In this document: positions 1 through 60,925 of the stretch, piece by piece
How the letters are laid out: each line of letters starts with the position of its first letter
How positions within the stretch are numbered: the first letter of the stretch is position 1
The notes under the pieces: model-generated
Databases searched by the model: none
The model's input: only the letters and a program-made list of their open reading frames with translations
What the model was told of the DNA's origin: nothing
Translations under genes and position numbers: made by a program
DNA from: a virus
Length of the DNA: 60,925 nucleotides
Reading direction: 5' to 3' (one strand)
IMG/VR virus record: IMGVR_UViG_3300030419_007265
Span: 1-60,925 of that record

Positions 1-3000
1 CACCTGTTCCACCTGTTCCACCTTGAGCGCCTTGAGAACCTTGGCTTCCTGTACCACCAGTACCTCCGGTACCGCCAGTTCCACCTGTGCCACCTGTGCC
101 ACCTTGTGCTCCTTGAGAACCTTGACTACCTTTACTACCTGTTCCTCCAGTACCTCCCGTGCCTCCTGTACCTCCTGTTCCACCTTGAGCGCCTTGAGAA
201 CCTTGACTTCCTGTACCACCAGTACCTCCGGTACCGCCAGTTCCACCAGTACCTCCTGTGCCGCCTTGAGCACCTTGACTTCCTATACCGCCTGTTCCGC
301 CTGTTCCACCTGTGCCTCCTGCGGCACCTTGGGAACCTTGACTCCCTACGCTACCTGTGCCACCAGTACCTCCTGTACCACCAGTACCCCCTGTACCACC
401 AGTACCTCCTGTACCACCGGTGCCACCGGAAGTTCCAGATGTTCCAGAGGTGGCAACCGCCTCTTCGATAAGGTTGCCAGAACTATCGACAGCCAGAGAC
501 TTAGCAGCAGTTCCCGTAAAACTCCCTGTGCCATAGCCTCCTAACTTAATTTCTCCATCAGCCTCGACCGTGAATTTATAAGTACCATTAATATTGACAC
601 CCAGAGCTTTTCCGGTACTCCCCGGCTCATCCATGCGCACGAGCAAGCAACTTGAGTTTCCGCTTGATGCAGTATTGTAAATCCTTGTGAACCAATCACC
701 CGTAACCGACTTAGTAACGTCCAAAGTGTAAGAAGGCCCAGTTGTTCCTATACCAACATTACCGTCACCCAATATAGCCATCTTGCTGCTGGGTCCGGCG
801 TTCCCTACGTCATTATTTGTAGCAAAATATAGATTAGTATTAGTGGCGCTTGTCGGTTGTGCGTAAATCTGTGAGCCTCTATTGTTGCCACTATTGCCAG
901 ACGTACTTGAAGTCCAAATTATACCAGAATATTTAGTAGTACTTTGTCCACCAAAATATAAAGATGCAAAATTAGCATTTTCTGTAGTTATTTCTAAACC
1001 TCTATGCCAACCACCATCTCTAACTACGTCGCCTTCAAAATACCCACCGCCATCGACGTGCAAAAGTTCAGAAGGAGCATCTGTTCCTATTCCAACTTTG
1101 CCATCAGATTTTATCGTCATCCTCGCAGCAGATGCTTGCGCTGTTGGAACGTGACTTGTTAAAAATGTTAGATCTGCCGAGCCATCATTCTCAGAGTTTC
1201 TTGTTCCTCTTATTTTTGCGTTAAAATTAGTTAAATCACCAGCACTAGCGGAAGTATTAAATATTAATTCTCCTCCGCCGCCAACAGTATTACTTCCATC
1301 TACGTCTAGATAAATTTGAGAAGTAGGCGACGATGCCATAGTAGATGCTACTGTAAGCAAAGCTAATGGAGCATTTGTACCTATTCCAACACTACTCTTT
1401 GCATAAACCTCACCTACATCCGACACCGTAAAGTTTTCTGTTGCTCCGTCCGTACTAATTGCAAGTGCCGTCTCTCCCGTATCAGCTTGCTGGATGTGAA
1501 CTACAGGTGTTGAGCCTCCAGTGGCGGAGAGCTGGGTAAAGCTAACCAGTTGTCTTGTTGCTGAAGCAACCGTCCTTGAAACATGAAGCCCTCTTCCTGT
1601 CCCTGACTGAAAAAATTGTCCCAAAGTATTTCCATCATTCGTTGTTCCACTGACATGTAATAGTGAGCTTGGAGCCGTTACTCCTATACCAACATTACCG
1701 TCGGTTTGAAGTGACATTATGTGAACTGGTGAGGCAGTAGGATTGGTAGAAGATAAATCACAAGTAAATGCCAATCTATCTCCTGTCGCACTAGTATCTG
1801 CTAGAGCTTGTATGCCCCACCACTGTCTATGGTTAGTTGAGCTGTTATACGAGTTAGAGCTTAAATATAAAATGGGAGAATTATAAGCACCTCCTGTGAA
1901 ATGATTATAAAGCTGCACATATCCATGATGAAATAAATCAGCATTAGACATCCCGACATTAACATCTAAAGCTGCAACACGGTTGTTGCCTTGATCTGGA
2001 TTATTTCTATGATAAATTTTTACAGTAGGCTTATCATCAGTAAAAGTATTTTCTGCTGAAACATATAAACGAGAGCCATCTGCACTTTGGACGCCAATCC
2101 CCACATTATCCGTAATCGTGCTAGGATGAATAGTGGTGCTAGTTCGCGTCCAAAATGAATCACCCGTATCTCCCTGAGGACCGATGACTCCTTGAACGCC
2201 TTGTGGACCTATAACCCCCTGAACCCCAACATCACCCTGAGGGCCTATGACACCTTGAACACCTTGAGCCCCGACATCCCCCTGAGGGCCTATGACACCT
2301 TGAACACCTTGAGCACCCGTATCACCTTGCGGGCCTATGACTCCTTGAACACCTTGAGGCCCAAGGGGACCGGCACCTCCTTGTGGTCCCTGAGGGCCAG
2401 CAGGACCTTGACTACCAGCGGTTCCTACTTGTGTAAAAACTTTGTTATTGCTATCGACAACAAGGTATCCAGTTTCAGCGGTTTTCGCTGTTAAAGTTTC
2501 AACTGTCAGACTGCCAGAAATTAAAGTGTTCTGTTTAAAAAAGGCATCTCCATCATTTTCAAAAATGAACAATGGATTAGCCGCCGATCCTTGTTGATTA
2601 ATATGAAAAGCATCTCCCGGCCCATAATACTCCAGAGACATGCCTCCTTCGTCGCTGCCAATTTCACTAAATTGAATTGCTGGACGTTTACTTGTGGTAG
2701 ATTTTAATAATAATAAATCTGTAGGAGAGCCGGCGGTTCCCGGTTTTTCGATTTGAACAGGAATGCCAGCATCATCCAAAGTAACATACTGACTAATAAC
2801 TAAATTATCCTGATCCGCATTGTAAGCAGCAACACCACTGTTAGTATTTCCATTGAAAAGTCCTGTCGGATAACCTGCTCCCGTAATAGAAGCTATTATA
2901 TCTCCCGATCCAAATTTTAAGGGATCCGAAAAAGGAGATGCGTCTCCATTACCAATAGTCCTTATTCTAAATTCATAATCAGCATAAGTATTTACAGGGT

Positions 3001-4582
3001 AAATAAAATGAGGCTCATATTCAGGCACCATAAAGCCTGAATAGTTTGTGGCAACAAGAACCCCTGTCTGGCCTGTAATTTGCGCTCCTATCCCTATATT
3101 GCTCTCTTCTGAACTCGCATTACCCTCAGAACTTCCCCATTCGCCCCCTTCATAAGCTGTTAAATACGTACCGGAATAAACATTACCTGAAATGAGGCCT
3201 CCTCCTCCGGGAAATTCAAATTCACTAGAGCCGGTATTAAATTCTCCTCCCCAAAATATTTTAGGCTTAGTAGTGTTTCCAGCAGCAATAGCTACTTCAT
3301 ATACGCTGGCCTGCCCGGTGGCAAAACCCGCTGGCATATTTGCATCGTTATCAAGTATAAGAGTATGATCTAACCATTGTATACCCGTAGTCTGATATGG
3401 TGAAAAAATTGGCGTAGCCGCCTCTCCACTGTATGCGTAATCCTGTAAAGTTCTATTTAACGTAAAAAATCTTTTGTCCAAACGGCCGCTACCGGTACCA
3501 TGCACAAAAGTACTTACCCCTCCTACTTGCGGATTTGAAACATTAAAGTAATCATTTTTATCAAAATCAGTTCCACTTTCTACAACTCTAACTTCATAAA
3601 GAGCATTGTTTGCCCCTACATCTCTGTTTATTTTGGCTATAACATTAGTGTCAATATATTTATTAAATGAATCTCTAATAGCCAAAACCCTACCGTCTAA
3701 ACCGCTAGCTTCAATATTAAAAAGCAACGGATCCATATTATAAGGTTTTACCGACGAAGGATAATAGTAGGCAGCTCCTGTTCCAAAATTATCTTCAATA
3801 ACTGCAGCATAATAAAAACCTGAATCTGCAGGAGGTAAAAAAGAAACATCTAATGAATTTTGAGAATATTCCCCTAAATTAAATCTAACTTCAACGTCTG
3901 GAGGCTCTACGCCAGATTCTAAATCAATATTAAAACCCTCAATTGTAGCCCCAAATATACTAACATTTTTTAAGCCTGATACTTTAGTCGACTTTATATT
4001 AAACCCTATTTCTTGGCCTATAGACAGGTCAATTCCTGTTACATCAGGACTAGGGCATTGTAAAAAATAAATACCAGTGTCGGTTCGATCATAATAATCC
4101 GTAGAAATAACTTCGAGTTGAAATCTTCTTTTATTAACAGCTAAGGGGTCATCATTAGAAGTAGGAAGATCATGTAAATCAAATCTTTCCGTAATATCAG
4201 CAGTGCTTAATTGTATTTGATTCTGTTTATATCCGGTTTCTAAGTTACCGATATAAAATCCAGTCTCACTTCTTAAATTAATTTCAAATCCCTTAAAAGC
4301 ACTTAAGGCATATAGATCCTCCGGGTCAAATACTAAGTCATTCGATGGGTTTACTAAATTCCATTTTACGAGAGGGTCTTGCACATAAAACTCACCGCTT
4401 GCTACGCGCACATCAGGAGCAATACCTGAACCTCCGCTAAAAAGGGCCAATGACCCATCATACGGTACTGGTTCACGACCGGGGGATCCCTCTTGCTGGT
4501 TCGCGACATAAAAACCAGAAACCTTAAGAGCTCCTCCAAAATCTTGAGGAGTTTGCGAAATGAGTTTATTAAAAACAGGCAT
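1..4582 (-). CDS. Giant collagen-like tail fibre protein, 3' end outside window (partial)
   Basis: Open frame starting at the ATG at 4582 ([10 protein letters not shown]...) and running off the left edge without a stop, so at least 1,527 residues are visible. The first ~700 residues are beta-rich and unrecognised. A Gly-Pro-Gln-Gly collagen-like tract follows at roughly 2440-2165 (repeats of GPQGVQGVI / GPQGDVGAQ). Next come several fibre-shaft repeats with the signature VGIGT..P...L.V. Another Gly-Gly-Thr tract lies at 1-440. This plan is typical of phage tail fibres ending in an adhesion or S74 chaperone domain, which would lie outside the window. It is the last gene of the tail operon, just after the J-like gene. 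Role inferred: receptor binding. The collagen tracts are made of near-identical short repeats and may vary in copy number. Confidence 0.85.
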
Positions 4583-4594
4583 TTATTTTTTATT

Positions 4595-7500
4595 CTAGCT
4601 ACCGTCCACACCGAGACCCAGATCTTCAGGAGTGTAATTTGTGTTATATCTATAAATAGTCACATTTATATCATTCTGGCTCGTATTAGCACCTAAAAAC
4701 ACATTACACGTAGTTTGATCATACCCTTCAAGGGCAAACCTCACCCTCTCACCGCTATTTTTTGTCACTTCTACAATGTATCCGCCAGTATTCTCCGGGG
4801 TAACATCATTTTGAATTCTTAAATTATCAAAATTTATCTTTAAATATTGATCTTCAAGCCCTCCATCTAGATGTTGTTTTTGATGAGGAAATGAAGCATT
4901 AAAAGATGGCAATCGTTTTTCTTTCTTCATCTCCTCTGTTATTGTTACAATATCGTTATTCAAAACAACACCTGTAGAGCTTAAAGCTGCGGGCAAATTA
5001 GCTGTAGTAAATTCAGTTGTCAGAGACTTAGATTGTTGTGTCCTATCAAGATCTTTAGTTCTATCAACGGAGGCAAACTTGCTCTCATTATACATCATGC
5101 CTGTAACCTGATATTCATTAGAACTATTTTCAACTACGGAAAGCACTCTATATTCTATTTCTTCTATTTTATATTCAGTCGCCGTATTTTGCATTGACCA
5201 AATATATCCATTCTTCAGCAAATTAAAATCTTCATCAGTTGTTTCTGAAATGGTAACTACATTTGTTTCCGAGACACTAGCCACTGTAAATTGTTTTATT
5301 TGAGGCTGCCTAAATTCGTCTATTTCGGTAGATGTTAAACCTTCAGGTTCAACGGCATCCTCAACGGCAATTTTTATCTTTCCTTCCGCTTTTTTATTTA
5401 ACTCTCTTACCGATAAACTAGACTTAGGAATCACTACAGTAATTTTTTGTCCTACTACACCCTCTTCAATTCCTTCATCTAAGGTAATTTCCCTCGCTGC
5501 ATAATTTACATTCTTTACGCGCCCGCCATATCTCTTCTTAGTCCTCAATTTGTCTTGAATTTTTATTACATCAGATGGGCGCAAATAACTACCTTCTTGC
5601 CCCGTTGAGAATTGAACTGTATCAGTTTCAGTTTGCGTAGTATAAAGCAACCATTTTGCTAACCTATTGGCTTGAGCTCTAGAGGTTATACCTAATCCTA
5701 TTATTTCTTTTTCAGAATAGCCATATTCTCTAATACCTGCTGCATCTTCAATATATTCTACTTTAGGCTTGTAACTATCAGAAGCGTCATTATACCTTAC
5801 CTGAACAGCGGTAGATCTTGAGGTGGAAGAACTCCCACTATAAACAAAATTTCCATCTTTAACGTTGGCATTTGTAAACAACATTACAGCAGATTTTTTT
5901 TGGTCATTGGCTACAAACATATAGCCTGTTGACCAGTAAATCATTCCTCGGAATATAGACGCAATATCATTTAAAGCATCGAAGGCATTTTTTTTGGCAT
6001 CTAAATATAAATTACAACTAAACCTCGGCTCTAATAACGGCAAATAACCCATAAACTCAACAGCGCATGAACCTTGCGTAATTAAAGGGTCTAGCGGCTC
6101 ACCTTGTAAATAATCTACAACGTAGGGTTTATCACTGTCCTGCTGATCCAGCAAACGACGTATTAAATATTCTTGCGCACTAAAAAAAGTTTTCTTTTTC
6201 TCCCTAATGAACTCTTCCTCTACTTCGCTATATTCTCTAAACACAGCATCTGTGGTAGGTATTTTAACTATTTTAAAAGTAAATTTTCCATTCGTACCTG
6301 CGGTTCCAGTATAAGACTGATCCACAATGAGACGCCTATAAGCTTTGTCCATCTCTGTACCAGCTCCATTTTTGGTATCATATAGGCAAACAGCCGCACC
6401 CTTGGGAAAACGTTGTTTAAATATCTCCTCTCCCAGAGATGTTGAACTGTCGTCGATTGTAACGATAACCCCTCCCTCATCGATAGTAAAGCTTGACTCT
6501 TTATAGGCGGGAGAAAAACCAGTAGGCACTAGCTCATCACAGTATTTAGCAATACTATATAAATTCCACCTATCTAAAAGATCCGATCTAAAACCAAATT
6601 TAGAAACTCCATATCTAGTATTGGTAGCCAAGTCATAAAAGCACCAAGCAGGATTGTCGGTCCATTTTTTTTCAAGAGAGAACTGGCCGTCCCAATTTCC
6701 ATTATATGTTCTCTGATCAGGATCATAATTATTAGGAACTTTAACTTTTGTTAGCTTGCAGTCAAACCTTCTGGTAGGTGGAGATGAAAATGCTCTACCA
6801 TCAAAGATCATCCCCATTAAGGCGCTATGGGGATAGGTTAATTTAGTATTTACAATCTCGCTGATTGTGCCCACAGCTAAACCTTTTTGAACTTTAACAT
6901 TTTCAACTCCTAGCTCTTGATCCGTTCGGATAATTTTAACAAACCTATCCCTATTGGTGTCAGTACTAACGGGTAATTGGATGTTATAGCTCCTAGTATA
7001 GCCGCTATTAGTTTTACCAAAAATTCCACAAAAGCGATAAGCAACCGAACCACCTTCAGCTATGGTTAATTCATCTCCAACATAACCTGTTTTTATCAAA
7101 AAGTTTACAGCAGAAGGAGAAATTTTACCATCACTATGATTATACATCAGGCCTCCGGGAATCTTCATATCTATTTGCACGTCAGTACAACTATCATTAG
7201 TGATAGTGTGGATAATAGAAACAACTTGAGCCCTCTCGGCTTTTCTGACTTTCCTTATAAAATCTGCGTCCAATATAGGATAAACACAATTTCTACCATA
7301 AGCTCCAACTGAATGTCCCCACTCATTTAAAAATCCTTTGTTATTTATATTAATTTTATTTTTACGCTTTAAATCTTCACCAAACGGCCCTTTTGGAACA
7401 AAAACATTTAAAGCCTCTCCATAATCAATTAATTTATTGCTAGAATTTAGCCCCGGAAGCATTGTTTCTATATTCAAAGTTTGCACACTGTTCGTAAAAG

Positions 7501-7918
7501 ATAGAGAAGGGTTTGTAAAAGAAGATAAGGCTCGTTGCTTTTCGGTTCCTACTCTGAAATCTGCAAAAACTCTATTATAATTCAAAGTATTAACATGTGT
7601 ATTTTTTACTGCAACATCATTTAAATATATGCCCTGAAACCCATCTTCATTTTTATTAGCATCTGAAGTTAATTGTATTAAATCTCCATTTTGATTACAT
7701 AATCCCGCTATTTCACCTTCGCATAAAACATCAATTGTTTGGTAGAGGCTTACAGTTTCAAGGTAATAATTTTGAGAATATTCTAGAGCATTTGGACAGA
7801 CGCTCCAAAAAGCTTCCTCTTCTACTGGACTTTTGTATATTCCCTTTTGCTCTAATCCCCCCTTGCCTACGCCAACGTTTGTAGAGGGCTTTAAGAGAGT
7901 TCCTGTATCAAAATTCAT
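4595..7918 (-). CDS. Tail tip attachment protein, lambda J-like
   Basis: 1,107 residues, close to the usual length of lambda gpJ. The central part carries the recognisable J block: NPAWCFYDLATNTRYG near residue 425, then a W-LY-IA-YCDELVP segment, then EPRFSCNLYLD and ASIFRGMIYWSTGYMF near residue 650. These match the conserved 'tip attachment protein J' core that forms the end of the tail and the channel for DNA exit. It is followed by beta-rich domains with a VRYND..D.YKP segment. The gene lies immediately after the I-like gene (1 nt spacing) and before the giant fibre, the same position as in lambda. In such phages the C-terminus carries receptor specificity or docks the fibre; which applies here cannot be told. 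Confidence 0.93.
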   Translation of the reverse strand: MNFDTGTLLKPSTNVGVGKGGLEQKGIYKSPVEEEAFWSVCPNALEYSQNYYLETVSLYQTIDVLCEGEIAGLCNQNGDLIQLTSDANKNEDGFQGIYLNDVAVKNTHVNTLNYNRVFADFRVGTEKQRALSSFTNPSLSFTNSVQTLNIETMLPGLNSSNKLIDYGEALNVFVPKGPFGEDLKRKNKININNKGFLNEWGHSVGAYGRNCVYPILDADFIRKVRKAERAQVVSIIHTITNDSCTDVQIDMKIPGGLMYNHSDGKISPSAVNFLIKTGYVGDELTIAEGGSVAYRFCGIFGKTNSGYTRSYNIQLPVSTDTNRDRFVKIIRTDQELGVENVKVQKGLAVGTISEIVNTKLTYPHSALMGMIFDGRAFSSPPTRRFDCKLTKVKVPNNYDPDQRTYNGNWDGQFSLEKKWTDNPAWCFYDLATNTRYGVSKFGFRSDLLDRWNLYSIAKYCDELVPTGFSPAYKESSFTIDEGGVIVTIDDSSTSLGEEIFKQRFPKGAAVCLYDTKNGAGTEMDKAYRRLIVDQSYTGTAGTNGKFTFKIVKIPTTDAVFREYSEVEEEFIREKKKTFFSAQEYLIRRLLDQQDSDKPYVVDYLQGEPLDPLITQGSCAVEFMGYLPLLEPRFSCNLYLDAKKNAFDALNDIASIFRGMIYWSTGYMFVANDQKKSAVMLFTNANVKDGNFVYSGSSSTSRSTAVQVRYNDASDSYKPKVEYIEDAAGIREYGYSEKEIIGLGITSRAQANRLAKWLLYTTQTETDTVQFSTGQEGSYLRPSDVIKIQDKLRTKKRYGGRVKNVNYAAREITLDEGIEEGVVGQKITVVIPKSSLSVRELNKKAEGKIKIAVEDAVEPEGLTSTEIDEFRQPQIKQFTVASVSETNVVTISETTDEDFNLLKNGYIWSMQNTATEYKIEEIEYRVLSVVENSSNEYQVTGMMYNESKFASVDRTKDLDRTQQSKSLTTEFTTANLPAALSSTGVVLNNDIVTITEEMKKEKRLPSFNASFPHQKQHLDGGLEDQYLKINFDNLRIQNDVTPENTGGYIVEVTKNSGERVRFALEGYDQTTCNVFLGANTSQNDINVTIYRYNTNYTPEDLGLGVDGS

Positions 7919-7919
7919 T

Positions 7920-8594
7920 TTAAGAGCTTCCTCCTGCTATTAATGATGATACTTGTATAACTCCATCTGAAGTTATAACATCACCTTTATTAGATTCATT
8001 TTTTAGCTTGAGAATATCATATAAACCCGCCCCACTTCTATCATATACAGCCCTATCTACACTAAACATATTAACAGAAACTACTCTGCTTCCGATCTGC
8101 ATTCTCCCATAGCCCACAGGAACTACAACGCCCTGCTTGGTAACATTTTCAGCTTGACCAAATAAGAAAGAAGTAGTATTAAGGCTTTCAGGGTCATCGG
8201 GAGCCATAAGTTTTGTAATTAACATATTTAAGCCAAAAGCTAAGGCTCCACTAACCAAAGTCCCTACCACAAAAGTTGCTATCTTGGAACCTGCCAACCC
8301 CATTGCGCCCACAATCGCAGTGGTTAGAGTTGCGGCTACCGCACCAAAAAGCATCGGAATAATTAATATTTCTTTACCTTTTACATTAATATTTAATGAA
8401 AAATCTTTTCCGGTTAATTCTTTGCCATTGATAAAAATAGCAAAAGTGCGCCGCCCATTGCAGCCAAAATAACTTCTCAGCTTTCCTGTGTTTGCTTCTA
8501 CGGCAGCCAAAGTCTCTTTCAGGGTTCTTGTGCTGAAAGAAAAGCTTTTGCCCACTATCTTGCCGAGCCTGCCCTCTAGGAAAACTTTAGTCAT
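7920..8594 (-). CDS. Tail assembly protein, lambda I-like (TipI)
   Basis: 224 residues with the layout of lambda gpI: an N-terminal small beta-grasp-like half (EGRLGKIVGKSFSF... GKELTGKDFSL), a hydrophobic Gly/Ala-rich middle segment (about residues 75-125), and the C-terminal QGVVVPVGYGRMQIGS motif typical of this family. Position between K-like and J-like genes supports the call. In lambda, gpI is needed for tail-tip assembly but is not kept in the mature virion. A late-type box (GTGTATAATAATAG) ends just before the ATG at 8594, so this gene may have its own promoter despite lying within the tail operon. Confidence 0.88.
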   Translation of the reverse strand: MTKVFLEGRLGKIVGKSFSFSTRTLKETLAAVEANTGKLRSYFGCNGRRTFAIFINGKELTGKDFSLNINVKGKEILIIPMLFGAVAATLTTAIVGAMGLAGSKIATFVVGTLVSGALAFGLNMLITKLMAPDDPESLNTTSFLFGQAENVTKQGVVVPVGYGRMQIGSRVVSVNMFSVDRAVYDRSGAGLYDILKLKNESNKGDVITSDGVIQVSSLIAGGSS

Positions 8595-8610
8595 TATCTA
8601 TTATTATACA

Positions 8611-9024
8611 CTATTCTATGGAAAAATAAATCGCCTTCTTTAATTTAAAGTCATATAAACAAAAATTTTTTTCAGGGACAGAATATATTAAGTTATCCAA
8701 ACAAGCCTCTTCTGAGGCGAAAATATCAATTTCACTCGGAACGGCAGCCCCAATGCAATGAGAATGAAATAAAAAAGAAAGTTTTTTAAAATTTTTCACA
8801 TAACTAGAAGGATCAATATCAAATCTTTTTTGAGGCTCTAGTGAAATATTTTTTAAAAAAAACAACTTATTGTAAGATCCTATCCCGCAAATCTCTATAT
8901 TAGAGTGAAGGTTAGAAACTCTTTGTATATTTTTTAAAAAAGAATAAGAAATACACTTAAAATCTGTATCTCTCGATAGACGGAAAACCCCCAAAGGGCA
9001 ATCCTTTTTGATATGCTTGTCCAT
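8611..9024 (-). CDS. Tail tip JAMM/MPN metallopeptidase, lambda K-like without NlpC domain
   Basis: 137 residues. The JAMM zinc motif is complete: His87-Ser-His89, then seven residues, Ser97, two residues, Asp100 (HSHCIGAAVPSEID), with Glu44 in ICG context as the upstream catalytic glutamate candidate. Lambda gpK joins a JAMM domain to an NlpC/P60 peptidoglycan hydrolase; here only the JAMM half is present. The 5' end overlaps the L-like gene by 68 nt, and no other Met start gives a full domain. Order L-K-I-J is as in lambda. Inferred role: processing or placement of tail-tip subunits. A cell-wall hydrolase, if any, must be encoded elsewhere. Confidence 0.85.
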   Translation of the reverse strand: MDKHIKKDCPLGVFRLSRDTDFKCISYSFLKNIQRVSNLHSNIEICGIGSYNKLFFLKNISLEPQKRFDIDPSSYVKNFKKLSFLFHSHCIGAAVPSEIDIFASEEACLDNLIYSVPEKNFCLYDFKLKKAIYFSIE

Positions 9025-9997
9025 ATTTAGCGTAACGGCATCGGCACGCCTCTAAATTTTTCGCGCACTGATCCCTTCTCCAATAAGAAAATTCGAATCG
9101 TGGATCTTTACCAGTAGCCGCAGCAATACAAACAAAAAAAGCATCAGGCCTACTTATAACATCCTCTTGGGAAGTTATTCCTTGTTTAGCTGGATTTTTA
9201 AACAGTGCTTTTATTCTTACGACGTCTCCGACTGAATAAGAAGTTGAAATATTATAATCCCCCCTCCAAGTCAAATTTAAATTATACCCATCTGGGTCAA
9301 CAAATAATTTATTATGCTCATCTGCAATAGGTATTCCTAAATTACCATCAGTGCCAAAAAACTGAGCAGGAGTCACTTCTGTTCCGTTAGGCATTCCGAC
9401 CTTTTGTTCGTCATAATCAGGTCTTCTACCGTAAGCGCAACCATCTCCTCGATACTGCCACGGACAGTAATTAGCTATCATTGTACGAGCTGGAACCTGA
9501 ATATCTTCTAATTCTAAAGGCGAAATTAATTCAAACTCTATATAAAATTTATTTTCTTGAACCTTGCGGTTTACCACAAAATAATCATCATCGAACCTAG
9601 CTGTCGGATCTGGTATACCAAATGGATTAAAATTACTTGGAAAATTAACATTATCTAAATGTTTTAAAAAAATTCTTTTTCTTACCACTTCTCTTCCCGC
9701 GAGATCTGATCTATTTTTAATCAAATCAGTTATTATTCCTTGGGGATTAGCTATCACTAGCTTAGGTCTAGGCAATTGACCATCTCCTCGAACTTCAAAA
9801 TTAGTAGCTTCTATTGGAAGTGCATAATAAGTATGAGGAACGCCTTTATCATCACTTAGGACTATATCTTTAAGATTATTTTTACCCGGATGAAACCGGT
9901 AGTACCCCAACTGTTCCCCTAAATCGAGCTCATAAAGCTCTATTACAGTTTCAGCTTCTAGATTTGCGATTGCGGCGTTGTGTTCTTGCGAGGCCAT
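8957..9997 (-). CDS. Minor tail protein, lambda L-like with Fe-S cysteine set
   Basis: 346 residues. The N-terminal half has the L-family start (ETVIELYELDLG...YRFH). The C-terminal half has the conserved cysteine pattern: Cys-Pro-Trp-Gln-Tyr-Arg-Gly-Asp-Gly-Cys near residues 177-186, and QCAKNLEAC near 315-323, followed by LPFGGFPSIERYRF at the C-terminus. In lambda-type gpL these cysteines bind a [4Fe-4S] cluster; all four family positions appear present here, so cluster binding is expected by homology, not shown. gpL forms a hub layer joining tube and tip. Neighbours are the K-like gene downstream (overlapping) and a large Gly-rich protein upstream. Confidence 0.9.
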   Translation of the reverse strand: MASQEHNAAIANLEAETVIELYELDLGEQLGYYRFHPGKNNLKDIVLSDDKGVPHTYYALPIEATNFEVRGDGQLPRPKLVIANPQGIITDLIKNRSDLAGREVVRKRIFLKHLDNVNFPSNFNPFGIPDPTARFDDDYFVVNRKVQENKFYIEFELISPLELEDIQVPARTMIANYCPWQYRGDGCAYGRRPDYDEQKVGMPNGTEVTPAQFFGTDGNLGIPIADEHNKLFVDPDGYNLNLTWRGDYNISTSYSVGDVVRIKALFKNPAKQGITSQEDVISRPDAFFVCIAAATGKDPRFEFSYWRRDQCAKNLEACRCRYAKYGQAYQKGLPFGGFPSIERYRF

Positions 9998-10004
9998 TAT
10001 TCTG

Positions 10005-13000
10005 TTACCATCCTGTTGCTAAGTTAAATCCAGCATAACCATTATTTGCTGCTAAAGTATTTCGGTCGGCTTCATTATTGCGATTAGCTGAAGTTTTTAC
10101 TTTTAGTTTGCTGGAGGCTATATAGCTATATATAGCTCGGCGCTCTTCTGTGTTTAAATTTTTATTAAGCACTATTATATCACTTATACACCCATAAAAA
10201 CAGTTTAAATAACGAATGTCATTATACATGCTATTAGTTACGCCAATCCGAGGCAAACTTAACCAGCTATAAGAATTACCGGGAAAAACTTCTGACCCTC
10301 TCAACTCTAAATCGTTATATGTACCATAAGCAATTGATCCCCCTGTTCTTGTAGACGAAATACTATACATCCACGCACGCTGCGGGTCTTCTTCATTTGT
10401 AAAATCTCTGAACTGAAGAGGCTCAGTTCCCTTGGGTAATCCTGTGCCTTCATGCGTTTTACCGCTCTTAGTATAAACCCAGCTTGGATTTCTATAACTA
10501 TCTGCAGAATTATCAGCTCCTCCTATATCCGACCACTGGTGAAGAGCGAGAGCAAAATTGGTATTATATTTTTCTCTTAGCCTTAGAATCTCGTCGGCCC
10601 TCCAAGAATACCCCTTAAAAGTTCCTTCTAAATTTCCATCTACATACCAAGGGCTGTATTGCGAAGCAACCGCATTAGCCCCCGCTCCCGGATAGAAAAA
10701 ATAAATTATTTCAAAACTTTGCATGTCCTCTTCTAGTTTTGAGGATCCAACTATATTATTAATCTCAAGCGCAGTGTAAGTGTGTCCAAAAAACACAGTG
10801 TCGTGTCCATTAAAATATTGAGTATAAGAATTAGCTTGGGGCGTAGCAGCTAAAGTGGCCCCAGTTGACTGAGTTCTACTGCTCGAACTCGTTACAAAAA
10901 CCGGAACGTTGGGGGCGCCCCACGACAGCCGTGAATAAGGATCCATATAAATAGAGGCACTATTCATCGATGTCCATTTGGTAATATAATTATACCCGCC
11001 AGATGTGGTGCATGTAAATTTAGTGCTATCTTCAGTAGAAAACCAAGCTATTAATGAAGGGATATTGGACGGTGACACCATATTGTTTAAGCTGACCAAA
11101 TCGCCCAAAGAGCTATAATTACTATTTGTACTCACTACTTCAATAGCGGCTCCAGCAGAGCCTCCTGATTTGGCATCTCGCTGTTCTCCTTCCTTGACAT
11201 TAAATATACCCCCTTCAACCGCACTTAGAGCTCGCTCTCCATCTCCACCAAATATACCTCCAGCTCCTCCCGGAGAAAGCTTTAGCTGTGAGTTTTGAGA
11301 AGATCCCAATCCGGCAGCCTCCCTAGATCCCTTATGGTCATCTACAGTCAGTCCTTGCCCTTGCTTTAAATTTGAACCTCCGGCAGATTCGCTAAAGCCT
11401 TGCCCTCCTCCGCCTAGACCCGCCAGCTGTGTTCCAACTATATCCTGAAGTCCAAGATATAATTTCTGAATTGTTCCACTGGTTGTACCCCCCGGCGTAC
11501 TTCCAGAAGCTGCCCAAGATATTCCCTGTGAAACCTTAAAATCAAACTCAAAACCACTATTAGTTGCAAAATATTGTTCATCATAAGTCCTGTCTTTTCG
11601 GAGCCTAGAATACATAGTATCAAATTTGTAAACAGGAGCAATTTCAAATGCTCTCGGAAAGAAAAATGGATCTCCTCCCCCTCCTCCGCCTCCACCTCCG
11701 AATATGCGACTCGTTATGTCTCTTCTGATTCTAAATTTAGATTGCGAACTCGTAATTTTAATTGCTGAGCTGCCCGCAGAACCTACAGTTGATTCTACTG
11801 TAACGGGTTCTTTTATTTGTATTTTTCCTTCTATAATATTGATGGTATTATCAATATCTAAGACAATATCAGTATAACCTCCGTCTCCCCCTTTACCTCC
11901 ACACCCCATTACCGTAGAGTCTTTTTCTAAATTTAAAACAACATCTATTTCATTAGAACTATGATCAACAATAACATCTCCGGTTTGTATGCCCGGCGTG
12001 TCGCTGCTCTCAGAGCCAACTACAAAACCTTCTGGAACCACAAAATGAACCCCGGTGAAAGCGTACTCTGATTGAGATGGATCAAAATATTTAAGATCTA
12101 TATCTCTTCTGGAGACTTCTTCATCGAAAAGAGTTTTTAAATTAATATTAGATTGATTATTCTCAAAGTAAATATACAGCGCGCGCATGGATCCAGCTGG
12201 GTTTGCTATAACTCCTTTAGGTGAATTTGCTGCGCCCGCCGGTAAGGTGGTGCTTCCGCTTATCAATCCTTGATTAACGTCATTACTACTCACAGGAACA
12301 TTAAAGTTATCAACCGGATAACCATACACATAGTTACTTTCGTATTGAACCCCACTTAAACTAGATTCATCCTGACCCATATTAGAGGGAATTAAATATT
12401 GAGATTTTATTCGGTAATAATAATCCGCATCAAACCCTAATACATTTCCCGATACGGTGTATTCTCCATAATTAGAGTCATATTGCGGGTCTGTGCCTCG
12501 CGTATAACGCTGATTTATTCCGGTGTTAGTGGCAAATTTTCTAAAGTCAATGCTAGCAAAAAAATCAGAATCGGCAATTACTAAATCTTCATAATTGATT
12601 TCAAAAGTATGCAAACCGCTCCAGCTGCCTGTCGTGGCGGTACTGGTATCAATATTTCCAGCATACTCAACAGAATATTGAGTAAGAAAATAGCCGGTTT
12701 CTGGATGATACCAACGTAAAGTTTGCATGGGTTTTCCATCTAAGCCATAATCACTTTCAACCCTAAAACCAGATGGATAAGAAGGCAAAGCTGCAGACAT
12801 AGAACCATGGTAGCCCTGCGATCCCTGAGACCCAAAAATTCCAGTGACTTGACCTGTGACGTGAACTTTAATTCCCCCGCTAGGGTCAGGCTGTCCATTT
12901 TGCATAGAAACATTATTCAAAAGAAAAGTTCCGCTGTATCTTCCGCTGTTATCAGGACCACCCCATCCCTGAGGACCTGTGCCATGCGCAAACGAAGGAA

Positions 13001-13325
13001 GGGTGTTATTTTGGACAGCTACAAAATCAAAAGGAATAAATTTAGTTTGCCCTCCTAATATTTCGAAATTTTTCCCAGAAGGAAATTGAAATATGTCGGG
13101 GTAAGTGCTTTGACTGTATCCTTCAGACCAGATCCCTGATACGCTGTCGGGAGCTTGAGCTGGCTGAGTCGTAATTACAGTACTTATTGGATAGTTGCCA
13201 CTATTCGTAAGATAAAAACCAGTTTGTATCCCAAAGCCAGTTATACCACTGAGCAGCATACCAGTGTGCGCGACAAAATCATTATCTTGAGCTCTTTTTG
13301 TTACATTTGGAGGTAGATCAGGCAT
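10005..13325 (-). CDS. Large Gly-rich virion protein with lectin-like (LamG-type) C-terminal region
   Basis: 1,106 residues. The first ~180 residues look like an Ig-type beta domain (FDFVAVQNNT... GIKVHVTGQVTG). The middle has poly-Gly loops (IFGGGGGGGGGDPFFF near 550; GLGGGGQGFSESAGGS near 630), as in marine-phage Gly-rich structural proteins. From about residue 760 a segment beginning IPSLIAWFSTEDSTKFTC and containing YIYFF/WYVDG-like strands and a C-terminal DIIVLNKNLNTEERRAIYSY is typical of concanavalin/LamG-like carbohydrate-binding domains, which often end with such an 'EERR.IY.Y' helix. It sits between M-like and L-like tail-tip genes; in lambda these are adjacent, so this is an insertion in the tip operon. 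Likely a receptor- or glycan-binding tip component. Confidence 0.6.
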   Translation of the reverse strand: MPDLPPNVTKRAQDNDFVAHTGMLLSGITGFGIQTGFYLTNSGNYPISTVITTQPAQAPDSVSGIWSEGYSQSTYPDIFQFPSGKNFEILGGQTKFIPFDFVAVQNNTLPSFAHGTGPQGWGGPDNSGRYSGTFLLNNVSMQNGQPDPSGGIKVHVTGQVTGIFGSQGSQGYHGSMSAALPSYPSGFRVESDYGLDGKPMQTLRWYHPETGYFLTQYSVEYAGNIDTSTATTGSWSGLHTFEINYEDLVIADSDFFASIDFRKFATNTGINQRYTRGTDPQYDSNYGEYTVSGNVLGFDADYYYRIKSQYLIPSNMGQDESSLSGVQYESNYVYGYPVDNFNVPVSSNDVNQGLISGSTTLPAGAANSPKGVIANPAGSMRALYIYFENNQSNINLKTLFDEEVSRRDIDLKYFDPSQSEYAFTGVHFVVPEGFVVGSESSDTPGIQTGDVIVDHSSNEIDVVLNLEKDSTVMGCGGKGGDGGYTDIVLDIDNTINIIEGKIQIKEPVTVESTVGSAGSSAIKITSSQSKFRIRRDITSRIFGGGGGGGGGDPFFFPRAFEIAPVYKFDTMYSRLRKDRTYDEQYFATNSGFEFDFKVSQGISWAASGSTPGGTTSGTIQKLYLGLQDIVGTQLAGLGGGGQGFSESAGGSNLKQGQGLTVDDHKGSREAAGLGSSQNSQLKLSPGGAGGIFGGDGERALSAVEGGIFNVKEGEQRDAKSGGSAGAAIEVVSTNSNYSSLGDLVSLNNMVSPSNIPSLIAWFSTEDSTKFTCTTSGGYNYITKWTSMNSASIYMDPYSRLSWGAPNVPVFVTSSSSRTQSTGATLAATPQANSYTQYFNGHDTVFFGHTYTALEINNIVGSSKLEEDMQSFEIIYFFYPGAGANAVASQYSPWYVDGNLEGTFKGYSWRADEILRLREKYNTNFALALHQWSDIGGADNSADSYRNPSWVYTKSGKTHEGTGLPKGTEPLQFRDFTNEEDPQRAWMYSISSTRTGGSIAYGTYNDLELRGSEVFPGNSYSWLSLPRIGVTNSMYNDIRYLNCFYGCISDIIVLNKNLNTEERRAIYSYIASSKLKVKTSANRNNEADRNTLAANNGYAGFNLATGW

Positions 13326-14587
13326 TAATATCTAATTGGTTGATTATCTCCAGTATAATATGGATCAATAGTAATTAAACTCGCAAACGATACTTCTTCC
13401 GACAAAGTATTAACTGGAAATTCTATAAAATTTACACTTACATTATTGTTATCTTTGTAATTCAATTTGTGAGTCCATTTAGGACAAATGAATACTTTTC
13501 CTGTTATATCATACGGGGCGGGAGGCACAAATTCAAACTGATCCTTTCCCTTATGGTGTTCTAGAAAATGAACTATAGCTTTGGCCTCTTCATTATCTCG
13601 AGCATCGAAACTCATTTCCATATTTAGTAGCCCCTTATTAGTACCGTCGTGAGTCCTAATAAAATAATCGCTTTGCATGGGCTGCTTCAAATAGCGAGGG
13701 GATTCTGTTATAGATAATCCAGCGTTAGTATCAAAATAAAAATTATCTTTGGTCCACATGCTTGCAGCGCCCAGCGGCCCGTTTTCATTCGTAGAAACAG
13801 AGCTCTCTTTCCCTGAATAATAATACCACCCTGAAACCTCTAAGCTTGGACACGTAGCCCCACTCATATATACTATATCGTGCTGGCGATAAGTTCTATT
13901 TTGCACCCAGAAACCATTTGTTTGCTTAAAAGGGATGTAATATTGCTGCCAATTTAAAGTTGATTGATCCTCCCTGTGCAAAGTTGTACTAACAGTATTT
14001 ACATTCGGATAATCAAAACTTTGATTTATGCTATCAATATAAAATTCGTGTGATTCATCATAAGGAGGAAAAGGTGTAAATGATATGCCTGTATATGCCC
14101 CGCTTGGCTTTTCTCCTTTATTAAATGAGTCTTGTAATAAATGAAGTAATGCTTTAGCCTCCTTATCACTTCTACGACTAAAACCTAAACTAAAAGAAGT
14201 TTTTAGGGCATTTTCGCTTTTACTAAGAACATTATAATATCCATCCCCAAAAGTTACATCATAACTTTGATTTTCATATCTCACCTCTGAACCATAAGCC
14301 GCCTCCATGAATAACTCTTGGGTCCAAGGATTTGCTGCGTTAGAATCTGTGAGCCTTTTAAGCCCAGTAGGAGAGTTGACCGCAGTAGAAGTAGATGAGC
14401 TGTCTCCACTATAATAATAATGACCCGTGGGAGCATCCGTACCTAAAGCGTAAACCTCAGTGCCGGCATTGGTAAATCCACTAAAAAATACTACATCATA
14501 TTTTTCGTATGTTCTCCCTACCTCAAAAGGGTCAACCCTTGAAATGTTGGTTACACCTGAGCCAAAAATGTAAGATTGTTGCGCCAT
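13325..14587 (-). CDS. Tandem lambda M-like minor tail protein with chitin-binding-like modules
   Basis: 420 residues made of two homologous halves. Each half has an aromatic module (YEKYDVVFFSG...HYYYSGDSS and YRQHDIVYMSG...GWYYYSGKES) resembling CBM5/12 chitin-binding folds. Each then has an M-like tail domain: a KSENALKTSFSLGFSRR / NKGLLNMEMSFDARDNE strand, a K-EAKA-(I/L)-HFL helix, and a PFPPYD / PPAPYD strand, the layout of lambda gpM. A tandem duplication of the M module is the simplest reading. Starts at an ATG overlapping the previous gene's stop by 1 nt. Likely forms a hub ring between tube and tip; the aromatic modules may touch surface polysaccharide. Confidence 0.65.
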   Translation of the reverse strand: MAQQSYIFGSGVTNISRVDPFEVGRTYEKYDVVFFSGFTNAGTEVYALGTDAPTGHYYYSGDSSSTSTAVNSPTGLKRLTDSNAANPWTQELFMEAAYGSEVRYENQSYDVTFGDGYYNVLSKSENALKTSFSLGFSRRSDKEAKALLHLLQDSFNKGEKPSGAYTGISFTPFPPYDESHEFYIDSINQSFDYPNVNTVSTTLHREDQSTLNWQQYYIPFKQTNGFWVQNRTYRQHDIVYMSGATCPSLEVSGWYYYSGKESSVSTNENGPLGAASMWTKDNFYFDTNAGLSITESPRYLKQPMQSDYFIRTHDGTNKGLLNMEMSFDARDNEEAKAIVHFLEHHKGKDQFEFVPPAPYDITGKVFICPKWTHKLNYKDNNNVSVNFIEFPVNTLSEEVSFASLITIDPYYTGDNQPIRY

Positions 14588-15384
14588 TATATTAACATTC
14601 TTCCTGTTAAGTAATCTTGAGAAACACTAATGGTTCCGTCAATATAGCCTCCTTCTGTTACGCTTAAATTTTGATTGAATATTTGACCAGTGCAGCCGAA
14701 TTGCGCCATTGCGGAATCTCCATAAGTGTCAAAAACTTGAATATTTAATTCTGCATAATTTCCTGTTACACTCATGACTCCTCCCACGTCTTCTCCCGCA
14801 ATAGAAAGATTAATGCGAACATTTTCTTTCGTGACCCGTGAGGGCATATCCTTACCTGCCATTACAACGGGCTTTCGATCACAAGAAACCGAATAATCAA
14901 AAGAAACTTTTTTGTTTACGCCTATGTCAGTTCCCGCTAAATAAGACCTTAAACTGTGAGATAAATTAGTTTCATTTCTTAAGGAGTTATCAGACATTCC
15001 AGATGAAGGCAACGCCTCTAATTCTCCATATATATCTAATTGAGATTGAAATAAAATAGGAGAATAAGGAGAAACTGAAAAACTAAGGCTTTTAATGTAG
15101 CCGCTACTAAAACTCATTCCAGCTAAACTTCCCGCTAAAGGCTCTCCTGTATTTTCTATCTCCGTTAATGGGTTTAAAAAATTATGAAAAATTCCTGTAC
15201 AATAATGAGAAAACGTTAATGTGCCCTTTACGGGAGAAGTGGGTGCATATCTTATCACAGAGCCGGTAATATTGTTTACCGGCTGTAAAGAAGCCTCGAC
15301 GCCTAGCTCCGCACTTTCCGCAAAAATATTTTGATCTGCGATTCTGAGTAAGGCTTTTTCGTATTTTATAAACTTTGTTGCCAT
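14587..15384 (-). CDS. Tail-tube-fold-like minor tail protein
   Basis: 265 residues, no clear family. Two segments resemble the tube-domain core of the major tail protein at 29078-30532: PVKGTLTFSHYCTG followed by SFSSGYIKSLSFSVSP-SPILFQSQLDIYGE, versus GNGFISDYTIDASVGAIP-ASVTIEAF in the tube protein. Ends in YLTGRMLI. It forms a coupled chain with its neighbours (start overlaps the preceding stop by 1 nt, stop overlaps the next start by 1 nt). Suggests a hexameric ring stacked near the tail tip. The similarity is read by eye. Confidence 0.5.
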   Translation of the reverse strand: MATKFIKYEKALLRIADQNIFAESAELGVEASLQPVNNITGSVIRYAPTSPVKGTLTFSHYCTGIFHNFLNPLTEIENTGEPLAGSLAGMSFSSGYIKSLSFSVSPYSPILFQSQLDIYGELEALPSSGMSDNSLRNETNLSHSLRSYLAGTDIGVNKKVSFDYSVSCDRKPVVMAGKDMPSRVTKENVRINLSIAGEDVGGVMSVTGNYAELNIQVFDTYGDSAMAQFGCTGQIFNQNLSVTEGGYIDGTISVSQDYLTGRMLI

Positions 15385-17276
15385 TAAGCGCCTAAACTAT
15401 CAGGTACATCAAATTCAACTGTGACTGTTACATTACATTTGCCATTTCCAGTGTTAGTGTCCATACCCAACATTAAAAACTCTCCTTGAGAAAAATCTAA
15501 ATTAGTTTGTCCTCCAGTACTCGCACTCGCAGCAAAATCATCAAATCCTAAAGTAAAAGAATTGGAAGCGGCGGAAGACAGGTCAATATTCTCTTTATAC
15601 GCTGAATCTGAAGTGCTCAATTTATTGCTTGATGGCATAGAGGAACCAGTAAAAATGTATGCCTTTACAACATTACTGGGAGTAGACATATTTAAAGAAA
15701 CATCAATTCTTGTTATCCTTCCCCCCATTGGAGCTAAAGAGGCGAATTGTTTATCCGGCGCACTGGAGCCATGATAATTATTAGTTGTGTCATAGGGCGC
15801 AGCGAATAAAGGAGACCACCTTTGATTAACAGTTTCAAAATAATAAGGAAAAGAAAAAGTTTGTGTAAATCTTCCTCTACAATAATTACCAGCACTTGTA
15901 CCTCCTTTATCGTAAAATGCATTTGCCGCAGCATTGCCGTAAACATTAAGATTGCCGCTAGTATCTAAATACAGTTTATTGTCAGCCAACGTAGAATTAA
16001 CAGCGACATTGCCGGGAGTAGCGGGACTTGAAGTACTGTGATGAATACCAAAATAATTATTCCCGCCGTTTCTGAACGCTCCGCACATCCAGTTAGTTTG
16101 GGGGCTGCTAGAAACATAAATAGGAAAAGCAATAACACTAGACATGGCAGCTGCTGCATTATTTGTTCCAGTTGTTAATAATAGTCTCGCTCCAGAGTCT
16201 TGATTAGATTGAAATCTTCCCACAATATTATTAGATGCATCATACGCATTGAATTTGTAGGCATATCCAGTAGCACCAATATCTAAAAACCCTGATGTAT
16301 TAAAATTAATAGTGGCTGCCCCGGGTGTGGTCGTAGGATCTCCGACTCCCACAGCCCCTGTTCCTGCTGTTTTAGTTGTAAGATATAGACTGTTAGTTGT
16401 AGTTGTTCCAGAATCTCTTCTCAACTCTATTACTGAACCATTTGTGGAATCTTGCACTAAGAAATTAGTTCCGGCAGTGGCATCTACTATATGCAATTTA
16501 GCCCTTGCAGTAGTTTGTCCGATAACAATTTTACGATCGGTCTGAATACGCATTCCTGCATTCGCGCCACCCCCATTATACATAAAATCTATATTTGCCC
16601 CTGCGTCATATTGCACGTGCAAACTATTAGTAGTGCCTACTCCTCCCGTGGTTTGAAGCTGCTTTATTTCTCCTCTTGCTGAATCAATAATAACAGGATA
16701 GCTACCTTTTACACAAAAATCTCCTTTGACATCTAAGTCGTATTCTGCTCCAGTAGCAGCTAAAGACCCATTATGCCCAATGCCTACATTTCCATTTTTT
16801 TGCATGAACAACCTAAAAGGTCCACTTCCTCCGCCGGGTCCTTCAATTAAAAAGATATCAGTGCGCACGGCATCAGTATAATTTCCATTACAATAAATGC
16901 TCCATGTGGTAGCGTCATTCTGCAGTTTTAAAGAAGGATAAGAGTTTGCGACTGAAGAGTAAATTCGTATGTTAGCGTTATTAACAGTGCTGCCCTGTAC
17001 ATCTAAAAGATAGGAGGCCGCGTTGGTTCCGATACCAATATTGCTAAGGCCGCTTCCGCCGTTGTCTTTAACAAAAAGGCCATAAGCGCCCGAATCATCA
17101 GTGATTTTTAGACCGTTGTTGTCAGCCGCCCATATTTGATATTTTTTATTCAGGTCGCTTATCAGCACATGCTTGGTGACCGGATTTGCATTATCAGCAC
17201 TATAATCGCCGAGAAATAATAAATCGTCTTGTGCTGGTGCTCCGCCTAAGTTCGGATATTCTAATATTTTGCCCAT
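15384..17276 (-). CDS. Tail fibre/appendage protein with VGIGT shaft repeats
   Basis: 630 residues. Starts MGKILEYPNLGGAPAQDDLLF, an N-terminus common to fibre proteins that dock on the tail. The body carries shaft repeats with the SNIGIGTNAASYLLDVQG signature (near residues 77-94, again as NVGIGHNGS and VGVGDPTTTPGAATINF). The C-terminal ~130 residues (GGRITRIDVSLNMSTPSNVV... VTVEFDVPDSLGA) look like a jelly-roll tip. It resembles the shaft of the giant fibre at 1-4582 in repeat type, but is encoded inside the tip operon between two tube-fold-like proteins. Likely a side fibre. Confidence 0.65.
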   Translation of the reverse strand: MGKILEYPNLGGAPAQDDLLFLGDYSADNANPVTKHVLISDLNKKYQIWAADNNGLKITDDSGAYGLFVKDNGGSGLSNIGIGTNAASYLLDVQGSTVNNANIRIYSSVANSYPSLKLQNDATTWSIYCNGNYTDAVRTDIFLIEGPGGGSGPFRLFMQKNGNVGIGHNGSLAATGAEYDLDVKGDFCVKGSYPVIIDSARGEIKQLQTTGGVGTTNSLHVQYDAGANIDFMYNGGGANAGMRIQTDRKIVIGQTTARAKLHIVDATAGTNFLVQDSTNGSVIELRRDSGTTTTNSLYLTTKTAGTGAVGVGDPTTTPGAATINFNTSGFLDIGATGYAYKFNAYDASNNIVGRFQSNQDSGARLLLTTGTNNAAAAMSSVIAFPIYVSSSPQTNWMCGAFRNGGNNYFGIHHSTSSPATPGNVAVNSTLADNKLYLDTSGNLNVYGNAAANAFYDKGGTSAGNYCRGRFTQTFSFPYYFETVNQRWSPLFAAPYDTTNNYHGSSAPDKQFASLAPMGGRITRIDVSLNMSTPSNVVKAYIFTGSSMPSSNKLSTSDSAYKENIDLSSAASNSFTLGFDDFAASASTGGQTNLDFSQGEFLMLGMDTNTGNGKCNVTVTVEFDVPDSLGA

Positions 17277-17279
17277 TTT

Positions 17280-18230
17280 TTAGTCCTTATTGTAATAATC
17301 TTTAAATTGTAAATTTACACTTAAAAGTCCATCTATAGTAGTCTCTATGCTTTGCGAAACCAAATGTCCAGTAGTACTCATAAATTCGTATCTTGTTATA
17401 CCGTCGCCATCATCCCCTAGACAAGTACCAGAATTATCATTTAAACATAAATTACCGGTACCTGCAGGTATAATTGTGTTGCCATCTAACGTCTCTCCTT
17501 TTGCTCCTAGTCGAATCTCAACTCCAATTGTTTCATAGTTTCCGCTTCGTACGTTGTCGATCATATTAGCGGTCTCATAATCATCCATTTCAATCGTAAA
17601 GTCTGTTGTTATTTCAATTGGATAATCAGTAAGCACTTCTGAAGGAGCGTAATAATCTTCGCTTGTTTTTTGATCTAGAGTATATATAGGAACGCGATTA
17701 ATGTTGTATGTTTGAGAAGCTGAAACTCCTCGATTGGTACCCGAGCCGTTAAAAGTCAAAAATACCGATTCATGATTAACAAACCCTAAAGTTTGAAGGG
17801 GAGCGGTGCCAGAGTAATCTAATTGGCCTTGGCGCGCACCGCTCCCCATCTGCCCAAAGACCGTAAAAGTAGTGTCAACTGTAGGGACATCTTGAACGTT
17901 ACAGTTGATAGTATAGCTTGTTAAATAGCCCGTGTTAAAACCGTATACTTTTTCATTTCCATCTCCGATCTGTACTCCATATAAAAGAGTCCCTGAGATA
18001 GGAGCTTCTCCTGTAAGATCTAAAAAGGGATCTTGGTAGAGCAAATCTCTTGTCATGGAGACTTCCCCTTGCAAAGGCTCAGCAATAACATCACGCACAA
18101 AACCTGCGCCTAAAACTCTAACCTGCTTTTGCCCTACACTATAGCTAGCTCCTAAATTACGAATCCCGGAGATACCCGTACCTCCGAGATAAAACATTTG
18201 CTCATAGCTAGGTGATGCGTTTTTGGCCAT
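17280..18230 (-). CDS. Tail-tube-like protein next to tape measure
   Basis: 316 residues. The GFNTGYLTSYTINCNVQDVP-VDTTFTVFG segment aligns by eye with GNGFISDYTIDASVGAIP-ASVTIEAF of the major tail protein (29078-30532), and the preceding block (VRVLGAGFVRDVIAEPLQGEV...) matches its LNRSLIEPLRRV...FTINRQDINEF region. A second half repeats a similar pattern (VLTDYPIEITTDFTIEMDDYE). The gene lies 2 nt after the tape measure, the site of distal-tail or second-tube proteins in other siphoviruses. Best call: tube-fold protein at the tube-tip junction. Confidence 0.6.
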   Translation of the reverse strand: MAKNASPSYEQMFYLGGTGISGIRNLGASYSVGQKQVRVLGAGFVRDVIAEPLQGEVSMTRDLLYQDPFLDLTGEAPISGTLLYGVQIGDGNEKVYGFNTGYLTSYTINCNVQDVPTVDTTFTVFGQMGSGARQGQLDYSGTAPLQTLGFVNHESVFLTFNGSGTNRGVSASQTYNINRVPIYTLDQKTSEDYYAPSEVLTDYPIEITTDFTIEMDDYETANMIDNVRSGNYETIGVEIRLGAKGETLDGNTIIPAGTGNLCLNDNSGTCLGDDGDGITRYEFMSTTGHLVSQSIETTIDGLLSVNLQFKDYYNKD

Positions 18231-18232
18231 TT

Positions 18233-21200
18233 TTAATGCCTAGCTTTTCTCAGAGATCCCCCCAGTCTCTGCTCTTGAGATATAACCTCTAGCACAGCAC
18301 CTCTAATTCTTTCGCTGAGGTCTTTAGCTTCGGTCGCTTGATCTCGATTTGACTCTTGGTCTGCGTTAACATTTCCAGTTCCTCCTGAACCTGACTGCGC
18401 ACCACCTGAACCTCCTCCTAAATTTACGTTAATAGATATATTGTTAGTATTAGTTGCAGTTGATGTATTCAAAGGTGGTGTTGACGCGCCTCCTACGCCT
18501 CCTCCAGCTTGCATAGTTGGAATAACCCCTCCGTTTAAACGACCCATAAATCCTAAGCCATATTTTCTAACCGCACGATTATTCATAACATACTCCCCTC
18601 CCGCCATGAACGTAGGAACGCTATCCCGATTGAAAAAACCACGGTTAAAATAACCACCTGTTTGCCCGATGCTAGTACCCAATCTGCCTAAAGATTTTGC
18701 ATTGCTTGGGAGCGAAATAATGTTGTCGCCAGTAGCTCCAGTTATTGGATCCGTAAATGTTCCTTCGCCAAACGCGCCTCCCGTAAAATCTTTTGGCCCG
18801 AACATTTTTGATCCTTGAGCAATACCTGCGCTTACCAATGTAGTTAAGAAAGTAGTAAGTAATTGTTTCTTTTCTGCTTTTTTCTGCTGCTTCTTTTCAT
18901 AGGCAGCCCTAGCTGCTTCTCTGGCTTCTTGTAATTCTGGATTGTCTGAGGCAAGAAAGAAGCCACTCATACGTGGACTTCTAACACTTTCATTAAGCAT
19001 CATGCTGCCTCCGTCTTGAAAACGAGGAGCCATTCCAAAATTTAACCTATTAAGAGCCACAGGGCCTCCCATTGCCTTAACCGCGTTTCTATTTAGGACA
19101 TATTCCCCGTCTTCCAATAAAGCTGGGTTTTTATCTCCTGTTCTGCTCCCTGAAATATACATTCCGTTCCGGGCCTTTAAAATACCTCCTTTTTGACCTC
19201 CAAACCAATCAGGCACGTTTAAATGCCCCGGACCGCTCGTTCTAAAGCCGGGGCTAGCTCCCATTCCTATTAAATTTGTAAAGTTGCTCATTGAATACTG
19301 AAGAAAGGATCGCCTTACCATTTTAAGCATATCCACCGCAAAACCTCGCATAGCATCGCCAAGATCTTCAGTTCTATCCATAGCCTCTTCTAACGCCCCC
19401 ACCATTCCATCCCTAAAAGCCATAGGAAGCTCTTTTCCCAATCTTCCAAAGATATAATCAGTATCTCTAAATACTTCCTGAAAGCCTTCTGACATACTCT
19501 TAGTAAAAGAGCGCTTTACTTCTTCATTGTAAATCTCTCGCTCTTGTGTTAGTTTTTGTTGTAAAAAAAGTTCTTGTTCTGAAGCGCTCAAAGTGGCTTT
19601 GCGCGCTGCAAGCTCTTCCCGTATCGTTCTTAACTTTTCTAAAAGTTTAGTGTTCGCATTTTCACCCTTACTTTCCTCTTGTCCTATCAAACGATTAATT
19701 TCTTTTTGAGCTTCGCCTATTGATTTGAATTGCTTTAATCTATCAAAGGTACCCCCTGCTTGAGCGCGTTGCATTTCAAAGTCAACTACAGATCTACGTA
19801 CTTGCGACAAATTAACCGCCCTTCCGGCTCCTACACGAGCGCCTCCGCCACCTCCCGGAGAAGCCAATAAAGCTTTCATTTGTTTCGCTGCATCGCCTCT
19901 AATTTGACCTTCTCGCGCATCAGCCATCATTTTAAAGTAAGCTTCTGCGCCTCCTTCATGAGCTGCGGCTATCTTCGCTATGGGGGAATTCGGATCTTTT
20001 ATTATTGTATTTCTTAGCGCTCGCTGTTGTACCCTCGACTCAACAATTCTAGCTGAAGTGTCAGCTTCCAGTCGTGCGATTGCCACGCTTTTTTGCATTT
20101 CAACAGTGAGGTCATCTACAGCTTCGGTTAAGGAGCTTTGGCTGCTTATTAATAATAAATTACTATCAACTGTGTCTTTCTGAATCTGTGCTTCTCCTAT
20201 TCCACGGACAGTTGCGCTTAGTGCATCTCTTCGAGCCCCCGATATTTGAAGCGCAGTGAGTCCTTGGTTAATTCCTTGTCTTTCTCTAAGTGCTTGAGCG
20301 CCCGTCATGCCTGCAAAAGTTCGCGTGTCTGCTAAACGTGCTTTTAATCTTATTTCCTCTTTTGCCGCATTTGACTTTTCTTCTATCATCAGCATTTTAC
20401 GCTCATGAAGTGTTGTTCTCAATTCACTTTGAAGGGCTTGCTCTCTAATTAGGTTTTGAGCTTTTTGTTCTTCTAGGTCAAATTTGCTATTTAATATAGC
20501 CTGATCCACATTAATGTTTCTTAACTGATCTTCATATAAAACCTTACTGTCCTTAATTGTCTTTTGTAATTGTGTTGTAGCGGCGCTATTTCTACCGGAA
20601 AACTGTTCTAATAATTTAAATCCCTGCGCAACATCTTTAGTAAAAACGTCTGCTGCTTCATTTAAATCTTTTAAAGCTGTGTCGCCGGGAGCAACACCTC
20701 CAGCTGTCTTAACGGCATTTAAGAGCTTCGTGATGTTATCCGCTACAAATTTTTGATCCATGCTTTGTCTTTTTAGATCAAGGGAGGCTTGAGCTTGACT
20801 TCTTTCAAAGTCTATAGCTCCTAATGTATTGCCTTGGGTACGTAAAATTCCAGCAACATTTCCACCTAATGCCCCTCTCGCTTTGGTAAGTGAACCTGCA
20901 AATTTAGCAGCTTTGGCTAACCCAGTCGCTACCATTTGCATAGCGTCTTTTATATCAATAAAGGATCGCGTAGCTATTTCGGTAAGCTTTACTGTGGTAG
21001 CTACAGCAGCATCTTGTTTTTTTCCAAATGCATTAACCCTCTCGATGACCGTAGAAAAATCTTGAACTGTAAATAATTTTCCACTAGTAGCATCTTCTAG
21101 GTTTTGAAAAAATTCTTCTAAATCAGTTTTATACTCATTACTGATTCTATCTCCATATTTGATAACTAATTTTGCTACTGCAGTCTCATCAAATCCCCAA

Positions 21201-24200
21201 CTGTTCGTTTCATCTCTTAATAGTTTAGACAACTCCTCTAATTGGCCTTCGCTCAATTCAGTTGCCAGTAGTTCAAACATATCGCCATAATCTTTTTTAA
21301 GAGCCTTAAGGTTTTTGTCTTCTATCGAGTACTTAAATGTACTTGAAGCAGGCACGTAAGCACGAGAATGCCCCGGTTTTAAAGCTCGAGTTTGTCTCAC
21401 GATCGTCTCCGTAAAATAATCTTCAACCGCTCCGCCAAAAGCTCCAAACATTTTCGTATATTTGGTGTCGTCGGCTGCAGCGGCTGCCGCTCCCGCCTTC
21501 TTAATGGCTCCACCTACATCTCTTTCCTCTTCATAGTCTTTTAGTGCTGCAGTTAAAGCTTTAACGTCTGCCCCAGCAGCAGCAAACGATTCTTCAAGTT
21601 TTGTTCCTTTAATTGCTTCGAAGTTTTTAATAACCGCTTGCTGAGCAGACTCCATGTCTTTTACATTAGTAGCTGACAATAAATCTTCTTGAGCTTGTAT
21701 ATATGCTTGACCAGCAGAGGTCATTTTTTCAGTCTCTTTGCCAAACTCTTCGGCTTCTCTTTTTAATTGTTCGACGCTTTTTCCAGCATCAATGGCAGCA
21801 TTAGTCAAGCCCCCTAACGCCCCAACTGCAGCACCAATCCCAGCTCCCCATGGGCCAAATATCATGCCCAATGAAGCACCTGTTCCAGCGCCTGTTAAAG
21901 CTCCACTGGTTACCTGCCCTGTTGGATCTCCTTCTCCAAATGCCTGCTCTGCGGCTCCTCCTAACATAGGCAAGCCCATGGCCAATCCGATACCAACTCC
22001 CATGCCTCCCCCTTGCTTCATGCTCTCTTTAAGCCTGCCTTTTAACCCTGTTGCGCCACCCGCGGCAGCAGTGGAAGCTGACATGCTGGCAGCGGTTGAT
22101 TTAACTCTTGTTTGTAAAGTAGTTAAGCTTGATCCAGTTTTGCCCGCAGCTCTTCCTAACCTATCAGTCGCTCTCATAGCTTGAGATTCTGTTATCTCTT
22201 TTTTAGATAACTTTAAGGCAACTTTATCGATTATAGTTTGAAATCTAGTAAAACCGTTATTTAAAGCAGCTAGATGTTTATTTGTCTTTCCTACAGTGCC
22301 ACCTAAATCTACTCCTCCTACGTAATTAGGAATGAAACCTCTTGCGGCCCCCACTACATCTTTTAAGCCCCTAGGTTCGTCTCTCGTATTTGTAACACCT
22401 AATCCTACTGGATTATTGGGACTGGCCAACCTATTCGAGCGACCTACCCTGATAGAGCCCAAAGGAACTCCTGCCGCTGCTTCCCTCTCTACCGCATCGC
22501 CTAATGCCGCAAAATTAGGAACGTAACCTCGTGAAGATCTCGATCGCGCAGAAACCCAGCTTCTCCATCCGGGGTCACCAGCAGGACTCATTATCTTTTC
22601 AGCCATGCTTTTAACTGTTCCCTCGCTATCACGAACTTTAAAATCTCCGCCTGTGACCGTAGCTCTAACTTTTTTCCCTCCTGTAGAAAAAAGATCTTTA
22701 AGTTGCTGAGTAAAGAAACCCCTAGGGACATCTAGATTTTTAACTCCCTTTTCAGGGGCTGCGGCCTGTAATCCTAAAGCTTGACTTATACCAACCTCAA
22801 AAGCGGCTCCAGCAGCAGCAGAGATTGCTCCAGCTCCTCCTTGAGCTGTGTTAAGTGCTGTTTTCATTTGAGCAGGACTTAAATCATCTGCAGGAGGATC
22901 GATCGATTGAGCAAAACGTTGTGTCGCAGAAATAATTCCTTTTTCTATGTCTTCTTCAATAGGAGTAATATTCTTTCCTACTTTAGAAGCTGTTTTTGGG
23001 TTATAAGTATACTTTCTAAAAGCCACACTGAACGGCTTACCTTTCATTCCGGGGATTTTATTTCCCGCACCAAAAGTGTGCATAGCACTACCTCCACTTC
23101 CATAACCGGCTGGAGGAGTAAGCATGGCAATTTCTTTTGAAATAAAAGTGTCTCGACGAGCCTGAGATTGAGCGCTTCTCTTGGCATACCCAGCCTTTAA
23201 AGCATCTTTCATCCCTGTAGATAAATTTTTTCTTCCTGTTAACTGGGTGAAACGGCTCATTAACGCAGAGTCCTTTTTAAGGTCAGCCGGTTTCATACCT
23301 TCAAAGTCCTCTAACCTTAACTTTCCTACGTCTACAAAATTTGGAACGTAACCCCCGGATCCTCTTACTGGTTTTGCTCCCGCGGGCATCCCATATTGAG
23401 ATACCATATTAGGATTAAAGATCGCAGAGCCTCCATTTCGATAATTAGGCACAATATATTCCCCAGTATTTGCAATCATTGTTCCCCGAACGCCTCCTCC
23501 AAAAGCAAAATTAGGAATGCTTACAGGTCGAGACGTCGGACTAACCCCTCCTACACCTCTTCTAATATCATTTATTTCTCCCGCCATACCGGGAATAAAT
23601 CCACTTGCACCACGAGGCTTCTTAGTTCCTCCGGTAGCAGCGGCAACTGCCGGCATTGACTTAGGCATCTTCATCATAGCATTGACCATTGCTATCATCG
23701 ATTCCTCTTGCCCTTCCATGGCGGCAGCTGTAGTAACAGCATAGTCCATTAAAAGTTTGGCTTGAGCTGCGGCATTTCCTTCATTTGCAGCAACCGCCTT
23801 AGACAAATCAGCTTCATTTCTTAGAGCTGCTTCAATAAATTTTTCCAAAGTAGCTCGTTTTGAAGTTTCAGTAGTAAGTCCAATTAATTGCGGAAGCGCT
23901 TGAGCCATATAGCCAATGGTATTTTTAAATACAGTAAATAATACTGTTCCAATAGCGACAAGGCCCGGCCCTCCTATAACATTTTTAATACCTTTTAATA
24001 TTCCATTAGCTACTTCGCTGCCAGCCCCCTCTCCATCAATCAAATTATTCAAACCTTCCATAGCAGACTTAAGAGGTTCGAGTATTTGCCTTGCTAAAGG
24101 CTCAAAAGTTTCTTTGCCGATATTTTGTTGAAGTTTTTGAAACTCGGTAGTGGTTTGAGCCATTAAAGCAGATAGACTTTGATTTAATTTAGCTGTAGCT

Positions 24201-25261
24201 AAATCTGCTTCATTAGTAGCGCCTATTGAAACTTGCAATGCTTGACTGTAAGTAGATTGCTGTTTATTTAAATCTCTTAAAATTGCTGATAAAATATTAG
24301 CTTGGAAAACACCTGCCACCTGCTCCCGTAGATAAGCCTGACTTGAGTCGGCCAAACCGGCATAAGATTTTGCAAAATTATTTAAAATCTGTATAGCAGG
24401 TAAAGTATTGCCTTGAACATCCTTAACTGCAACATTATAAGATTCAAGAGCTTCTAATGTACTTTGCCGCTGTAGCCTCGTAAAAATAGTTTTCATGGCG
24501 TTGCCGATAACTGCACCGCCTCGACCAGTGGTTTGCTGAACCGAAGTCACCATAGCATTCAATTCATCAAATCCTACTTTAGCATCTCTAGCAGATGAAC
24601 CTACTCGCCCGATGGCCTCGACCAAATCTCTTGCCCCAACTGCAAATTTAGTTTCTACAGCTACAAATTTATTAAGTGACGAACTTGTAGTAACCATGGC
24701 GCTATCAAAAGCGTTAACAGTAGCCGTTAAAGAACTTACCGCTTTATCAGCATTGATTCCAGTCAATCTAACTAGAGTCATGGCGTCCGCTGTTCTTTTA
24801 AGAGTTTCTTCTGTTTTTAGACCTTGACGAGCAAATTCCAACGCACCTTTAGCTACATCTTGAAAAGCTGTGGCATTCTTTTTTGAAATGTCAAAAAGCT
24901 GATTCCCAAATTCTTCAAAATTTTTATTGCTTAATTGTAAAATACGATTGATATCCGAAAAGGCTTTTCCTACCTCAACTGTAGTTTTAGCTAGCTCACG
25001 AAAAGCTTTAGATACGCCCCCTATAACCGCAGTAGAAGCACCAAATGCAATAACTCGAGCATTCGAAGCTGCCAAGGCAGAATCAAACATATTAAGATCT
25101 CCTGTGATTCTTCCTAGTGGCTGCCTGAAGCCTTTTTCATTAATTTTTAAATTAATGGTTCCGCTTTTGCCGGCGAATTTTCTATTATAAGCTTGGACTC
25201 CTCGATTTACCGAATCAATAAAAGCCTTTTCATTAATAGCTGCGTCTATTTTAAAGGACAT
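18233..25261 (-). CDS. Tail tape measure protein
   Basis: 2,342 residues, the largest complete gene here. It sets tail length and leaves the tube on DNA injection. The N-terminal ~350 residues are the classic helical tape-measure core (FGASTAVIGGVSKAF; GVNADK-type SLTATVNAFDSA; TTGRGGAVIGNAMKTIFTRL). The middle holds repeated (R/G)G(Y/F)(V/I)PN(F/Y) peptides near residues 552, 635, 910 and 972, and a Gly-zipper hydrophobic stretch (GMGVGIGLAMGLPMLGG..., about residues 1085-1160). The C-terminal ~500 residues are coiled-coil helices then two DGEYVLNRNAV-type repeats. At about 0.15 nm per residue the length implies a tail near 350 nm (rule of thumb). A late-type box (GTGTATAAATTAG, 25271-25283) precedes the start. 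Confidence 0.95.
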   Translation of the reverse strand: MSFKIDAAINEKAFIDSVNRGVQAYNRKFAGKSGTINLKINEKGFRQPLGRITGDLNMFDSALAASNARVIAFGASTAVIGGVSKAFRELAKTTVEVGKAFSDINRILQLSNKNFEEFGNQLFDISKKNATAFQDVAKGALEFARQGLKTEETLKRTADAMTLVRLTGINADKAVSSLTATVNAFDSAMVTTSSSLNKFVAVETKFAVGARDLVEAIGRVGSSARDAKVGFDELNAMVTSVQQTTGRGGAVIGNAMKTIFTRLQRQSTLEALESYNVAVKDVQGNTLPAIQILNNFAKSYAGLADSSQAYLREQVAGVFQANILSAILRDLNKQQSTYSQALQVSIGATNEADLATAKLNQSLSALMAQTTTEFQKLQQNIGKETFEPLARQILEPLKSAMEGLNNLIDGEGAGSEVANGILKGIKNVIGGPGLVAIGTVLFTVFKNTIGYMAQALPQLIGLTTETSKRATLEKFIEAALRNEADLSKAVAANEGNAAAQAKLLMDYAVTTAAAMEGQEESMIAMVNAMMKMPKSMPAVAAATGGTKKPRGASGFIPGMAGEINDIRRGVGGVSPTSRPVSIPNFAFGGGVRGTMIANTGEYIVPNYRNGGSAIFNPNMVSQYGMPAGAKPVRGSGGYVPNFVDVGKLRLEDFEGMKPADLKKDSALMSRFTQLTGRKNLSTGMKDALKAGYAKRSAQSQARRDTFISKEIAMLTPPAGYGSGGSAMHTFGAGNKIPGMKGKPFSVAFRKYTYNPKTASKVGKNITPIEEDIEKGIISATQRFAQSIDPPADDLSPAQMKTALNTAQGGAGAISAAAGAAFEVGISQALGLQAAAPEKGVKNLDVPRGFFTQQLKDLFSTGGKKVRATVTGGDFKVRDSEGTVKSMAEKIMSPAGDPGWRSWVSARSRSSRGYVPNFAALGDAVEREAAAGVPLGSIRVGRSNRLASPNNPVGLGVTNTRDEPRGLKDVVGAARGFIPNYVGGVDLGGTVGKTNKHLAALNNGFTRFQTIIDKVALKLSKKEITESQAMRATDRLGRAAGKTGSSLTTLQTRVKSTAASMSASTAAAGGATGLKGRLKESMKQGGGMGVGIGLAMGLPMLGGAAEQAFGEGDPTGQVTSGALTGAGTGASLGMIFGPWGAGIGAAVGALGGLTNAAIDAGKSVEQLKREAEEFGKETEKMTSAGQAYIQAQEDLLSATNVKDMESAQQAVIKNFEAIKGTKLEESFAAAGADVKALTAALKDYEEERDVGGAIKKAGAAAAAADDTKYTKMFGAFGGAVEDYFTETIVRQTRALKPGHSRAYVPASSTFKYSIEDKNLKALKKDYGDMFELLATELSEGQLEELSKLLRDETNSWGFDETAVAKLVIKYGDRISNEYKTDLEEFFQNLEDATSGKLFTVQDFSTVIERVNAFGKKQDAAVATTVKLTEIATRSFIDIKDAMQMVATGLAKAAKFAGSLTKARGALGGNVAGILRTQGNTLGAIDFERSQAQASLDLKRQSMDQKFVADNITKLLNAVKTAGGVAPGDTALKDLNEAADVFTKDVAQGFKLLEQFSGRNSAATTQLQKTIKDSKVLYEDQLRNINVDQAILNSKFDLEEQKAQNLIREQALQSELRTTLHERKMLMIEEKSNAAKEEIRLKARLADTRTFAGMTGAQALRERQGINQGLTALQISGARRDALSATVRGIGEAQIQKDTVDSNLLLISSQSSLTEAVDDLTVEMQKSVAIARLEADTSARIVESRVQQRALRNTIIKDPNSPIAKIAAAHEGGAEAYFKMMADAREGQIRGDAAKQMKALLASPGGGGGARVGAGRAVNLSQVRRSVVDFEMQRAQAGGTFDRLKQFKSIGEAQKEINRLIGQEESKGENANTKLLEKLRTIREELAARKATLSASEQELFLQQKLTQEREIYNEEVKRSFTKSMSEGFQEVFRDTDYIFGRLGKELPMAFRDGMVGALEEAMDRTEDLGDAMRGFAVDMLKMVRRSFLQYSMSNFTNLIGMGASPGFRTSGPGHLNVPDWFGGQKGGILKARNGMYISGSRTGDKNPALLEDGEYVLNRNAVKAMGGPVALNRLNFGMAPRFQDGGSMMLNESVRSPRMSGFFLASDNPELQEAREAARAAYEKKQQKKAEKKQLLTTFLTTLVSAGIAQGSKMFGPKDFTGGAFGEGTFTDPITGATGDNIISLPSNAKSLGRLGTSIGQTGGYFNRGFFNRDSVPTFMAGGEYVMNNRAVRKYGLGFMGRLNGGVIPTMQAGGGVGGASTPPLNTSTATNTNNISINVNLGGGSGGAQSGSGGTGNVNADQESNRDQATEAKDLSERIRGAVLEVISQEQRLGGSLRKARH

Positions 25262-25288
25262 AACTTCAATCTAATTTATACACTTGTT

Positions 25289-26287
25289 TTAGTCTTTTAA
25301 AATGCTCATTAGATCTTTCATGTCCATTTTTCCTCCTTTTTCTTTAAGCTTCTTGCTGAGCGTGTCTCCTCCCGCCTGTTGAACCCCTAAATATTCATAG
25401 TCTTGTTTTTCAGCTCCAAATACTGTAGATGCTCCCTCTTTATCTACATTTTGCAATTTATCTTTAGCTTTTTCCTGAGCATTTACATAATCTACTACTT
25501 TTTGAGGGTCTGTTTTTATGCGTTCTGGAATTTTAGGATAATTTTCAAAAATATTTTTAAACATGCGACTATATATAACAAGCTTCACTTGGTTCATCGA
25601 AAGCTCAAAAAGAGGCTTGGAAAACATATTTGTTACAGTCTCACAAAAAGGTAAGTAAGGCTGATAAAAATCTTGAAGTATAACGCGTTGAATATTATCG
25701 TCAGAAAAAACTGAATAAGTTTTATTGTAAGACTCTACAACTTTAGACATTTCTTCGCGCCTCATATTATCCACATCTTTCTGGCTATAAAAAGATTCCT
25801 TAAGAGCTACATCCTTATGTAAAGATTTTATTATATAATAATCGGAAACGCGGCTTTCGGCATATTTGTCACAAGTTTGGCCAATTAAATCTTCTTTTTG
25901 CAGCTTCAGTTCATATAGCTTTCTTTCACCTTCCTTTATATCCGCATTAACTTGATCAATTTGTTTTTTTAGATATAATTCTTTTTTTGTATTTTGAACT
26001 TGCTCTAAATATTGCTCTTGCTGTTTAATTTTACCTTCGTCATGCGAAGTCCACAGCCCCTCTTCTTCTAAACGTTTAAGGGCGTCTTCTTGAGTTGGAA
26101 GTCCCCTCTTTTTAGCATTTTCATAGAAGCCTTGGCGTATTTCTTCTATGTCTACTTGATCAAAGACAGATAAGTGCTTTAGGTACGCAGGTTTATCGTA
26201 ATCGAAAATATGTGACCACCCAAAAACTAAATCTTTGAATATATGCCTAAGGTTAACATCATTCTTCGCTTGGGTTGTCGATGTCAT
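25289..26287 (-). CDS. Tape-measure-adjacent tail protein, tail assembly chaperone candidate (second ORF)
   Basis: 332 residues, highly charged and helical; coiled coil at about 75-150 (EQYLEQVQNTKKELYLKKQ...). No family recognised. It begins 29 nt inside the upstream ORF (26259-27041) and ends 27 nt before the tape measure. In lambda-type phages this slot holds the G/GT chaperones, the second made by ribosomal frameshifting. Here the second frame is +1 (or -2) relative to the first and has its own ATG at 26287 with no Shine-Dalgarno upstream, so a frameshift product or coupled restart are both possible. Function inferred from position only. Confidence 0.5.
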   Translation of the reverse strand: MTSTTQAKNDVNLRHIFKDLVFGWSHIFDYDKPAYLKHLSVFDQVDIEEIRQGFYENAKKRGLPTQEDALKRLEEEGLWTSHDEGKIKQQEQYLEQVQNTKKELYLKKQIDQVNADIKEGERKLYELKLQKEDLIGQTCDKYAESRVSDYYIIKSLHKDVALKESFYSQKDVDNMRREEMSKVVESYNKTYSVFSDDNIQRVILQDFYQPYLPFCETVTNMFSKPLFELSMNQVKLVIYSRMFKNIFENYPKIPERIKTDPQKVVDYVNAQEKAKDKLQNVDKEGASTVFGAEKQDYEYLGVQQAGGDTLSKKLKEKGGKMDMKDLMSILKD

Positions 26288-27041
26288 TTATAATTTTATC
26301 GAAGTCTTTTTCTTCAGGCTGATTACTAAAATACCAAAAACTTATTATGGACGCTAGCTTTCCCGCTACTAACTGAAATAAAGAATCCTCAGCTTCGTCT
26401 TTAGAGTAATAATCATCTATTTTCTCTTCGAAAGTCTCCCCTTTAAATAATGGCACAGGTTCTTTTATCTCTAGTTCATCGCATTTATAATGAGTTAAGC
26501 TGGCAATGTACCACAAAATAATTCTATTTTGGGCTTTAGTATCTGCCGTATGGCTAAATAAATTTTGGTAAGAGCCTTCTAGCGTGACAATATCTCTGCG
26601 CGTTATAGCTACCTTAGCTGCTAGTTTATCTATTAGCTCTCTAGTTTGCCGTGGCAGTTTTTTTACATCTCTATGTTTTAAAGTTTTTTGGGTATATTCC
26701 CCCTCCAGCTCCGCTAATTCACCATACAACTCCACTAAACGTTGTGCGTCATTTTCTGAAAGCAACCCTCCTGTATCAGAATATTTCTTCGCAAGCATAG
26801 CTTTAGTTAGAATTCCTTTTTTAACGCAACGGCTCATTTCAATAGAATATTCCATATCAGCCTCTTCAAGTTCGCGTCGAGTAGGGTCTTTTATGATTAT
26901 TTCATATGGAACCTCTTTACTAACTTTCTTGCTTACTTCTACCTCCTCTTCAACTCCGTCTTTATTTTTGCGTTTTTCTTGGGTTTTTTGCTCTATTTTT
27001 TGAGTATCATGAACAGTAAAAGAATATATTTGCTTTAACAT
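26259..27041 (-). CDS. Tail assembly chaperone candidate (first ORF)
   Basis: 260 residues, acidic and helical. Starts MLKQIYSFTVHDTQKI with a charged loop (KRKNKDGVEEEVEVSKKV) and then EVPYEIIIKDPTRRELEEADMEYSIEM, a layout seen in several tail assembly chaperones that resemble a small beta strand set plus helices. First gene of the left-going tail operon, divergent from 27112. A late-type box (GTGTTTATTTAATATT) is present on the minus strand about 20 nt before the start. Probably keeps the tape measure soluble during tail assembly; call rests on position and composition. Confidence 0.5.
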   Translation of the reverse strand: MLKQIYSFTVHDTQKIEQKTQEKRKNKDGVEEEVEVSKKVSKEVPYEIIIKDPTRRELEEADMEYSIEMSRCVKKGILTKAMLAKKYSDTGGLLSENDAQRLVELYGELAELEGEYTQKTLKHRDVKKLPRQTRELIDKLAAKVAITRRDIVTLEGSYQNLFSHTADTKAQNRIILWYIASLTHYKCDELEIKEPVPLFKGETFEEKIDDYYSKDEAEDSLFQLVAGKLASIISFWYFSNQPEEKDFDKIINDIDNPSEE

Positions 27042-27096
27042 AAATATGTAAAAATAATATTAAATAAACACTTTTTTTCCAAAGGTTTTTTAAAAA

Positions 27097-27108
27097 GTGT
27101 ATAGTATA
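27097..27108 (+). promoter_or_regulatory. Late-type box before neck/tube operon
   Basis: GTGTATAGTATA, 3 nt before the ATG at 27112. Confidence 0.55.
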
Positions 27109-27111
27109 AGT

Positions 27112-27564
27112 ATGGCAAGTTTAATTTCTGATAGCGAAAAAAGCACCTTGAACAGCGTCATGGACGACCAACATGACACATTTGCTAGATCTGTTACAAT
27201 TGTGAAAGATCCTATTGAAACAATTTCCACCCAAGACAATGAGTTTAACTCAATTTACGGAAACGCCGGTGCCACGAATCCTATTACTTATACAACGCAA
27301 TCCACAACGATAAAAGCGCGAATACAATATGGCCAAGATTTTTCTGAAGATTATTTTACGGCAGCAAAATCTCCCAATCAAATTAAGGTATATATACCTG
27401 AAGGTTTAGTAAGGATGAAGATAAAAGCAGCCGACCTAACAACAGTTTCAGAGGCTAAAAGAGTTGAATTTGATAATCAAAAATTTTCTATTTACAGTGA
27501 TTTTAGAGGGCACGGTCTTTTTGACTCTCAGTTTTACACTGTAATGCTTAAAAAATTAACCTAA
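27112..27564 (+). CDS. Head-tail connector/stopper candidate
   Basis: 150 residues from the ATG at 27112 (MASLISDSEKST). An in-frame GTG at 27097 is part of a late-type promoter box (GTGTATAGTATA) and is therefore rejected as start. Mixed beta protein with a DDQHDTFARSVTIVKDPIETI start, found in small head-closure/stopper proteins that follow the connector in many phages (family resemblance weak). First of four plus-strand genes; stop overlaps the next ATG by 1 nt. Expected at the head-tail neck. Confidence 0.5.
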   Translation: MASLISDSEKSTLNSVMDDQHDTFARSVTIVKDPIETISTQDNEFNSIYGNAGATNPITYTTQSTTIKARIQYGQDFSEDYFTAAKSPNQIKVYIPEGLVRMKIKAADLTTVSEAKRVEFDNQKFSIYSDFRGHGLFDSQFYTVMLKKLT

Positions 27565-28166
27565 TGCCTACTCGTATATCCAACGCACTAACAAAAAGAA
27601 TAAAGGAGCAAGCTGCTAAGCAGCCTGCTTTTCAAAAAGAAGTAAAAAGGACAATTGAAAAAGAGTTTGCTAACATTTATGATCAATTTTTAAAATCCTT
27701 CAACTCTCATCCTGTTACCTTGGAGATTGAAACAGGGCCGTCCGCTAGTAATATAAGCCGAACTTTAGGGGGAATTGGGAATCTTTACACTTACATTGGA
27801 TTTACTGCGGGGTCTAAGCCTATTAGACCTTTGCGAGAATTACTAGAAAAATACCATATTAGGTATCATAATCTTAGAGGTGTTTTCAGAGCCACTATTG
27901 AAGTTCCAACAAAAGATGATGTATTTAATGCAACTCCAATGCCATGGGCTACCGGTCGTAGCTGGGCACGAGGAATTGAAAGAGGCATTTCGGGACTTGG
28001 ACAATATTTATTTTCCAGCGGCTCTATACCTCAATCAAGGTCCGGAAAAGCTATAGAAGTAAAAGGGAAGATAAGAAGTGGAAAATTCTCTAATGTTAGC
28101 TATATGTCGGCATTGCTCAATGATTATTACAAAGCCATAGAAAAACTGCAAAATAAACAATTCTAA
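27564..28166 (+). CDS. Neck / tail completion protein candidate (HK97 gp10/lambda Z type)
   Basis: 200 residues. Helical, basic N-terminus (ALTKRIKEQAAKQPAFQKEV) followed by beta strands and a C-terminal SRSGKAIEVKGKIRSGKFSN stretch. Length, charge pattern and place (second in a four-gene neck-to-tube operon) fit tail completion proteins of the gp10/Z type. No diagnostic motif seen, so the specific family is uncertain. Overlaps both neighbours by 1 nt, so translation is probably coupled. Confidence 0.45.
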   Translation: MPTRISNALTKRIKEQAAKQPAFQKEVKRTIEKEFANIYDQFLKSFNSHPVTLEIETGPSASNISRTLGGIGNLYTYIGFTAGSKPIRPLRELLEKYHIRYHNLRGVFRATIEVPTKDDVFNATPMPWATGRSWARGIERGISGLGQYLFSSGSIPQSRSGKAIEVKGKIRSGKFSNVSYMSALLNDYYKAIEKLQNKQF

Positions 28167-29020
28167 TGAAACCTTTATATCAACATGGACTTTTAAATAG
28201 CTTTTATCTTTGGTTTGATAACTTTCTTCTAAAGAAAGGCGAAGCGTATAAAAATTATACAACTGACTTTTACTATTATGTAGATGAAAGAGTGCAAGAC
28301 AAAGTTGTTTTTGGCTCGCCCTATAAACAATGGGTTTATGATAAGAACATAAGTGCAGCCACAATTAATCCTACTATAAGCGGAGATGGAACTGCCATAA
28401 CCGCGGGCACCAGCGGCTTAACTTATGATTTTGACAATGGTAGATTGCTATTTGATTCTAACTTCAATACAGGCACCAACATAAGTGGCACTTACACGGT
28501 CAAGAATTGTAATATCTATATTGCCAACCAAACCGAAGAAACTTTAATAACAGCTGGTAAATATAAGACAAACAGTAGATATGGACGCACTTTAAGTTAT
28601 GTGGCCCCCTACGACCAAGCGACTCCTGCCGCATTCCTTTCCCTTGGAACTACAACAAATGCACCTTTTGCTTTTGGAGGCCAAGATAATACTATAACAG
28701 ATATCACAGCCGTAGTTTTTGCTGAGAATATGTATCAATTAGATGGAGTTTTATCTATTTTTGCTGATTCTGCTAGAGAGGTTTTTGGCAACATTCCCTT
28801 TTCTGGAGCCCCATTAGACGAATATGGAGGCGTTAAATCCTCTTACCCTGATGGCTACAATTATTCAAATGTTGCTTCAACAAATGATGGGGAAAAATAT
28901 ATGATTAATGAAACCCGAGTTTCTAAAGTCGGCGACACTGCGGATAAACAGTTGCCTGTGGATCTTTTCGTTGGTTTTGTTGATTTCGAAATATACAAAT
29001 ATAGATTCCCAAGAAGTTAA
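28166..29020 (+). CDS. Neck/tail terminator candidate
   Basis: 284 residues; starts MKPLYQHGLLNSFYLWFDNF and is rich in aromatic and beta-strand residues (FYYYVDERVQDKVVFGSPYKQ, YTVKNCNIYIANQTEE). Ends in a QLPVDLFVGFVDFEIYKYRF strand. I do not recognise a family with certainty. Place directly upstream of the major tail tube gene, and co-directional, suggests tail terminator or tube-neck adaptor. 57 nt separate it from the next gene, enough for a promoter there. Confidence 0.45.
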   Translation: MKPLYQHGLLNSFYLWFDNFLLKKGEAYKNYTTDFYYYVDERVQDKVVFGSPYKQWVYDKNISAATINPTISGDGTAITAGTSGLTYDFDNGRLLFDSNFNTGTNISGTYTVKNCNIYIANQTEETLITAGKYKTNSRYGRTLSYVAPYDQATPAAFLSLGTTTNAPFAFGGQDNTITDITAVVFAENMYQLDGVLSIFADSAREVFGNIPFSGAPLDEYGGVKSSYPDGYNYSNVASTNDGEKYMINETRVSKVGDTADKQLPVDLFVGFVDFEIYKYRFPRS

Positions 29021-29077
29021 AAGTTCTCAAAGTCATAAAAAAGTTGTAAATTATTTTAAATTTAGAACTATACTACT

Positions 29078-30532
29078 ATGGCTAGAAACAGAGTAATTTA
29101 TCAAAGTCAGGCGTTATTTATATCGCCTTCATCCACGGGTTACCATATGCAAACGGGAGATTCGTCATCGAATAACTCGGTTGATACAGTAGGTAATTAT
29201 AACTGGACAGGAGTAACAGGGATAGCTTTCCCTGACGGAGCAGCGCCGGCATCAAACCCAGCGTCCAAAGTGCTCAATCGGAGTCTTATTGAACCCCTTC
29301 GCAGGGTTCAATCGGCTAACTTCAACTTCACTATTAATCGCCAAGATATTAACGAATTCGGCAAACTTGCACGTATTGACTCTATTGTAATGGAGTCTCC
29401 TACGGTAGGTTTGGATTTCAGTTATTATATGACTGATGGTGAAAATGAAAGAAAAATGGGTTTCAATCTTCCCACTAATTGTTCCGGCGTAGCGGGAATA
29501 CCAGCCTCACCTATGTCACGAGCTACTACTGATGTAGCATGGACGGGAGACGGATGTGTATCAGGATTCTCAGCCTTATCCGGCTTAATTGAAGACACTC
29601 AAGGAAACAACTACTTCATCGTAACAACTAAAGAAGGTGAAGACGTTCAAGGTGATACAGTTACAACCACAGCAAATGATTTCGATGTCATTTCTATCGG
29701 AAACGGATTCATTAGTGATTATACCATTGATGCTTCTGTAGGAGCTATTCCTACTGCTAGTGTTACGATAGAAGCATTTAATATTCGAATGGACGATAAG
29801 ATCTCGGGAGCTGTGGCTAACAATGTCACTGGTAACCAAGTTCCGGGTGTTGATGATACCCAAGGTCAACAAGTTGCCATTAATTATAACTTTGAAGGCG
29901 GAACGATTAATACCACAGGCGAAGGTGCAGATCAAATCACTGCATTGCGTCCGGGAGATCTTGTGCTTGAGTTTATTGACGCAGGCGAAGACGAAAGTAT
30001 AAATACTTCTTATGATGGATTTACTACTTTGAGCGGCGATGGCAAAGCTCATATTCAGAGTTTTGGTGTCACAGTTCCAATGAGTCGTACTGTACTCGGA
30101 AGACTGGGCAACACCTTCGGATATGCCCGTGTAATCGATCTTCCTATGAATATCGACGTGAGCGTTTCCGCTATCGTATCTGAGCTGAAAACTTCTAATC
30201 TATTCGAAAAGTTAGCATCTACGAATAAAACAGACTTCCGTCTTACTATGCGTAGATCAGCTGGAACAGGTAAAGCGGGCGCAGAGGCGTTAGTTATCGA
30301 TGTCAAAGGTGCTCGCCTTGAAGGAGAAAGCTATAGCGCTTCTATCGGGGACAATGAAACTGTTGATATCACCTTCTCTACACAAATAGGTGGCTCTCAA
30401 GATCAAAACAATGGTATCTTTATGAGAGGATCTTACGCACGCTGGACAACCCTTCCTTATTGGGTGCTTGGTGATGCTAAGACAAAACAAGGTTCATGGA
30501 CCAGCGATGGATTCGTTACATCCATCCAATAA
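29078..30532 (+). CDS. Major tail tube protein
   Basis: 484 residues. Starts MARNRVIYQSQALFISPSST. Contains repeated beta-strand blocks of tube-fold character (FNFTINRQDINEFG; GNGFISDYTIDASVGAIP; HIQSFGVTVPMSRTVLGRLG; VDITFSTQIGG). Codon use looks more even than neighbours, in line with high expression. The gene has its own upstream spacer with TATACTACT just before the ATG, and a strong terminator immediately after its stop (30552-30580), as expected for the most abundant tail protein. Two shorter proteins in the tail operon (17280-18230 and 14587-15384) share parts of its core. Confidence 0.8.
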   Translation: MARNRVIYQSQALFISPSSTGYHMQTGDSSSNNSVDTVGNYNWTGVTGIAFPDGAAPASNPASKVLNRSLIEPLRRVQSANFNFTINRQDINEFGKLARIDSIVMESPTVGLDFSYYMTDGENERKMGFNLPTNCSGVAGIPASPMSRATTDVAWTGDGCVSGFSALSGLIEDTQGNNYFIVTTKEGEDVQGDTVTTTANDFDVISIGNGFISDYTIDASVGAIPTASVTIEAFNIRMDDKISGAVANNVTGNQVPGVDDTQGQQVAINYNFEGGTINTTGEGADQITALRPGDLVLEFIDAGEDESINTSYDGFTTLSGDGKAHIQSFGVTVPMSRTVLGRLGNTFGYARVIDLPMNIDVSVSAIVSELKTSNLFEKLASTNKTDFRLTMRRSAGTGKAGAEALVIDVKGARLEGESYSASIGDNETVDITFSTQIGGSQDQNNGIFMRGSYARWTTLPYWVLGDAKTKQGSWTSDGFVTSIQ

Positions 30533-30551
30533 ACAAGTTAAATCAAACAAA

Positions 30552-30580
30552 AACCCCGCTCGAAAGAGCGGGGTTTTTTT
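30552..30580. terminator. Strong bidirectional intrinsic terminator between convergent tail-tube and head operons
   Basis: AACCCCGCTC-GAAA-GAGCGGGGTT stem-loop with GNRA loop, T-run on the plus strand and A-run upstream, so it reads as a terminator in both directions. It ends the plus-strand neck/tube operon (stop at 30532) and the minus-strand head operon (stop at 30607). Confidence 0.95.
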
Positions 30581-30606
30581 ATGTCAATATATGAAAAATA
30601 AAACCT

Positions 30607-31167
30607 TTAGTACTGGCCCACCCACGCACGTCCATAGATATCGCCGCTAGCGTCCACAGAAGCGTCTGTGCCGGCAACTTGAACTGGAGCCGCCCCGTAG
30701 ATACTATATTTAGCTACAAGTAAATCTAGGGCCTCCTGAGCGTCCTTAGCGAAGCCTCTGTAAGTCTTAGCTATCTCATTCTTATTTGTACGAGTAATCA
30801 TGGAGTCTCCCTCCCGCAAACTAATGAAATCCACCGAACTATCAATGCCTTTTAAAACGGCACGAGCTTTTTTGGTATAATAATTTGTTAAGTAAATTTG
30901 CTTGTATATGTCAGCTTCTTCAAACCTAAAGTTTCCTGAAGGCTGCAAAATAGTATCATCGTTATATCCATTAGTATTATCAGAGGTTGCCTGACCAGAC
31001 CCTGAGAAAGATTGATAGATAAGAGTGTTTAATAATCCTACGTTATTGGCCAACCATCCCGAGATAGAGGAGAGTGTGGCATATCCGGTATCCGAATCGA
31101 ATTCGTCATTGTAGATGCCAGTAGCTATTGTACTGACCAAATAAGGGGTCCTTTGTCTGTCAGGCAT
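30607..31167 (-). CDS. Head-tail connector / head completion protein candidate
   Basis: 186 residues, helical (GWLANNVGLLNTLIYQSF; FEEADIYKQIYLTNYYTKKA; TYRGFAKDAQEALDLLVAKY), the look of a gp6/gp15-type adaptor that binds under the portal. Last gene of the head operon, and the nearest gene to the neck genes on the other side of the terminator. Ends GRAWVGQY. A clear late-type box (GTGTAAATACTATAT, 31168-31182) abuts the ATG on the minus strand, so it can be transcribed separately from the capsid gene. Confidence 0.55.
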   Translation of the reverse strand: MPDRQRTPYLVSTIATGIYNDEFDSDTGYATLSSISGWLANNVGLLNTLIYQSFSGSGQATSDNTNGYNDDTILQPSGNFRFEEADIYKQIYLTNYYTKKARAVLKGIDSSVDFISLREGDSMITRTNKNEIAKTYRGFAKDAQEALDLLVAKYSIYGAAPVQVAGTDASVDASGDIYGRAWVGQY

Positions 31168-31182
31168 ATATAGTATTTACAC
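31168..31182 (-). promoter_or_regulatory. Late-type box before connector gene
   Basis: GTGTAAATACTATAT directly next to the ATG at 31167. Confidence 0.65.
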
Positions 31183-31187
31183 TAATA

Positions 31188-31622
31188 TTAAAAACCTTCC
31201 CCCATTAATTTTTTAGCTTTTTCATGATCGGGATGAGCTGGATCTGAAATGGAAAGAGGGGTTTCCATTACTATAGAGCGGCTGCCTCTAGTAACGCGCT
31301 TAAATTCTTCACGCAATTTTTGCTTCATGCGAGCCCTAGAACTGTCCGGAAAAATGCCTACTTTGGTGCATAAATTCTGAAGATCGCTCACAGTGGCGTC
31401 ACTCATATTCTTTTCAAATATGTCGGGCTCATTAGTCCCAAAAGGATTAGTAGTTTTAATTCCTAATACTTGCTCCAAGTCAGCTACTTTTTTTAAAGTA
31501 TTATCATCTATTTTACCCGTAGTAAAATTTTGCACATCCTCTAAAGATGCCTTTTTCTTAGAAGCCGTTGCTTCTTTGGTTGTTTTCCCGCTTTTTCTTT
31601 TAGCTTTCTTTTTCGCTGCCAT
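31188..31622 (-). CDS. Small basic protein with SAP-like C-terminal motif, downstream of capsid
   Basis: 144 residues from the ATG at 31622 (MAAKKKAKRKSGKT). Longer in-frame starts lie inside the capsid-gene terminator and are rejected. Lys-rich, probably disordered first 35 residues; residues ~95-130 (VSDLQNLCTKVGIFPDSSRARMKQKL) match a SAP/HeH-type helix-extended loop-helix, a small nucleic-acid-binding fold. Encoded between major capsid and connector. Candidate roles: DNA-binding internal head protein or head completion; not decided by sequence. Confidence 0.55.
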   Translation of the reverse strand: MAAKKKAKRKSGKTTKEATASKKKASLEDVQNFTTGKIDDNTLKKVADLEQVLGIKTTNPFGTNEPDIFEKNMSDATVSDLQNLCTKVGIFPDSSRARMKQKLREEFKRVTRGSRSIVMETPLSISDPAHPDHEKAKKLMGEGF

Positions 31623-31654
31623 ACCTAATATTACATCTAAAAACTCTTTTTTCC

Positions 31655-31694
31655 AAAAAAAAACTCCACCCCGTTGCCGAGGTGGAGTCTTTAA
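31655..31694 (-). terminator. Intrinsic terminator after the major capsid gene
   Basis: On the minus strand GACTCCACC-(loop)-GGTGGAGT is followed by an unbroken run of T. Located 15 nt after the capsid stop, it separates the highly expressed capsid gene from the two genes beyond, which have their own late-type boxes. Confidence 0.9.
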
Positions 31695-31708
31695 TAACAT
31701 TCAGCCGA

Positions 31709-32863
31709 TTACATGATCAAGCCTACTAAGGCCCTATCATCCAGCACCATGCGTCCCTCTTCTAACGCGCCATAGTAACCAATTCTCTGCTGTCTATTAG
31801 AGAACTGATCATCTGCGACCAAGTTAAACTCGGAACCGGTTTCTGAATCAACAGCGATAGCACGTACCATCGCATCACGTGTACGGTCAAGACCGACGAT
31901 GATTTCTTCACTAGCACCGTTAAATGCGCTAGAAGCAGTTGTGGAACCATGATCAAGATAATCGGTAGTTCCAGCTACTGTATCGAAAACGTCGTTGAAT
32001 CTCTTACCAACACCAAGCTCAAGAATTTCCATGATAGAAATACCATAGAACTCAGTCAAGCCAGCTTGACCAAATATTTTCTCGCGCTCAGGGTCAACCA
32101 ATGTGACAGGCTGAGAAGTTGCACCTACAGCTGCACCATTAGGAGCAAGTGTATTGATTGGCTGATAAGCCATGGCACGAATCTTCTCGACCACCTCAGG
32201 AGAAACCAAAAGGTCAGTTAGACCCTTACGAGCTCCAGTCGGAGTGCCGCCGTCCCATGAAGCGTTAACCCTCTTGATCTTAGTGAATAACTTATTCAAG
32301 TCATCCAATAATAAACGATCAGCTTGAGCCGTACGGAACACGTGACGATTGGTTGCTTCTAATGCAGCTGTACCAGTCTTAGCGTTAGCAAGAGCTGTCA
32401 TAAGCAGATTAGAAGATGTTCTCTCCTGCTTAATTAAAACTTCCTGCGCTACGCGAGTGAATGTTTTACCAATCACATCCAATCTTGAACGAGACGCGTA
32501 TTTCTTATCAAAAGAAACGGCGCTGTCTAGGTTGTAAGTGGCGAACTTCAATTCAGAAGCGGTGGGTTGCACGTAGTTGGTAGGAAGACCTCCAGCTACG
32601 GATTGACTGTAAACACGGATATAATCTTCATCGAAGATATTATAATATAAATCTAAGGGAATAGAAGGATTATCATCAGCGTTGTACTGTAATGGAGTGA
32701 AAAGGTTACTCACAGTTGGAGCGTTATTGATAACTTCAGCTAAGACAGGGCCAATAAACTCTGCCAAAGCGACCTGAGCCGCATAGGCAGTATCACGATT
32801 ACGTGAAGCCATAGCCTTAACTAACTCAATCTGCTCATCGGTTCTTTTTAATGTAATTTTCAT
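31709..32863 (-). CDS. Major capsid protein (HK97 fold)
   Basis: 384 residues. Position (protease/scaffold, decoration, capsid), size and segments such as FTRVAQEVLIKQERTSSNLL (long spine-type helix) and LVSPEVVEKIRAMAYQP followed by YGISIMEILELGVG fit an HK97-fold capsid protein of the long-scaffold type. There is no obvious N-terminal delta domain, in line with a separate scaffold. The sequence AGAAAGGAATTATTTAGAAC before the ATG has one of the few Shine-Dalgarno-like stretches in the head operon. Terminator directly downstream. Confidence 0.9.
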   Translation of the reverse strand: MKITLKRTDEQIELVKAMASRNRDTAYAAQVALAEFIGPVLAEVINNAPTVSNLFTPLQYNADDNPSIPLDLYYNIFDEDYIRVYSQSVAGGLPTNYVQPTASELKFATYNLDSAVSFDKKYASRSRLDVIGKTFTRVAQEVLIKQERTSSNLLMTALANAKTGTAALEATNRHVFRTAQADRLLLDDLNKLFTKIKRVNASWDGGTPTGARKGLTDLLVSPEVVEKIRAMAYQPINTLAPNGAAVGATSQPVTLVDPEREKIFGQAGLTEFYGISIMEILELGVGKRFNDVFDTVAGTTDYLDHGSTTASSAFNGASEEIIVGLDRTRDAMVRAIAVDSETGSEFNLVADDQFSNRQQRIGYYGALEEGRMVLDDRALVGLIM

Positions 32864-32891
32864 GTTCTAAATAATTCCTTTCTGTTAATTA

Positions 32892-33554
32892 TTATGCAAC
32901 GTCCCATGAAGCACATACGTCCAAATGAACCAACGCATACTGGGCAGTACCTGTACCAGCAAACTCATCAGATTTACCCATCTGAGAAGTTCTATTACCG
33001 GTACCGATAATATGACCCACTAGCGTTCCTACTACGTCAGCCAGACTTTCGCGTGTGACACCAGTTAACTTGCCGTCATTTGCAGAAATAGCGGCGATGT
33101 TACCCGGAACGAAATTCGAGTCTTTTTCGTAAGCAGTTTCATCGAAGGTGAACAAACCTTTCGTAGCGACAGGCACAGCCTGACCACTAAGAACAGCTTG
33201 AAGTTCATCTTTTTTGACTGGGTTATAAAGGAGTTTTTCTCCGTTCTCGTCATTCTTTAATGTTTGATTAAGAGTGACGCCTAATACTGGGCTTCCGGTG
33301 GTGGCAGCTACAACGCGTAAAGGTACGACAGGATACTTATCTGCACCCAAGAAGGGGTAGTCAGTTTTTCCTAGATAGGTACTTCCGATTAAATCGAAAG
33401 TATCTTTCTGCATATTGCCGCTTAGTACCTTTACCATCACACCTGCACTACCGTTACCGTTAGTTGTGGGGTTATCATCAACCACCTGATTAGCGTACAT
33501 GTTGATAACATCATGATCGCTATATTGCCTAAATGGATATAATCTTAATGCCAT
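32892..33554 (-). CDS. Head decoration/stabilisation protein candidate
   Basis: 220 residues between protease-scaffold and capsid genes, the usual site of lambda gpD-like decoration proteins. Beta-rich with VMVKVLSGNMQKD and PVVPLRVVAATTGSPVLGVTL segments; C-terminus TAQYALVHLDVCASWDVA. No catalytic motifs. The assignment is from gene order and composition. Confidence 0.6.
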   Translation of the reverse strand: MALRLYPFRQYSDHDVINMYANQVVDDNPTTNGNGSAGVMVKVLSGNMQKDTFDLIGSTYLGKTDYPFLGADKYPVVPLRVVAATTGSPVLGVTLNQTLKNDENGEKLLYNPVKKDELQAVLSGQAVPVATKGLFTFDETAYEKDSNFVPGNIAAISANDGKLTGVTRESLADVVGTLVGHIIGTGNRTSQMGKSDEFAGTGTAQYALVHLDVCASWDVA

Positions 33555-33568
33555 AATGGTTTATAGGT

Positions 33569-35149
33569 TTAATAGGTTATGGAAATGTTTTGCGAGCTGA
33601 AGGCTTTCTTGAATCGATCTTCAAGAGGTTCCTCAGCAGAAGATGCCTCATTGTTATTCGCCATACTAGAATGGGGAACTTCAACGTTTTCCACTACATC
33701 TTCAACGGTTTCGCTAGTTTCTTCTGTCGCTGGTGCGGTAGCATTAGCGGTAGTTTCCTGCGCCAAACGCTGTTCAACAGCTTCCTGTATTCGTGCCTCG
33801 AACTGTTGTTCTTGCTCCGCCTTAAAAGCTTTACTTTTATGTTGTAACAAAGATGACAGTCGTGACTGATAATCCTCAAAAGCAGCATCAGAACTATCTA
33901 AAGCTTTAATTTCACTAACCAAAACCCCTCGGTCTTGATCAGTAAGATCATAAAGCTCGTCAATAGATTCCATTCTGCTATTGAATAACTCTTCTGCCGC
34001 AGCAGTGTTGATAGAGGTCTCCAGAGAATTAATCTTCTCGGTAGCTTCCTCTAATTTACTCTGAAGCTCTTCGATTGAAGCTTTGGCTTCCTCGGCGTCT
34101 TTTTGAGCCTGAACTTTTTCAGCCTCAATGCCCTCTCTTTCAGCCCTAAATTGCTCATCTTTCTCACGAATCTTGTCGATCACATGAGAAGCGACGTTAG
34201 CAACGGCCTCTTCAGAGAACTCTGCCTTGTCAGACAACTTCGAATCGAGGATCTTCTCGAACTCTGTTTTGAATTCTGTGATATCCATAGTCTTAGTAGT
34301 TTTTACAGTATTTAATTCACTTTGTGAAATTTTAAAAATATTTTTTTCCGCGTCTATATGAGTCTCCTCAGGGGAAGAGGCATCCCTTTTGTCATTGATA
34401 CTTAAATCAATATTTTTTTCAACAACAAGCCCACTTACATCTGCTGCCGGATTAGTAGTAAATCCAATCCCTAAAGGAAAAACTTCTCCTACTACCAAAC
34501 GGTAAATAGGAGTCCCATCATCTAAAGCCCCTGAACCCTCAAAAGTTTTCAGGTATTTTTTCATCTCTTCGATCTGATTGGGATTAGAGATTATTTCCGC
34601 GTCCTTTAAATTTTGTGAGCCTACGGCAATGACATAATCATTAAATCCTAATTCCCAGCTTGCAGAAATCTTTTTAAAGTAAGGATCATTTTCGTCGCTT
34701 GACCTTAGAAGAACATCCGCAAAATCTTTATTAACTGTTTTATATATAACAGAAGCCAAAGAAATGTAGTAAGGATCTTTGCTAGCTAACGCGGCTCCAT
34801 TCCCTATAATTTTTTCATTGTTTAAATCGGTAAAGCCGGCATTAACAATATGGCCTACAACTTTTTGTTTCTTATGTTCAATATTAGTAGGCTTATGTAT
34901 GAAATAATCAATTAAATCGACTGCCGTCTCAGAGTCGATACCGTCACCATTCCTATTGAACTTATTAACTATAGCAGCATTAAAAGCCACTCCAATTAAA
35001 TCTACATTTCTATCTAAATCTATAGCTTTAGGAATCAGAGGTTTAAGATTATCTAATGATGCTTGACTAATATTCAGATCATCATGCAGATCTGTTGTCG
35101 CATAGATATCAAAAAGATACTCGGTTTTATACTTAAAATTATCTGACAT
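33569..35149 (-). CDS. Prohead protease fused to scaffold domain
   Basis: 526 residues. N-terminal ~220: protease-like domain with NIEHKKQKVVGHIVNAGF and KISASWELGFNDYV, the spacing of a His and a Ser expected for prohead serine proteases (catalytic assignment tentative). Residues ~290-470: long acidic coiled coil, followed by a low-complexity Ala/Thr/Glu tail and a C-terminal EDRFKKAFSSQNISITY, like scaffold proteins that end in a basic capsid-binding helix. An internal ATG at 34288 (MDITEFKTEFEK, residue 288) would give a 239-residue free scaffold, as lambda C/Nu3 does. A late-type box (GTGTAACATTTTTATGT) precedes the start. Confidence 0.75.
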   Translation of the reverse strand: MSDNFKYKTEYLFDIYATTDLHDDLNISQASLDNLKPLIPKAIDLDRNVDLIGVAFNAAIVNKFNRNGDGIDSETAVDLIDYFIHKPTNIEHKKQKVVGHIVNAGFTDLNNEKIIGNGAALASKDPYYISLASVIYKTVNKDFADVLLRSSDENDPYFKKISASWELGFNDYVIAVGSQNLKDAEIISNPNQIEEMKKYLKTFEGSGALDDGTPIYRLVVGEVFPLGIGFTTNPAADVSGLVVEKNIDLSINDKRDASSPEETHIDAEKNIFKISQSELNTVKTTKTMDITEFKTEFEKILDSKLSDKAEFSEEAVANVASHVIDKIREKDEQFRAEREGIEAEKVQAQKDAEEAKASIEELQSKLEEATEKINSLETSINTAAAEELFNSRMESIDELYDLTDQDRGVLVSEIKALDSSDAAFEDYQSRLSSLLQHKSKAFKAEQEQQFEARIQEAVEQRLAQETTANATAPATEETSETVEDVVENVEVPHSSMANNNEASSAEEPLEDRFKKAFSSQNISITY

Positions 35150-35150
35150 T

Positions 35151-35167
35151 ACATAAAAATGTTACAC
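35151..35167 (-). promoter_or_regulatory. Late-type box before protease-scaffold gene
   Basis: GTGTAACATTTTTATGT, one nt from the ATG at 35149. Confidence 0.65.
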
Positions 35168-35171
35168 ATTT

Positions 35172-37220
35172 TTATTTCTCTAGAGAATTTTTTCTGCTAT
35201 GGTGCAAGATAGCAGCGGCATAATCATCTAACTCATGCTCGGCGCTTATGTCTACTATTTCTTTAAGAGGTTGCAAATCACTAAGCTTAGCAGAGTTTTC
35301 TATACATGATTTTGCGGTAGGTAGCCAATCTTTCGGGTCTTTAGCTATAACTACAGATTCACATACTTTTTCGAGAATAGATTTTTGATTCTTATTTAGC
35401 CTTTTCTTTTTAAATACTTTTTTAGCTTCACTCAATAAAGCGTTGTAAAGGTCATTTGTACTATCTACTGTTTGTTTGATAGCGTGCACTGAATATCTTG
35501 TTTCAGCTAACGTTTTAGAGCCTACAGGCCTTCCCGGTCTTCCGGGGCTCTTACCGCGGTTATTTTTTCGCTCTTCGTAGCGACGTCGTTGCTCAAGTAA
35601 TTTTGCTCCCTCTGGATGCCGGATCTCTTCAATTTCTTCCTCTTGATCAAAATCCATCGGCATGGGATTTCCCCCCACTAATGGATTATAAAATCCTTTT
35701 TGCCTATCGTCTACAAACTTTTCTTGAGCTTTTTCTAAAGTTTGAGAGTCGGGGAAAACCCCTGTGTCAATTACCTGCATCCCTTGCTCCGGAGGCAGAA
35801 TCCCTAATTCCATCATACGAGTAATGACCCGCTGCATTTGAGCCTGATCTTTTAAATCAATGGTTTCAAATTTAGCTGTAGGAATATCTCTGAAACCAAA
35901 GTTTTTACATAATTGCCTGATTTCATCTTGCAAAAATTCATTTAAAAAAGTATCGCGAGCTTCTTTTAAGCGCTGAAGAAACATCTGAGCTTTTACTTCT
36001 GTACTGGCAAACTTTTCTTGACTTAAAATAATATTCTGAAGGCCCTCTTTAATATCTTGGTTTACTACATCATACTTTGCGGGACCGATCACCTTATTGA
36101 TGTCAGGTATAACAAATTCTGCTTTTGTTGTATAATCACTTACTAAAATTCTGCCAACGCTTTGATTTTGAAACAATGCTTGCATGGCCCTGATATTACG
36201 GGGATTTATCCCTCCATTATCAGGAGTTGTTCCCATTGTAATAAGGAGGACTACATTCTCAATGGTGCGACAAATAGATTGGTCAATCTTCTTCATCTCC
36301 ATTTTGAAGTTGACATCATCTAAAACCGGAAAAGCAAAAGGAATTGCAAAAGGTTCGTAGTCCTGTTTTTTATAAAAAGAATACCGTAATTTTTCCGGAT
36401 CTAATCGGACTTTAATTCCGTCAACCGCCCAGCTATCACTTTTAATACGTTTTTTAATATTTTCTGGCAGAGCATCGTAAAGCTCTCGGTCTTCCTCAGT
36501 TTTTGGGTCTCGTAATCTTTCTACTTCGTATTCGCTTAATACTTTCGCGTATAAGCCGAACTTGTCAAAAGACGTAGCTCTTTGAGCAACAACATCATAA
36601 GGATTTAATAAAATATAACGAACAGGAATTTTATTGCTCATCATATTTATCCCAAGATTTCTTACTTTTGAAAAATCATCCGCCTTAATCTTGCTTTGTA
36701 AAGTATATAAAAATATATTACCGCTTCGATAGAATTCTCTAAAAAACTGATCCTTTAAGTTCCATATTTTAATTTTCTTAAACCAAGCATTTATAAAATC
36801 CCTAGACTTAGCGCTTCCTCCCTCTAAATAAAGTTTAGAGTTCGCAAAATCAGCCATCGTATCCACCGCATTCCTAACGACAGCAATATTCGCATAAGCT
36901 TTTTGGCACAACTCTATAGCGTCACGAACATTAACTCCATCAATAGAATACTGATAGGGCAACATCCCAGCTCTAATATTAGAGTATCTGTAAAGCATCG
37001 GAGCGACGGCAATATTATTACGCCTTAGCTCGGTGTTAGCTCCCCCTACTGGGGAACGAGAATAAGCTTGTGATTCATAATTATAAAAAGAATCTCCGAT
37101 TAATTGCGGCTCATACTCGCCTTTCGATGACGCCTGCATAATATTTTCTATGGGCTGATTCTTCTTTTGAATTTTTTCCCAATAATCAGACCGTTTCGTA
37201 TATTTTCTTTTTGCTGCCAT
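35172..37220 (-). CDS. Portal protein
   Basis: 682 residues. Portal hallmarks: an N-terminal region leading to YANIAVVRNAVDTMADFANS, wing/stem segment with PVRYILLNPYDVVAQ, and the helical crown (QDIKEGLQNIILSQEKFASTEV; DTFLNEFLQDEIRQLC; LKDQAQMQRVITRMMELG). Place between terminase and protease confirms the call. C-terminal ~150 residues are charged and extra relative to short portals, with a KKNNRGKSPGRPGRPVGSKT AT-hook-like tract. Late-type box GTGTAAACTATTTTAAC abuts the ATG. Forms the dodecameric DNA channel at one capsid vertex. Confidence 0.9.
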   Translation of the reverse strand: MAAKRKYTKRSDYWEKIQKKNQPIENIMQASSKGEYEPQLIGDSFYNYESQAYSRSPVGGANTELRRNNIAVAPMLYRYSNIRAGMLPYQYSIDGVNVRDAIELCQKAYANIAVVRNAVDTMADFANSKLYLEGGSAKSRDFINAWFKKIKIWNLKDQFFREFYRSGNIFLYTLQSKIKADDFSKVRNLGINMMSNKIPVRYILLNPYDVVAQRATSFDKFGLYAKVLSEYEVERLRDPKTEEDRELYDALPENIKKRIKSDSWAVDGIKVRLDPEKLRYSFYKKQDYEPFAIPFAFPVLDDVNFKMEMKKIDQSICRTIENVVLLITMGTTPDNGGINPRNIRAMQALFQNQSVGRILVSDYTTKAEFVIPDINKVIGPAKYDVVNQDIKEGLQNIILSQEKFASTEVKAQMFLQRLKEARDTFLNEFLQDEIRQLCKNFGFRDIPTAKFETIDLKDQAQMQRVITRMMELGILPPEQGMQVIDTGVFPDSQTLEKAQEKFVDDRQKGFYNPLVGGNPMPMDFDQEEEIEEIRHPEGAKLLEQRRRYEERKNNRGKSPGRPGRPVGSKTLAETRYSVHAIKQTVDSTNDLYNALLSEAKKVFKKKRLNKNQKSILEKVCESVVIAKDPKDWLPTAKSCIENSAKLSDLQPLKEIVDISAEHELDDYAAAILHHSRKNSLEK

Positions 37221-37237
37221 GTTAAAATAGTTTACAC
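37221..37237 (-). promoter_or_regulatory. Late-type box before portal gene
   Basis: GTGTAAACTATTTTAAC ending at the ATG (37220). Confidence 0.65.
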
Positions 37238-37269
37238 CTAAAGTTATTAAAGTGACTTTTAAAGTTACT

Positions 37270-39135
37270 TTACATTATAAAAAGCGGTTCGAAAGTTTCT
37301 ACAACATCTTCTGCGGTTTGTGATTGTGAATCTAAATACACTTTTGCCATCCAATTTGCCAAAACTAATGCTGAATAAGAATCCTTTCGTGCCTTGTCCG
37401 GTCCTGTTTGCCGTCTAAGATTAGGCGGCAAATCAAATGTTTGCGTACCTTGAGCTGTAGTGGTTATTTGCACTAAAGCGCATTCATTTTTGGTTAATTC
37501 GATCATATCTGACTGATGCTCAATAAAATCAATCATTTTGGCCGCAGCCGTTTGCTTTGACTCCTCTGTGGTACGGAGAAACTTAAGGCTATCTATAGGA
37601 ATGCTTTGGCGCTTCTGTTTTGTGTAAAAATCATCAATTGCTCTACTGGCAAAATATATTCGGCGATGATCAAAATTCGCTTGAAGCAACTCGTTGGCCT
37701 GCCTGATCCAATTGCTAGTTGGTTTCCTTAATATAACATGATGATAGTTTTCTCTGTTATATTGTCTTTTGTAAGATTTTAAATCTTTTTGATATTCCTC
37801 AGGTTTATCGAGGCCTACCTCAATGGTTTGTAATTTAATTTTTTTCTGTTTAAAAATTTCGCTTTCATTACAGGCTTGCATAAATTGCACTCCTCCATTG
37901 TAGTCTCCGCATATAGCTACTATGTTAAAATTCTCTAAACAAAAAAGAAAATAATTAATATGATGTTTAAGGGAAGTTCCCGATAATGCATAACTATGAA
38001 CTAATGTTACAGTATGGTTTTCTGGGTTTAATTTAAGTATTTGAATAGCAAAATCATCAGAACTTTCAGTTTGCGACCATGAAGGGTCAAAAGCTAAAAT
38101 GTATTCGGCATCCGGATCTCCTTTCACCTCAACGCAAGGAAGGTCTCCATCGGGGATAGTGCATAAAGCCATCTTGCTAGTCTTAAAATAACCAGAACTA
38201 TCATCAGTAAAAATAGCCCCAAACTCTCTTTCAAATTGAGATTGACTCATTGTTGCTTTAGCTTGATTAATTAAATTTTCATCATAAAGCTGTTTAGGCG
38301 CACAATCATAACTATACTGCATGATACATCTAGAAGCGTTGTCTTTTTCAGCGTCTAAAGTAATTAAATGCTCGAATTGGGTATACAATTTATACAAGTA
38401 TTCAAATTTATAAGAAGCTGAAGAAAGGGCTATTAGTTTATTATTAGGCCATACATAACGCTCTTCTTCGCTCATTTTATTTTCTTCAATAAGCCGTGTC
38501 TCCAATTTAAATAAATCGTCCCGTTGAGTAGGGTTTTCTACTACCGACAAAAATGGCACTATAACTTCGTTATAAATTCTCTCCGGCATTAACAAGAACT
38601 CATCAATAATAATTCTATGAAAACGAAAACCACGCAGCTTCTCTCCATCACCTAAAGGCAAAGCCCTAATTCTACTTGCGCCAATCTCCATTAACCATTC
38701 ATCATTGCTTTTTGAAGTTTTTGTAATGCATTGTCGAAAAAATGCTGCATCAGGTTTATTAGCTATATCTTCAATTTTCTTAAAGATCATTTTTGCTTGT
38801 CTAAAAGATTTAGATAATATTCCAATCTCGACCCCTTGGTTAAGCACCGCATCTAGAGCAGCAAACACACCTGTTGTGAATGACTTGGACATACCACGAG
38901 ACCATACTCCTAAAAAATAATCAGTTTCAAACATCGACTTAATTGCCATATGCTGAAAAGGAAATAACTTCACTCCTAAAATTAGATCAGTAGTAAAAGT
39001 TATATTGTTCCTAAGAAACTCATACAAAGCTAATTTGGCTTCTTTCTCTTCAAGAAAACCGTCAAGCTTTAAAAGCTCTTCGTTATTTCTTAAATAAGGG
39101 GCGCGCCTATGTTGTCTGCCTTTATTCCAGCTCAT
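37270..39135 (-). CDS. Terminase large subunit
   Basis: 621 residues. ATPase: Walker A WSRGMSKSFTTG (residues ~78-89, with Ser in place of the usual Gly before Lys), Walker B RIIIDEF (174-180). RNase H-like nuclease: AFDPSW near residue 345, a second acid in ICGDYNGGVQFM near 410, and a third in KDSYSALVLANW near 590. This is the DNA packaging motor and cutter. Its start overlaps the stop of the zinc-finger/ERCC4 nuclease gene upstream by 14 nt, linking the two in translation. Confidence 0.93.
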   Translation of the reverse strand: MSWNKGRQHRRAPYLRNNEELLKLDGFLEEKEAKLALYEFLRNNITFTTDLILGVKLFPFQHMAIKSMFETDYFLGVWSRGMSKSFTTGVFAALDAVLNQGVEIGILSKSFRQAKMIFKKIEDIANKPDAAFFRQCITKTSKSNDEWLMEIGASRIRALPLGDGEKLRGFRFHRIIIDEFLLMPERIYNEVIVPFLSVVENPTQRDDLFKLETRLIEENKMSEEERYVWPNNKLIALSSASYKFEYLYKLYTQFEHLITLDAEKDNASRCIMQYSYDCAPKQLYDENLINQAKATMSQSQFEREFGAIFTDDSSGYFKTSKMALCTIPDGDLPCVEVKGDPDAEYILAFDPSWSQTESSDDFAIQILKLNPENHTVTLVHSYALSGTSLKHHINYFLFCLENFNIVAICGDYNGGVQFMQACNESEIFKQKKIKLQTIEVGLDKPEEYQKDLKSYKRQYNRENYHHVILRKPTSNWIRQANELLQANFDHRRIYFASRAIDDFYTKQKRQSIPIDSLKFLRTTEESKQTAAAKMIDFIEHQSDMIELTKNECALVQITTTAQGTQTFDLPPNLRRQTGPDKARKDSYSALVLANWMAKVYLDSQSQTAEDVVETFEPLFIM

Positions 39136-40069
39136 TTCGTTCTAAAAAATATTGAATGTCTGTTTGCCAAATTTCCTTACCATAGATTAATAATCTAGGT
39201 ATTATGGCAGATGCTTTTTCCCTAGTTTCTACAAATATAAATTGACAGCATCGAGCATACTCATGAGAAATTTCTTTGATTTGTTTTAATACAAAATCAA
39301 TATTAGTGCGCCGATTGAATATTTTATTTTCTTTAATTATTTTTTGTATACTCGACTCCACAACAACAAAAAGATAAGAATCCATTTCTTTAGCTCGTTC
39401 AATCTCTCGTTTAAATCTATCTACATTATGCTTATTTAAGGTTCCCTGCAGGTCACTTCCAGATTTACGGTCTACAAAAGTATAACTATAATGATCGCCT
39501 AAAGTAGTATAGTCTCCTATATCTAATTTCAGGATTTCTGTATCGCAATCAAACTTTAATGGTTTTTGCTCCCTTGTGTCTATGGCAATACATAAATCTT
39601 CAGGAATTTTCTTCGTAAAAAAATCTTTAGATAAATTTTTGTTATACAAAGGTTCGCAACCAATTTCTGCACACGCTGCATTATAGCTGCCAAAAAGTTT
39701 TCTATAAATTTCAATAGAAGGAATGAAAGAGTTCGCTGTCTCTAAATGGAAAGGGCCATATTTTCTTTTTTTCTTAGAGTGCCGCTTTTGAAGTAAAGAA
39801 GTGATATATTCTTTTACCTCTTCTTGCGGGTTTTCTTTGCACCATTTGATTAACTGTTGCTTTGTCGAAAAGTCTCTTTCAAAATATTCGTCATATCTTT
39901 TAAACGGGAGCGGATCGCCAGTTAACTTATTTGTGCGTGGAAAGTATTTTGTATAATAGCCTGCTAAATTTAAACCATGTTGTTTAATGTGCTTATGTAA
40001 AGAAGCCCTGCTTGTAAATTCTTTTTTACACTCCGCGCATGAAAAAACCTTGGAGTTTGTGACCTCCAC
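39122..40069 (-). CDS. C2H2 zinc finger fused to ERCC4-type nuclease
   Basis: 315 residues. N-terminus has a perfect C2H2 finger: Cys11-x2-Cys14-x12-His27-x3-His31 (FSCAECKKEF...LHKHIKQH). Residues ~160-260 form an ERCC4/XPF-type nuclease: IDTREQKPLKF, then LDIGDYTTLG, then FVDRKSGSDLQGTL, matching the D-x-R-E / GDY / (E/D)RK catalytic pattern. The middle is helical, with SFIPSIEIYRKLFGSYNAAC resembling a DNA-binding homing-endonuclease-associated repeat. It sits between the TerS candidate and TerL with overlapping ends. Possible roles: packaging-site recognition or cutting, or branch removal before packaging. Confidence 0.85.
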   Translation of the reverse strand: MEVTNSKVFSCAECKKEFTSRASLHKHIKQHGLNLAGYYTKYFPRTNKLTGDPLPFKRYDEYFERDFSTKQQLIKWCKENPQEEVKEYITSLLQKRHSKKKRKYGPFHLETANSFIPSIEIYRKLFGSYNAACAEIGCEPLYNKNLSKDFFTKKIPEDLCIAIDTREQKPLKFDCDTEILKLDIGDYTTLGDHYSYTFVDRKSGSDLQGTLNKHNVDRFKREIERAKEMDSYLFVVVESSIQKIIKENKIFNRRTNIDFVLKQIKEISHEYARCCQFIFVETREKASAIIPRLLIYGKEIWQTDIQYFLERNELE

Positions 40070-41139
40070 TAGATGGCGTCCTCCTTACTAATGCCTAATA
40101 CACGGGCTTTCCAGTCAGGCATTTTTTCTATTTCATCCGCCTCCTGTTGAACTGCTTGCTTTTGCATATCGGCCATTTTTATCATTAGTTTTCGCTCTTC
40201 TTCATCTTGAAATAGTTGAACTAAAGAAATAACAGAGGCGTTTCTTTGCTGTTGATTAGCTATGCGTTTCGCCCGCTCTCCATTGAGCTTTGCTAGCATT
40301 TTATCAATTCTATTTATACATTGATTATACTCCTCAGCTTTGGTTTTAAGCATTTCTGTTAACCTCATAGTTAAATCATTTTGCCCCTCCGTGTCATCAA
40401 ACATCAAATTTAGTTTTTGTTTTTGCTGTTCTATTTCTTTAAGATTAACATAGTCCATGCATACATTCACATATAAATTTAATTCATCTGAAGTCAGGTC
40501 AGGTTTATCCCATGTGCTTCGAATATATTCAGATTCAAAAAGATCCCTGCTTTGCCGGGTTAGGTAAGAACTAATAACTTGCACAAACCGTGGGGCGTTT
40601 AAATAAGTAATAAGCTTTTCAATACATTTTTTATCTTGTAAATTTATTTTTTTTAGGTCAAACTCTTTTGAAGTAACTTTGTTCAACCTTTTCATTGCAG
40701 TAGATAAAATGTGAGGAGGAGTATATTTTTCTCCAACCGCATCATCACGCAAATTCACAGTTGAAGGAAATTCTTTAGTAATATAATCGCAGAGAGAAAT
40801 AAACTTGTCGCTTTCCGTAAAGCCTTTACTTTCGGAATCTTTAGGCCACAGTAGTTGACCTATTTCCTTTTTGGTCATTTCGCCGCAATAATGCTGCTTT
40901 ACAAAAGACTTCTCTTCGTCTTGTAAAAAATATTTAGTAGCTCTTTTTTTAACCTTTGTTCGATAACTCAATCCTTTCTCTACCCAAAATTTTCTTAGCG
41001 CACGCCCTCTTACCGTACTGCCTTTTTCATTGGTGTCTTTAAATAATTGCTTTGTAGCTTCATTAAGATCACCGTCCAGCTCATCAAATAGCTTTAAGCT
41101 AGCCCCTTTTTCTTCTGCGGTTAGTACGTACTCTTTCAT
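40069..41139 (-). CDS. HTH and coiled-coil protein, small terminase candidate
   Basis: 356 residues. Two helix-turn-helix-like segments at the N-terminus (LTAEEKGASLKLFDELDGDL; LQDEEKSFVKQHYCGEMTKK...IGQLLWP) and a long coiled-coil C-terminal half (about 215-340). DNA-binding head plus oligomerising coil, two genes upstream of TerL, is the layout of a small terminase subunit. No specific family match seen. Ends overlap both neighbours (1 nt and 4 nt), so it is translated as part of the terminase operon. Confidence 0.5.
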   Translation of the reverse strand: MKEYVLTAEEKGASLKLFDELDGDLNEATKQLFKDTNEKGSTVRGRALRKFWVEKGLSYRTKVKKRATKYFLQDEEKSFVKQHYCGEMTKKEIGQLLWPKDSESKGFTESDKFISLCDYITKEFPSTVNLRDDAVGEKYTPPHILSTAMKRLNKVTSKEFDLKKINLQDKKCIEKLITYLNAPRFVQVISSYLTRQSRDLFESEYIRSTWDKPDLTSDELNLYVNVCMDYVNLKEIEQQKQKLNLMFDDTEGQNDLTMRLTEMLKTKAEEYNQCINRIDKMLAKLNGERAKRIANQQQRNASVISLVQLFQDEEERKLMIKMADMQKQAVQQEADEIEKMPDWKARVLGISKEDAI

Positions 41140-41858
41140 TCGAAAAATATATCAGTTTCATCACAAATCTTTTTAGCAATTTTTTTGTAGAAATTCTTTA
41201 AATTTTTTATCTGCTTATAGCCGGCTTTTCGCCCTTTTTCATTACTTTTGTAACCTAACACTCTAGCGACCGTTTCTTCATCGATGTGATCTATAAATAG
41301 CATTTTATATATAATATAATGCCTATCGTTTAAATATTGACGCATTGATAGATGCATCGAAACTACAGCCTCTCCAATATTATAATGATCTTCTGGGACG
41401 GTAAATCTATCAAATTCATTTGTTTCCAGAGAAACCGGTATTTTTATGTCATATGCTTGTTTACGTGTTTTTTCCCATTTAGCGTAGTCGGGACACTCGT
41501 TAGACTGAAGTCCTGTCTTAGTAAAAGAACACAAATTAGAAACTTGGCCGCTCCCTTGTTCTTTCGATTGATTGTGCTTGCAACTTATGCAGGGCCTTGC
41601 AAAATTAGAATAATTATTGCGTAGAATATTCTTAAGTTGATTGGAGATAATTTTATTGACCCACGGTTCAATAGGTCGAACTTGATCCCATTGCTCCCAT
41701 TTTTTATAAATATGAGCCCTAATAATCTGGGATACATCATCAAAGTCAAGCCATGCGATTGCATGAAGGTGCCACTTATAATAGCGCTTCCTTATTTCAT
41801 TATCGATAGTTTCTGACTTGTCCTCGTAGGTATGTTTGTTATTCTCCTCCACCACCAA
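41136..41858 (-). CDS. Phage sigma-70-family factor with zinc-binding insert
   Basis: 240 residues. Region 2: WLDFDDVSQIIRAHIYKKWE...RPIEPWVNKIISNQLKNILR (~36-80), the typical sigma region 2 with its D(F/L)xDVxQ and W-hxxIxxNxhxxxhR pattern. Region 4: HYIIYKMLFIDHIDEETVARVLG then a Lys-rich recognition helix (~178-235). Between them an insert with CISCKHNQ, NLCS and NECPD supplies four cysteines for a zinc site. Lacks regions 1 and 3, like ECF or T4 gp55-type late sigmas. Likely directs host RNA polymerase to the GTGTAAATATT-type boxes found before most virion genes. Confidence 0.75.
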   Translation of the reverse strand: MVVEENNKHTYEDKSETIDNEIRKRYYKWHLHAIAWLDFDDVSQIIRAHIYKKWEQWDQVRPIEPWVNKIISNQLKNILRNNYSNFARPCISCKHNQSKEQGSGQVSNLCSFTKTGLQSNECPDYAKWEKTRKQAYDIKIPVSLETNEFDRFTVPEDHYNIGEAVVSMHLSMRQYLNDRHYIIYKMLFIDHIDEETVARVLGYKSNEKGRKAGYKQIKNLKNFYKKIAKKICDETDIFFE

Positions 41859-42246
41859 TGTCTTTTGAGTCCCCCCTAGAACTGCGACATTCAGCTTGAG
41901 AAACTTTCAAGAAATCCTCTCGACTTAACTTTGAATGGCCTTTTAATTTTTTAGTGCCATAAGCTACTTCTTCAGGATTGAGCGGATTGTTAACTAGCGT
42001 TTCAAAGGTGACTTTGTTATTGCCAGCTTGAGATATGTTTTCTATATCGTATTCAAACTTAGAAATATCCGGTATTCGTTCGGTTTCGTTTTGAGCTGGT
42101 TGAGCAGCGGAATAGCTACTACGCTGAGCTGATGCATTAGCCATGCCAAATGCAGCGAAGGTTTCTCCGCACCCTTGACAGAAGTTGGGCTTCTTCAAGG
42201 TATAAACATTTTTTGCTCCGCACTGAGGACAAAATATACTAGCCAT
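41839..42246 (-). CDS. Zinc-ribbon protein overlapping the sigma gene
   Basis: 135 residues. N-terminal CPQCGAKN...FCQGCGETFA (CxxC...CxxC, residues ~6-29) is a classic zinc ribbon; the rest is low complexity, then an acidic helix and a Gly-rich tail. The stop overlaps the sigma gene start by 20 nt. Translation coupling suggests a partner of the sigma factor (transcription coactivator or clamp adaptor, by analogy with T4 gp33/gp45 logic), but no sequence evidence beyond the ribbon supports this. Confidence 0.6.
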   Translation of the reverse strand: MASIFCPQCGAKNVYTLKKPNFCQGCGETFAAFGMANASAQRSSYSAAQPAQNETERIPDISKFEYDIENISQAGNNKVTFETLVNNPLNPEEVAYGTKKLKGHSKLSREDFLKVSQAECRSSRGDSKDIGGGGE

Positions 42247-42256
42247 TTTTTATATT

Positions 42257-42979
42257 TTACTTTAAAGGGTTATTTTCTAGTTTATTCACAATAAATTTTA
42301 AAATTTCACTCCGCATGATATCTTCGTGTGTGAACTTAAAGGTATACACTCCTTTTTCCCTAGATTCCTCATCATTAAACAAATTTACTATAGGAGCAAA
42401 GCCGGTTTTACCATTTATGTCTGATTGCATGGGATCTCCACAAATAAAATATTTAGAATTATTTCCTATTCGTGTGATCAGCGTGACAAGTTCTTTATGT
42501 GTAAAATTTTGAGATTCATCAGCAATAATTAACTTATTATCCCAACTTGCTCCCCTTAGATAATTAATCGGAGCACATTGTATGATTTTTTCTTCCATTA
42601 GCATTTTTATTTGATCTGCAGATAAAAGCTCTGTCAATTTATCTTGCAAGGGCATCATAAAGGGATGAAACTTCTCGTCTAGATCTCCCGGAAGGCTCCC
42701 TAAGTTTCTATCCCCACTTTCCGCTATAGTTCGGACATAGAATAAATCCTGATTCATGTTCATGTTAAATAGCTGTAAGGCAGCATAAATAGAAATAAAT
42801 GTTTTAGAGGATCCTGCTGGACCCGAAACAAAAACAATTTTAGTGTTTTTGTCAAAAGCTATTTTTAAAAACTCTTTTTGTTTTTCAGTTAATTCAAAGT
42901 TTTTTAAATAAAGTTTATACTTATTCTCAAAAGATATTATTTTCTCCGACGCCGAGGACTTTTTCCGTCTACTCATCAT
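42257..42979 (-). CDS. phoH: PhoH-family ATPase
   Basis: 240 residues. Walker A GPAGSSKT (53-60) and Walker B LIIADESQN (~150), with the PhoH-specific stretch FYVRTIAESGDRNLGSLPGD and LRGASWDNKLIIADE. PhoH is widespread in marine phages; its phage function is not settled (RNA-linked or stress-related NTPase). First gene of the minus-strand head/terminase superoperon, with a late-type box GTGTAATATTTAA right before the ATG, divergent from the gene at 43073. Confidence 0.92.
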   Translation of the reverse strand: MMSRRKKSSASEKIISFENKYKLYLKNFELTEKQKEFLKIAFDKNTKIVFVSGPAGSSKTFISIYAALQLFNMNMNQDLFYVRTIAESGDRNLGSLPGDLDEKFHPFMMPLQDKLTELLSADQIKMLMEEKIIQCAPINYLRGASWDNKLIIADESQNFTHKELVTLITRIGNNSKYFICGDPMQSDINGKTGFAPIVNLFNDEESREKGVYTFKFTHEDIMRSEILKFIVNKLENNPLK

Positions 42980-42991
42980 TAAATATTACAC
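42980..42991 (-). promoter_or_regulatory. Late-type box before phoH
   Basis: GTGTAATATTTA next to the ATG; divergent from 43051. Confidence 0.65.
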
Positions 42992-43050
42992 TAGAGTTGC
43001 CCCTTTTTTCCTCTAAAAAAATTTAATGATTGTCCTTTTTTTAAAAAAGC

Positions 43051-43064
43051 GTGTAAAGTATTTT
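43051..43064 (+). promoter_or_regulatory. Late-type box before TM-coil gene
   Basis: GTGTAAAGTATTTT, 8 nt before ATG 43073. Confidence 0.65.
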
Positions 43065-43072
43065 AATAACTT

Positions 43073-43396
43073 ATGGCAGATAATAAAAAAATTAGCTTCA
43101 CAGATTTGGATACATTTTTGAAGATAGCTCCGATGATTGGTTTAGCGGTACTAGCGTATTTACAAACACTTTTTCCCAGTAAAGTAGAATTCGACAAGCT
43201 GGAACAGCATTTAATTCAAATGGATAAAAAAATTACTGAGATGACTGTTCTTCAAAAAGCTATCACATCCAACACTTCTGATATCAAACAAATGGACAAT
43301 AGAGTTAGAATTTTAGAATTAGACATGGCTAAACATAAAGCTGAAAATTCACGACGTCATGCTAACAAAAAAGAAAGTCTGCCTGAAAATATCTAG
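43073..43396 (+). CDS. Small TM plus coiled-coil protein, i-spanin/holin-like
   Basis: 107 residues: cytoplasmic N-terminus, one transmembrane helix (IAPMIGLAVLAYLQTLF, ~18-34), then a coiled coil (EFDKLEQHLIQMDKKITEMT... DMAKHKAENSRRHA). This N-in/C-out TM-coil plan is that of inner-membrane spanins and some holin-associated proteins. No endolysin is adjacent. Late-type box GTGTAAAGTATTTT at 43051 drives it divergently from phoH. Assigned by architecture only. Confidence 0.5.
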   Translation: MADNKKISFTDLDTFLKIAPMIGLAVLAYLQTLFPSKVEFDKLEQHLIQMDKKITEMTVLQKAITSNTSDIKQMDNRVRILELDMAKHKAENSRRHANKKESLPENI

Positions 43397-43434
43397 ACAA
43401 AAAGATCACTGCACATACTATAAGATAAACCAAA

Positions 43435-43890
43435 ATGGCGCATTTATCAGGAAATTTTACTTACACTTTTACACGGCTAGAGCCGATGTATAATAATGCC
43501 TTAAAAACGGGATGCCAATCCATGGTAGTAGGGATGACATGTCAGTTTAGCGGTGTTGATGATTACGGACTAGAAGCCGAAGAAGCTGCCTATATAGACG
43601 GCACAACTGGGTTTACTAACTGGACTGATCCAATTCCTGATTATCCAATATCTGGCGTCACTGGTGCTTCCGGATATGCTGTTAACTATACTCCTGATTA
43701 TGTTTCTGGAAACATTAGCGGTCTAGCCAATGAATTCGCCTCAGGCTCTAGTTGGATCTCACTTTTAAGCGGGCAAATTGATGCTAAGTTACATACTCCT
43801 GTAAGATGGGACTCATTTCCTTTCCCTTATCTTTCTGGTTCAGGCGACGCTCAAGAAACTGTACCGGGGGTTAACCCTGCAGACGCATAA
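43435..43890 (+). CDS. Hypothetical beta-rich phage protein
   Basis: 151 residues, Ser/Gly/Tyr-rich, no signal peptide or TM segment (MAHLSGNFTYTFTRLEP...). The repeated short hydrophobic-Gly pattern (PISGVTGASGYAVNYTPDY VSGNISG, split) is virion-like. Follows the TM-coil gene by 38 nt and overlaps the opposite-strand gene 43851-44198 by 40 nt at the 3' ends. No function assigned; a minor virion protein is plausible. Confidence 0.5.
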   Translation: MAHLSGNFTYTFTRLEPMYNNALKTGCQSMVVGMTCQFSGVDDYGLEAEEAAYIDGTTGFTNWTDPIPDYPISGVTGASGYAVNYTPDYVSGNISGLANEFASGSSWISLLSGQIDAKLHTPVRWDSFPFPYLSGSGDAQETVPGVNPADA

Positions 43891-44198
43891 TTAGATATAT
43901 CTTCAATTATTTGAGTTTGATTCTCTAAGCGAATATACTTAGCGACAATAGTTACTTGGTTTCCTCGTTTCTTTGTGTCAAGCCTTAAACCTTTCTCTTC
44001 AAAAGGATATGTAATATCTGAAATAAAATCAAACATTCCGCGCGGAGAAAGAAACTTCCAGTACAAGTCTCTAGTATTTCTCTCGCACTCTAGTAAAATA
44101 TCCATTTCACAATCTACCTTAGCGCAAGATAAGACATACCTAAAACATAAAGATTCTGTTGGAGGTTCCGAGAGAGGGGCGTGAACAATCAAGTTCAT
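43851..44198 (-). CDS. Hypothetical protein
   Basis: 115 residues, mixed alpha/beta (MNLIVHAPLSEPPTES...). Contains four cysteines in the first half (CFRYVLSCAKVDCEMDILLEC), not in a recognised zinc pattern. Convergent with 43435-43890, overlapping it by 40 nt. A late-type box (GTGTAATATATT, 44201-44212) sits directly before the ATG, the best support that this is a real gene. Confidence 0.6.
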   Translation of the reverse strand: MNLIVHAPLSEPPTESLCFRYVLSCAKVDCEMDILLECERNTRDLYWKFLSPRGMFDFISDITYPFEEKGLRLDTKKRGNQVTIVAKYIRLENQTQIIEDISNYASAGLTPGTVS

Positions 44199-44200
44199 AA

Positions 44201-44212
44201 AATATATTACAC
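44201..44212 (-). promoter_or_regulatory. Late-type box before 43851-44198
   Basis: GTGTAATATATT, 2 nt from the ATG. Confidence 0.6.
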
Positions 44213-44226
44213 CTTTTTCGTAAAGT

Positions 44227-44254
44227 AAAAGCCCCGCATAAAGCGGGGCTTTTT
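44227..44254. terminator. Intrinsic terminator (reads best on minus strand)
   Basis: AAAAGCCCCGC-ATAAA-GCGGGGCTTTTT stem-loop with A-run and T-run on both sides. Ends minus-strand transcription of 44277-45240 before it enters 44198. Confidence 0.92.
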
Positions 44255-44276
44255 CCTTTGGGCTCTCAGTGTTTTT

Positions 44277-44714
44277 TTATTTGCGCGTAGGCCTCTTTCT
44301 TTTATCTCCTCCACGGCGAGGTCGCTCCCCTCGCTCACGACGCGGCTTACCGCCCCTTTTAGCATCTTTGTTTTTTCGTTCCGCTAATGCTTTTTTCATA
44401 GCGGCTTGTTCTTTTTCACAAAGCTTACCATCTTTATTTTTATCGAATCGCTGAAGCGCCATTCTTTTACGAAGCGCTGTTTGCTTTTCTTTAGCTTGCT
44501 GAGGGGTAAGCTTTCCAGCTTTTACTGCATCTCTAATTTTTTTTGCTGCAGCCGCATATCTTTTTCTCGCATCGTTTGGATTAACCTTTTTAGCAGTGGG
44601 CTTTTTACCCTTAGCTATTGCTGCTTTATTTGTTTTAGAATGATGATCAGCTTGAACTACGCTGGTACCTAGTAACAATGCTGCCGTAATAATGAATGTG
44701 ATGTATTTCTTCAT
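44277..44714 (-). CDS. Exported lysine/arginine-rich protein with EF-hand loop
   Basis: 145 residues from ATG 44714 (MKKYITFIITAALLLGTSVVQA signal peptide); an upstream in-frame ATG at 44744 would precede the signal and is rejected. A GGGAG Shine-Dalgarno lies before the chosen start. Mature protein: basic helices (KRYAAAAKKIRDAVKAGKL) then a canonical EF-hand loop DKNKDGKLCEKE (Asp1, Asn3, Asp5, Gly6, Glu12) and an RGG-like tail (RERGERPRRGGDKRKRP). Such exported EF-hand proteins are common in Verrucomicrobiota and Planctomycetota, so host origin is likely. Possible roles: Ca2+-linked envelope interaction; unknown. Confidence 0.75.
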   Translation of the reverse strand: MKKYITFIITAALLLGTSVVQADHHSKTNKAAIAKGKKPTAKKVNPNDARKRYAAAAKKIRDAVKAGKLTPQQAKEKQTALRKRMALQRFDKNKDGKLCEKEQAAMKKALAERKNKDAKRGGKPRRERGERPRRGGDKRKRPTRK

Positions 44715-44718
44715 AAAA

Positions 44719-45240
44719 TTATTCTCCCGGATTGTTTCCGTCAATTACCTCGTCTCTTTTGTTTTTAAATTCATTGCGAATTTCTTTGATTCGATTTCTA
44801 ACCTCTTCCCTATTGCCTTTCATGCTTTCAAACCAATCTTTACGAAGTCCTTTTAATTGCTCCCTTAAGCCTTCTTTATCTTCATCAGAGACATCTTTAA
44901 GTTGCTTATGAAGATCTTTTACTTGTGAATGATGCTCCTTAGCGGCAGCAGTAAAAGCGTCTCTGAGTTCTTTAACTTTTTCATCATCTCTAACCAGCTT
45001 GCCAAAAGCTCGTCCTTTATGATTTATTTTGTGACCCTTCTTTTTAGAATCCTTATGATGTTTTTTACGCTTTTCAAACGCAGCCTTTAAACGCTCTTTG
45101 ATTTTTTCTCTATCAATTTTTTTCTCAGGACGTGGCCTCTCCGGCTTTTCCTTATCTTTTTTAGGGTGAGCTTCTACAGTTGTTAATGAAGCTGCCAAAA
45201 CAGCTATCAAGCCAATTTTAGTTAAATATTTCATAATCAT
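44719..45240 (-). CDS. Exported highly charged helical protein
   Basis: 173 residues from ATG 45240 (MIMKYLTKIGLIAVLAASLTTVEA; a start at 45234 is also possible). Signal peptide, then an almost purely charged helical protein (KPERPRPEKKIDREKIKERL; KDLHKQLKDVSDEDKEGLRE). The pattern recalls periplasmic Spy/CpxP-like or Verrucomicrobial exported coils, but no motif was found. Same operon as the EF-hand gene (4 nt spacing). Late-type box GTGTATATATTAT abuts the start. Both proteins would enter the periplasm late in infection. Confidence 0.65.
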   Translation of the reverse strand: MIMKYLTKIGLIAVLAASLTTVEAHPKKDKEKPERPRPEKKIDREKIKERLKAAFEKRKKHHKDSKKKGHKINHKGRAFGKLVRDDEKVKELRDAFTAAAKEHHSQVKDLHKQLKDVSDEDKEGLREQLKGLRKDWFESMKGNREEVRNRIKEIRNEFKNKRDEVIDGNNPGE

Positions 45241-45253
45241 ATAATATATACAC
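45241..45253 (-). promoter_or_regulatory. Late-type box before exported helical protein
   Basis: GTGTATATATTAT ending at ATG 45240. Confidence 0.6.
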
Positions 45254-45370
45254 TGCAAGATTTATGCCAGAAGTTTTTTTTGTTTTTTCTTTAGTTTTAT
45301 CTAGTTACTTTAAGTTGAGAGAGGAATATTCCCCAACACAAAATAATTTCAGGTAAATAATCCCCGATAA

Positions 45371-45384
45371 GTGTAAAACATATT
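45371..45384 (+). promoter_or_regulatory. Late-type box before lipoprotein operon
   Basis: GTGTAAAACATATT ending at the GTG start 45385. Confidence 0.6.
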
Positions 45385-45588
45385 GTGAAACAATTTTTAA
45401 AATATTTAATTTTGATAACTCTGTTTACAGGCTGTGCTAACTTAAAAGAAGTAGATATAAGCCTTACTGGAATCGAAATGGAATATTATCCTGCCCACCC
45501 TTCACAAGAAGAACCTAGCATTTTTGGAGGTGCCCTGCCTAAAGTTGGAGACACACTTCCTGAATTAATGCCAATGACAAAAAAATAA
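45385..45588 (+). CDS. Small lipoprotein (o-spanin-like candidate)
   Basis: 67 residues from a GTG at 45385 (MKQFLKYLILITLFTGCANLKE), with a lipobox LFTGC. Short mature part with Pro-rich end. A late-type box GTGTAAAACATATT ends directly at the start codon. Followed by a mini-MscS gene and a TM-coil gene with GTGA overlap, so it may be the outer-membrane partner of a lysis or envelope module. Confidence 0.65.
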   Translation: MKQFLKYLILITLFTGCANLKEVDISLTGIEMEYYPAHPSQEEPSIFGGALPKVGDTLPELMPMTKK

Positions 45589-45590
45589 AA

Positions 45591-46022
45591 ATGGAAGAAT
45601 TAGCCTCTTTAACAAATTTAATCAATAGCTCTAATATAGTGCAAGAGTTATCCAGCATGGGCACTGATGACGCAGAAGCAATCGCAAAAAATTTATTTTC
45701 TCAATACGGATGGATATTTGCAGCAGGAGTAGCAGTGATTTTAGCTAAAGACGTAATGATGAATTTTGCCAAAGGTATTTTGATTTTTTATGGCTCTCAT
45801 TTTAATAATGATGATATTATTTACATTAGTGGACGACAAGCCAGAATAGTAAGGGTTGGCTTGACCAGCACCACCTTTTATATGACAGACCGGAAAAGTA
45901 AGATGGTTGTACCCAACGAACAACTAAAAGAGTTAACAATAGAAAAAACGTTACCTCAAAATGGACAAGAACCTTATCTACCTAAAGGTAACGATCCAGA
46001 GTTCACGAAAAATAAAAAGTGA
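45591..46022 (+). CDS. Mini MscS-like membrane protein
   Basis: 143 residues: N-terminal amphipathic helix, one TM (WIFAAGVAVILAKDVMMNF, ~40-60), then the MscS beta-domain pattern (FAKGILIFYGSHFNNDDIIY, GRQARIVRVGLTSTTFYM, then VVPNEQLKELTIEK), i.e. the GD-I / V-x-x-Ig / (V/I)PN motifs of small-conductance mechanosensitive channels. Full-length MscS has three TM helices plus a large cytoplasmic vestibule; here only the pore-lining TM3-like helix and the beta domain remain. Could form a small pore or cap. The next gene starts at a GTG overlapping its stop by 4 nt. Confidence 0.7.
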   Translation: MEELASLTNLINSSNIVQELSSMGTDDAEAIAKNLFSQYGWIFAAGVAVILAKDVMMNFAKGILIFYGSHFNNDDIIYISGRQARIVRVGLTSTTFYMTDRKSKMVVPNEQLKELTIEKTLPQNGQEPYLPKGNDPEFTKNKK

Positions 46023-46318
46023 GCAAATCACAATTTAAAATAAAAATGAAAAGACAAAAGTTATTGCAAAAGCAACAAAGGCAAGCTGAGCAAAAAAAAC
46101 AAGAAAAAAGAAAGTTTAGAAATAAAATTATTTTAGCAATAATTATTATTGCATCTTCAGTGGCCCTCGCTTTCTTATTCGGAGAGAAAAAAGAAGCGAT
46201 CAAAGAAAAAATTGTAGAAAATATTGTGGAAAAAACTGTGGACTCTACTATAGATAAAGCTACTGAAAATATAAAAGAAAAAACAGTTGAAAAACTTACC
46301 GACTTAATTAATAATTAA
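46019..46318 (+). CDS. TM plus amphipathic helix protein (i-spanin-like candidate)
   Basis: 99 residues from GTG 46019, overlapping the previous stop (GTGA). Basic N-terminus, one TM (IILAIIIIASSVALAFLFG, ~36-54), then a periplasmic apolipoprotein-like repeat (IVENIVEKTVDSTIDKATEN...). N-in, C-out topology by the positive-inside rule. With the lipoprotein at 45385 it could form a two-component spanin; the mini-MscS between them is unusual for such a module. Confidence 0.6.
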   Translation: MSKSQFKIKMKRQKLLQKQQRQAEQKKQEKRKFRNKIILAIIIIASSVALAFLFGEKKEAIKEKIVENIVEKTVDSTIDKATENIKEKTVEKLTDLINN

Positions 46319-46322
46319 AAAA

Positions 46323-46514
46323 ATGTATAATTACTCATTTCATCGTCAAGAAGAAGACGAACCTACTGGCGCTACTGTAAGCGAAGACCTCCAAACTAAC
46401 TTGAGAGGACTCGACCCTACGTTGGATCAAGTATTAAGTGGCTTTGAAGTTTTTGTTCCTGCGTGCGGTTTTGACTTACAAGGCAGTGGCATAGGTTTAG
46501 TTCCTAAAGATTAA
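46323..46514 (+). CDS. Small hypothetical protein
   Basis: 63 residues, acidic (MYNYSFHRQEEDEPTGATVS...), ends FDLQGSGIGLVPKD. Last of the four-gene plus-strand operon, 4 nt after the TM-coil gene; its stop overlaps the opposite-strand gene 46511-46675 by 4 nt. No recognised domain. Confidence 0.5.
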   Translation: MYNYSFHRQEEDEPTGATVSEDLQTNLRGLDPTLDQVLSGFEVFVPACGFDLQGSGIGLVPKD

Positions 46515-46675
46515 ACCTGTAGCTTCTTAATCCTTTTATTATATTTTTCTGTGAGATGTAATATCTCTGTTACAATTTGATTGAAATCTTCATATTGCAA
46601 ACGGCTACTGCAATACATTAATTGAGATACTAGTTGAGCAGTTAACGCGGAAGTATCAGATTGTTTTCTATTCAT
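46511..46675 (-). CDS. Small hypothetical protein overlapping the 237-aa gene's stop
   Basis: 54 residues (MNRKQSDTSALTAQLVSQLM...YNKRIKKLQV), below usual ORF length cut-offs. Its ATG overlaps the stop codon of 46675-47388 (TAATG), a typical coupled start, and it fills the only gap in this stretch. Helical, no domain recognised. Confidence 0.6.
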   Translation of the reverse strand: MNRKQSDTSALTAQLVSQLMYCSSRLQYEDFNQIVTEILHLTEKYNKRIKKLQV

Positions 46676-47388
46676 TAAGCTGACGGGTATTCAGGAGGAT
46701 CTTCGTGGATCTCAGTGTCTTTTGTCTCTTGTTTGGAAGTGTCTTCTTCGGGGTAATGATTATAAAAAAAGTAAGGGCTATTTCCAAAAGATCTATCGAT
46801 ATCTTCTGAAGTCATCTCTGTATCATATATCTTCACTTTAGGCGGGTTATCCATAGAATAAGGAACAATGAAATCAGGGTTATGCCAGCGAAGTAAATTA
46901 TTAGGAGGTATGGCGTAATTTCCATCGTCCATTTCAAGAAAGTGATAACACTTTGAATCTTGATCATTAGCGTATCCAATATTGAGCTCATTAAGGTCCC
47001 CCTCATAATCATCAATAGTAAATACATACTTACCAGAACGCCATACTCTGTCGCGGCAGAATACGTCCACCCGACGATTTTGCAGAAAGCCGAATGTCGT
47101 AACTGCGATATCATTATCCTGACAATCCCACGTCTGTAATAAAGATAATCTTCTTTGTTCATCGTTACTCAACGGATCAAAGTCCTCTTTATGGCAAAAA
47201 GCGGATATAGGCATCTGCCAAAAAACAGCCCCAAAGCACGATTGAAAATGAAAGTGCATTGGCCGATTAATCATAGATTTTACACCAAAAATATATCCTT
47301 CGGTTAATCCTTCATCATTATTCCCAAAAATATATTTATTCCGAATAAAACACCCAATATAAGGTGTGTTAGCATTTAGTTGAGCCAT
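46675..47388 (-). CDS. Conserved-looking hypothetical protein next to carbamoyltransferase
   Basis: 237 residues, aromatic and Cys-rich N-terminal two thirds (MHFHFQSCFGAVFWQMPISA; LLQTWDCQDNDIAVTTFGFL), acidic disordered tail. I recall similar proteins beside carbamoyltransferase genes in marine phages but cannot name a family. TATAGTATAAG lies just before the start. Encoded 9 nt after the carbamoyltransferase stop on the same strand, so a joint role is likely. Confidence 0.55.
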   Translation of the reverse strand: MAQLNANTPYIGCFIRNKYIFGNNDEGLTEGYIFGVKSMINRPMHFHFQSCFGAVFWQMPISAFCHKEDFDPLSNDEQRRLSLLQTWDCQDNDIAVTTFGFLQNRRVDVFCRDRVWRSGKYVFTIDDYEGDLNELNIGYANDQDSKCYHFLEMDDGNYAIPPNNLLRWHNPDFIVPYSMDNPPKVKIYDTEMTSEDIDRSFGNSPYFFYNHYPEEDTSKQETKDTEIHEDPPEYPSA

Positions 47389-47397
47389 CTTCTTATA

Positions 47398-49098
47398 CTA
47401 TTTCCAAACCAGAATATCTTCTAATATTAAATAATCTAAATTAGATCGCAAAAATGTTTTAATGGCATCTTCAGCGCTATCTACCAACGGTTCCCCTTTT
47501 AAATTAAAGCTTGTGTTCAAAAAGACAGGGGTACCAGACAATTGCTCAAAATGACCTAAAGCATTATAAATTATTTTATTTTGTTCAGCATTAACAGATT
47601 GAGGTCTACATGTCCCATCAATATGAGTAACCGCAGGTATTCTCTTTTTCCATTCGTCCCTAACAGGCGCGGCTATTAGCATATATGGAGAAGGGTGCTT
47701 TAAATCCACTATTGTATTAAAATTATCTTCCTTTATAACAGGTGCTAATGGACGCCACAATTCTCTGTCTTTAATTTTGTTTACTTTATCTAAATTCGAT
47801 GCAATGGTAGGATTAGCTAAAATACTCCGGTGGCAAAGTGCCCGCGGCCCTATTTCGGCTTTACCTGCACAATAGCCTACAATTTTATTATTATGAATTA
47901 AAGTTGCTAACGTGCTCGCTACATCTACTTGTTTGTAACGAAGCTGAGAATATTGTTTGATAACCTCAACAGCACTCTTGCTCACAAAACTCGACCCCCA
48001 ATAAGCTGAGGGAAAATTTATTGCAGGGATATGCTTTTTCCATCCAGACTGCTCACTTGAACATAAAATAGCTGCACCTAAAGCCGTACCGCTATCATGA
48101 GCCGCAGGAGGTATAAATAAGTTATTTACAAAAGGCTCTTTGATTAATTGTCCATTTGCTGAACAATTTAAAGCTGTACCTCCTGACAAAGCAAAATCGC
48201 CACATCCGGTTTTTGAATAAAGAAGTGTAGCTGCTTCTAGCAATACCTCTTCTAAATACTGCTGTGCGGTTTTGGCTAAGTTAACGCTTTCCGTACATAG
48301 AATGTTTTCATGAATTTTTTGCTTGACTCCTTGCAGTTCTAACTTTGTAAGAAATGTTTCGACTTTGTTTTGATCAATTTGCCATAATCCACCTCGATTA
48401 ACAAAAATTATATCTCTAGGTAATAGGCTTTCATCGCATTGGCCGTAACACGCCAGACCCATTGTTTTCCCTTCTTGCTCATGAGGCTTAAAACCTAAAA
48501 ACTTAGTAATGTCTTCATAGAAACGACCTATCGAGCCTAAGTAAGTAAAGTACGCTTCTTCTCGCATCTTTCCATTTGAAAAATATCCTGCGCGTCCAGC
48601 GGTTGCCCCTCCATTCCCATCCATGGTAATATAATTACATTCTTTAAAAGGCGAACAACTTATGGAGCTAACGGCGTGACATTCGTGGTGATCATACCAA
48701 TGTAAATTTTGTATGGGAAATCCATATCTTATTGCCTCTTTAATAAGTTGAGCTTCGAGGTCGATATCCGCTAATTCGTAAAGTGCTGCGCCGAACTCGT
48801 CCGACTCCCATTCTAACTTATCCCACTCAAGATCTATGTTCTGCGCATAATCAGCGCCATGACATTTTTCCCATGTGTTTCGCGCTGTATCCCATCCAAT
48901 CGCTATCCTTCCAACGTCTTCTTTTTTAATTCCCGCAGCTTCTAAACAATAGTCAATTGAATGACGCGGAAAAGTTTTAAACGATTGCTTTATTCGGCTA
49001 AACCTCTCTTCTTCTGCAAAAGCAATGATTTCGTTATTTTTAAATAAGCATGCGGCTTGATTATAAGCCCCTAAAGTAGTTATCCCTAATATGTACAT
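47398..49098 (-). CDS. NodU/CmcH/TobZ-family carbamoyltransferase
   Basis: 566 residues, full family length. N-terminal YrdC-related/kinase-like part: MYILGITTLGAYNQAACLF, DHHECHAVSSI (metal-binding His set), DGNGGATAGRAG. C-terminal part: ALSGGTALNCSANGQL, PPAAHDSGTALGAA, the AEIGPRALCHRSILANP motif, ELWRPLAPVIKED and a SGTPVFLNTSFNLKGEP block. Family members transfer a carbamoyl group from carbamoyl phosphate to hydroxyl groups on sugars or antibiotics. In some phages homologues modify hydroxymethyl pyrimidines in DNA. The substrate here is open; nearby sugar-transfer genes favour a glycan. Confidence 0.93.
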   Translation of the reverse strand: MYILGITTLGAYNQAACLFKNNEIIAFAEEERFSRIKQSFKTFPRHSIDYCLEAAGIKKEDVGRIAIGWDTARNTWEKCHGADYAQNIDLEWDKLEWESDEFGAALYELADIDLEAQLIKEAIRYGFPIQNLHWYDHHECHAVSSISCSPFKECNYITMDGNGGATAGRAGYFSNGKMREEAYFTYLGSIGRFYEDITKFLGFKPHEQEGKTMGLACYGQCDESLLPRDIIFVNRGGLWQIDQNKVETFLTKLELQGVKQKIHENILCTESVNLAKTAQQYLEEVLLEAATLLYSKTGCGDFALSGGTALNCSANGQLIKEPFVNNLFIPPAAHDSGTALGAAILCSSEQSGWKKHIPAINFPSAYWGSSFVSKSAVEVIKQYSQLRYKQVDVASTLATLIHNNKIVGYCAGKAEIGPRALCHRSILANPTIASNLDKVNKIKDRELWRPLAPVIKEDNFNTIVDLKHPSPYMLIAAPVRDEWKKRIPAVTHIDGTCRPQSVNAEQNKIIYNALGHFEQLSGTPVFLNTSFNLKGEPLVDSAEDAIKTFLRSNLDYLILEDILVWK

Positions 49099-49166
49099 AT
49101 TTTGCCGTCGAACAAAAATAGTAATTTACCAGTTTAAAAAGTCTACCTTTTTATGACTATCTTTAC

Positions 49167-49985
49167 ATGGATTTTAGATGGGAAAATGGACGCATACGTT
49201 TTGGAGAACGCCCTAAAGCTTTTATTTTCTATACCGGGCTTTCTTATTTTCCTAATTTTTTTCATTGCGAAACAGGATGGAACTTTGACCTTGACATGGA
49301 ATTTGGTTATCAAAATCACATGCAATACCTTCATCAACCTTTATCTAATATGGGTTATGATGTCGGATGTGCCATTATTACCAATAAAGAAAATAATCCT
49401 AAATATAAAAGATACCTTCAACTATACAATGCTTTTGACATGAATTACAATGGGGATGTCAATGATTTTGAGATTGAGAGTATGGTTAATTACTTCAAGG
49501 TTCGCTATGAACGATTCGGTGCTTTTTCTTTTGGTTACCCTATTCAGGGGTTCCGCTTTTTAACTATTCAAGATCCAATCCCAATGGCCGACATTTATGT
49601 ATTTATTAGATGTGACCTAATTTTAAAAAAACCTCTTAATGAAATTAATATTGACTACGATAAAATAAATTACCTATGGAAAGAAGAAGGAATACATCGT
49701 CGATCACAAGAAGGAATAGCTAGCCCCAACCATCCTAATTCAGGCTGGAGCCAACACCATCGGGTATGTGGAAATATGTTACATGTAGTTAATAAAAAAT
49801 ATATCAAATCTTTCTTAACTCATTTTTGGCTTGAACACTGCTCTATGCACGCTATGCTAAAAGACTGCGACTCAGTTACTTTGCAAGATTTTCATATTGT
49901 ATGCGGTGACGAAATGTATGATTCTTGCACCGAAAGGGAATCAAATCCCATTTTTACTCACTCAAGAAAAAAGGTAGAAAACTAA
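49167..49985 (+). CDS. Putative glycosyltransferase-like protein
   Basis: 272 residues from ATG 49167 (MDFRWENGRIRFGERPKAF). Rossmann-like beginning (AFIFYTGLSYFPNFFHCETG), a VFIRCDLILKKPLNEINIDYDK segment resembling the 'R-D-hhhK-P' motif of phage capsular/glycan transferases, and a C-terminal His-Cys-rich part. An overlapping ORF at 49153 in another frame is a shadow. Divergent from the carbamoyltransferase. Family assignment tentative. Confidence 0.5.
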   Translation: MDFRWENGRIRFGERPKAFIFYTGLSYFPNFFHCETGWNFDLDMEFGYQNHMQYLHQPLSNMGYDVGCAIITNKENNPKYKRYLQLYNAFDMNYNGDVNDFEIESMVNYFKVRYERFGAFSFGYPIQGFRFLTIQDPIPMADIYVFIRCDLILKKPLNEINIDYDKINYLWKEEGIHRRSQEGIASPNHPNSGWSQHHRVCGNMLHVVNKKYIKSFLTHFWLEHCSMHAMLKDCDSVTLQDFHIVCGDEMYDSCTERESNPIFTHSRKKVEN

Positions 49986-50005
49986 AAAAAAGAGTGTAAT
50001 TTTAC

Positions 50006-50034
50006 TTGACATAACGTCTTTCACCTCACATAAT
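50006..50034 (+). promoter_or_regulatory. Sigma70-type promoter for the outer-membrane barrel gene
   Basis: TTGACA, 17 nt, CATAAT, ending 15 nt before the ATG at 50050. A late-type GTGTAAT box at 49994 lies directly upstream, so this gene may be transcribed at both stages. Confidence 0.65.
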
Positions 50035-50049
50035 CTTTTTTTACATTAT

Positions 50050-50772
50050 ATGAAGAAATTGTTTCTTACTATGTTAATTGTTGGTTCTTGTGCGTTAACT
50101 AACGCTCAAGAAGTGGCTTCTCCGGAGCCCTCTGTAACGGCTGTCGCAGGATATGCTGACGAAATTTATATTCGCGGTTTATCATACGGTGGCGACGGTA
50201 TCCTTGCTGGAGCAAATATCAAGATCCCTACTAAGTGGGCCGATCTTCATGCTGGAGGCTACCATCTTCTTGCTTCGGAAGAAGACACTCAATCTCATTT
50301 TTCAGCAGCAGCCAAAAGAAGCTGGACTGTTGGTGGGATCGGGCTCTCCACTTCCGCTGGTATTAGTAGTCATCAAATTAACAATCCTGCGGTTGATAGT
50401 ACTGCAGCAGTTAGTTTAACCCTTGGTCTCGAAGATGATCCAACTGGCATTTCTACATGGCTTAATCCTACGCTTTCCTTATGGAAGGATGTTGATTATG
50501 GATTTACAGGTACCACGTGGGGCGTAAGTCACACATGGGAAACCACAGCTTTAGGTAAAGACTGGAGCTTAACTCCTGCTGCCAAGTTAGGTATTGGTGA
50601 CGATTACGATTATGAGCAAGTTTCACTTAAAGTTTCTACTGATGTAGATGTATTCGGACTCTCTCTTGAGCCGACCCTTAAGTTGACTTGGCTAGATAAC
50701 GATATTGACATTCCTGCCCTGCAGGCAGATAGTCAAACCGCCGTTTGGTTTGGTTTTACTTACAAGTTGTAA
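50050..50772 (+). CDS. Outer-membrane beta-barrel protein with signal peptide
   Basis: 240 residues. Signal peptide MKKLFLTMLIVGSCALTNAQ, then alternating strand pattern with aromatic girdles (DIPTKWADLHAGGYHLLA-type turns, TTWGVSHTWETTALGKDW, SLEPTLKLTWLDNDI), ending AVWFGFTYKL. The size suggests 8-12 strands. Host-type porin or 'OmpW/TorF'-like; exact family not recognised. Own sigma70-type promoter and a strong downstream terminator make it a stand-alone moron-like unit. Likely changes the host surface during infection, e.g. receptor masking. Confidence 0.7.
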   Translation: MKKLFLTMLIVGSCALTNAQEVASPEPSVTAVAGYADEIYIRGLSYGGDGILAGANIKIPTKWADLHAGGYHLLASEEDTQSHFSAAAKRSWTVGGIGLSTSAGISSHQINNPAVDSTAAVSLTLGLEDDPTGISTWLNPTLSLWKDVDYGFTGTTWGVSHTWETTALGKDWSLTPAAKLGIGDDYDYEQVSLKVSTDVDVFGLSLEPTLKLTWLDNDIDIPALQADSQTAVWFGFTYKL

Positions 50773-50794
50773 AGTTCATTCTAACAAGCACTTC

Positions 50795-50829
50795 AAATCC
50801 TCAGGTAATAAAACCTGAGGATTTTTTTT
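50795..50829 (+). terminator. Intrinsic terminator after the outer-membrane barrel gene
   Basis: AAATCCTCAGG-TAATAAAA-CCTGAGGATTTTTTTT. Perfect 7-bp core stem extended by AT pairs, then eight Ts. Confidence 0.95.
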
Positions 50830-50868
50830 GTAAATAGAATTTTTGCTAACTTAATCTATTATTTTACT

Positions 50869-51234
50869 ATGTCTTTAAGTGAATGTCGTTTTTGTGATCT
50901 AAGTCTCCACTCTATTCTGGAAACAAATGAACACGCAGCTTCTTTTTTAGACGCTTATCCTGTAACTAAATATCACAGTTTATTTATTCCTCGTCGACAC
51001 GTTTTGACTTATTTTGATTTAAATGATAAAGAACGTGAAAGTATTCATGAGCTTCTAATCATTCAGCGTGAAAATATTCTAAAGCAAGACCCAACTGTTA
51101 AAGGTTTTAATATTGGATGGAACTGTGGTAAGGAAGCTGGGCAAACAGTTTTTCATGCTCATTGTCATTTAATTCCACGGAGAGATGGTGATGATTATAA
51201 TGATAAAAGACGAAAAAATCAGCCATGGGTATAG
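50869..51234 (+). CDS. HIT-family nucleotide hydrolase/transferase
   Basis: 121 residues. HIT motif FHAHCHLIPRR with His96-x-His98-x-His100; the N-terminus has CRFC (C6/C9) and CDLSLHS, a variant of the zinc-binding C-x2-C of HIT proteins, and FLDAYPVTKYHSLFIPRRHV. HIT proteins cleave or transfer nucleotides on phosphate esters such as Ap4A. Follows the terminator, so starts a new unit. Could tune alarmone-type dinucleotides in the infected cell. Confidence 0.9.
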   Translation: MSLSECRFCDLSLHSILETNEHAASFLDAYPVTKYHSLFIPRRHVLTYFDLNDKERESIHELLIIQRENILKQDPTVKGFNIGWNCGKEAGQTVFHAHCHLIPRRDGDDYNDKRRKNQPWV

Positions 51235-51253
51235 TGGAAAATTCATTAATCAT

Positions 51254-51270
51254 GTGTATATATAATTAAT
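51254..51270 (+). promoter_or_regulatory. Late-type box before 51271-52083
   Basis: GTGTATATATAATTAAT ending at the ATG. Confidence 0.6.
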
Positions 51271-52083
51271 ATGGAAGTAGATTTCACTCACCGAATAATT
51301 CAAGCAAAAGAAGGTAAAACCTTGAATAAACCTTTCCGCACCCCAAAAGGTCCTAAAAAGTTTTCAGTATATGTTAAAAACGAAAAGGGGAATGTGGTAA
51401 AGGTTAATTTCGGCGATCCTAATATGGAAATCAAACGAGATGACCCTGATCGTCGCAAAAACTTTCGTGCTCGTCACAACTGCGCAAATCCGGGTCCTAA
51501 AACCAAAGCTCGCTATTGGAGTTGTAAAATGTGGGAGGCGGGAAAATCGGTAAGTGATTATACTAAAGGTTCGCATCCCGCAGATGAGTGGGACGGCGAA
51601 ACTGTTTTTGACTTAGACGAACTCATATCTATCAATCCTTCTCTTGCCTTTGTGGATGATCCTGACGAAGAAGAGGAAGAGGATTGCGGGTGTGGTAGTG
51701 GATGCGGCTGCGAAGCAGTTGCTTCTAGGCCCGGCCCCAAGTCGTCAGCACAAACTCCTGCCAAGCCAAGTGAAAGAAAAAAAGGCTCTAGTAAAAATAA
51801 ACCCGGCAGCGCCGGAAGCGGGGGAGGTAAAATCACCTTCTCTGAAAGCACAGTTAAATCTTTAAAAGAAAAAGTTAAAGAGCATAACGCTAAACATTCT
51901 AAAAAAGTTACTTTGGGGCAACTTAAAAAAGTATACAGAAGAGGGGCGGGAGCTTTTTCTTCTTCTCACAGACCGGGCATGAGTCGTGGAGGATGGGCTA
52001 TGGCAAGAGTTAATATGTTTTTAAAAATGAAAAGGGGCGGAAAAGTTAAAGATTCTTATCGAAAAGCTGATGGCGATATTTAG
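51271..52083 (+). CDS. Phage protein with two large-phage conserved domains
   Basis: 270 residues. Domain 1 (~25-95): KKFSVYVKNEKGNVVKVNFG ... RRKNFRARHNCANPGPKTKA ... RYWSCKMW, a motif set I recall from large marine phages. An acidic and Cys-rich linker (DEEEEEDCGCGSGCGCE). Domain 2 (~205-262): KKVTLGQLKKVYRRGAGAFS ... RPGMSRGGWAMARVNMFLKM, a second known phage domain of unknown function. The cysteines, conserved basic residues and location suggest a nucleic-acid-binding or structural role; not established. Late-type box GTGTATATATAATTAAT precedes the ATG. Confidence 0.75.
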   Translation: MEVDFTHRIIQAKEGKTLNKPFRTPKGPKKFSVYVKNEKGNVVKVNFGDPNMEIKRDDPDRRKNFRARHNCANPGPKTKARYWSCKMWEAGKSVSDYTKGSHPADEWDGETVFDLDELISINPSLAFVDDPDEEEEEDCGCGSGCGCEAVASRPGPKSSAQTPAKPSERKKGSSKNKPGSAGSGGGKITFSESTVKSLKEKVKEHNAKHSKKVTLGQLKKVYRRGAGAFSSSHRPGMSRGGWAMARVNMFLKMKRGGKVKDSYRKADGDI

Positions 52084-52762
52084 ATTATTTATTTTTTTAT
52101 TTTTAGCTTCTAGTATTTATGCTGAAAATCGTTATGAAATAATTCATAAAAGAAATGCTTTTGGGTTAGCTTCCAGCACACCTGCCCCTGCTTTACCTCC
52201 CGTAACTATTGTAATGCCACCTGTTGAAATTTATCTAACAGGAATTACAAAACATAGAAAGCCTAAAGCTCATTTAGTTATAAAAGGAAAAGGAATAGTA
52301 AAAAATAAATTTTTATCCTTGACTGAAGGGGAACAGAAAGATAATATCTCTGTTATCAAAATTTTAAAAAATTCTGTTATTATTAATAATGGAAGCAGCC
52401 AGCAGCAACTTAGCTTTAAGACTCATGGGCTGCCAACGGTAATAACCAAGGTACCTACTGTCAAAATAGCGGAGAAGGGCTCTAAAAGCTCTTCTAAGAG
52501 CGTTAAAGCTTCGCCCCCTACTCCACCTACCCCTAGGCCTCAAATCGTCCCTGTACCCTCTCGTAAGCCTCGTATAGACCCCCGCATACTTGAAAGAGGT
52601 TTAGAGTACATCAGTAAAATAGAAGATAAAGAAAAAAAAGAGTATATTCTTCAAAGATTAGAAAAACTTCAAAACGGACAAGAAAAGATAGATAATAAGA
52701 TTGATTCAAACGAAAGAAGAAGAAGATACGATGAATATAAAAGATCTCGTTCGCAAAAATAA
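52070..52762 (+). CDS. Exported protein with GspC/PilP-like domain
   Basis: 230 residues. Signal peptide MAIFRLFIFLFLASSIYAEN, then HKRNAFGLAS...(Pro-rich)...VEIYLTGITKHRKPKAHLVI, followed by a GEQKDNISVIKILKNSVIIN strand pattern: the layout of GspC/PilP homology regions as found in many Verrucomicrobial exported proteins. C-terminal Pro-rich then charged helical tail. The start overlaps the preceding stop region by 14 nt. A phage copy of a host secretion or envelope factor; function unknown. Confidence 0.6.
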   Translation: MAIFRLFIFLFLASSIYAENRYEIIHKRNAFGLASSTPAPALPPVTIVMPPVEIYLTGITKHRKPKAHLVIKGKGIVKNKFLSLTEGEQKDNISVIKILKNSVIINNGSSQQQLSFKTHGLPTVITKVPTVKIAEKGSKSSSKSVKASPPTPPTPRPQIVPVPSRKPRIDPRILERGLEYISKIEDKEKKEYILQRLEKLQNGQEKIDNKIDSNERRRRYDEYKRSRSQK

Positions 52763-52802
52763 AGAATTGACTTTTTGGCCAAATTTCCTAGTATAGCTAA
52801 TT

Positions 52803-53024
52803 ATGTCAGTTCATCTTAAAACAATGTTAGAATCCGCTAAGCGCGCGGCTTCCGCAGCTCAGGATGCAGCCAATGATTGCCAGAAGGCCGTAGAAGCAAG
52901 TCGCCGTGAAGCTGAAGAAATTTCCTCTTTAGCTAATGAAGCCTCCACCCAAGTAGTTCAAGCTCAAGAACGAGTAAAAACAATTGAAGCAAAAATAACG
53001 GCTACTTCAAACTCAGACGGTTGA
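52803..53024 (+). CDS. Small coiled-coil protein
   Basis: 73 residues, entirely helical heptads (LESAKRAASAAQDAANDCQK...AQERVKTIEAKI). No TM or signal. Its 3' end overlaps the oppositely oriented fucosyltransferase gene by 12 nt. Confidence 0.6.
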   Translation: MSVHLKTMLESAKRAASAAQDAANDCQKAVEASRREAEEISSLANEASTQVVQAQERVKTIEAKITATSNSDG

Positions 53025-54059
53025 AAGAACAGTATCCTTAAAGAATTTAAGGATAGCGTCAGGCTTAACCGATTCGGGAATAGTATTGTCAACAAAAAGA
53101 GGTTCATTTATATAGGATTGGTATCTCTCTTCATTCTGGTCAATTTGTTTTATATCTTCGATCATTTCGTCGATCGATTCATAATCAATTAGATTGATAA
53201 ATGCTTTTGTGTTGAAGTCGTTTGACACACTGGAGTGCCCCCAGTAAATAGGTACTGCTCCCGCGATTTTAGCATGAAAAAGTTTTTCGGTATGGTAGCC
53301 TTCCCGAATTTTATTTTCAAAACAAAAAATAAACCTATAGTCTTTAGAGATTTCTAATTTTCTTTTTTCCCACGGATAGAACCCGTTACCAAAATAATCT
53401 CCATATCCATCTACAGTTTTATAAGCGTTTAATTTTTCATACGCTTCTATACGATTACCTGTTGAATTATTAAAAAAACTTACACAAAATTTAGTTTTAG
53501 TAGTGTTTTTGTATTGATTATCATTTATATCAGATTCGCCTATCAAAAGAGCTGGCTCACCATAAGAAACATCATACCCTTGATATTGAGCATTATATGT
53601 AGCCTTGTTAAACCAATCAATCTGATACGCCCAATAGGGAAGCCTTTTGTGACGGGTATCGCTGGTTACATCATGAGTTAAAGCAAAGTCGCACTTTGAG
53701 TAATAATATTTTACTCTATCGCTATCTTCACTATCTCCAGTTAAATCACTTAGAGGATCACTAACATATGTTGTTTGGGACCCTGCAGTTGTACGAATGG
53801 AAACAGAAGGAGGATAAGAAGTCTCTTGATCTAACTTAGCAGGGATACCTTCCATTGTATAAAAAACTCTTTTTGTGATTTTGTCTTTATACTTAAGTCT
53901 TTCTTGATTTTGATAAGGGTCGCATGATAAAAATAATATATCCGGATTTTCTTCGTCCAGTTCTACATCGTAAGCAGTTTTCAGTAGATGATAAAAGTAA
54001 TTGTTATCATAATAAAACTGAGGCCAAAAATCTGCAAACCATAATTTTAATTTTGACAT
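53013..54059 (-). CDS. GT10-family fucosyltransferase
   Basis: 348 residues. Family GT10 (alpha-1,3/1,4-fucosyltransferase) signature: KFCVSFFNNSTGNRIEAYEK, then YRFIFCFENKIREGYHTEK and HAKIAGAVPIYWG, the donor (GDP-fucose) binding motif. N-terminal acceptor part with DILFLSCDPY. Soluble, no TM. With the carbamoyltransferase and 49167-49985 it makes a scattered sugar-modification set that may alter host LPS or virion glycans. Confidence 0.9.
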   Translation of the reverse strand: MSKLKLWFADFWPQFYYDNNYFYHLLKTAYDVELDEENPDILFLSCDPYQNQERLKYKDKITKRVFYTMEGIPAKLDQETSYPPSVSIRTTAGSQTTYVSDPLSDLTGDSEDSDRVKYYYSKCDFALTHDVTSDTRHKRLPYWAYQIDWFNKATYNAQYQGYDVSYGEPALLIGESDINDNQYKNTTKTKFCVSFFNNSTGNRIEAYEKLNAYKTVDGYGDYFGNGFYPWEKRKLEISKDYRFIFCFENKIREGYHTEKLFHAKIAGAVPIYWGHSSVSNDFNTKAFINLIDYESIDEMIEDIKQIDQNEERYQSYINEPLFVDNTIPESVKPDAILKFFKDTVLSTV

Positions 54060-54060
54060 T

Positions 54061-54321
54061 TTATTCTTTTTCTAGTTTGTTTATATATCTATTTAAATCG
54101 CAGCACTCTTCAAGTAAATGTATAGCGGTAGCCCTCCAAAATTTACCAACGTCACGCAAAGCTTCATTTTGGTCTCTGAGCTGTTCTAAATTAACTTCAA
54201 TGCCAGTAACATGCTTAAGAGTATTGTCTATGAGAGGACAGGTGTCAGCCGGTATTTCAGGGCAATCCTCTTTTAGTTCTTTGTATCCTTTAGCTGGAAA
54301 ATTCATTCTCTTCGTTTCCAA
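54061..54321 (-). CDS. Small hypothetical protein
   Basis: 86 residues, METKRMNFPAKGYKELKEDC..., with a C-terminal helix holding CCDLNRYINKLEKE. No domain recognised. Its start overlaps the HTH gene's end by 19 nt and its stop is 1 nt before the fucosyltransferase start. Confidence 0.6.
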   Translation of the reverse strand: METKRMNFPAKGYKELKEDCPEIPADTCPLIDNTLKHVTGIEVNLEQLRDQNEALRDVGKFWRATAIHLLEECCDLNRYINKLEKE

Positions 54322-54650
54322 TACTTATGTTCGTAATCAGGTGTGTTTTCTTGAGCAATTGCTTCCTTCCATACTGCAGATGAATTTTTATCAATTAACC
54401 CATGATTACACGAATGAGTATTAGGTGATGGTTCCCATCGTCTAGCTAACGCATACATTTGCTGCTCTTCATAATGTAGCATGTGACACAAAAAAGAAAA
54501 CTTCCTCAAGATGCTTCTTTTTGGGGGAGGATTAATTCCTTTTTCTATTTTACGCCACATTGATTTTGGAATTCCCAGTAGTTTGCACAGCTTGTCAGTA
54601 TTCTTAAAATATTTTTGCCTATATTCTTTTATATAGGTATGAAACTTCAT
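54303..54650 (-). CDS. XRE-like HTH DNA-binding protein
   Basis: 115 residues. Residues ~15-55 form an XRE-type HTH (LCKLLGIPKSMWRKIEKGIN with NPPPKRSILRKFSFLCHML). C-terminal part aromatic, unknown. Likely a small regulator; a late-type box GTGTAATTTACTTGAA overlaps its upstream region. Confidence 0.7.
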   Translation of the reverse strand: MKFHTYIKEYRQKYFKNTDKLCKLLGIPKSMWRKIEKGINPPPKRSILRKFSFLCHMLHYEEQQMYALARRWEPSPNTHSCNHGLIDKNSSAVWKEAIAQENTPDYEHKYWKRRE

Positions 54651-54666
54651 TTCAAGTAAATTACAC
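54651..54666 (-). promoter_or_regulatory. Late-type box before HTH gene
   Basis: GTGTAATTTACTTGAA ending at ATG 54650. Confidence 0.6.
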
Positions 54667-54905
54667 TACTTTTTAATTTTCACTGGTTCGTGCTGTCTGG
54701 TTGTGTAAATATGGTGCAATTCATCATATGCTTCATTATAATTCCATCTTGGGCATTTAAAAGACATAGTTCTGTGCTTGGGATAATCTTCTTGCCATAC
54801 CCATGTTCCAGAACAGCCACAAAAGGCTATCGCTAAAGAAACGTACAATAAAGTATGAATAAGCCTATGAATGGCGCTGTTGCTATGATTAAATATTCTT
54901 TCCAT
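54666..54905 (-). CDS. Small lipoprotein nested in a TM-protein gene (o-spanin-like)
   Basis: 79 residues, MERIFNHSNSAIHRLIHTLLYVSLAIAFCGCSG with lipobox AIAFC/GC. The first 72 nt lie inside the TM gene 54833-54988 in a different frame, the classical Rz/Rz1 nesting. Mature part short with W and H residues. Last gene of the five-gene cassette 54666-55672. Confidence 0.65.
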   Translation of the reverse strand: MERIFNHSNSAIHRLIHTLLYVSLAIAFCGCSGTWVWQEDYPKHRTMSFKCPRWNYNEAYDELHHIYTTRQHEPVKIKK

Positions 54906-54988
54906 TGGGATTTAAATTCATATCGTGCGATATTATACAGGCATGCAAGGTTTTCCTTAAAAGTAAGTTTTTTAACGAGTCTTGCCAC
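54833..54988 (-). CDS. Small single-TM protein (GTG start), below ORF cut-off
   Basis: 51 residues: VARLVKKLTFKENLACLYNI... then a TM segment YLIIATAPFIGLFILYCTFL to the stop. The GTG overlaps the stop of the upstream lipoprotein gene (TAGTG), the mark of coupled translation, and the downstream lipoprotein nests inside it. C-terminal tail-anchored; candidate holin or i-spanin partner, although very short for an i-spanin. Confidence 0.6.
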   Translation of the reverse strand: MARLVKKLTFKENLACLYNIARYEFKSQWKEYLIIATAPFIGLFILYCTFL

Positions 54989-55290
54989 TATTCCCTCTCT
55001 CTTCTGGATGGTTGCCTACTTGGGACACCTTTACTTATAGAACGGCTTGTAGGGGGCGTCTCAGGCCTACTAGGAGGCATAATCTGACGAGGGGAGGGTA
55101 AAGGTTTTGATTCATGTTTACGGGATCGCTTTTTATGATGGCGATGATGGTGATGATCGTAATAATGATGATCGTAATGTATATACCGTACTTCGTGCGT
55201 ATGATAGTGTCTAGTGTCTACAGATTCCCAACCACACGACTCACATCCTGTATTTAAAATTATAATTAAGGTTAATATTAAAATTCTCAT
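54988..55290 (-). CDS. Histidine-rich lipoprotein
   Basis: 100 residues. MRILILTLIIILNTGCESCG with lipobox LNTGC. Mature part has a His/Tyr-rich stretch (15 His in about 25 residues around YIHYDHHYYDHHHHRHHKKR), then a Pro-rich tail (KPLPSPRQIMPPSRPETPPT), the composition of Rz1-type o-spanins. The His cluster could bind metal. Start overlaps the previous stop as ATGA. Confidence 0.7.
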   Translation of the reverse strand: MRILILTLIIILNTGCESCGWESVDTRHYHTHEVRYIHYDHHYYDHHHHRHHKKRSRKHESKPLPSPRQIMPPSRPETPPTSRSISKGVPSRQPSRRERE

Positions 55291-55454
55291 CTTACTCCTG
55301 ATCCTTGTCGATAAATAGGCGCATCGGAACTATTTTTTTTGATAACTTTTTTTGAAGGTTGACTTAACAGAGAAAAACCAAGTATAACGAGCGCAGCAAT
55401 TAAAATAGAAGCAATACCCCACTTATCATTGAATATAGAATTTTGTAACTTCAC
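55287..55454 (-). CDS. Small single-TM protein (GTG start), below ORF cut-off
   Basis: 55 residues, VKLQNSIFNDKWGIASILIA... with TM WGIASILIAALVILGFSLL (~12-31) and a charged C-tail (KKVIKKNSSDAPIYRQGSGV). Both ends overlap neighbours by 4 nt (GTGA with the 73-aa gene, ATGA with the His-rich lipoprotein), which strongly supports its reality. Topology class III holin-like or i-spanin-like. Confidence 0.7.
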   Translation of the reverse strand: MKLQNSIFNDKWGIASILIAALVILGFSLLSQPSKKVIKKNSSDAPIYRQGSGVR

Positions 55455-55672
55455 TTTTTAATTTTCTTTCTTATTTTTTTAAAACCTTGTATTATTAAAT
55501 CTTTAATAATAAATGGCGATAAAGCAATGCACCCTAACACATAAAAAGCTTTGTCTCCAATTCCTAGAGTTTTCACTTTTTTTTCCTTCTTAATCATTTC
55601 ATTTATAGCTTTTAGTGTTTCTTTATCTGCATTCCATCTTTTATCTTCCCAAGACCACACGGTAATCTTCAT
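55451..55672 (-). CDS. Small membrane protein, head of the TM/lipoprotein cassette
   Basis: 73 residues, MKITVWSWEDKRWNADKETL..., one TM (KAFYVLGCIALSPFIIKDLI, ~43-62) and a basic tail (FKKIRKKIKK). First gene of the cassette; a late-type box GTGTAATATTTTCATA lies 28 nt upstream. Holin-like size and shape. Confidence 0.6.
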   Translation of the reverse strand: MKITVWSWEDKRWNADKETLKAINEMIKKEKKVKTLGIGDKAFYVLGCIALSPFIIKDLIIQGFKKIRKKIKK

Positions 55673-55700
55673 TATTAAATTTAAGTAGCTGTTTAGTCTA

Positions 55701-55716
55701 TATGAAAATATTACAC
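55701..55716 (-). promoter_or_regulatory. Late-type box before TM/lipoprotein cassette
   Basis: GTGTAATATTTTCATA, 28 nt before the ATG at 55672, so this transcript would carry a short leader. Confidence 0.55.
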
Positions 55717-55754
55717 TTGTTTAACGTAAAGCAACATCGCTTTGTGCTCAGTAC

Positions 55755-55769
55755 GGTGCATTATGCACC
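55755..55769. other. Perfect hairpin in the gap between lectin and membrane cassette
   Basis: GGTGCA-TTA-TGCACC, immediately followed by the palindrome TTTGAGCTCAAA. The gap 55673-55853 holds this and the cassette's late-type box, and no gene. The hairpin has no T-run, so it is not a textbook terminator; operator or RNA processing site are options. Confidence 0.5.
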
Positions 55770-55853
55770 TTTGAGCTCAAAAGTTTTGGTGCAAAATAAA
55801 AAACTTTAAATAATATTATTTTTTTCTTGGAAAGGCAAAATAATTTAAAAAAA

Positions 55854-56618
55854 TTATTCTTTCCTTGGTTTCCCATTTAAAATCCAATGAGAAGGCAATG
55901 ATCCTTCAAAATGAAGGGAAATATTTTTATTACTCTTATTTAATACCCAAATTGGGGTTCCAGCTGAAATAACATGATTTGGAATCATCCACTCTTCAAA
56001 CTCATCATCATAAGAATTAATTAACCATCCATCATGATAATCATAATCATAAACAACAATATCAGAATTAGATCCAAATAATGATCCTATTGTATTTGTT
56101 TTGTAAGAAAAAGGAACTGTAATCATCGAAAATCCAACGGGTACCACTTGCGAATAATAATAAATGGATTTTTCATTTGATAGCCGCGGTGTTGTAATTT
56201 TATCGCTTTTTTCAAGAATATATCCTTTTACATATCTTGGAAAATTTTCCTTTACATCTCCCCATGTGTAATTCTTTGTTGCTTTTATAATAAGATAATC
56301 TTCGTTTCCTGCATTGTCAGGAAATCCTGTGTCCCAATTTGAATAAGAAAATGACTCTTCAGTTACCCAGCGCCAATTCCCTTCTTCTTTTTCATCTGTA
56401 GCTCCAAGCCAATAATAAGTAGATTCAATATTAGGCATTAATTCATTTATTTGTTTTTGTTCTACTTCATTAGTTATTGTCGCCAAGTGACCTCCTTGTG
56501 CTTCAGCGTGTGCTTTTGCTTCGTGCCAAGTAAAAGCTCCCTCAACGATTTCGTAGGATGTTGCGTTGAGTGAAAACAGACTCATAAAAAGAGCCCCAAA
56601 AATAAATAACCTGTTCAT
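55854..56618 (-). CDS. Secreted C-type lectin-domain protein
   Basis: 254 residues. Signal peptide MNRLFIFGALFMSLFSLNA. Residues ~22-136 are a C-type lectin fold: WHEAKAHAEAQGGHLATIT, YYWLGATDEKEEGNWRWVTE, SYSNWDTGFPDNAGNEDYLI, ending WGDVKENFPRYVKGYI. The remaining ~110 residues (VVPVGFSMITVPFSYKTNTI, AGTPIWVLNKSNKNISLHFE) resemble a beta-rich domain of exported bacterial proteins. Phage-carried secreted lectins are unusual. Has a host-type promoter of its own. Possibly a surface-acting moron. Confidence 0.8.
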   Translation of the reverse strand: MNRLFIFGALFMSLFSLNATSYEIVEGAFTWHEAKAHAEAQGGHLATITNEVEQKQINELMPNIESTYYWLGATDEKEEGNWRWVTEESFSYSNWDTGFPDNAGNEDYLIIKATKNYTWGDVKENFPRYVKGYILEKSDKITTPRLSNEKSIYYYSQVVPVGFSMITVPFSYKTNTIGSLFGSNSDIVVYDYDYHDGWLINSYDDEFEEWMIPNHVISAGTPIWVLNKSNKNISLHFEGSLPSHWILNGKPRKE

Positions 56619-56625
56619 GGAAGAA

Positions 56626-56653
56626 AAAATATCATGTCTGAATTTTATGTCAA
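56626..56653 (-). promoter_or_regulatory. Sigma70-type promoter of the lectin gene
   Basis: Minus strand TTGACA, 16 nt, TATTTT, ending 7 nt before the ATG at 56618. Same tight geometry as the right-hand small-gene promoters. Confidence 0.65.
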
Positions 56654-56820
56654 TCTTTTTTTATCTATCGTCCACTTATTTTTGCATGTGCTCTTATTTT
56701 TTTTAAATTGGAATAATGTTATATTGTATAATTTTGAAGTCGATATTGAAAAATACCACCCCCGGCCACGCAGAGCGAAAAGAAGACCCTCCAAATCGAC
56801 GTAATAGGGTGCGCCGGTTG

Positions 56821-56865
56821 CCCCCTCCCCCCTATTAAAGCCCCTTTTCCCCCTAACTTTCACCC
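56821..56865 (-). other. G-quadruplex-prone tract in a gene-poor gap
   Basis: On the minus strand runs of G3-G6 are separated by short loops (GGGGGaaaaGGGG, then ctttaata, then GGGGGGaGGGGG). Lies in the 319-bp space 56619-56937, which otherwise holds only the lectin promoter, an A-tract and a small-gene promoter; a 72-aa minus ORF across it is not convincing. The tract marks the border between AT-rich and GC-richer gene blocks. Confidence 0.55.
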
Positions 56866-56899
56866 TAGAAAAAAAAATGAAAAAAAGTGAAAATAATGC

Positions 56900-56927
56900 T
56901 TGCGTTTTTTGAGATCTGTGATATACT
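56900..56927 (+). promoter_or_regulatory. Array promoter 1
   Basis: TTGCGT, 16 nt, TATACT with TGTGA just before it (extended -10). 10 nt to the ATG at 56938. A-tract upstream. Confidence 0.8.
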
Positions 56928-56937
56928 GTTTTGCGTT

Positions 56938-57108
56938 ATGAGGGAAACCTTGAAAGAAAACAAAAAGTTGGTCTGCCAAGAGTGTGGCAGAGAGGACGGA
57001 GCCAAGAGCGATTGGGAAGGCTTCATCAGCGTGTCGGAGTGGGGCAATGAGCATGACTTCGGAACAATCTGCGACGAGTGCCAAGAGGATCAAATCGACA
57101 GCCTCTAA
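56938..57108 (+). CDS. Small MRE zinc-ribbon-like protein
   Basis: 56 residues from ATG 56938 (MRETLKENKKLVCQECGRED), the start fixed by the promoter geometry; a longer in-frame ATG at 56887 lies within the promoter. CQEC...CDEC (C-x2-C twice) suggests a zinc ribbon. First gene of the right-hand array. Confidence 0.75.
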   Translation: MRETLKENKKLVCQECGREDGAKSDWEGFISVSEWGNEHDFGTICDECQEDQIDSL

Positions 57109-57136
57109 AAAAAATAAAAAAAGTTGAAATAAACTG

Positions 57137-57164
57137 TTGACTTTCAAAAAAATTGTGATATACT
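57137..57164 (+). promoter_or_regulatory. Array promoter 2
   Basis: TTGACT, 16 nt, TATACT (TGTGA before it), 10 nt to ATG 57175. Confidence 0.85.
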
Positions 57165-57174
57165 GACTTCCGTT

Positions 57175-57456
57175 ATGAGAGATAAGAAAACATTCCTAAA
57201 CGCCACCTTCAAAGTGGAGAAGAACCCAACCTACACCGGCAATCACTACATGGCCCGTGTCCACCGAGTGTTAAACAACACTTACCCGCTTGGCACAACC
57301 GAGCAGGAGATGATTGACCAGTACCACAACAGCGTGGTGTTGGAGAAAGACATCGACGGAAACAAGGTGCTGGCTGGCGACATTCACCGCGTGGTTGAAG
57401 TATCCTTTTATGAGGATTCGATTGCCGACAATGACTTGAGAATCACACACGATTAA
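57175..57456 (+). CDS. Small MRD protein
   Basis: 93 residues, MRDKKTFLNATFKVEKNPTY... no domain recognised; alpha/beta with a VVLEKDIDGNKVLAGDIHRV strand pair. Starts right under promoter 2, more GC-rich than the virion genes. Confidence 0.7.
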   Translation: MRDKKTFLNATFKVEKNPTYTGNHYMARVHRVLNNTYPLGTTEQEMIDQYHNSVVLEKDIDGNKVLAGDIHRVVEVSFYEDSIADNDLRITHD

Positions 57457-57469
57457 TTAAAATTTTCTG

Positions 57470-57498
57470 TTGACTTTAACATCTGAATAGATAATAAT
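57470..57498 (+). promoter_or_regulatory. Array promoter 3
   Basis: TTGACT, 17 nt, AATAAT, 10 nt to ATG 57509. Confidence 0.65.
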
Positions 57499-57508
57499 TT
57501 TTCCAGTT

Positions 57509-57688
57509 ATGACATATTGCACACAGACACAAGCTTACAGATTCCACAGTTTAACTGATAACACAGACAGATATATAAAAGGATCAAACAACTTTCCATA
57601 TGGCGCACCTGCCCCAATCGAAGGGGATGAAATCCCCTTCGAATGGGATGACAAAAAAGATGTTGACGCCGACAACAAAACCAATTAA
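57509..57688 (+). CDS. Small hypothetical protein (below ORF cut-off)
   Basis: 59 residues, MTYCTQTQAYRFHSLTDNTD...DDKKDVDADNKTN. Placed exactly at promoter 3's geometry. Acidic tail; no domain known. Confidence 0.65.
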   Translation: MTYCTQTQAYRFHSLTDNTDRYIKGSNNFPYGAPAPIEGDEIPFEWDDKKDVDADNKTN

Positions 57689-57701
57689 GATTTTTGAAGT
57701 G

Positions 57702-57995
57702 ATGAGAGATACAAACACAAACAACAACGGGGCCTTTGAGCCACACCAACGCAATCTTGGAGAAGAAGAATCCAAGCAGGACAACAGCACGCGCAGCGAA
57801 TCATTCGAAGGGATGGGCAGCCTGAGTGCTGAAGATATGCACGGCCTGAAAGATGCTATCGACAAAGGGTACAAACACTTTGCTCGGCAGACACACAACA
57901 CCAAAGGCCAGAAGGTTGACCGTCGGCATATGCTCAGCCCAGCCGACCAAGCCAACTTCAGCTACGGCAAGAAGGATGAAAGGGGGGACGCATGA
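57702..57995 (+). CDS. Small MRD protein
   Basis: 97 residues from ATG 57702 (MRDTNTNNNGAFEPHQRNLG); the longer frame from 57600 overlaps 57509-57688 and is rejected. Shares the ATGAGAGAT start although no promoter lies before it, so the conserved start is not just a promoter by-product. Polar, mostly disordered; SLSAEDMHGLKDAIDKGYKH helix. Confidence 0.7.
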   Translation: MRDTNTNNNGAFEPHQRNLGEEESKQDNSTRSESFEGMGSLSAEDMHGLKDAIDKGYKHFARQTHNTKGQKVDRRHMLSPADQANFSYGKKDERGDA

Positions 57996-58402
57996 GCCGA
58001 GATCGAATTGATGTGAAGCCCGATCTGAAAGCAGCAGATCAAATAATAAGAAAACATCTTCGACGACTCGACCCACCCCGCGAAGAAAAAAAAGTTGAAA
58101 AAAAGTTGCGAAAGGGGTTGACCTTGAGAAGATTACTTGGTAAGATATTTTCACCGGTTCGAAAGGGCCACAATAAAAATAAAGTTATGATGACCACAGA
58201 AGAAATACTAAAGCAGATCGAGAGCGTACCACGCCACCAGATCACCTACACTCGGCAGGATGGCCGCACCAACGAATACACGGTAGCCATCACCGAGCGT
58301 CACGCCGACCACATTATCGGCTACAAGTTCCAGAACGGCGAAAGCTGCGGAATACGTCGATTCAACATCGACCAAATAGGCATCCTCGAGCCGGTCACTT
58401 GA
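57992..58402 (+). CDS. Small protein with WYL-like C-terminal part
   Basis: 136 residues; ATG overlaps the previous stop (ATGA). Basic N-terminal half, then QITYTRQDGRTNEYTVAITE...HIIGYKFQNGESCGIRRFNI-DQIGIL, whose strand pattern and 'hYKF...RFxIDxI' end recall WYL domains that sense nucleic acid ligands. A second promoter (TTGACC at 58118, 17 nt, TAAGAT) and an internal ATG at 58187 (MMTTEEILKQIESV) would give the C-terminal part alone. Confidence 0.6.
   Translation: MSRDRIDVKPDLKAADQIIRKHLRRLDPPREEKKVEKKLRKGLTLRRLLGKIFSPVRKGHNKNKVMMTTEEILKQIESVPRHQITYTRQDGRTNEYTVAITERHADHIIGYKFQNGESCGIRRFNIDQIGILEPVT
58118..58146 (+). promoter_or_regulatory. Internal promoter before the WYL-like part
   Basis: TTGACC, 17 nt, TAAGAT; next ATG (58187) is 40 nt downstream, unlike the tight spacing of the other array promoters. 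It could also feed the RNA region beyond. Confidence 0.5.
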
Positions 58403-58427
58403 CCGGCCCGAGTTTGAATGGAATCTT

Positions 58428-58450
58428 TGGCGGTGGTCGCCAGATTTTTT
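58428..58450 (+). terminator. Weak terminator after the WYL-like gene
   Basis: TGGCG-GTGGT-CGCCA followed by ATTTTTT. A further hairpin overlapping the stop codon (CCGGTCA-CT-TGACCGG, 58391-58406) precedes it. Confidence 0.55.
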
Positions 58451-58477
58451 ACCCTTTACCATAAAGTAAACGACCAC

Positions 58478-58984
58478 GCATCTGACAGGGCAGATATAAA
58501 ATAACCCTGACGCTTTTTGAAAATTTGAGTTGGCGAGTAAAGGTCTAGCGGCCTGACGCCTCCTTTGCCCACGGTTTGCCAGATATACCTACGGGTCGGT
58601 GCACGTTGAAAGGCAATGTTAAAACACCTCTCCTTTTGCAAGTGTTTTGATTAGACGGCCTAAGAAGGGACAAGGATGGTAAGACATCTTACGCTTGATT
58701 ACTGGTGGCGCGGTAACAACTCAATTAATTTTCTCTCTCGACGGAGGGAGATCGGTGTGGCTGAATAAATCTTCGCCTAGAGGATTAAGGCACGCTCGAT
58801 GAGACTAACGGCCAAGTGGCAGAGGAATTATCGGGTGGTTTGAGTAGGGATCACTGAAACTTGATCTAGGACTCGAAAGATGTAGGTACTCAAGAAATCC
58901 TACCACCAAATTTTTTTTGTAGGCCCGTGTGTGCGCTGTCTACCTCATAACACTAAACACCCCGCGAAAGCGGGGTGTTTTTTT
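58478..58984 (+). ncRNA. Structured non-coding RNA candidate, ~500 nt
   Basis: No convincing coding frame in 58451-58955. Local stems: CAGGG..CCCTG (58485-58509), AAAGG..CCTTT (58540-58566), AAAACAC..GTGTTTT (58620-58647), GTAAG-acat-CTTAC (58679-58692), TCTCTCTC-gacg-GAGGGAGA (~58732-58751). A long-range pair joins GGTGG...TTTGAGTA (~58833) to TACTCAA...CCACC (~58889-58909) around GATCA..TGATC. Ends in a perfect terminator. Length recalls ROOL/GOLLD-type phage RNAs, but no family can be named by eye. The 5' end is uncertain. Confidence 0.6.
58956..58984 (+). terminator. Strong intrinsic terminator of the RNA region
   Basis: ACACCCCGC-GAAA-GCGGGGTGT then TTTTTT. Shows that a transcript crosses the gene-less stretch and is meant to end here. 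Confidence 0.95.
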
Positions 58985-58985
58985 G

Positions 58986-59031
58986 TTGACATCTAACGGC
59001 CGGCGGGCCTGCGCCCAACCGTTAGAGTCAA
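58986..59031. repeat. GC-rich hairpin repeat, copy 1
   Basis: TTGAC-A-TCTAACGG ... CCGTTAGA-GTCAA: two stems separated by a single extrahelical A, with an inner GGCG..CGCC. No T-run on either strand. Sits right after the RNA terminator. Confidence 0.85.
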
Positions 59032-59075
59032 GCAAAATCGCTTAAAAAAAAATAAAAAAAAAATTAAAAAAAGGG

Positions 59076-59103
59076 TTGCAATTTTCCAGAACTGTGATAT
59101 ACT
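59076..59103 (+). promoter_or_regulatory. Array promoter 4
   Basis: TTGCAA, 16 nt, TATACT with TGTGA before it, 10 nt to ATG 59114; long A-tract upstream. Confidence 0.85.
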
Positions 59104-59113
59104 TTTTTCTGTT

Positions 59114-59269
59114 ATGAGAGATACGATTCAAGTTGAAGAGGTTTTTGAGGCTAGCACTGAAATGGTTTCCTGCACTTGTTGCGGGTGTGGTGAGCAGCAC
59201 CACATCGACCACGATGAGGCTGCCGAGTGGTCTAATCTAGATCGGTTCATGTGCTGGGAGTGTGAATAA
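59114..59269 (+). CDS. Small MRD Cys-rich protein (below ORF cut-off)
   Basis: 51 residues, MRDTIQVEEVFEASTEMVSC..., with CTCCGC and CWEC pairs and HHIDH between, likely a zinc site. Shares MRD-I--EEVFE with 59777-59977. Confidence 0.8.
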   Translation: MRDTIQVEEVFEASTEMVSCTCCGCGEQHHIDHDEAAEWSNLDRFMCWECE

Positions 59270-59272
59270 ATC

Positions 59273-59413
59273 ATGAGCGATAATATAAAATCTTTTGGTG
59301 GGATGCTGCTGCGCCAAGCGCAGATGAAAGAATGGAAAGCAATCCCCGAAGCTGAACGTCCCACATGGGAGCAGTTTAAGCGCGGATTAAAAAGGAAAAA
59401 AAATTCAAATTAA
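59273..59413 (+). CDS. Small basic protein (below ORF cut-off)
   Basis: 46 residues, MSDNIKSFGGMLLRQAQMKE...KRGLKRKKNSN. Three nt after the preceding stop, same transcript. Helical, basic tail. Confidence 0.65.
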   Translation: MSDNIKSFGGMLLRQAQMKEWKAIPEAERPTWEQFKRGLKRKKNSN

Positions 59414-59416
59414 TGC

Positions 59417-59444
59417 TTGCTTTTTTCTGAGAGTCTGATATACT
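59417..59444 (+). promoter_or_regulatory. Array promoter 5
   Basis: TTGCTT, 16 nt, TATACT with TCTGA before it, 10 nt to ATG 59455. Confidence 0.8.
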
Positions 59445-59454
59445 AATTTTTGTT

Positions 59455-59640
59455 ATGAGAGATATGTTTGACAATATGTACACGGTTCGGATCGCCAACT
59501 CTGGCGATGTTGCTGGTTTCCCGCGTTCGCACGATGGTCTTGAAAAGGCCATTATCTTGGCCGATCGCGAGGGTACTGAGGTCGCCCTTGATGGTGAGGT
59601 TGTCTGGTCTCCAGAATGCGGCAAAAGAAGATTAGATTGA
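59455..59640 (+). CDS. Small MRD protein
   Basis: 61 residues, MRDMFDNMYTVRIANSGDVA..., beta-rich (VALDGEVVWSPECGKRRLD). No domain known; followed by hairpin repeat copy 2. Confidence 0.7.
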   Translation: MRDMFDNMYTVRIANSGDVAGFPRSHDGLEKAIILADREGTEVALDGEVVWSPECGKRRLD

Positions 59641-59646
59641 TTTAAT

Positions 59647-59697
59647 GCTTGACACCTAACGGCCGGCGGCCTGCCCGGCCGGCGTTAGAATGCAAGC
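59647..59697. repeat. GC-rich hairpin repeat, copy 2
   Basis: GCTTG-ACA-CTAACG ... CGTTAG-AAT-GCAAGC with a GCCGGC/GGCCGG inner arm. Same plan as copies 1 and 3 but changed bases are partly compensated, suggesting that the fold is under selection. Confidence 0.8.
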
Positions 59698-59739
59698 GAA
59701 ATGCGAAGAAATAAAAATAAAAAAAAAGATATTTTAGCG

Positions 59740-59767
59740 TTGACTTTTTCTGAGTTTGTGGTACACT
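59740..59767 (+). promoter_or_regulatory. Array promoter 6
   Basis: TTGACT, 16 nt, TACACT with TGTGG before it, 9 nt to ATG 59777. Confidence 0.8.
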
Positions 59768-59776
59768 GTTTTCGTT

Positions 59777-59977
59777 ATGAGAGATAATATTAGTTGTGAA
59801 GAGGTTTTTGAGTTGGACGCGGCCGCACGTGCGGAGTTTCATGCGGTGTGCGATGAGTGGAATGATGAGGCTGTCCGTGCGCAGGACGCCGAGATGGTCA
59901 AGGCCGAGGAGGAGGAGGAGGAGCTGTGCTGGTGCAAGTTCTTTGAGTCGTGCCCCACTTGCTTCGGCAAGAAGTAA
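59777..59977 (+). CDS. Small MRD acidic/Cys protein
   Basis: 66 residues from ATG 59777 (MRDNISCEEVFELDAAARAE), start set by promoter spacing rather than the upstream TTG. Acidic run (KAEEEEEELCW) and CWCKF...CPTC cysteines at the C-terminus. N-terminus parallels 59114-59269. Confidence 0.75.
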   Translation: MRDNISCEEVFELDAAARAEFHAVCDEWNDEAVRAQDAEMVKAEEEEEELCWCKFFESCPTCFGKK

Positions 59978-59990
59978 GACCTAAAAGGCT

Positions 59991-60925: not shown

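Follow-up and report, generated by a model that had tools for sequence, protein, structure and literature searches.

A GTGTA box close to start codons of a tailed phage, probably a promoter element read by the phage's own sigma factor

Genes of the window and its GTGTA boxes

The window analysed here is the whole of IMG/VR virus record IMGVR_UViG_3300030419_007265, a stretch of 60,925 nt with a GC content of 39%. Its genes identify it as a tailed phage: they encode a tape measure protein, a tail-tip J-like protein, a tail assembly protein, a large terminase subunit, PhoH and a probable portal (gene 37220), the last being a 21% match to the portal of Bacillus phage Slash. Slash and its kin provide the sole portal matches, and the match to Slash TerL is distant; Slash encodes an ECF sigma factor some genes upstream of its endonuclease–TerL–portal genes, and in the comparison with Slash gene order was similar between positions 35172-41858 of the window and L269:8237-16825. 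A large protein on the minus strand (2-4582), probably a fibre, contains long collagen-like Gly-rich repeats and runs off the contig end. Accessory genes encode a phrog_3704 'ferredoxin' (46675-47388), a carbamoyltransferase (47398-49098), a HIT protein (50869-51234), a GT10 fucosyltransferase-like protein (53013-54059) and a C-type lectin domain (55854-56618).

IMG/VR contains hundreds of relatives of the window's sigma-like protein and terminase; at least 589 were found, and the lineage comprises at least several hundred contigs. A search of a collection of cultured phages (tblastn, two queries) returned no relative of the sigma-like protein, and for the terminase distant matches alone (~23-28% identity). 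Genome matches fall in one bacterium and in metagenome bins that belong to three different groups, where binning errors are possible.

An initial annotation of this DNA proposed that more than a dozen genes, on both strands, carry a box with an 11-nt consensus close to the start codon. A same-strand GTGTA does indeed lie 7-17 nt upstream of 13 of the 14 starts that it listed; the remaining start, 55672, has its box 39 nt away, not adjoining the start (Table 1). The consensus, on the other hand, was over-specified: the exact 11-mer GTGTAAATATT occurs nowhere in the window, and with two mismatches allowed it is weakly enriched (56 occurrences against 36 expected). The invariant part is GTGTA, and this is followed by five to six A/T.

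Table 1. Positions of GTGTA boxes and associated features in the window
Feature	Position	Strand	Remark
GTGTA box, gene 8594 (tail assembly protein, phrog_32)	8607..8611	-	predicted leader 3 nt
GTGTA box, gene 25261 (tape measure protein)	25279..25283	-	predicted leader 8 nt
GTGTA box, gene 27112 (heads + strand operon)	27097..27101	+	predicted leader 1 nt
GTGTA box, gene 31167	31178..31182	-	predicted leader 1 nt
GTGTA box, gene 35149	35163..35167	-	predicted leader 4 nt; kept in 64/71 orthologues
GTGTA box, gene 37220 (probable portal)	37233..37237	-	predicted leader 3 nt; kept in 64/64 orthologues
Terminase large subunit (TerL)	37270..39135	-	last gene of sigma operon; operon-internal, boxless (0/103 orthologues)
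ECF-type sigma factor, proposed reader of the box	41136..41858	-	regions 2 and 4 predicted, four-Cys insert between them
GTGTA box, gene 42979 (PhoH operon head)	42987..42991	-	predicted leader ~1 nt; kept in 54/66 orthologues
GTGTA box, gene 43073 (divergent from PhoH)	43051..43055	+	predicted leader 8 nt; kept in 15/15 orthologues
GTGTA box, gene 44198	44208..44212	-	predicted leader 0 nt
GTGTA box, gene 45240	45249..45253	-	gap 8, or 14 to in-frame ATG at 45234
GTGTA box, gene 45385 (GTG start)	45371..45375	+	predicted leader 0 nt
GTGTA, gene 50050	49994..49998	+	51 nt before gene; TTGACA-17-CATAAT promoter in between
GTGTA box, gene 51271	51254..51258	+	predicted leader 3 nt
GTGTA box, gene 54650	54662..54666	-	predicted leader 2 nt
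GTGTA box, gene 55672	55712..55716	-	outlier: 39 nt before gene; predicted leader ~30 nt
Early-type sigma70 promoter TTGACT-16-TATACT	57137..57177	+	ATG 10 nt away; several of this type at 56.9-59.8 kb

Across the window as a whole, 13 of the 62 genes have a GTGTA separated from the start by 7-18 nt. A null model in which the gene map was rotated gave an expectation of 0.43 and a maximum of 4, with none of 2000 rotations reaching 13; a Markov-1 model of the AT-rich upstream sequence gave 0.38. Among all 1024 5-mers GTGTA ranks first upstream of window genes. Two of the 13 starts (27112 and 45240) are choices of the initial annotation rather than starts of the longest open reading frame, and leaving them out reduces the count to 11; with purely mechanical ORF calls GTGTA still ranks first (11 against 0.9). 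Orientation is equally regular, in that all 15 intergenic copies of GTGTA in the window are directed toward a downstream gene on the same strand, the copy at 49994 being 51 nt off its gene. Some 50 of the 62 genes lack a box, which is what operon-internal and early genes would be expected to show. The AT-richness of upstream regions and the weak enrichment of the full 11-mer could suggest an artefact of composition; the Markov-1 expectation and the conservation of the box among orthologues refute this reading, whose probability we regard as negligible. The observation itself is confirmed.

The box at 42991 heads an operon in the order PhoH, Zn-ribbon, sigma, unknown, ERCC4 nuclease, TerL. Relatives align at the second ATG of PhoH (42976), so that this is probably the true start, with a gap of 10 rather than 7 nt.

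Conservation, spacing and sequence context of the box

Across 140 related loci, no other 5-mer upstream of open reading frames comes close to GTGTA in strength (335 occurrences against 22). Divided by sigma clade, it is the first 5-mer in six clades and the second in a seventh, which has four loci; GTGTA does not come first in two minor clades, one of 13 loci with longer leaders and one consisting of a single locus. The box is kept at orthologous operon heads (counts in Table 1) down to a protein identity of 31-47%, and is nearly absent before operon-internal genes (TerL, 0/103; 31709, 0/50; 32892, 0/55; sigma, 3/101). Loci L141-L149 seemed to have lost the box, but this was rejected: these are short contigs covering mostly operon interiors, and PhoH or portal boxes are present where they are covered. 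In three genomes, intergenic copies of GTGTA with no same-strand start within 60 nt account for 5/14 (G001), 5/20 (G003) and 7/14 (G008). As controls we chose AT-rich phages that share PhoH or terminase with the window but lack this sigma; the GTGTA signal was unremarkable in all of them (S-RIM44, ICP1, Rheinheimera barba, Slash and phiEco32).

Distances between box and start codon were quantified over 178 non-redundant boxes. Only five boxes lie less than 9 nt from the ATG; from 9 nt on, the successive counts are 55, 34, 22, 15, 12, 15 and 9. The distribution therefore breaks off sharply on its left side at 9 nt, and other motifs passed through the same procedure produced no such edge; in this group the box usually stands about nine to fourteen nt ahead of the start codon of an operon-leading gene. 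Furthermore, the position to which a gap of 9 corresponds, index 14 counted from the first G, carries an A in 56-62% of boxes, and this is also the case where the ATG is further downstream. Together, the edge at 9 nt and the preference for A point to a transcription start that precedes the AUG by 0-9 nt. Most simply, transcription would begin at index 14 and the AUG could lie on this base or after it, but not ahead of it; for a start 6-8 bp past the element, these two signals are statistical evidence.

On this basis leaders shorter than 10 nt are very likely. Across the clade about one box in three has a predicted leader of exactly 0 nt, and most have one of 0-9 nt; at the 13 boxes of the window predictions range from 0 to 8 nt, and in clade 5 they peak at 0-1 nt. 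The initial annotation had predicted leaderless mRNA. The sequences support very short or missing leaders, but a length of exactly zero is predicted for about a third only, and these transcripts are more accurately described as probably 'leaderless or nearly so'. Nor does any of the 13 boxed genes of the window have a match to the Shine-Dalgarno sequence, in agreement with the earlier claim; over a larger set, 1.8% of 164 box genes have such a match, compared to 18% of other genes.

A spacing so close and so regular, coupled with a missing Shine-Dalgarno sequence, is also what one might expect if the box were a signal for translation initiation, or an mRNA 5'-end signal, and not a promoter element. 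Against this, the spacing varies from 9 to 18 nt with an edge on one side only, and operon-internal genes of the same phages are almost never boxed. In one sub-clade (L212 and relatives) the distance from this box to the ATG is 20-60 nt, and an SD-like AAGGA lies near the start, which argues that the box is a promoter element and not a translation signal. We consider a translation signal highly unlikely, and are strongly confident that the GTGTA box is a promoter element.

Upstream of the 178 boxes we found no sequence motif at -35 beyond A/T tracts, as had been claimed for the boxes of the window; trimers at -18 to -20 look like residual orthology. The AAA/TTT tracts peak at approximately -6, -15 and -25 from the first G. 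Their phasing of ~10 bp has a spectral power of 1.2-1.3 against a maximum of 0.19 in shuffled sequence, a value that residual relatedness (<60% identity) may inflate. Just upstream of the portal box (37237-37280 in the window; portal orthologues in L009, L042, L058 and L060) ACTTTT units are repeated ~10-11 bp apart, a feature seen in many relatives; a possible explanation is an activator site or curved DNA. Such repeats above the portal promoter, and the likelihood of extra factors at some promoters, would suit an alternative in which the box is a site where a phage activator or repressor acts on ordinary promoters. The fixed orientation, the one-sided distance to the start codon and the lack of an accompanying -35/-10 pair make this very unlikely.

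The genes at 56.9-59.8 kb are preceded by promoters of a different kind, sigma70-type sequences of the form TTGACT-16-TGTGATATACT in which the ATG follows 9-10 nt after the -10 box. This placement implies that genes on the early side likewise have very short leaders. The two promoter classes divide the genome between them. Five near-identical copies of the sigma70 type (..TGTGATATACT or close, 9-10 nt, GTTATGAGRGA) occur between 56922 and 59770, heading small genes whose products begin MR(D/E).

If the GTGTA box were a variant extended -10 element, with GTG right before a TAWWWT hexamer, then host sigma70 would suffice to read it and the phage sigma would have no role. Index 3-8 does read T A W W W T (T at 0.52-0.64 at index 8), which is -10-like, and the predicted start fits. 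However, it is GTGTA that is invariant, the later bases are merely A/T-rich, and a -35 is absent; the same genome possesses textbook sigma70 promoters of different appearance at other genes, and the AT-rich control phages have no GTGTA signal. We judge recognition by host sigma70 to be unlikely. Very probably, the box serves as a promoter for a sigma factor that the virus itself encodes.

A candidate sigma factor within the PhoH-to-TerL operon

The presence of a phage sigma-like gene at 41136-41858, put forward in the initial annotation, was borne out by family-level comparison and structure prediction. The window member itself gives a weak match to Pfam Sigma70 region 2 (20.1 bits, below the cut-off of 24), but Sigma70_r2 is matched in 18/18 aligned members of the family (best 1.9e-6) and Sigma70_r4_2 in two. 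The predicted structure (pLDDT 72.6, pTM 0.36) is ECF-like: PDB entries listed by Foldseek are almost wholly sigma factors, with ECF sigma H first and E-values of 0.008 and above, and a sequence search of the PDB gives weak ECF matches only (E 0.4-0.7). Region 2 of the model superposes on region 2 of RpoE, an ECF sigma, at 2.5 A, and region 4 on that of SigL and sigma E at 2.8-2.9 A, with moderate model confidence. The predicted two-domain fold, with regions 2 and 4, is thus like that of bacterial ECF sigma factors (sigma H, sigma E, SigW). Unlike these, the phage protein has a four-Cys insert between the domains, and its putative promoters show upstream A/T tracts only in place of a GGAAC-kind -35; its region 4 is predicted even though we detected no -35 sequence.

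Each of the ten long records that we searched carries one copy of the sigma gene. A T7-type RNA polymerase was found in none of the ten, with T7 itself as a working positive control, and was excluded as reader of the box. That this sigma reads the box is likely, given the co-occurrence of the two and the precedent of phiEco32; box and sigma belong to one phage lineage and could be linked by descent only. The sigma gene lies inside the PhoH-to-TerL operon, headed by a conserved box, and this arrangement makes autoregulation likely.

Relation to known systems and a proposed mechanism

T4 late promoters, which the initial annotation offered as the nearest comparison, consist of a box TATAAATA and depend on gp55, gp33 and gp45; gp55 is not known to have a region 4. 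The likeness lies in a single box, no -35 and a phage sigma. The box of the window is GTGTA plus A/T and not TATAAATA, its distance to the start codon is much shorter, and a region 4 is predicted for the sigma; box core and geometry are closer to phiEco32 gp36, which displaces T4 as the nearest parallel. Poxvirus late promoters (TAAATG) likewise place a promoter element on the start codon, but polymerase and virus are unrelated, and the GTGTA box excludes the ATG.

In the middle/late promoters of phiEco32 gp36 (Kuravirus; PMC8948821, PMC4331800) a phage sigma redirects host RNA polymerase, as we infer here, to a single element with no -35. That element is tAATGTAtA, with transcription starting 6-8 bp downstream (PMC8948821), equivalent to about index 12-15 in our boxes. 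The core TGTA is common to both (aaGTGTAwa here), while the preceding base is A in phiEco32 and G here. Leaders of ~25-45 nt follow the phiEco32 boxes, with an AAGGAG-like sequence before the ATG, unlike the boxes near start codons described above. Moreover, gp36 is reported without region 4 (PMC8948821), which is predicted in the window sigma. Membership of the gp36 family by sequence was rejected, as hhalign of the A1 sigma profile against phiEco32 gp36 gave no meaningful alignment and no similarity was detectable. The gp36 promoters are nevertheless the closest known system in mechanism, differing in sigma sequence and in placement relative to the start codon. In phage 7-11, gp47 late promoters are bipartite, GTAAtg-(16)-aCTA (PMC8948821). 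As would be the case here, a phage sigma with host core RNA polymerase directs late genes; unlike in 7-11, we found no second sequence element.

We propose that host RNA polymerase carrying the phage ECF-type sigma recognises GTGTA and the A/T run, region 2 reading the box as a single -10-like element; the A/T tracts phased at ~10 bp may aid binding by alpha-CTD or sigma region 4. Transcription would begin at an A located ~14 nt from the first G, either that of the AUG or one 1-9 nt before it, and the resulting mRNAs would be translated without Shine-Dalgarno pairing. The boxed genes would form one phage gene class, probably middle/late. Expression of the sigma would first depend on sigma70, after which the box of its own operon would provide positive autoregulation. 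We assign this explanation as a whole – a GTGTA + A/T promoter class, host RNA polymerase with a phage ECF-type sigma, and near-leaderless mRNAs – a probability of about 0.8. That the class is strictly late is favored with less assurance, on account of its gene content (portal, tape measure, tail, TerL operon) and the contrast with the sigma70-type promoters of the 56.9-59.8 kb arm. More speculatively, a widespread uncultured phage lineage may combine a dedicated sigma with transcription starts at start codons, a leaderless middle/late programme, a region-4 sigma using phased A/T tracts without a -35 and, perhaps throughout, leader-independent ribosome entry; this larger picture is tentative.

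We found no open-access paper that describes GTGTA as a phage sigma promoter, nor one that joins phage sigma, late promoter and leaderless. The present data offer a candidate sigma–promoter pair from a lineage with no sigma relative in the phage collection searched, and in these genomes the box makes it possible to predict operons and start codons with sequence as the sole input. Should the leaderless reading be right, these phages would be unusual in expressing a gene class from leaderless mRNAs. Behind the same box, the clades form a series of leaders of 0 nt, 3-5 nt and 20-60 nt, natural material for the study of leader gain and loss.

Within the 68-74% sigma clade, the PhoH box is preceded by AGTCAA, which is TTGACT on the opposite strand (L142:1340-1400, L143:7477-7534, L104:1296-1352). 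This sequence may serve as -35 for the divergent gene, whose early promoter would then adjoin the box.

Follow-up and report, generated by a model that had tools for sequence, protein, structure and literature searches.

Nucleases that assist a packaging motor are known in very few forms, namely the HNH protein gp74 of phage HK97 and endonuclease VII (gp49) of phage T4. The gene for gp49 lies outside any operon of the small and large terminase subunits (TerS and TerL). Its product attaches to the portal and releases Y-DNA that has stalled (PMC9958956). Genes of the HK97 gp74 type sit in the terminase module itself, supply a nuclease beyond that of TerL and are conserved among related phages (Kala et al. 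2014, as cited in PMC9410871, PMC11331095 and PMC10448857). The region upstream of the terminase is also a known hot spot for homing genes, and the HK97 HNH protein has been debated in the same terms (PMC10448857). Our literature search for terminase modules that encode an ERCC4 protein, with or without a C2H2 finger, found none.

Such a protein is encoded in the DNA analyzed here, a 60.9-kb viral contig that we call the window and that carries a long-tail gene set, with a tape measure and tail fibre J, on its minus strand. An earlier note on this sequence had claimed that a C2H2 zinc finger with 2-12-3 spacing is fused to an ERCC4 nuclease at positions 39122..40069 (minus strand, as are all window genes and features located below). 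We confirmed this assignment: the open reading frame is exact, and both the zinc ligands and the nuclease motifs can be read in it. The gene starts with GTG and encodes 315 aa, which form a C2H2 finger, a helical region and an ERCC4/XPF nuclease domain. Its ribosome-binding site, AAGGAGG, can be read directly at 40080..40086, within the upstream gene, whose stop codon shares 1 nt with the GTG start (TAGTG). At the opposite end, the last 14 nt of the fusion gene are shared with the start of TerL (39122..39135, ATGAGCTGGAATAA).

The finger occupies residues 11-31 (39977..40039) with the ligands C11-x2-C14-x12-H27-x3-H31, a spacing that fits the classical C2H2 pattern C-x2-4-C-x12-H-x3-5-H. It is identified from these ligands and from Pfam zf-C2H2, which scores 20.9 bits against a cut-off of 25.2 on the window protein and matches nearly all members of the family weakly. 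The description of the finger as eukaryote-like is apt for the motif and says nothing about its origin. A helical middle region follows (residues 33-150, 39620..39973), with conserved YYxKxxPR, LPFK and YF motifs. Within it, between the finger and the ERCC4 domain, residues 106-139 (39653..39754) weakly resemble the homing-endonuclease-associated repeat PF18780, at 15.5 bits against a cut-off of 26 in the window protein and a best E value among members of 5.5e-4. The nuclease domain itself (residues 158-300, 39170..39598) is detected by Pfam ERCC4 at 29 bits, above the curated cut-off of 24, and the protein matches the PHROGs family 'ERCC4-type nuclease' (phrog_3490, E 4.8e-16). Its catalytic motifs are DTRE (residues 164-167, 39569..39580; D164TREQ in context), GDY (residues 185-187, 39509..39517; G185DY) and DRKSGSD (residues 200-206, 39452..39472; D200RKSGSD206), the last of the form (D/E)RKx3D.

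In an AlphaFold2 model of the fusion protein (mean pLDDT 86.5), a finger-like N-terminus leads through a helical middle to the nuclease domain at residues 158-300, beyond which about 15 residues remain. When residues 158-300 of the model were used in a structure search, they matched A. pernix XPF (2bgw) with a Z score of 12.9 and an rmsd of 2.4 over 123 residues. Hef, Mus81 and human XPF were also matched, with a Z score of 12.1 to 1j24, which places the domain in the XPF/Hef/Mus81 fold. Its motif aligns to that of Hef and follows the GDXn(E/D)RKX3D pattern of the XPF/MUS81/Hef family (PF02732). By fold and motif, the protein belongs to the ERCC4 nuclease superfamily. It is not a full XPF/MUS81 protein, because it has no helix-hairpin-helix part: no such domain was matched when 30, 18 and 11 members of the fusion family were scanned with Pfam. 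The helicase part is absent as well, and the N-terminal C2H2 finger and helical region stand in place of these modules. Pfam detected neither an HNH domain nor an endonuclease VII domain in the window protein.

Directly downstream, TerL (37270..39135; Pfam and PHROGs) has a putative C-terminal nuclease whose acidic residues D350, D411 and D585 are conserved in the lineage. TerL thus retains the acidic residues of its own nuclease, and the fusion would therefore be an added cutter. The gene upstream (40069..41139) encodes 356 aa with a helix-turn-helix-like N-terminus and a long helical hairpin, and its position and helical, DNA-binding-like model make it a candidate TerS. The earlier note had placed the fusion between a TerS candidate and TerL; the overlaps of 1 nt and 14 nt agree with that placement. 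The candidate matched no TerS family in Pfam or PHROGs, and its helical model reached a best E value of only 0.07 in Foldseek. We also considered whether the candidate is homologous to the genes that precede TerL in Slash, MaeS and SPbeta-like phages, and rejected this because no profile match was obtained. Upstream of the candidate is a conserved neighbor with weak similarity to sigma-70 region 2 (41136..41858), and an ECF sigma gene is found near the terminase in Slash too. A conserved PhoH-like ATPase (42257..42979; Pfam and PHROGs) lies beyond it. On the far side of TerL, a conserved gene of 682 aa (35172..37220) is a portal candidate by its position. No cultured phage is close to this lineage: the best match of TerL among cultured phages is Microcystis phage MaeS, at 27.6%, and the N-terminal module of the fusion, searched alone in cultured phages, gave no convincing match.

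A first scan with the fusion protein yielded 79 viral relatives. Wherever their contigs reach, the gene order is PhoH, zinc ribbon, sigma-like gene, TerS candidate, fusion, TerL and 682-aa gene, and the overlapping gene ends recur. Because these loci had been picked by the fusion, we re-checked its presence with three TerL-only searches from different starting clades, which gave 168 distinct loci. Five of these have too little upstream DNA to judge. All 163 assessable loci have the fusion on the upstream side of TerL, directly in 158 and behind an inserted gene in 5, with no absences. A broader count of 217 loci mixes in some that were fetched by the fusion, so only the TerL-fetched count is used for presence and absence. 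Identity to the window falls to about 55% for TerL and to about 35% for the fusion.

The association also holds in the reverse direction. Among 76 loci examined in a scan from a diverse fusion alignment, TerL lies downstream of the fusion in every fusion-retrieved locus that extends far enough (75 of 75). Bacterial genome assemblies contained 58 matching places. Five are full-length fusions, each between a TerS candidate and TerL on a contig binned into a MAG, and the remaining 53 are ERCC4 domains that have no finger and no TerL nearby. The fusion is retained at the loci where a gene has been inserted beside it (L162, L193, L354, L356 and L362). None of the contigs, which include one of 194.5 kb and no complete genome, carries a second copy. 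The two ends of the 194.5-kb relative have no 20-mer in common. These results support a gene that is kept across the whole lineage and tied to TerL throughout.

Conservation extends to the individual residues. The C-x2-C-x12-H-x3-H finger and the DTRE, (G/A)DY and (D/E)RKx3D motifs are kept in 178 of 178 distinct complete proteins, which represent 93, 25 and 8 clusters at 90, 70 and 50% identity, so that the catalytic residues have not been lost in relatives. Of the two outcomes that the earlier note had named as refuting its reading, a fusion that is not conserved and relatives devoid of catalytic residues, neither was observed. Since the four ligands are invariant in this set, we rejected the idea of a chance zinc finger. 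One further subclade has H-x4-H spacing with all four ligands still present, two loci have DSRE for DTRE, as in Hef, and the clade of L137 and L148 has the canonical ERK rather than DRK. The helix positions of the finger differ between clades.

The dN/dS ratio of the fusion is 0.057 (about 0.06), compared with 0.05 for TerL and 0.054 for PhoH, and the fusion is therefore under strong purifying selection. Its patristic distances correlate with those of TerL (r 0.91), the TerS candidate (0.95) and three further neighbors (0.94-0.96), values that fall among those of all other neighbor pairs. Some supported splits conflict between the fusion and its neighbors, and the same is seen among the neighbors themselves, as expected from recombination between phages. 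Together, the data show that the fusion is co-inherited with the terminase, in an invariable position and as a single copy.

This pattern bears on whether the gene is mobile. With free-standing phage homing endonucleases (HNH, T5orf172/GIY-YIG and LAGLIDADG), the fusion shares a combination of DNA-binding and nuclease parts and a position adjoining the terminase. One alternative is that ERCC4 nucleases include a new class of free-standing homing endonucleases, of which the fusion would be an active or recently degenerated member lodged in the hot spot upstream of the terminase. The PF18780-like stretch is consistent with such an origin, as are the invasions of the module in this same lineage by a LAGLIDADG gene (L162, L192 and L193) and by TerL inteins (L144, L145 and L236). 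ERCC4 is, to our knowledge, not a recognized homing class. Moreover, homing genes are patchy and multi-copy, whereas the fusion is absent from none of the 163 assessable loci, is never met twice, even on the 194.5-kb contig, and has distances that track those of its neighbors (r 0.91-0.96), with no incongruence beyond their own. The Slashviruses offer a contrast at the same slot: an HNH gene lies between TerL and its upstream gene in Bacillus phage Slash and is absent from Stills, Stahl and Staley, a presence in one of four phages. On these grounds we rejected a homing endonuclease as the main reading; because the known invaders are patchy and the fusion is not, and because a second copy is never found, we regard mobility as very improbable. 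The behavior of the fusion is that of a permanent component of the packaging module and not of a mobile homing endonuclease.

The universality of the gene, its position and its translational coupling point to a role in packaging, and we consider an accessory packaging role of one kind or another to be likely. The motor is probably assisted by an additional nuclease that has so far gone undescribed. As a counterpoint, a place beside TerL can by itself reflect late expression and not contact with TerL. The fusion might be a replication or recombination nuclease that is co-transcribed with the terminase and does not touch the motor. XPF enzymes are active in repair, which agrees with this alternative. 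The closest named relatives of the nuclease domain, at about 25-28% identity and E values down to 3e-3, come from haloarchaeal tailed viruses (HF1/HF2 and HJTV-1) and magroviruses, in which ERCC4 nucleases are assigned to replication or lie away from the terminase (PMC10160649). The HF2 protein, of about 154 aa, has no finger, and its gene is found among small genes near a Rad3-like helicase, not beside the terminase. A replication gene, however, would be expected to move between modules, whereas the fusion adjoins TerL at every locus across 8 clusters at 50% identity, and it is the finger-less halovirus homolog that sits elsewhere in its genome. We judge a replication nuclease to be unlikely.

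There is also precedent for domesticated nucleases that are directed at satellites (PMC10448857), and the fusion could act against competitors, whether satellites or phages that borrow packaging machinery, in the manner of Odn of ICP1. Weapons of this kind are patchy and fast-evolving, in contrast to a gene that is universal and under strong purifying selection, and we hold this to be the least probable of the explanations considered.

The reading that we prefer, with a probability of roughly 0.4, is an accessory packaging nuclease with branched DNA as its main substrate, in which cutting, substrate and motor contact are all predicted features. The DNA-packaging module of a large lineage of tailed phages that has not been cultured would then include this accessory nuclease as a fixed component. 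The C2H2 finger and helical region at the N-terminus of the fusion may hold DNA (or a motor protein), while the XPF-type C-terminal domain would cut one strand at branches, flaps or junctions of the replicated concatemer. Removing these branches would let TerL run without stalling. This is the task of the portal-bound gp49 in T4, and the proposed likeness is one of function, the clearing of branches that stall the motor (PMC9958956), since gp49 has an endonuclease VII/His-Me fold and the fusion an XPF-like one.

Two observations incline us toward a branched substrate: XPF, Hef and Mus81, the known members of the fold, are structure-specific enzymes, and the RuvC, RusA and endonuclease VII families, which are few of the known resolvase families, had no match in the 194.5-kb relative. 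The endonuclease VII result counts for less, because that search matched nowhere in its six records. Two freshwater relatives do carry an endonuclease VII-like gene some 11 kb away from the terminase module (G005:50896-51057 and G011:1074-1235; loci L290 and L291), and debranching may therefore already be covered at least there. The marine and freshwater labels of relatives are what we take from sample context. A further counterpoint is that XPF and Mus81 grip branched DNA with a helix-hairpin-helix module, which the fusion lacks.

Trimming of branched DNA is only slightly favored over site-specific cutting of ends. In the latter case, the finger and helical region would read pac or cos, the ERCC4 domain would make one packaging cut and TerL would make the other, as has been proposed for HK97 gp74. 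The slot adjoining TerL and the translational overlap resemble those of HNH packaging proteins, and the cos cleavage that TerL performs is stimulated by gp74, which may itself nick one strand (PMC11331095, PMC9410871). The N-terminus of the fusion is of a DNA-binding type with weak similarity to a homing-endonuclease-associated repeat; the retained nuclease residues of TerL would make a second nuclease additional, and a separate endonuclease VII-like gene in two relatives also fits. Set against this, we know of no ERCC4-fold enzyme that is sequence-specific, and a single C2H2 finger reads about 3 bp, with helix positions here that vary between clades. A scan of synonymous sites found no conserved DNA element, showing only weak dips at TerL codons 166-180, PhoH codons 24-41 and TerS candidate codons 213-226. 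We therefore treat site-specific cutting as a possible but doubtful second choice. Similarly doubtful is its strongest form, in which the fusion is an obligatory third terminase subunit that, guided by its C2H2 finger, makes a site-specific cut at packaging ends across the lineage. If true, this would mean that an ERCC4 nuclease can be guided by sequence and that viral genomes can be ended in a new way.

Compared with HK97 gp74, the nuclease described here has an ERCC4/XPF rather than an HNH fold and a C2H2 finger at its N-terminus, and its gene overlaps both of its flanking genes, a TerS candidate and TerL; no HNH domain (PF01844) was found in 13 related records. The earlier note had suggested that a branch-specific or site-specific nuclease working with the packaging motor would be novel. 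A nuclease beside the terminase was already known from HK97-type HNH genes, and what is new is an ERCC4 fold joined to a C2H2 finger at this position, most likely in an accessory packaging nuclease. C2H2 fingers are rare in phages. Here, a widespread phage lineage keeps, as a fixture of its terminase module, a fold that eukaryotes and archaea use on branched DNA, and this offers a clear and testable case for asking whether motors need a dedicated cutter. It is likewise a test case for distinguishing packaging nucleases from homing endonucleases, a point that is open for HNH genes (PMC10448857).

Several minor features of these loci deserve mention. The dip at TerL codons 166-180 (about 38594-38640 in the window) is among the strongest in synonymous diversity in the terminase operon; it was the sole dip for which we aligned the DNA, and a conserved cis element there was rejected as the alignment held no clear element. 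Elsewhere in the window, a Nol-like carbamoyltransferase (47398-49098), a GT10 fucosyltransferase (53013-54059) and a C-type lectin domain (55854-56618), all on the minus strand, likely serve in sugar modification and host binding. Cargo genes have been inserted around the terminase module: judged by eye, these are methyltransferase-like genes in L232 (6912-7550) and L151 (5153-5830) and, in the 194.5-kb relative (G013, 175322-176380 and 177302-177931; locus L376), a subtilisin-like protease that separates the fusion from TerL. The LAGLIDADG-type homing endonuclease gene encodes 217 aa and is found between the fusion and TerL in L162 (814-1467) and L193 (1113-1766) and just before TerL in L192 (87-740); the fusion is retained wherever the contig extends to it. 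The TerL inteins lie immediately ahead of the Walker A-like SRGMSKS motif in L144 and L145 (2555-5632) and at about residue 114 in L236 (6902-9973). Finally, Slash (KF669661.1), set beside KP696448.1, KP696447.1 and KF669663.1, provides a set of occupied and empty sites for homing studies.

What the first reader, a model, noticed from the sequence alone, without database searches (positions are those of the whole stretch)
54666..55672. Five-gene nested cassette alternating TM proteins and lipoproteins
73-aa TM, 55-aa TM, His-rich lipoprotein, 51-aa TM and a second lipoprotein overlap by 4-nt GTGA/ATGA, TAGTG and a 73-nt nested start. The last pair is arranged like Rz/Rz1. Two of the genes are below usual length cut-offs and would be missed. 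The cassette may be a compact lysis or envelope-fusion system. No endolysin is present beside it.
Basis: partly seen in the sequence, partly recalled or inferred. Interest (0 to 1): 0.75.

Follow-up and report, generated by a model that had tools for sequence, protein, structure and literature searches.

The report
Marine phage operon of envelope peptides
A marine virus of bacteria carries five tiny overlapping genes for membrane and lipid-anchored peptides; all five are real and shared with other viruses, and one 49-residue lipopeptide changes less than the virus's packaging motor, so it probably acts on a conserved part of the host's cell envelope rather than bursting the cell.

Summary
All five frames are conserved. 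One contig (L022) has the same gene order with 4/4/1/76-nt overlaps, and the nested fourth/fifth pair recurs, always in the same relative frame, in six contigs. The lysis reading is not supported. The fourth protein has its membrane helix at its extreme C-terminus, so it cannot be an Rz-like inner-membrane spanin. The cassette is modular rather than an obligate pair. In relatives the endolysin candidates lie 7.7-31 kb away, often on the other strand, and in two the lysozyme lies beside a recognised holin. The notable part is the last gene. Its mature lipopeptide is in 31 viral contigs, with saturated synonymous change (median pS 0.83) but pN 0.07, and is far more conserved than the terminase. 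Its signal peptide is repeatedly remade, several times by overprinting the 3' end of the upstream gene. The second gene belongs to a set of 17 anchored peptides ending in GSG[IV]R. Best explanation: separate anchored peptide effectors aimed at a conserved host-envelope component, working like superinfection-exclusion lipoproteins (T5 Llp/Cor) but not members of that family.

The parts
55451..55672 (-). P1, 73 aa: conserved cytoplasmic-type N-terminus (MKI..SW[KE]D[EK]RW.ADKE.L..IN.MI), one hydrophobic segment, basic C-terminus
   Evidence: 15 IMG/VR hits, 16-row alignment, pN/pS 0.47; no Pfam/PHROG/NCBIfam family
55287..55454 (-). P2, 55 aa: N-terminal TM and short tail ending in GSGVR-COOH; GTG start, GTGA overlap with P1
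   Evidence: 17 distinct ORFs of 3,454 end in G[ST]G[IVLM]R, all P2-type short peptides
55290..55304 (-). codons of the C-terminal GSG[IV]R motif of P2
   Evidence: codons vary synonymously between contigs (GGA/GGT/GGC/GGG, TCA/TCT/TCG, AGA/AGG/CGA), so the constraint is on the peptide and not only on the downstream ribosome-binding site
54988..55290 (-). P3, 100 aa: His-rich and Pro-rich lipoprotein with C-terminal motif SR.ISKGVP; ATGA overlap with P2
   Evidence: relatives in 11 contigs; two kinds of His-rich core recombined between phages
54833..54988 (-). P4, 51 aa: basic cytoplasmic N-terminus and C-terminal TM; 1-nt TAGTG overlap with P3
   Evidence: 8 contigs; pN/pS 0.48
54833..54905 (-). 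73-nt double-coding stretch: P4 transmembrane helix and P5 signal-peptide N-region (frame +2)
   Evidence: same frame offset and 73-100 nt overlap in W, L012, L021, L022, L023, L031; both frames constrained
54666..54905 (-). P5 precursor, 79 aa: lipoprotein with signal peptide overprinted on P4
   Evidence: the only other in-frame start (TTG, codon 20) would leave 11 residues before the Cys
54669..54815 (-). P5 mature lipopeptide, 49 aa, ultra-conserved
   Evidence: 29 distinct sequences, 70-96% identity to the window, 20 invariant positions; median pS 0.83, pN 0.07
54303..54650 (-). downstream HTH gene, 115 aa, usual 3' neighbour of the cassette
   Evidence: weak HTH_31/PHROG regulator hits; close downstream of P5 or P3 in many relatives

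Best explanation
The cassette is an accessory envelope operon of a marine tailed phage that makes separate membrane-anchored peptide effectors; it is not a lysis module. P1 and P4 face the cytoplasm. P2, P3 and P5 present peptides to the periplasm from the inner membrane (P2) or from lipid anchors (P3, P5). The conserved part is each displayed peptide (P5 mature domain; GSG[IV]R tail of P2; His-rich core and SR.ISKGVP tail of P3), while the anchor or signal peptide can be exchanged. The most likely mechanism is that mature P5 (and probably P2 and P3), tethered to the envelope, binds and blocks or redirects a conserved host envelope protein during infection, shutting the cell to other phages (as T5 Llp does with FhuA) or taking over an envelope machine. 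Shown: the genes, overlaps, conservation, modularity, re-made signal peptides, spread to phages with no detectable terminase relationship. Inferred: export, lipidation, topology. Not shown: the target, the host, the phenotype.
For: Mature P5 is under extreme purifying selection: saturated synonymous change, pN 0.07. It is 85-93% identical to the window in phages whose terminase is only 40-44% identical, and 70-96% identical in contigs with no detectable relative of the window's terminase or capsid protein, including 119-kb and 200-kb contigs. That points to a partner the phages share, most simply a host protein. The anchor is free and the peptide is not: signal peptides of several unrelated types, overprinted on P4, P1, a D84-type gene or a DUF1552-like gene, or joined to a P1 C-terminus. 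The GSG[IV]R tail sits behind different TM or lipoprotein-like anchors with saturated codon variation. Genes are gained and lost independently. Holin and endolysin candidates lie elsewhere. Neighbours (lectin, fucosyltransferase, carbamoyltransferase, HTH) suggest a surface/host-interaction region rather than a lysis region. Precedent: T5 Llp, a 61-residue lipoprotein acting from the periplasm (PMC9586334).
Against: No direct evidence of export, lipidation, localisation or phenotype. The window's two lipoboxes are atypical. Superinfection-exclusion proteins usually track diversifying receptors, so extreme conservation fits an essential, non-evolving target better than a receptor. AlphaFold models of P5 are poor (mean pLDDT 64.6 and 54.0), so there is no fold to compare. 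Host unknown. P5 could instead bind a phage protein not examined here.
Confidence: 0.45

Rival explanations
1. Lysis/envelope-fusion cassette: P4/P5 or P2/P3 act as an i-spanin/o-spanin pair that fuses inner and outer membranes.
For: Overlapped gene pairs of a membrane protein and a lipoprotein; P3 is Pro-rich; P2 (about 25 periplasmic aa) plus P3 (about 85 aa) fall in the 62-300 aa range surveyed for spanins, and i-spanins without coiled coils exist (PMC6139136). Atypical lipoboxes such as LNGC and FVGC occur in o-spanins.
Against: P4 has no periplasmic domain. P2 and P3 are mostly found apart, and some P2-type peptides look like lipoproteins. Endolysin candidates 7.7-31 kb away, in two phages beside a recognised holin. 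Mature P5 is neither Pro-rich nor variable.
Confidence: 0.1
2. The five proteins form one trans-envelope complex (P1/P4 platform in the inner membrane, P2 linker, P3/P5 outer-membrane lipoproteins).
For: Tight translational coupling; all-membrane composition; full co-occurrence in W, L022 and, with an extra TM gene, L012.
Against: Most contigs carry subsets: P5 alone, P1-P3, P1-P5 or P2-P5. Not an obligate complex.
Confidence: 0.15
3. P5 is a lethal lipoprotein of the colicin-lysis-protein (BRP) type whose signal peptide or lipid anchor damages the envelope.
For: Small lipoproteins with variable signal peptides; analogy from general knowledge only.
Against: In that class the signal peptide contributes to activity (own knowledge), whereas here the mature part is constant and the signal peptide is replaceable.
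Confidence: 0.07
4. Metal-handling cassette: the His-rich P3 binds Zn/Ni/Cu in the periplasm and the other proteins assist.
For: P3 His clusters; a weak local match to a His-rich loop of a Ni/Co efflux transporter model, E=0.0005 but far below its cut-off.
Against: The match is compositional. P5 and P2 carry no metal motif and occur without P3.
Confidence: 0.08

Closest known systems
Phage T5 Llp / Cor superinfection-exclusion lipoproteins (PMC9586334)
   Same: Small phage-encoded lipoprotein of similar mature size (61 vs 49 residues); in the proposed mechanism it acts from the periplasmic side on a host envelope protein.
   Different: No sequence similarity found to any phage record in the collection searched. 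P5 has one Cys besides the lipidated one, whereas Llp/Cor keep an intramolecular disulphide. P5 is not next to a receptor-binding protein gene, sits in a multi-gene cassette, and is ultra-conserved, whereas Llp and Cor share about 20% identity.
Two-component spanins Rz/Rz1 (PMC6139136)
   Same: Overlapped genes for a membrane protein and a lipoprotein.
   Different: P4 has its TM at the C-terminus and no periplasmic domain; pairing is not obligate; no holin or endolysin nearby.
Unimolecular spanin (T1 gp11 type, PMC6139136)
   Same: Lipoprotein signal.
   Different: Neither P3 nor P5 has a C-terminal TM.

Membership tests
Two-component spanin, P4/P5 | i-spanin: class II protein with N-terminal TM and periplasmic domain | tested here: not met
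   P4 TM is residues ~33-49 of 51; C-tail of 2-4 residues in most members
Two-component spanin, P4/P5 | Combined periplasmic length 62-300 residues | tested here: not met
   49 + ~2 residues; range from PMC6139136
Two-component spanin, P2/P3 | N-terminal-TM protein plus lipoprotein, overlapping genes, adequate periplasmic length | tested here: met
   P2 TM at residue 14-30, about 25 periplasmic aa; P3 mature about 85 aa; 4-nt overlap
Two-component spanin, P2/P3 | The two genes are retained together (obligate pair) | tested here: not met
   P2-type gene without P3 beside it in most of 17 contigs; P3 without P2 in L003-L006, L019, L049
Spanin / lysis cassette | Association with holin/endolysin genes (usual, not obligatory) | tested here: not met
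   Endolysin candidates 7.7-31 kb away, opposite strand in several
Spanin | Fuses membranes / complements lambda Rz-Rz1 | not testable with these tools
   needs a lysis assay
Unimolecular spanin | Lipoprotein with C-terminal TM | tested here: not met
   single hydrophobic peak at the N-terminus of P3 and P5
Llp/Cor superinfection-exclusion lipoproteins | Sequence similarity | tested here: not met
   no convincing match in 50,697 phage records or PHROGs
Llp/Cor superinfection-exclusion lipoproteins | Intramolecular disulphide in the mature protein | tested here: not met
   only C21 besides lipidated C1; feature from PMC9586334
Llp/Cor superinfection-exclusion lipoproteins | Lipidated, periplasmic, blocks a receptor | not testable with these tools
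   GC before the Cys is invariant, but processing and phenotype need experiments

The most novel reading that the evidence does not exclude
A previously undescribed class of phage envelope effectors: short peptides (a 49-aa lipopeptide changing more slowly than the terminase, and a C-terminal GSG[IV]R peptide) displayed in the periplasm from interchangeable anchors, where new phage contexts make a fresh signal peptide by overprinting the 3' end of the upstream gene. They would target one essential, slowly evolving host-envelope component shared by many marine phages.
Probability: 0.3. Interest if true: 0.85.

Novelty: new variant of a known kind. Interest (0 to 1): 0.62.

Why it matters
Sub-80-codon overlapping genes are routinely dropped by annotation; here a 49-residue phage lipopeptide under stronger constraint than the terminase has no family in Pfam, PHROGs, NCBIfam or PADLOC. 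Its near-invariance across phages without detectable terminase relationship makes it a ready bait for finding a conserved vulnerable point in the envelope of uncultured marine bacteria. The repeated re-creation of its signal peptide by overprinting neighbouring genes is a clear natural example of targeting signals evolving anew while the cargo stays fixed.

Tried and rejected
Lysis cassette: tested by endolysin and holin searches in up to 25 contigs; cassette and lysis genes lie apart.

GSG[IV]R tail as a by-product of the downstream ribosome-binding site: rejected, because synonymous codons vary at most positions and some break the SD core.

P5 as a recent transfer: rejected, because pS is saturated.

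Structure of P5: two AlphaFold jobs, with and without signal peptide, both low confidence, so no fold search was run.

Distant sequence relatives: PDB, Pfam, PHROGs, NCBIfam and PADLOC gave nothing usable. P4's weak SecE-gamma hit (E=0.066) was not taken as evidence.

A pilus/secretion-protein (PilP/GspC-like) reading of the ~230-aa neighbour family (window 52070-52762), recalled from memory, found no support.

Cultured phages: no relative of this DNA stretch, P1 or P5.

Promoter/terminator scan and RNA fold upstream of P1: little above chance.

Literature: no paper found that names the P5 core or describes overprinted phage signal peptides.

Full report
Observation. The window is a 60,925-base linear IMG/VR virus record with a lambda-like tail module, terminase and PhoH.

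Are the genes real? Yes. Searches of IMG/VR gave relatives of P3, P1, P5 and P4. L022 keeps the whole order P1-P2-P3-P4-P5-HTH with 4/4/1/76-nt overlaps; L012 has the same genes with an extra TM gene after P1 and another 35-nt overlap. Mean pN/pS was 0.47, 0.40 and 0.48 for P1, P3 and P4. The nested P4/P5 junction recurs in W, L012, L021, L022, L023 and L031, always in the same relative frame, with 73-100 nt overlap; in the overlap P4 is more conserved between W, L021 and L022 than in its unique part. Several loci listed separately are the same contig fetched twice, and L023/L031 are close relatives, so the counts are not all independent.

What changes and what does not. The cassette is a mosaic: P1-P3, P1-P5, P2-P5, P5 alone and the full set all occur. 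P5 is the constant: 31 viral contigs, one contig binned in a Flavobacteriales MAG (L051) and the window. Across 29 distinct mature sequences the median pS is 0.83 and pN 0.07, with 20 invariant positions. Against the window, mature P5 is 85-93% identical where the terminase is 40-44% identical (L012, L022, L028, L033, L034, L008, L041), and still 70-96% identical in contigs with no match to the window's terminase, including the 119-kb and 200-kb contigs. The signal peptide is not constant: MDIDKEIKFLERWT... in most; MERIF.../MDGRYE... overprinted on P4; MVKKKIII... overprinted on the 3' end of P1 (L016, L042); MERKKKEWFKR... overprinted on a D84-type gene (L024); one overlapping a DUF1552-like gene (L045); L041 joins a P1 C-terminus to P5.

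P2. All 17 distinct ORFs (of 3,454 in the fetched loci) that end in G[ST]G[IVLM]R are short peptides of the P2 type, most with an N-terminal TM or a lipobox-like SSC; the codons vary freely. The tail is therefore a peptide motif, even though in the window it also contains the AGGAG before P3.

Not a lysis module on present evidence. P4's helix is at its C-terminus, which rules out an i-spanin role as defined in PMC6139136. TerL-related relatives carry a Hydrolase_2 protein 7.7-12 kb from P5, on the other strand in three of five. L023- and L031-type phages carry a lysozyme-LysM protein with a Phage_holin_10 protein close upstream (one GIY-YIG-like ORF between), 27-31 kb from P5. In the close relative G006 the hydrolase is about 8.4 kb from P5, a distance that would fall beyond the end of this window. 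P2/P3 meet the topology of a spanin pair but are not kept together.

Mechanism. Free exchange of anchors with a fixed exported peptide, shared by phages with no detectable terminase relationship, is what one expects if the peptide binds a conserved host-envelope protein. The nearest working analogue is T5 Llp, a 61-residue lipoprotein that jams FhuA from the periplasm (PMC9586334). P5 is not a member of that family: no sequence similarity, only one non-lipidated Cys, and no receptor-binding protein gene beside it. Whether the outcome is exclusion of other phages or takeover of an envelope machine is open; the extreme conservation leans to an essential target. Export, lipidation and topology are inferred from hydropathy and conserved GC motifs; no dedicated signal-peptide predictor was available. 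AlphaFold gave no confident fold.

Host. Unknown. A DUF1552 gene in relative L002 (PF07586) is a weak lead to Planctomycetota/Verrucomicrobiota; the MAG that holds L051 is labelled Flavobacteriales, but a binned phage contig is weak evidence.

Noticed in passing
L018:6096-7637 and the like (L008, L012-L014, L017, L021, L023, L027, L028, L031-L036, L039, L041, L050): A ~515-aa ankyrin-repeat protein with a C-terminal class III nucleotide-cyclase-like domain (21.4 bits, just under the Pfam cut-off) lies upstream of P1/P5 in many of these phages.
   Followed up: partly
window 45385-46318: A second envelope cluster: 67-aa lipoprotein (LFTGC), a mini MscS channel (PF00924, E=2.7e-7) and a 99-aa single-TM protein with a charged periplasmic helix. 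It is more spanin-like in shape than P4/P5.
   Followed up: partly
L005:8334-8717 and relatives (phrog_20984): A ~127-aa single-TM coiled-coil protein often next to P1, P3 or P5; an i-spanin-like candidate of unknown function.
   Followed up: no
L092:4329-5585: A phage tubulin/FtsZ-like protein (PF00091, E=1.3e-19) in the window's relative G002, next to a 264-aa lipoprotein with an internal TM.
   Followed up: no
window 52070-52762: Exported ~230-aa family with an N-terminal RNAF motif and a conserved C-terminus; in L017 it overlaps P5 by 4 nt; also in phages without a related terminase. No Pfam or PDB relative.
   Followed up: partly
window 58734-58913: manA RNA motif (Rfam RF01745, 56.3 bits) among small plus-strand genes that often begin MRD....
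   Followed up: no
window 55755-55769: Inverted repeat GGTGCAT-A-ATGCACC in the gap upstream of P1; the only copy in the window.
   Followed up: no
window 53013-54059, 47398-49098, 55854-56618: Fucosyltransferase, carbamoyltransferase and C-type lectin genes around the cassette: a surface-modification region.
   Followed up: no
L051 (NZWA01000041.1): A P5-bearing phage contig binned in a Flavobacteriales MAG: either a host hint or a binning artefact.
   Followed up: no
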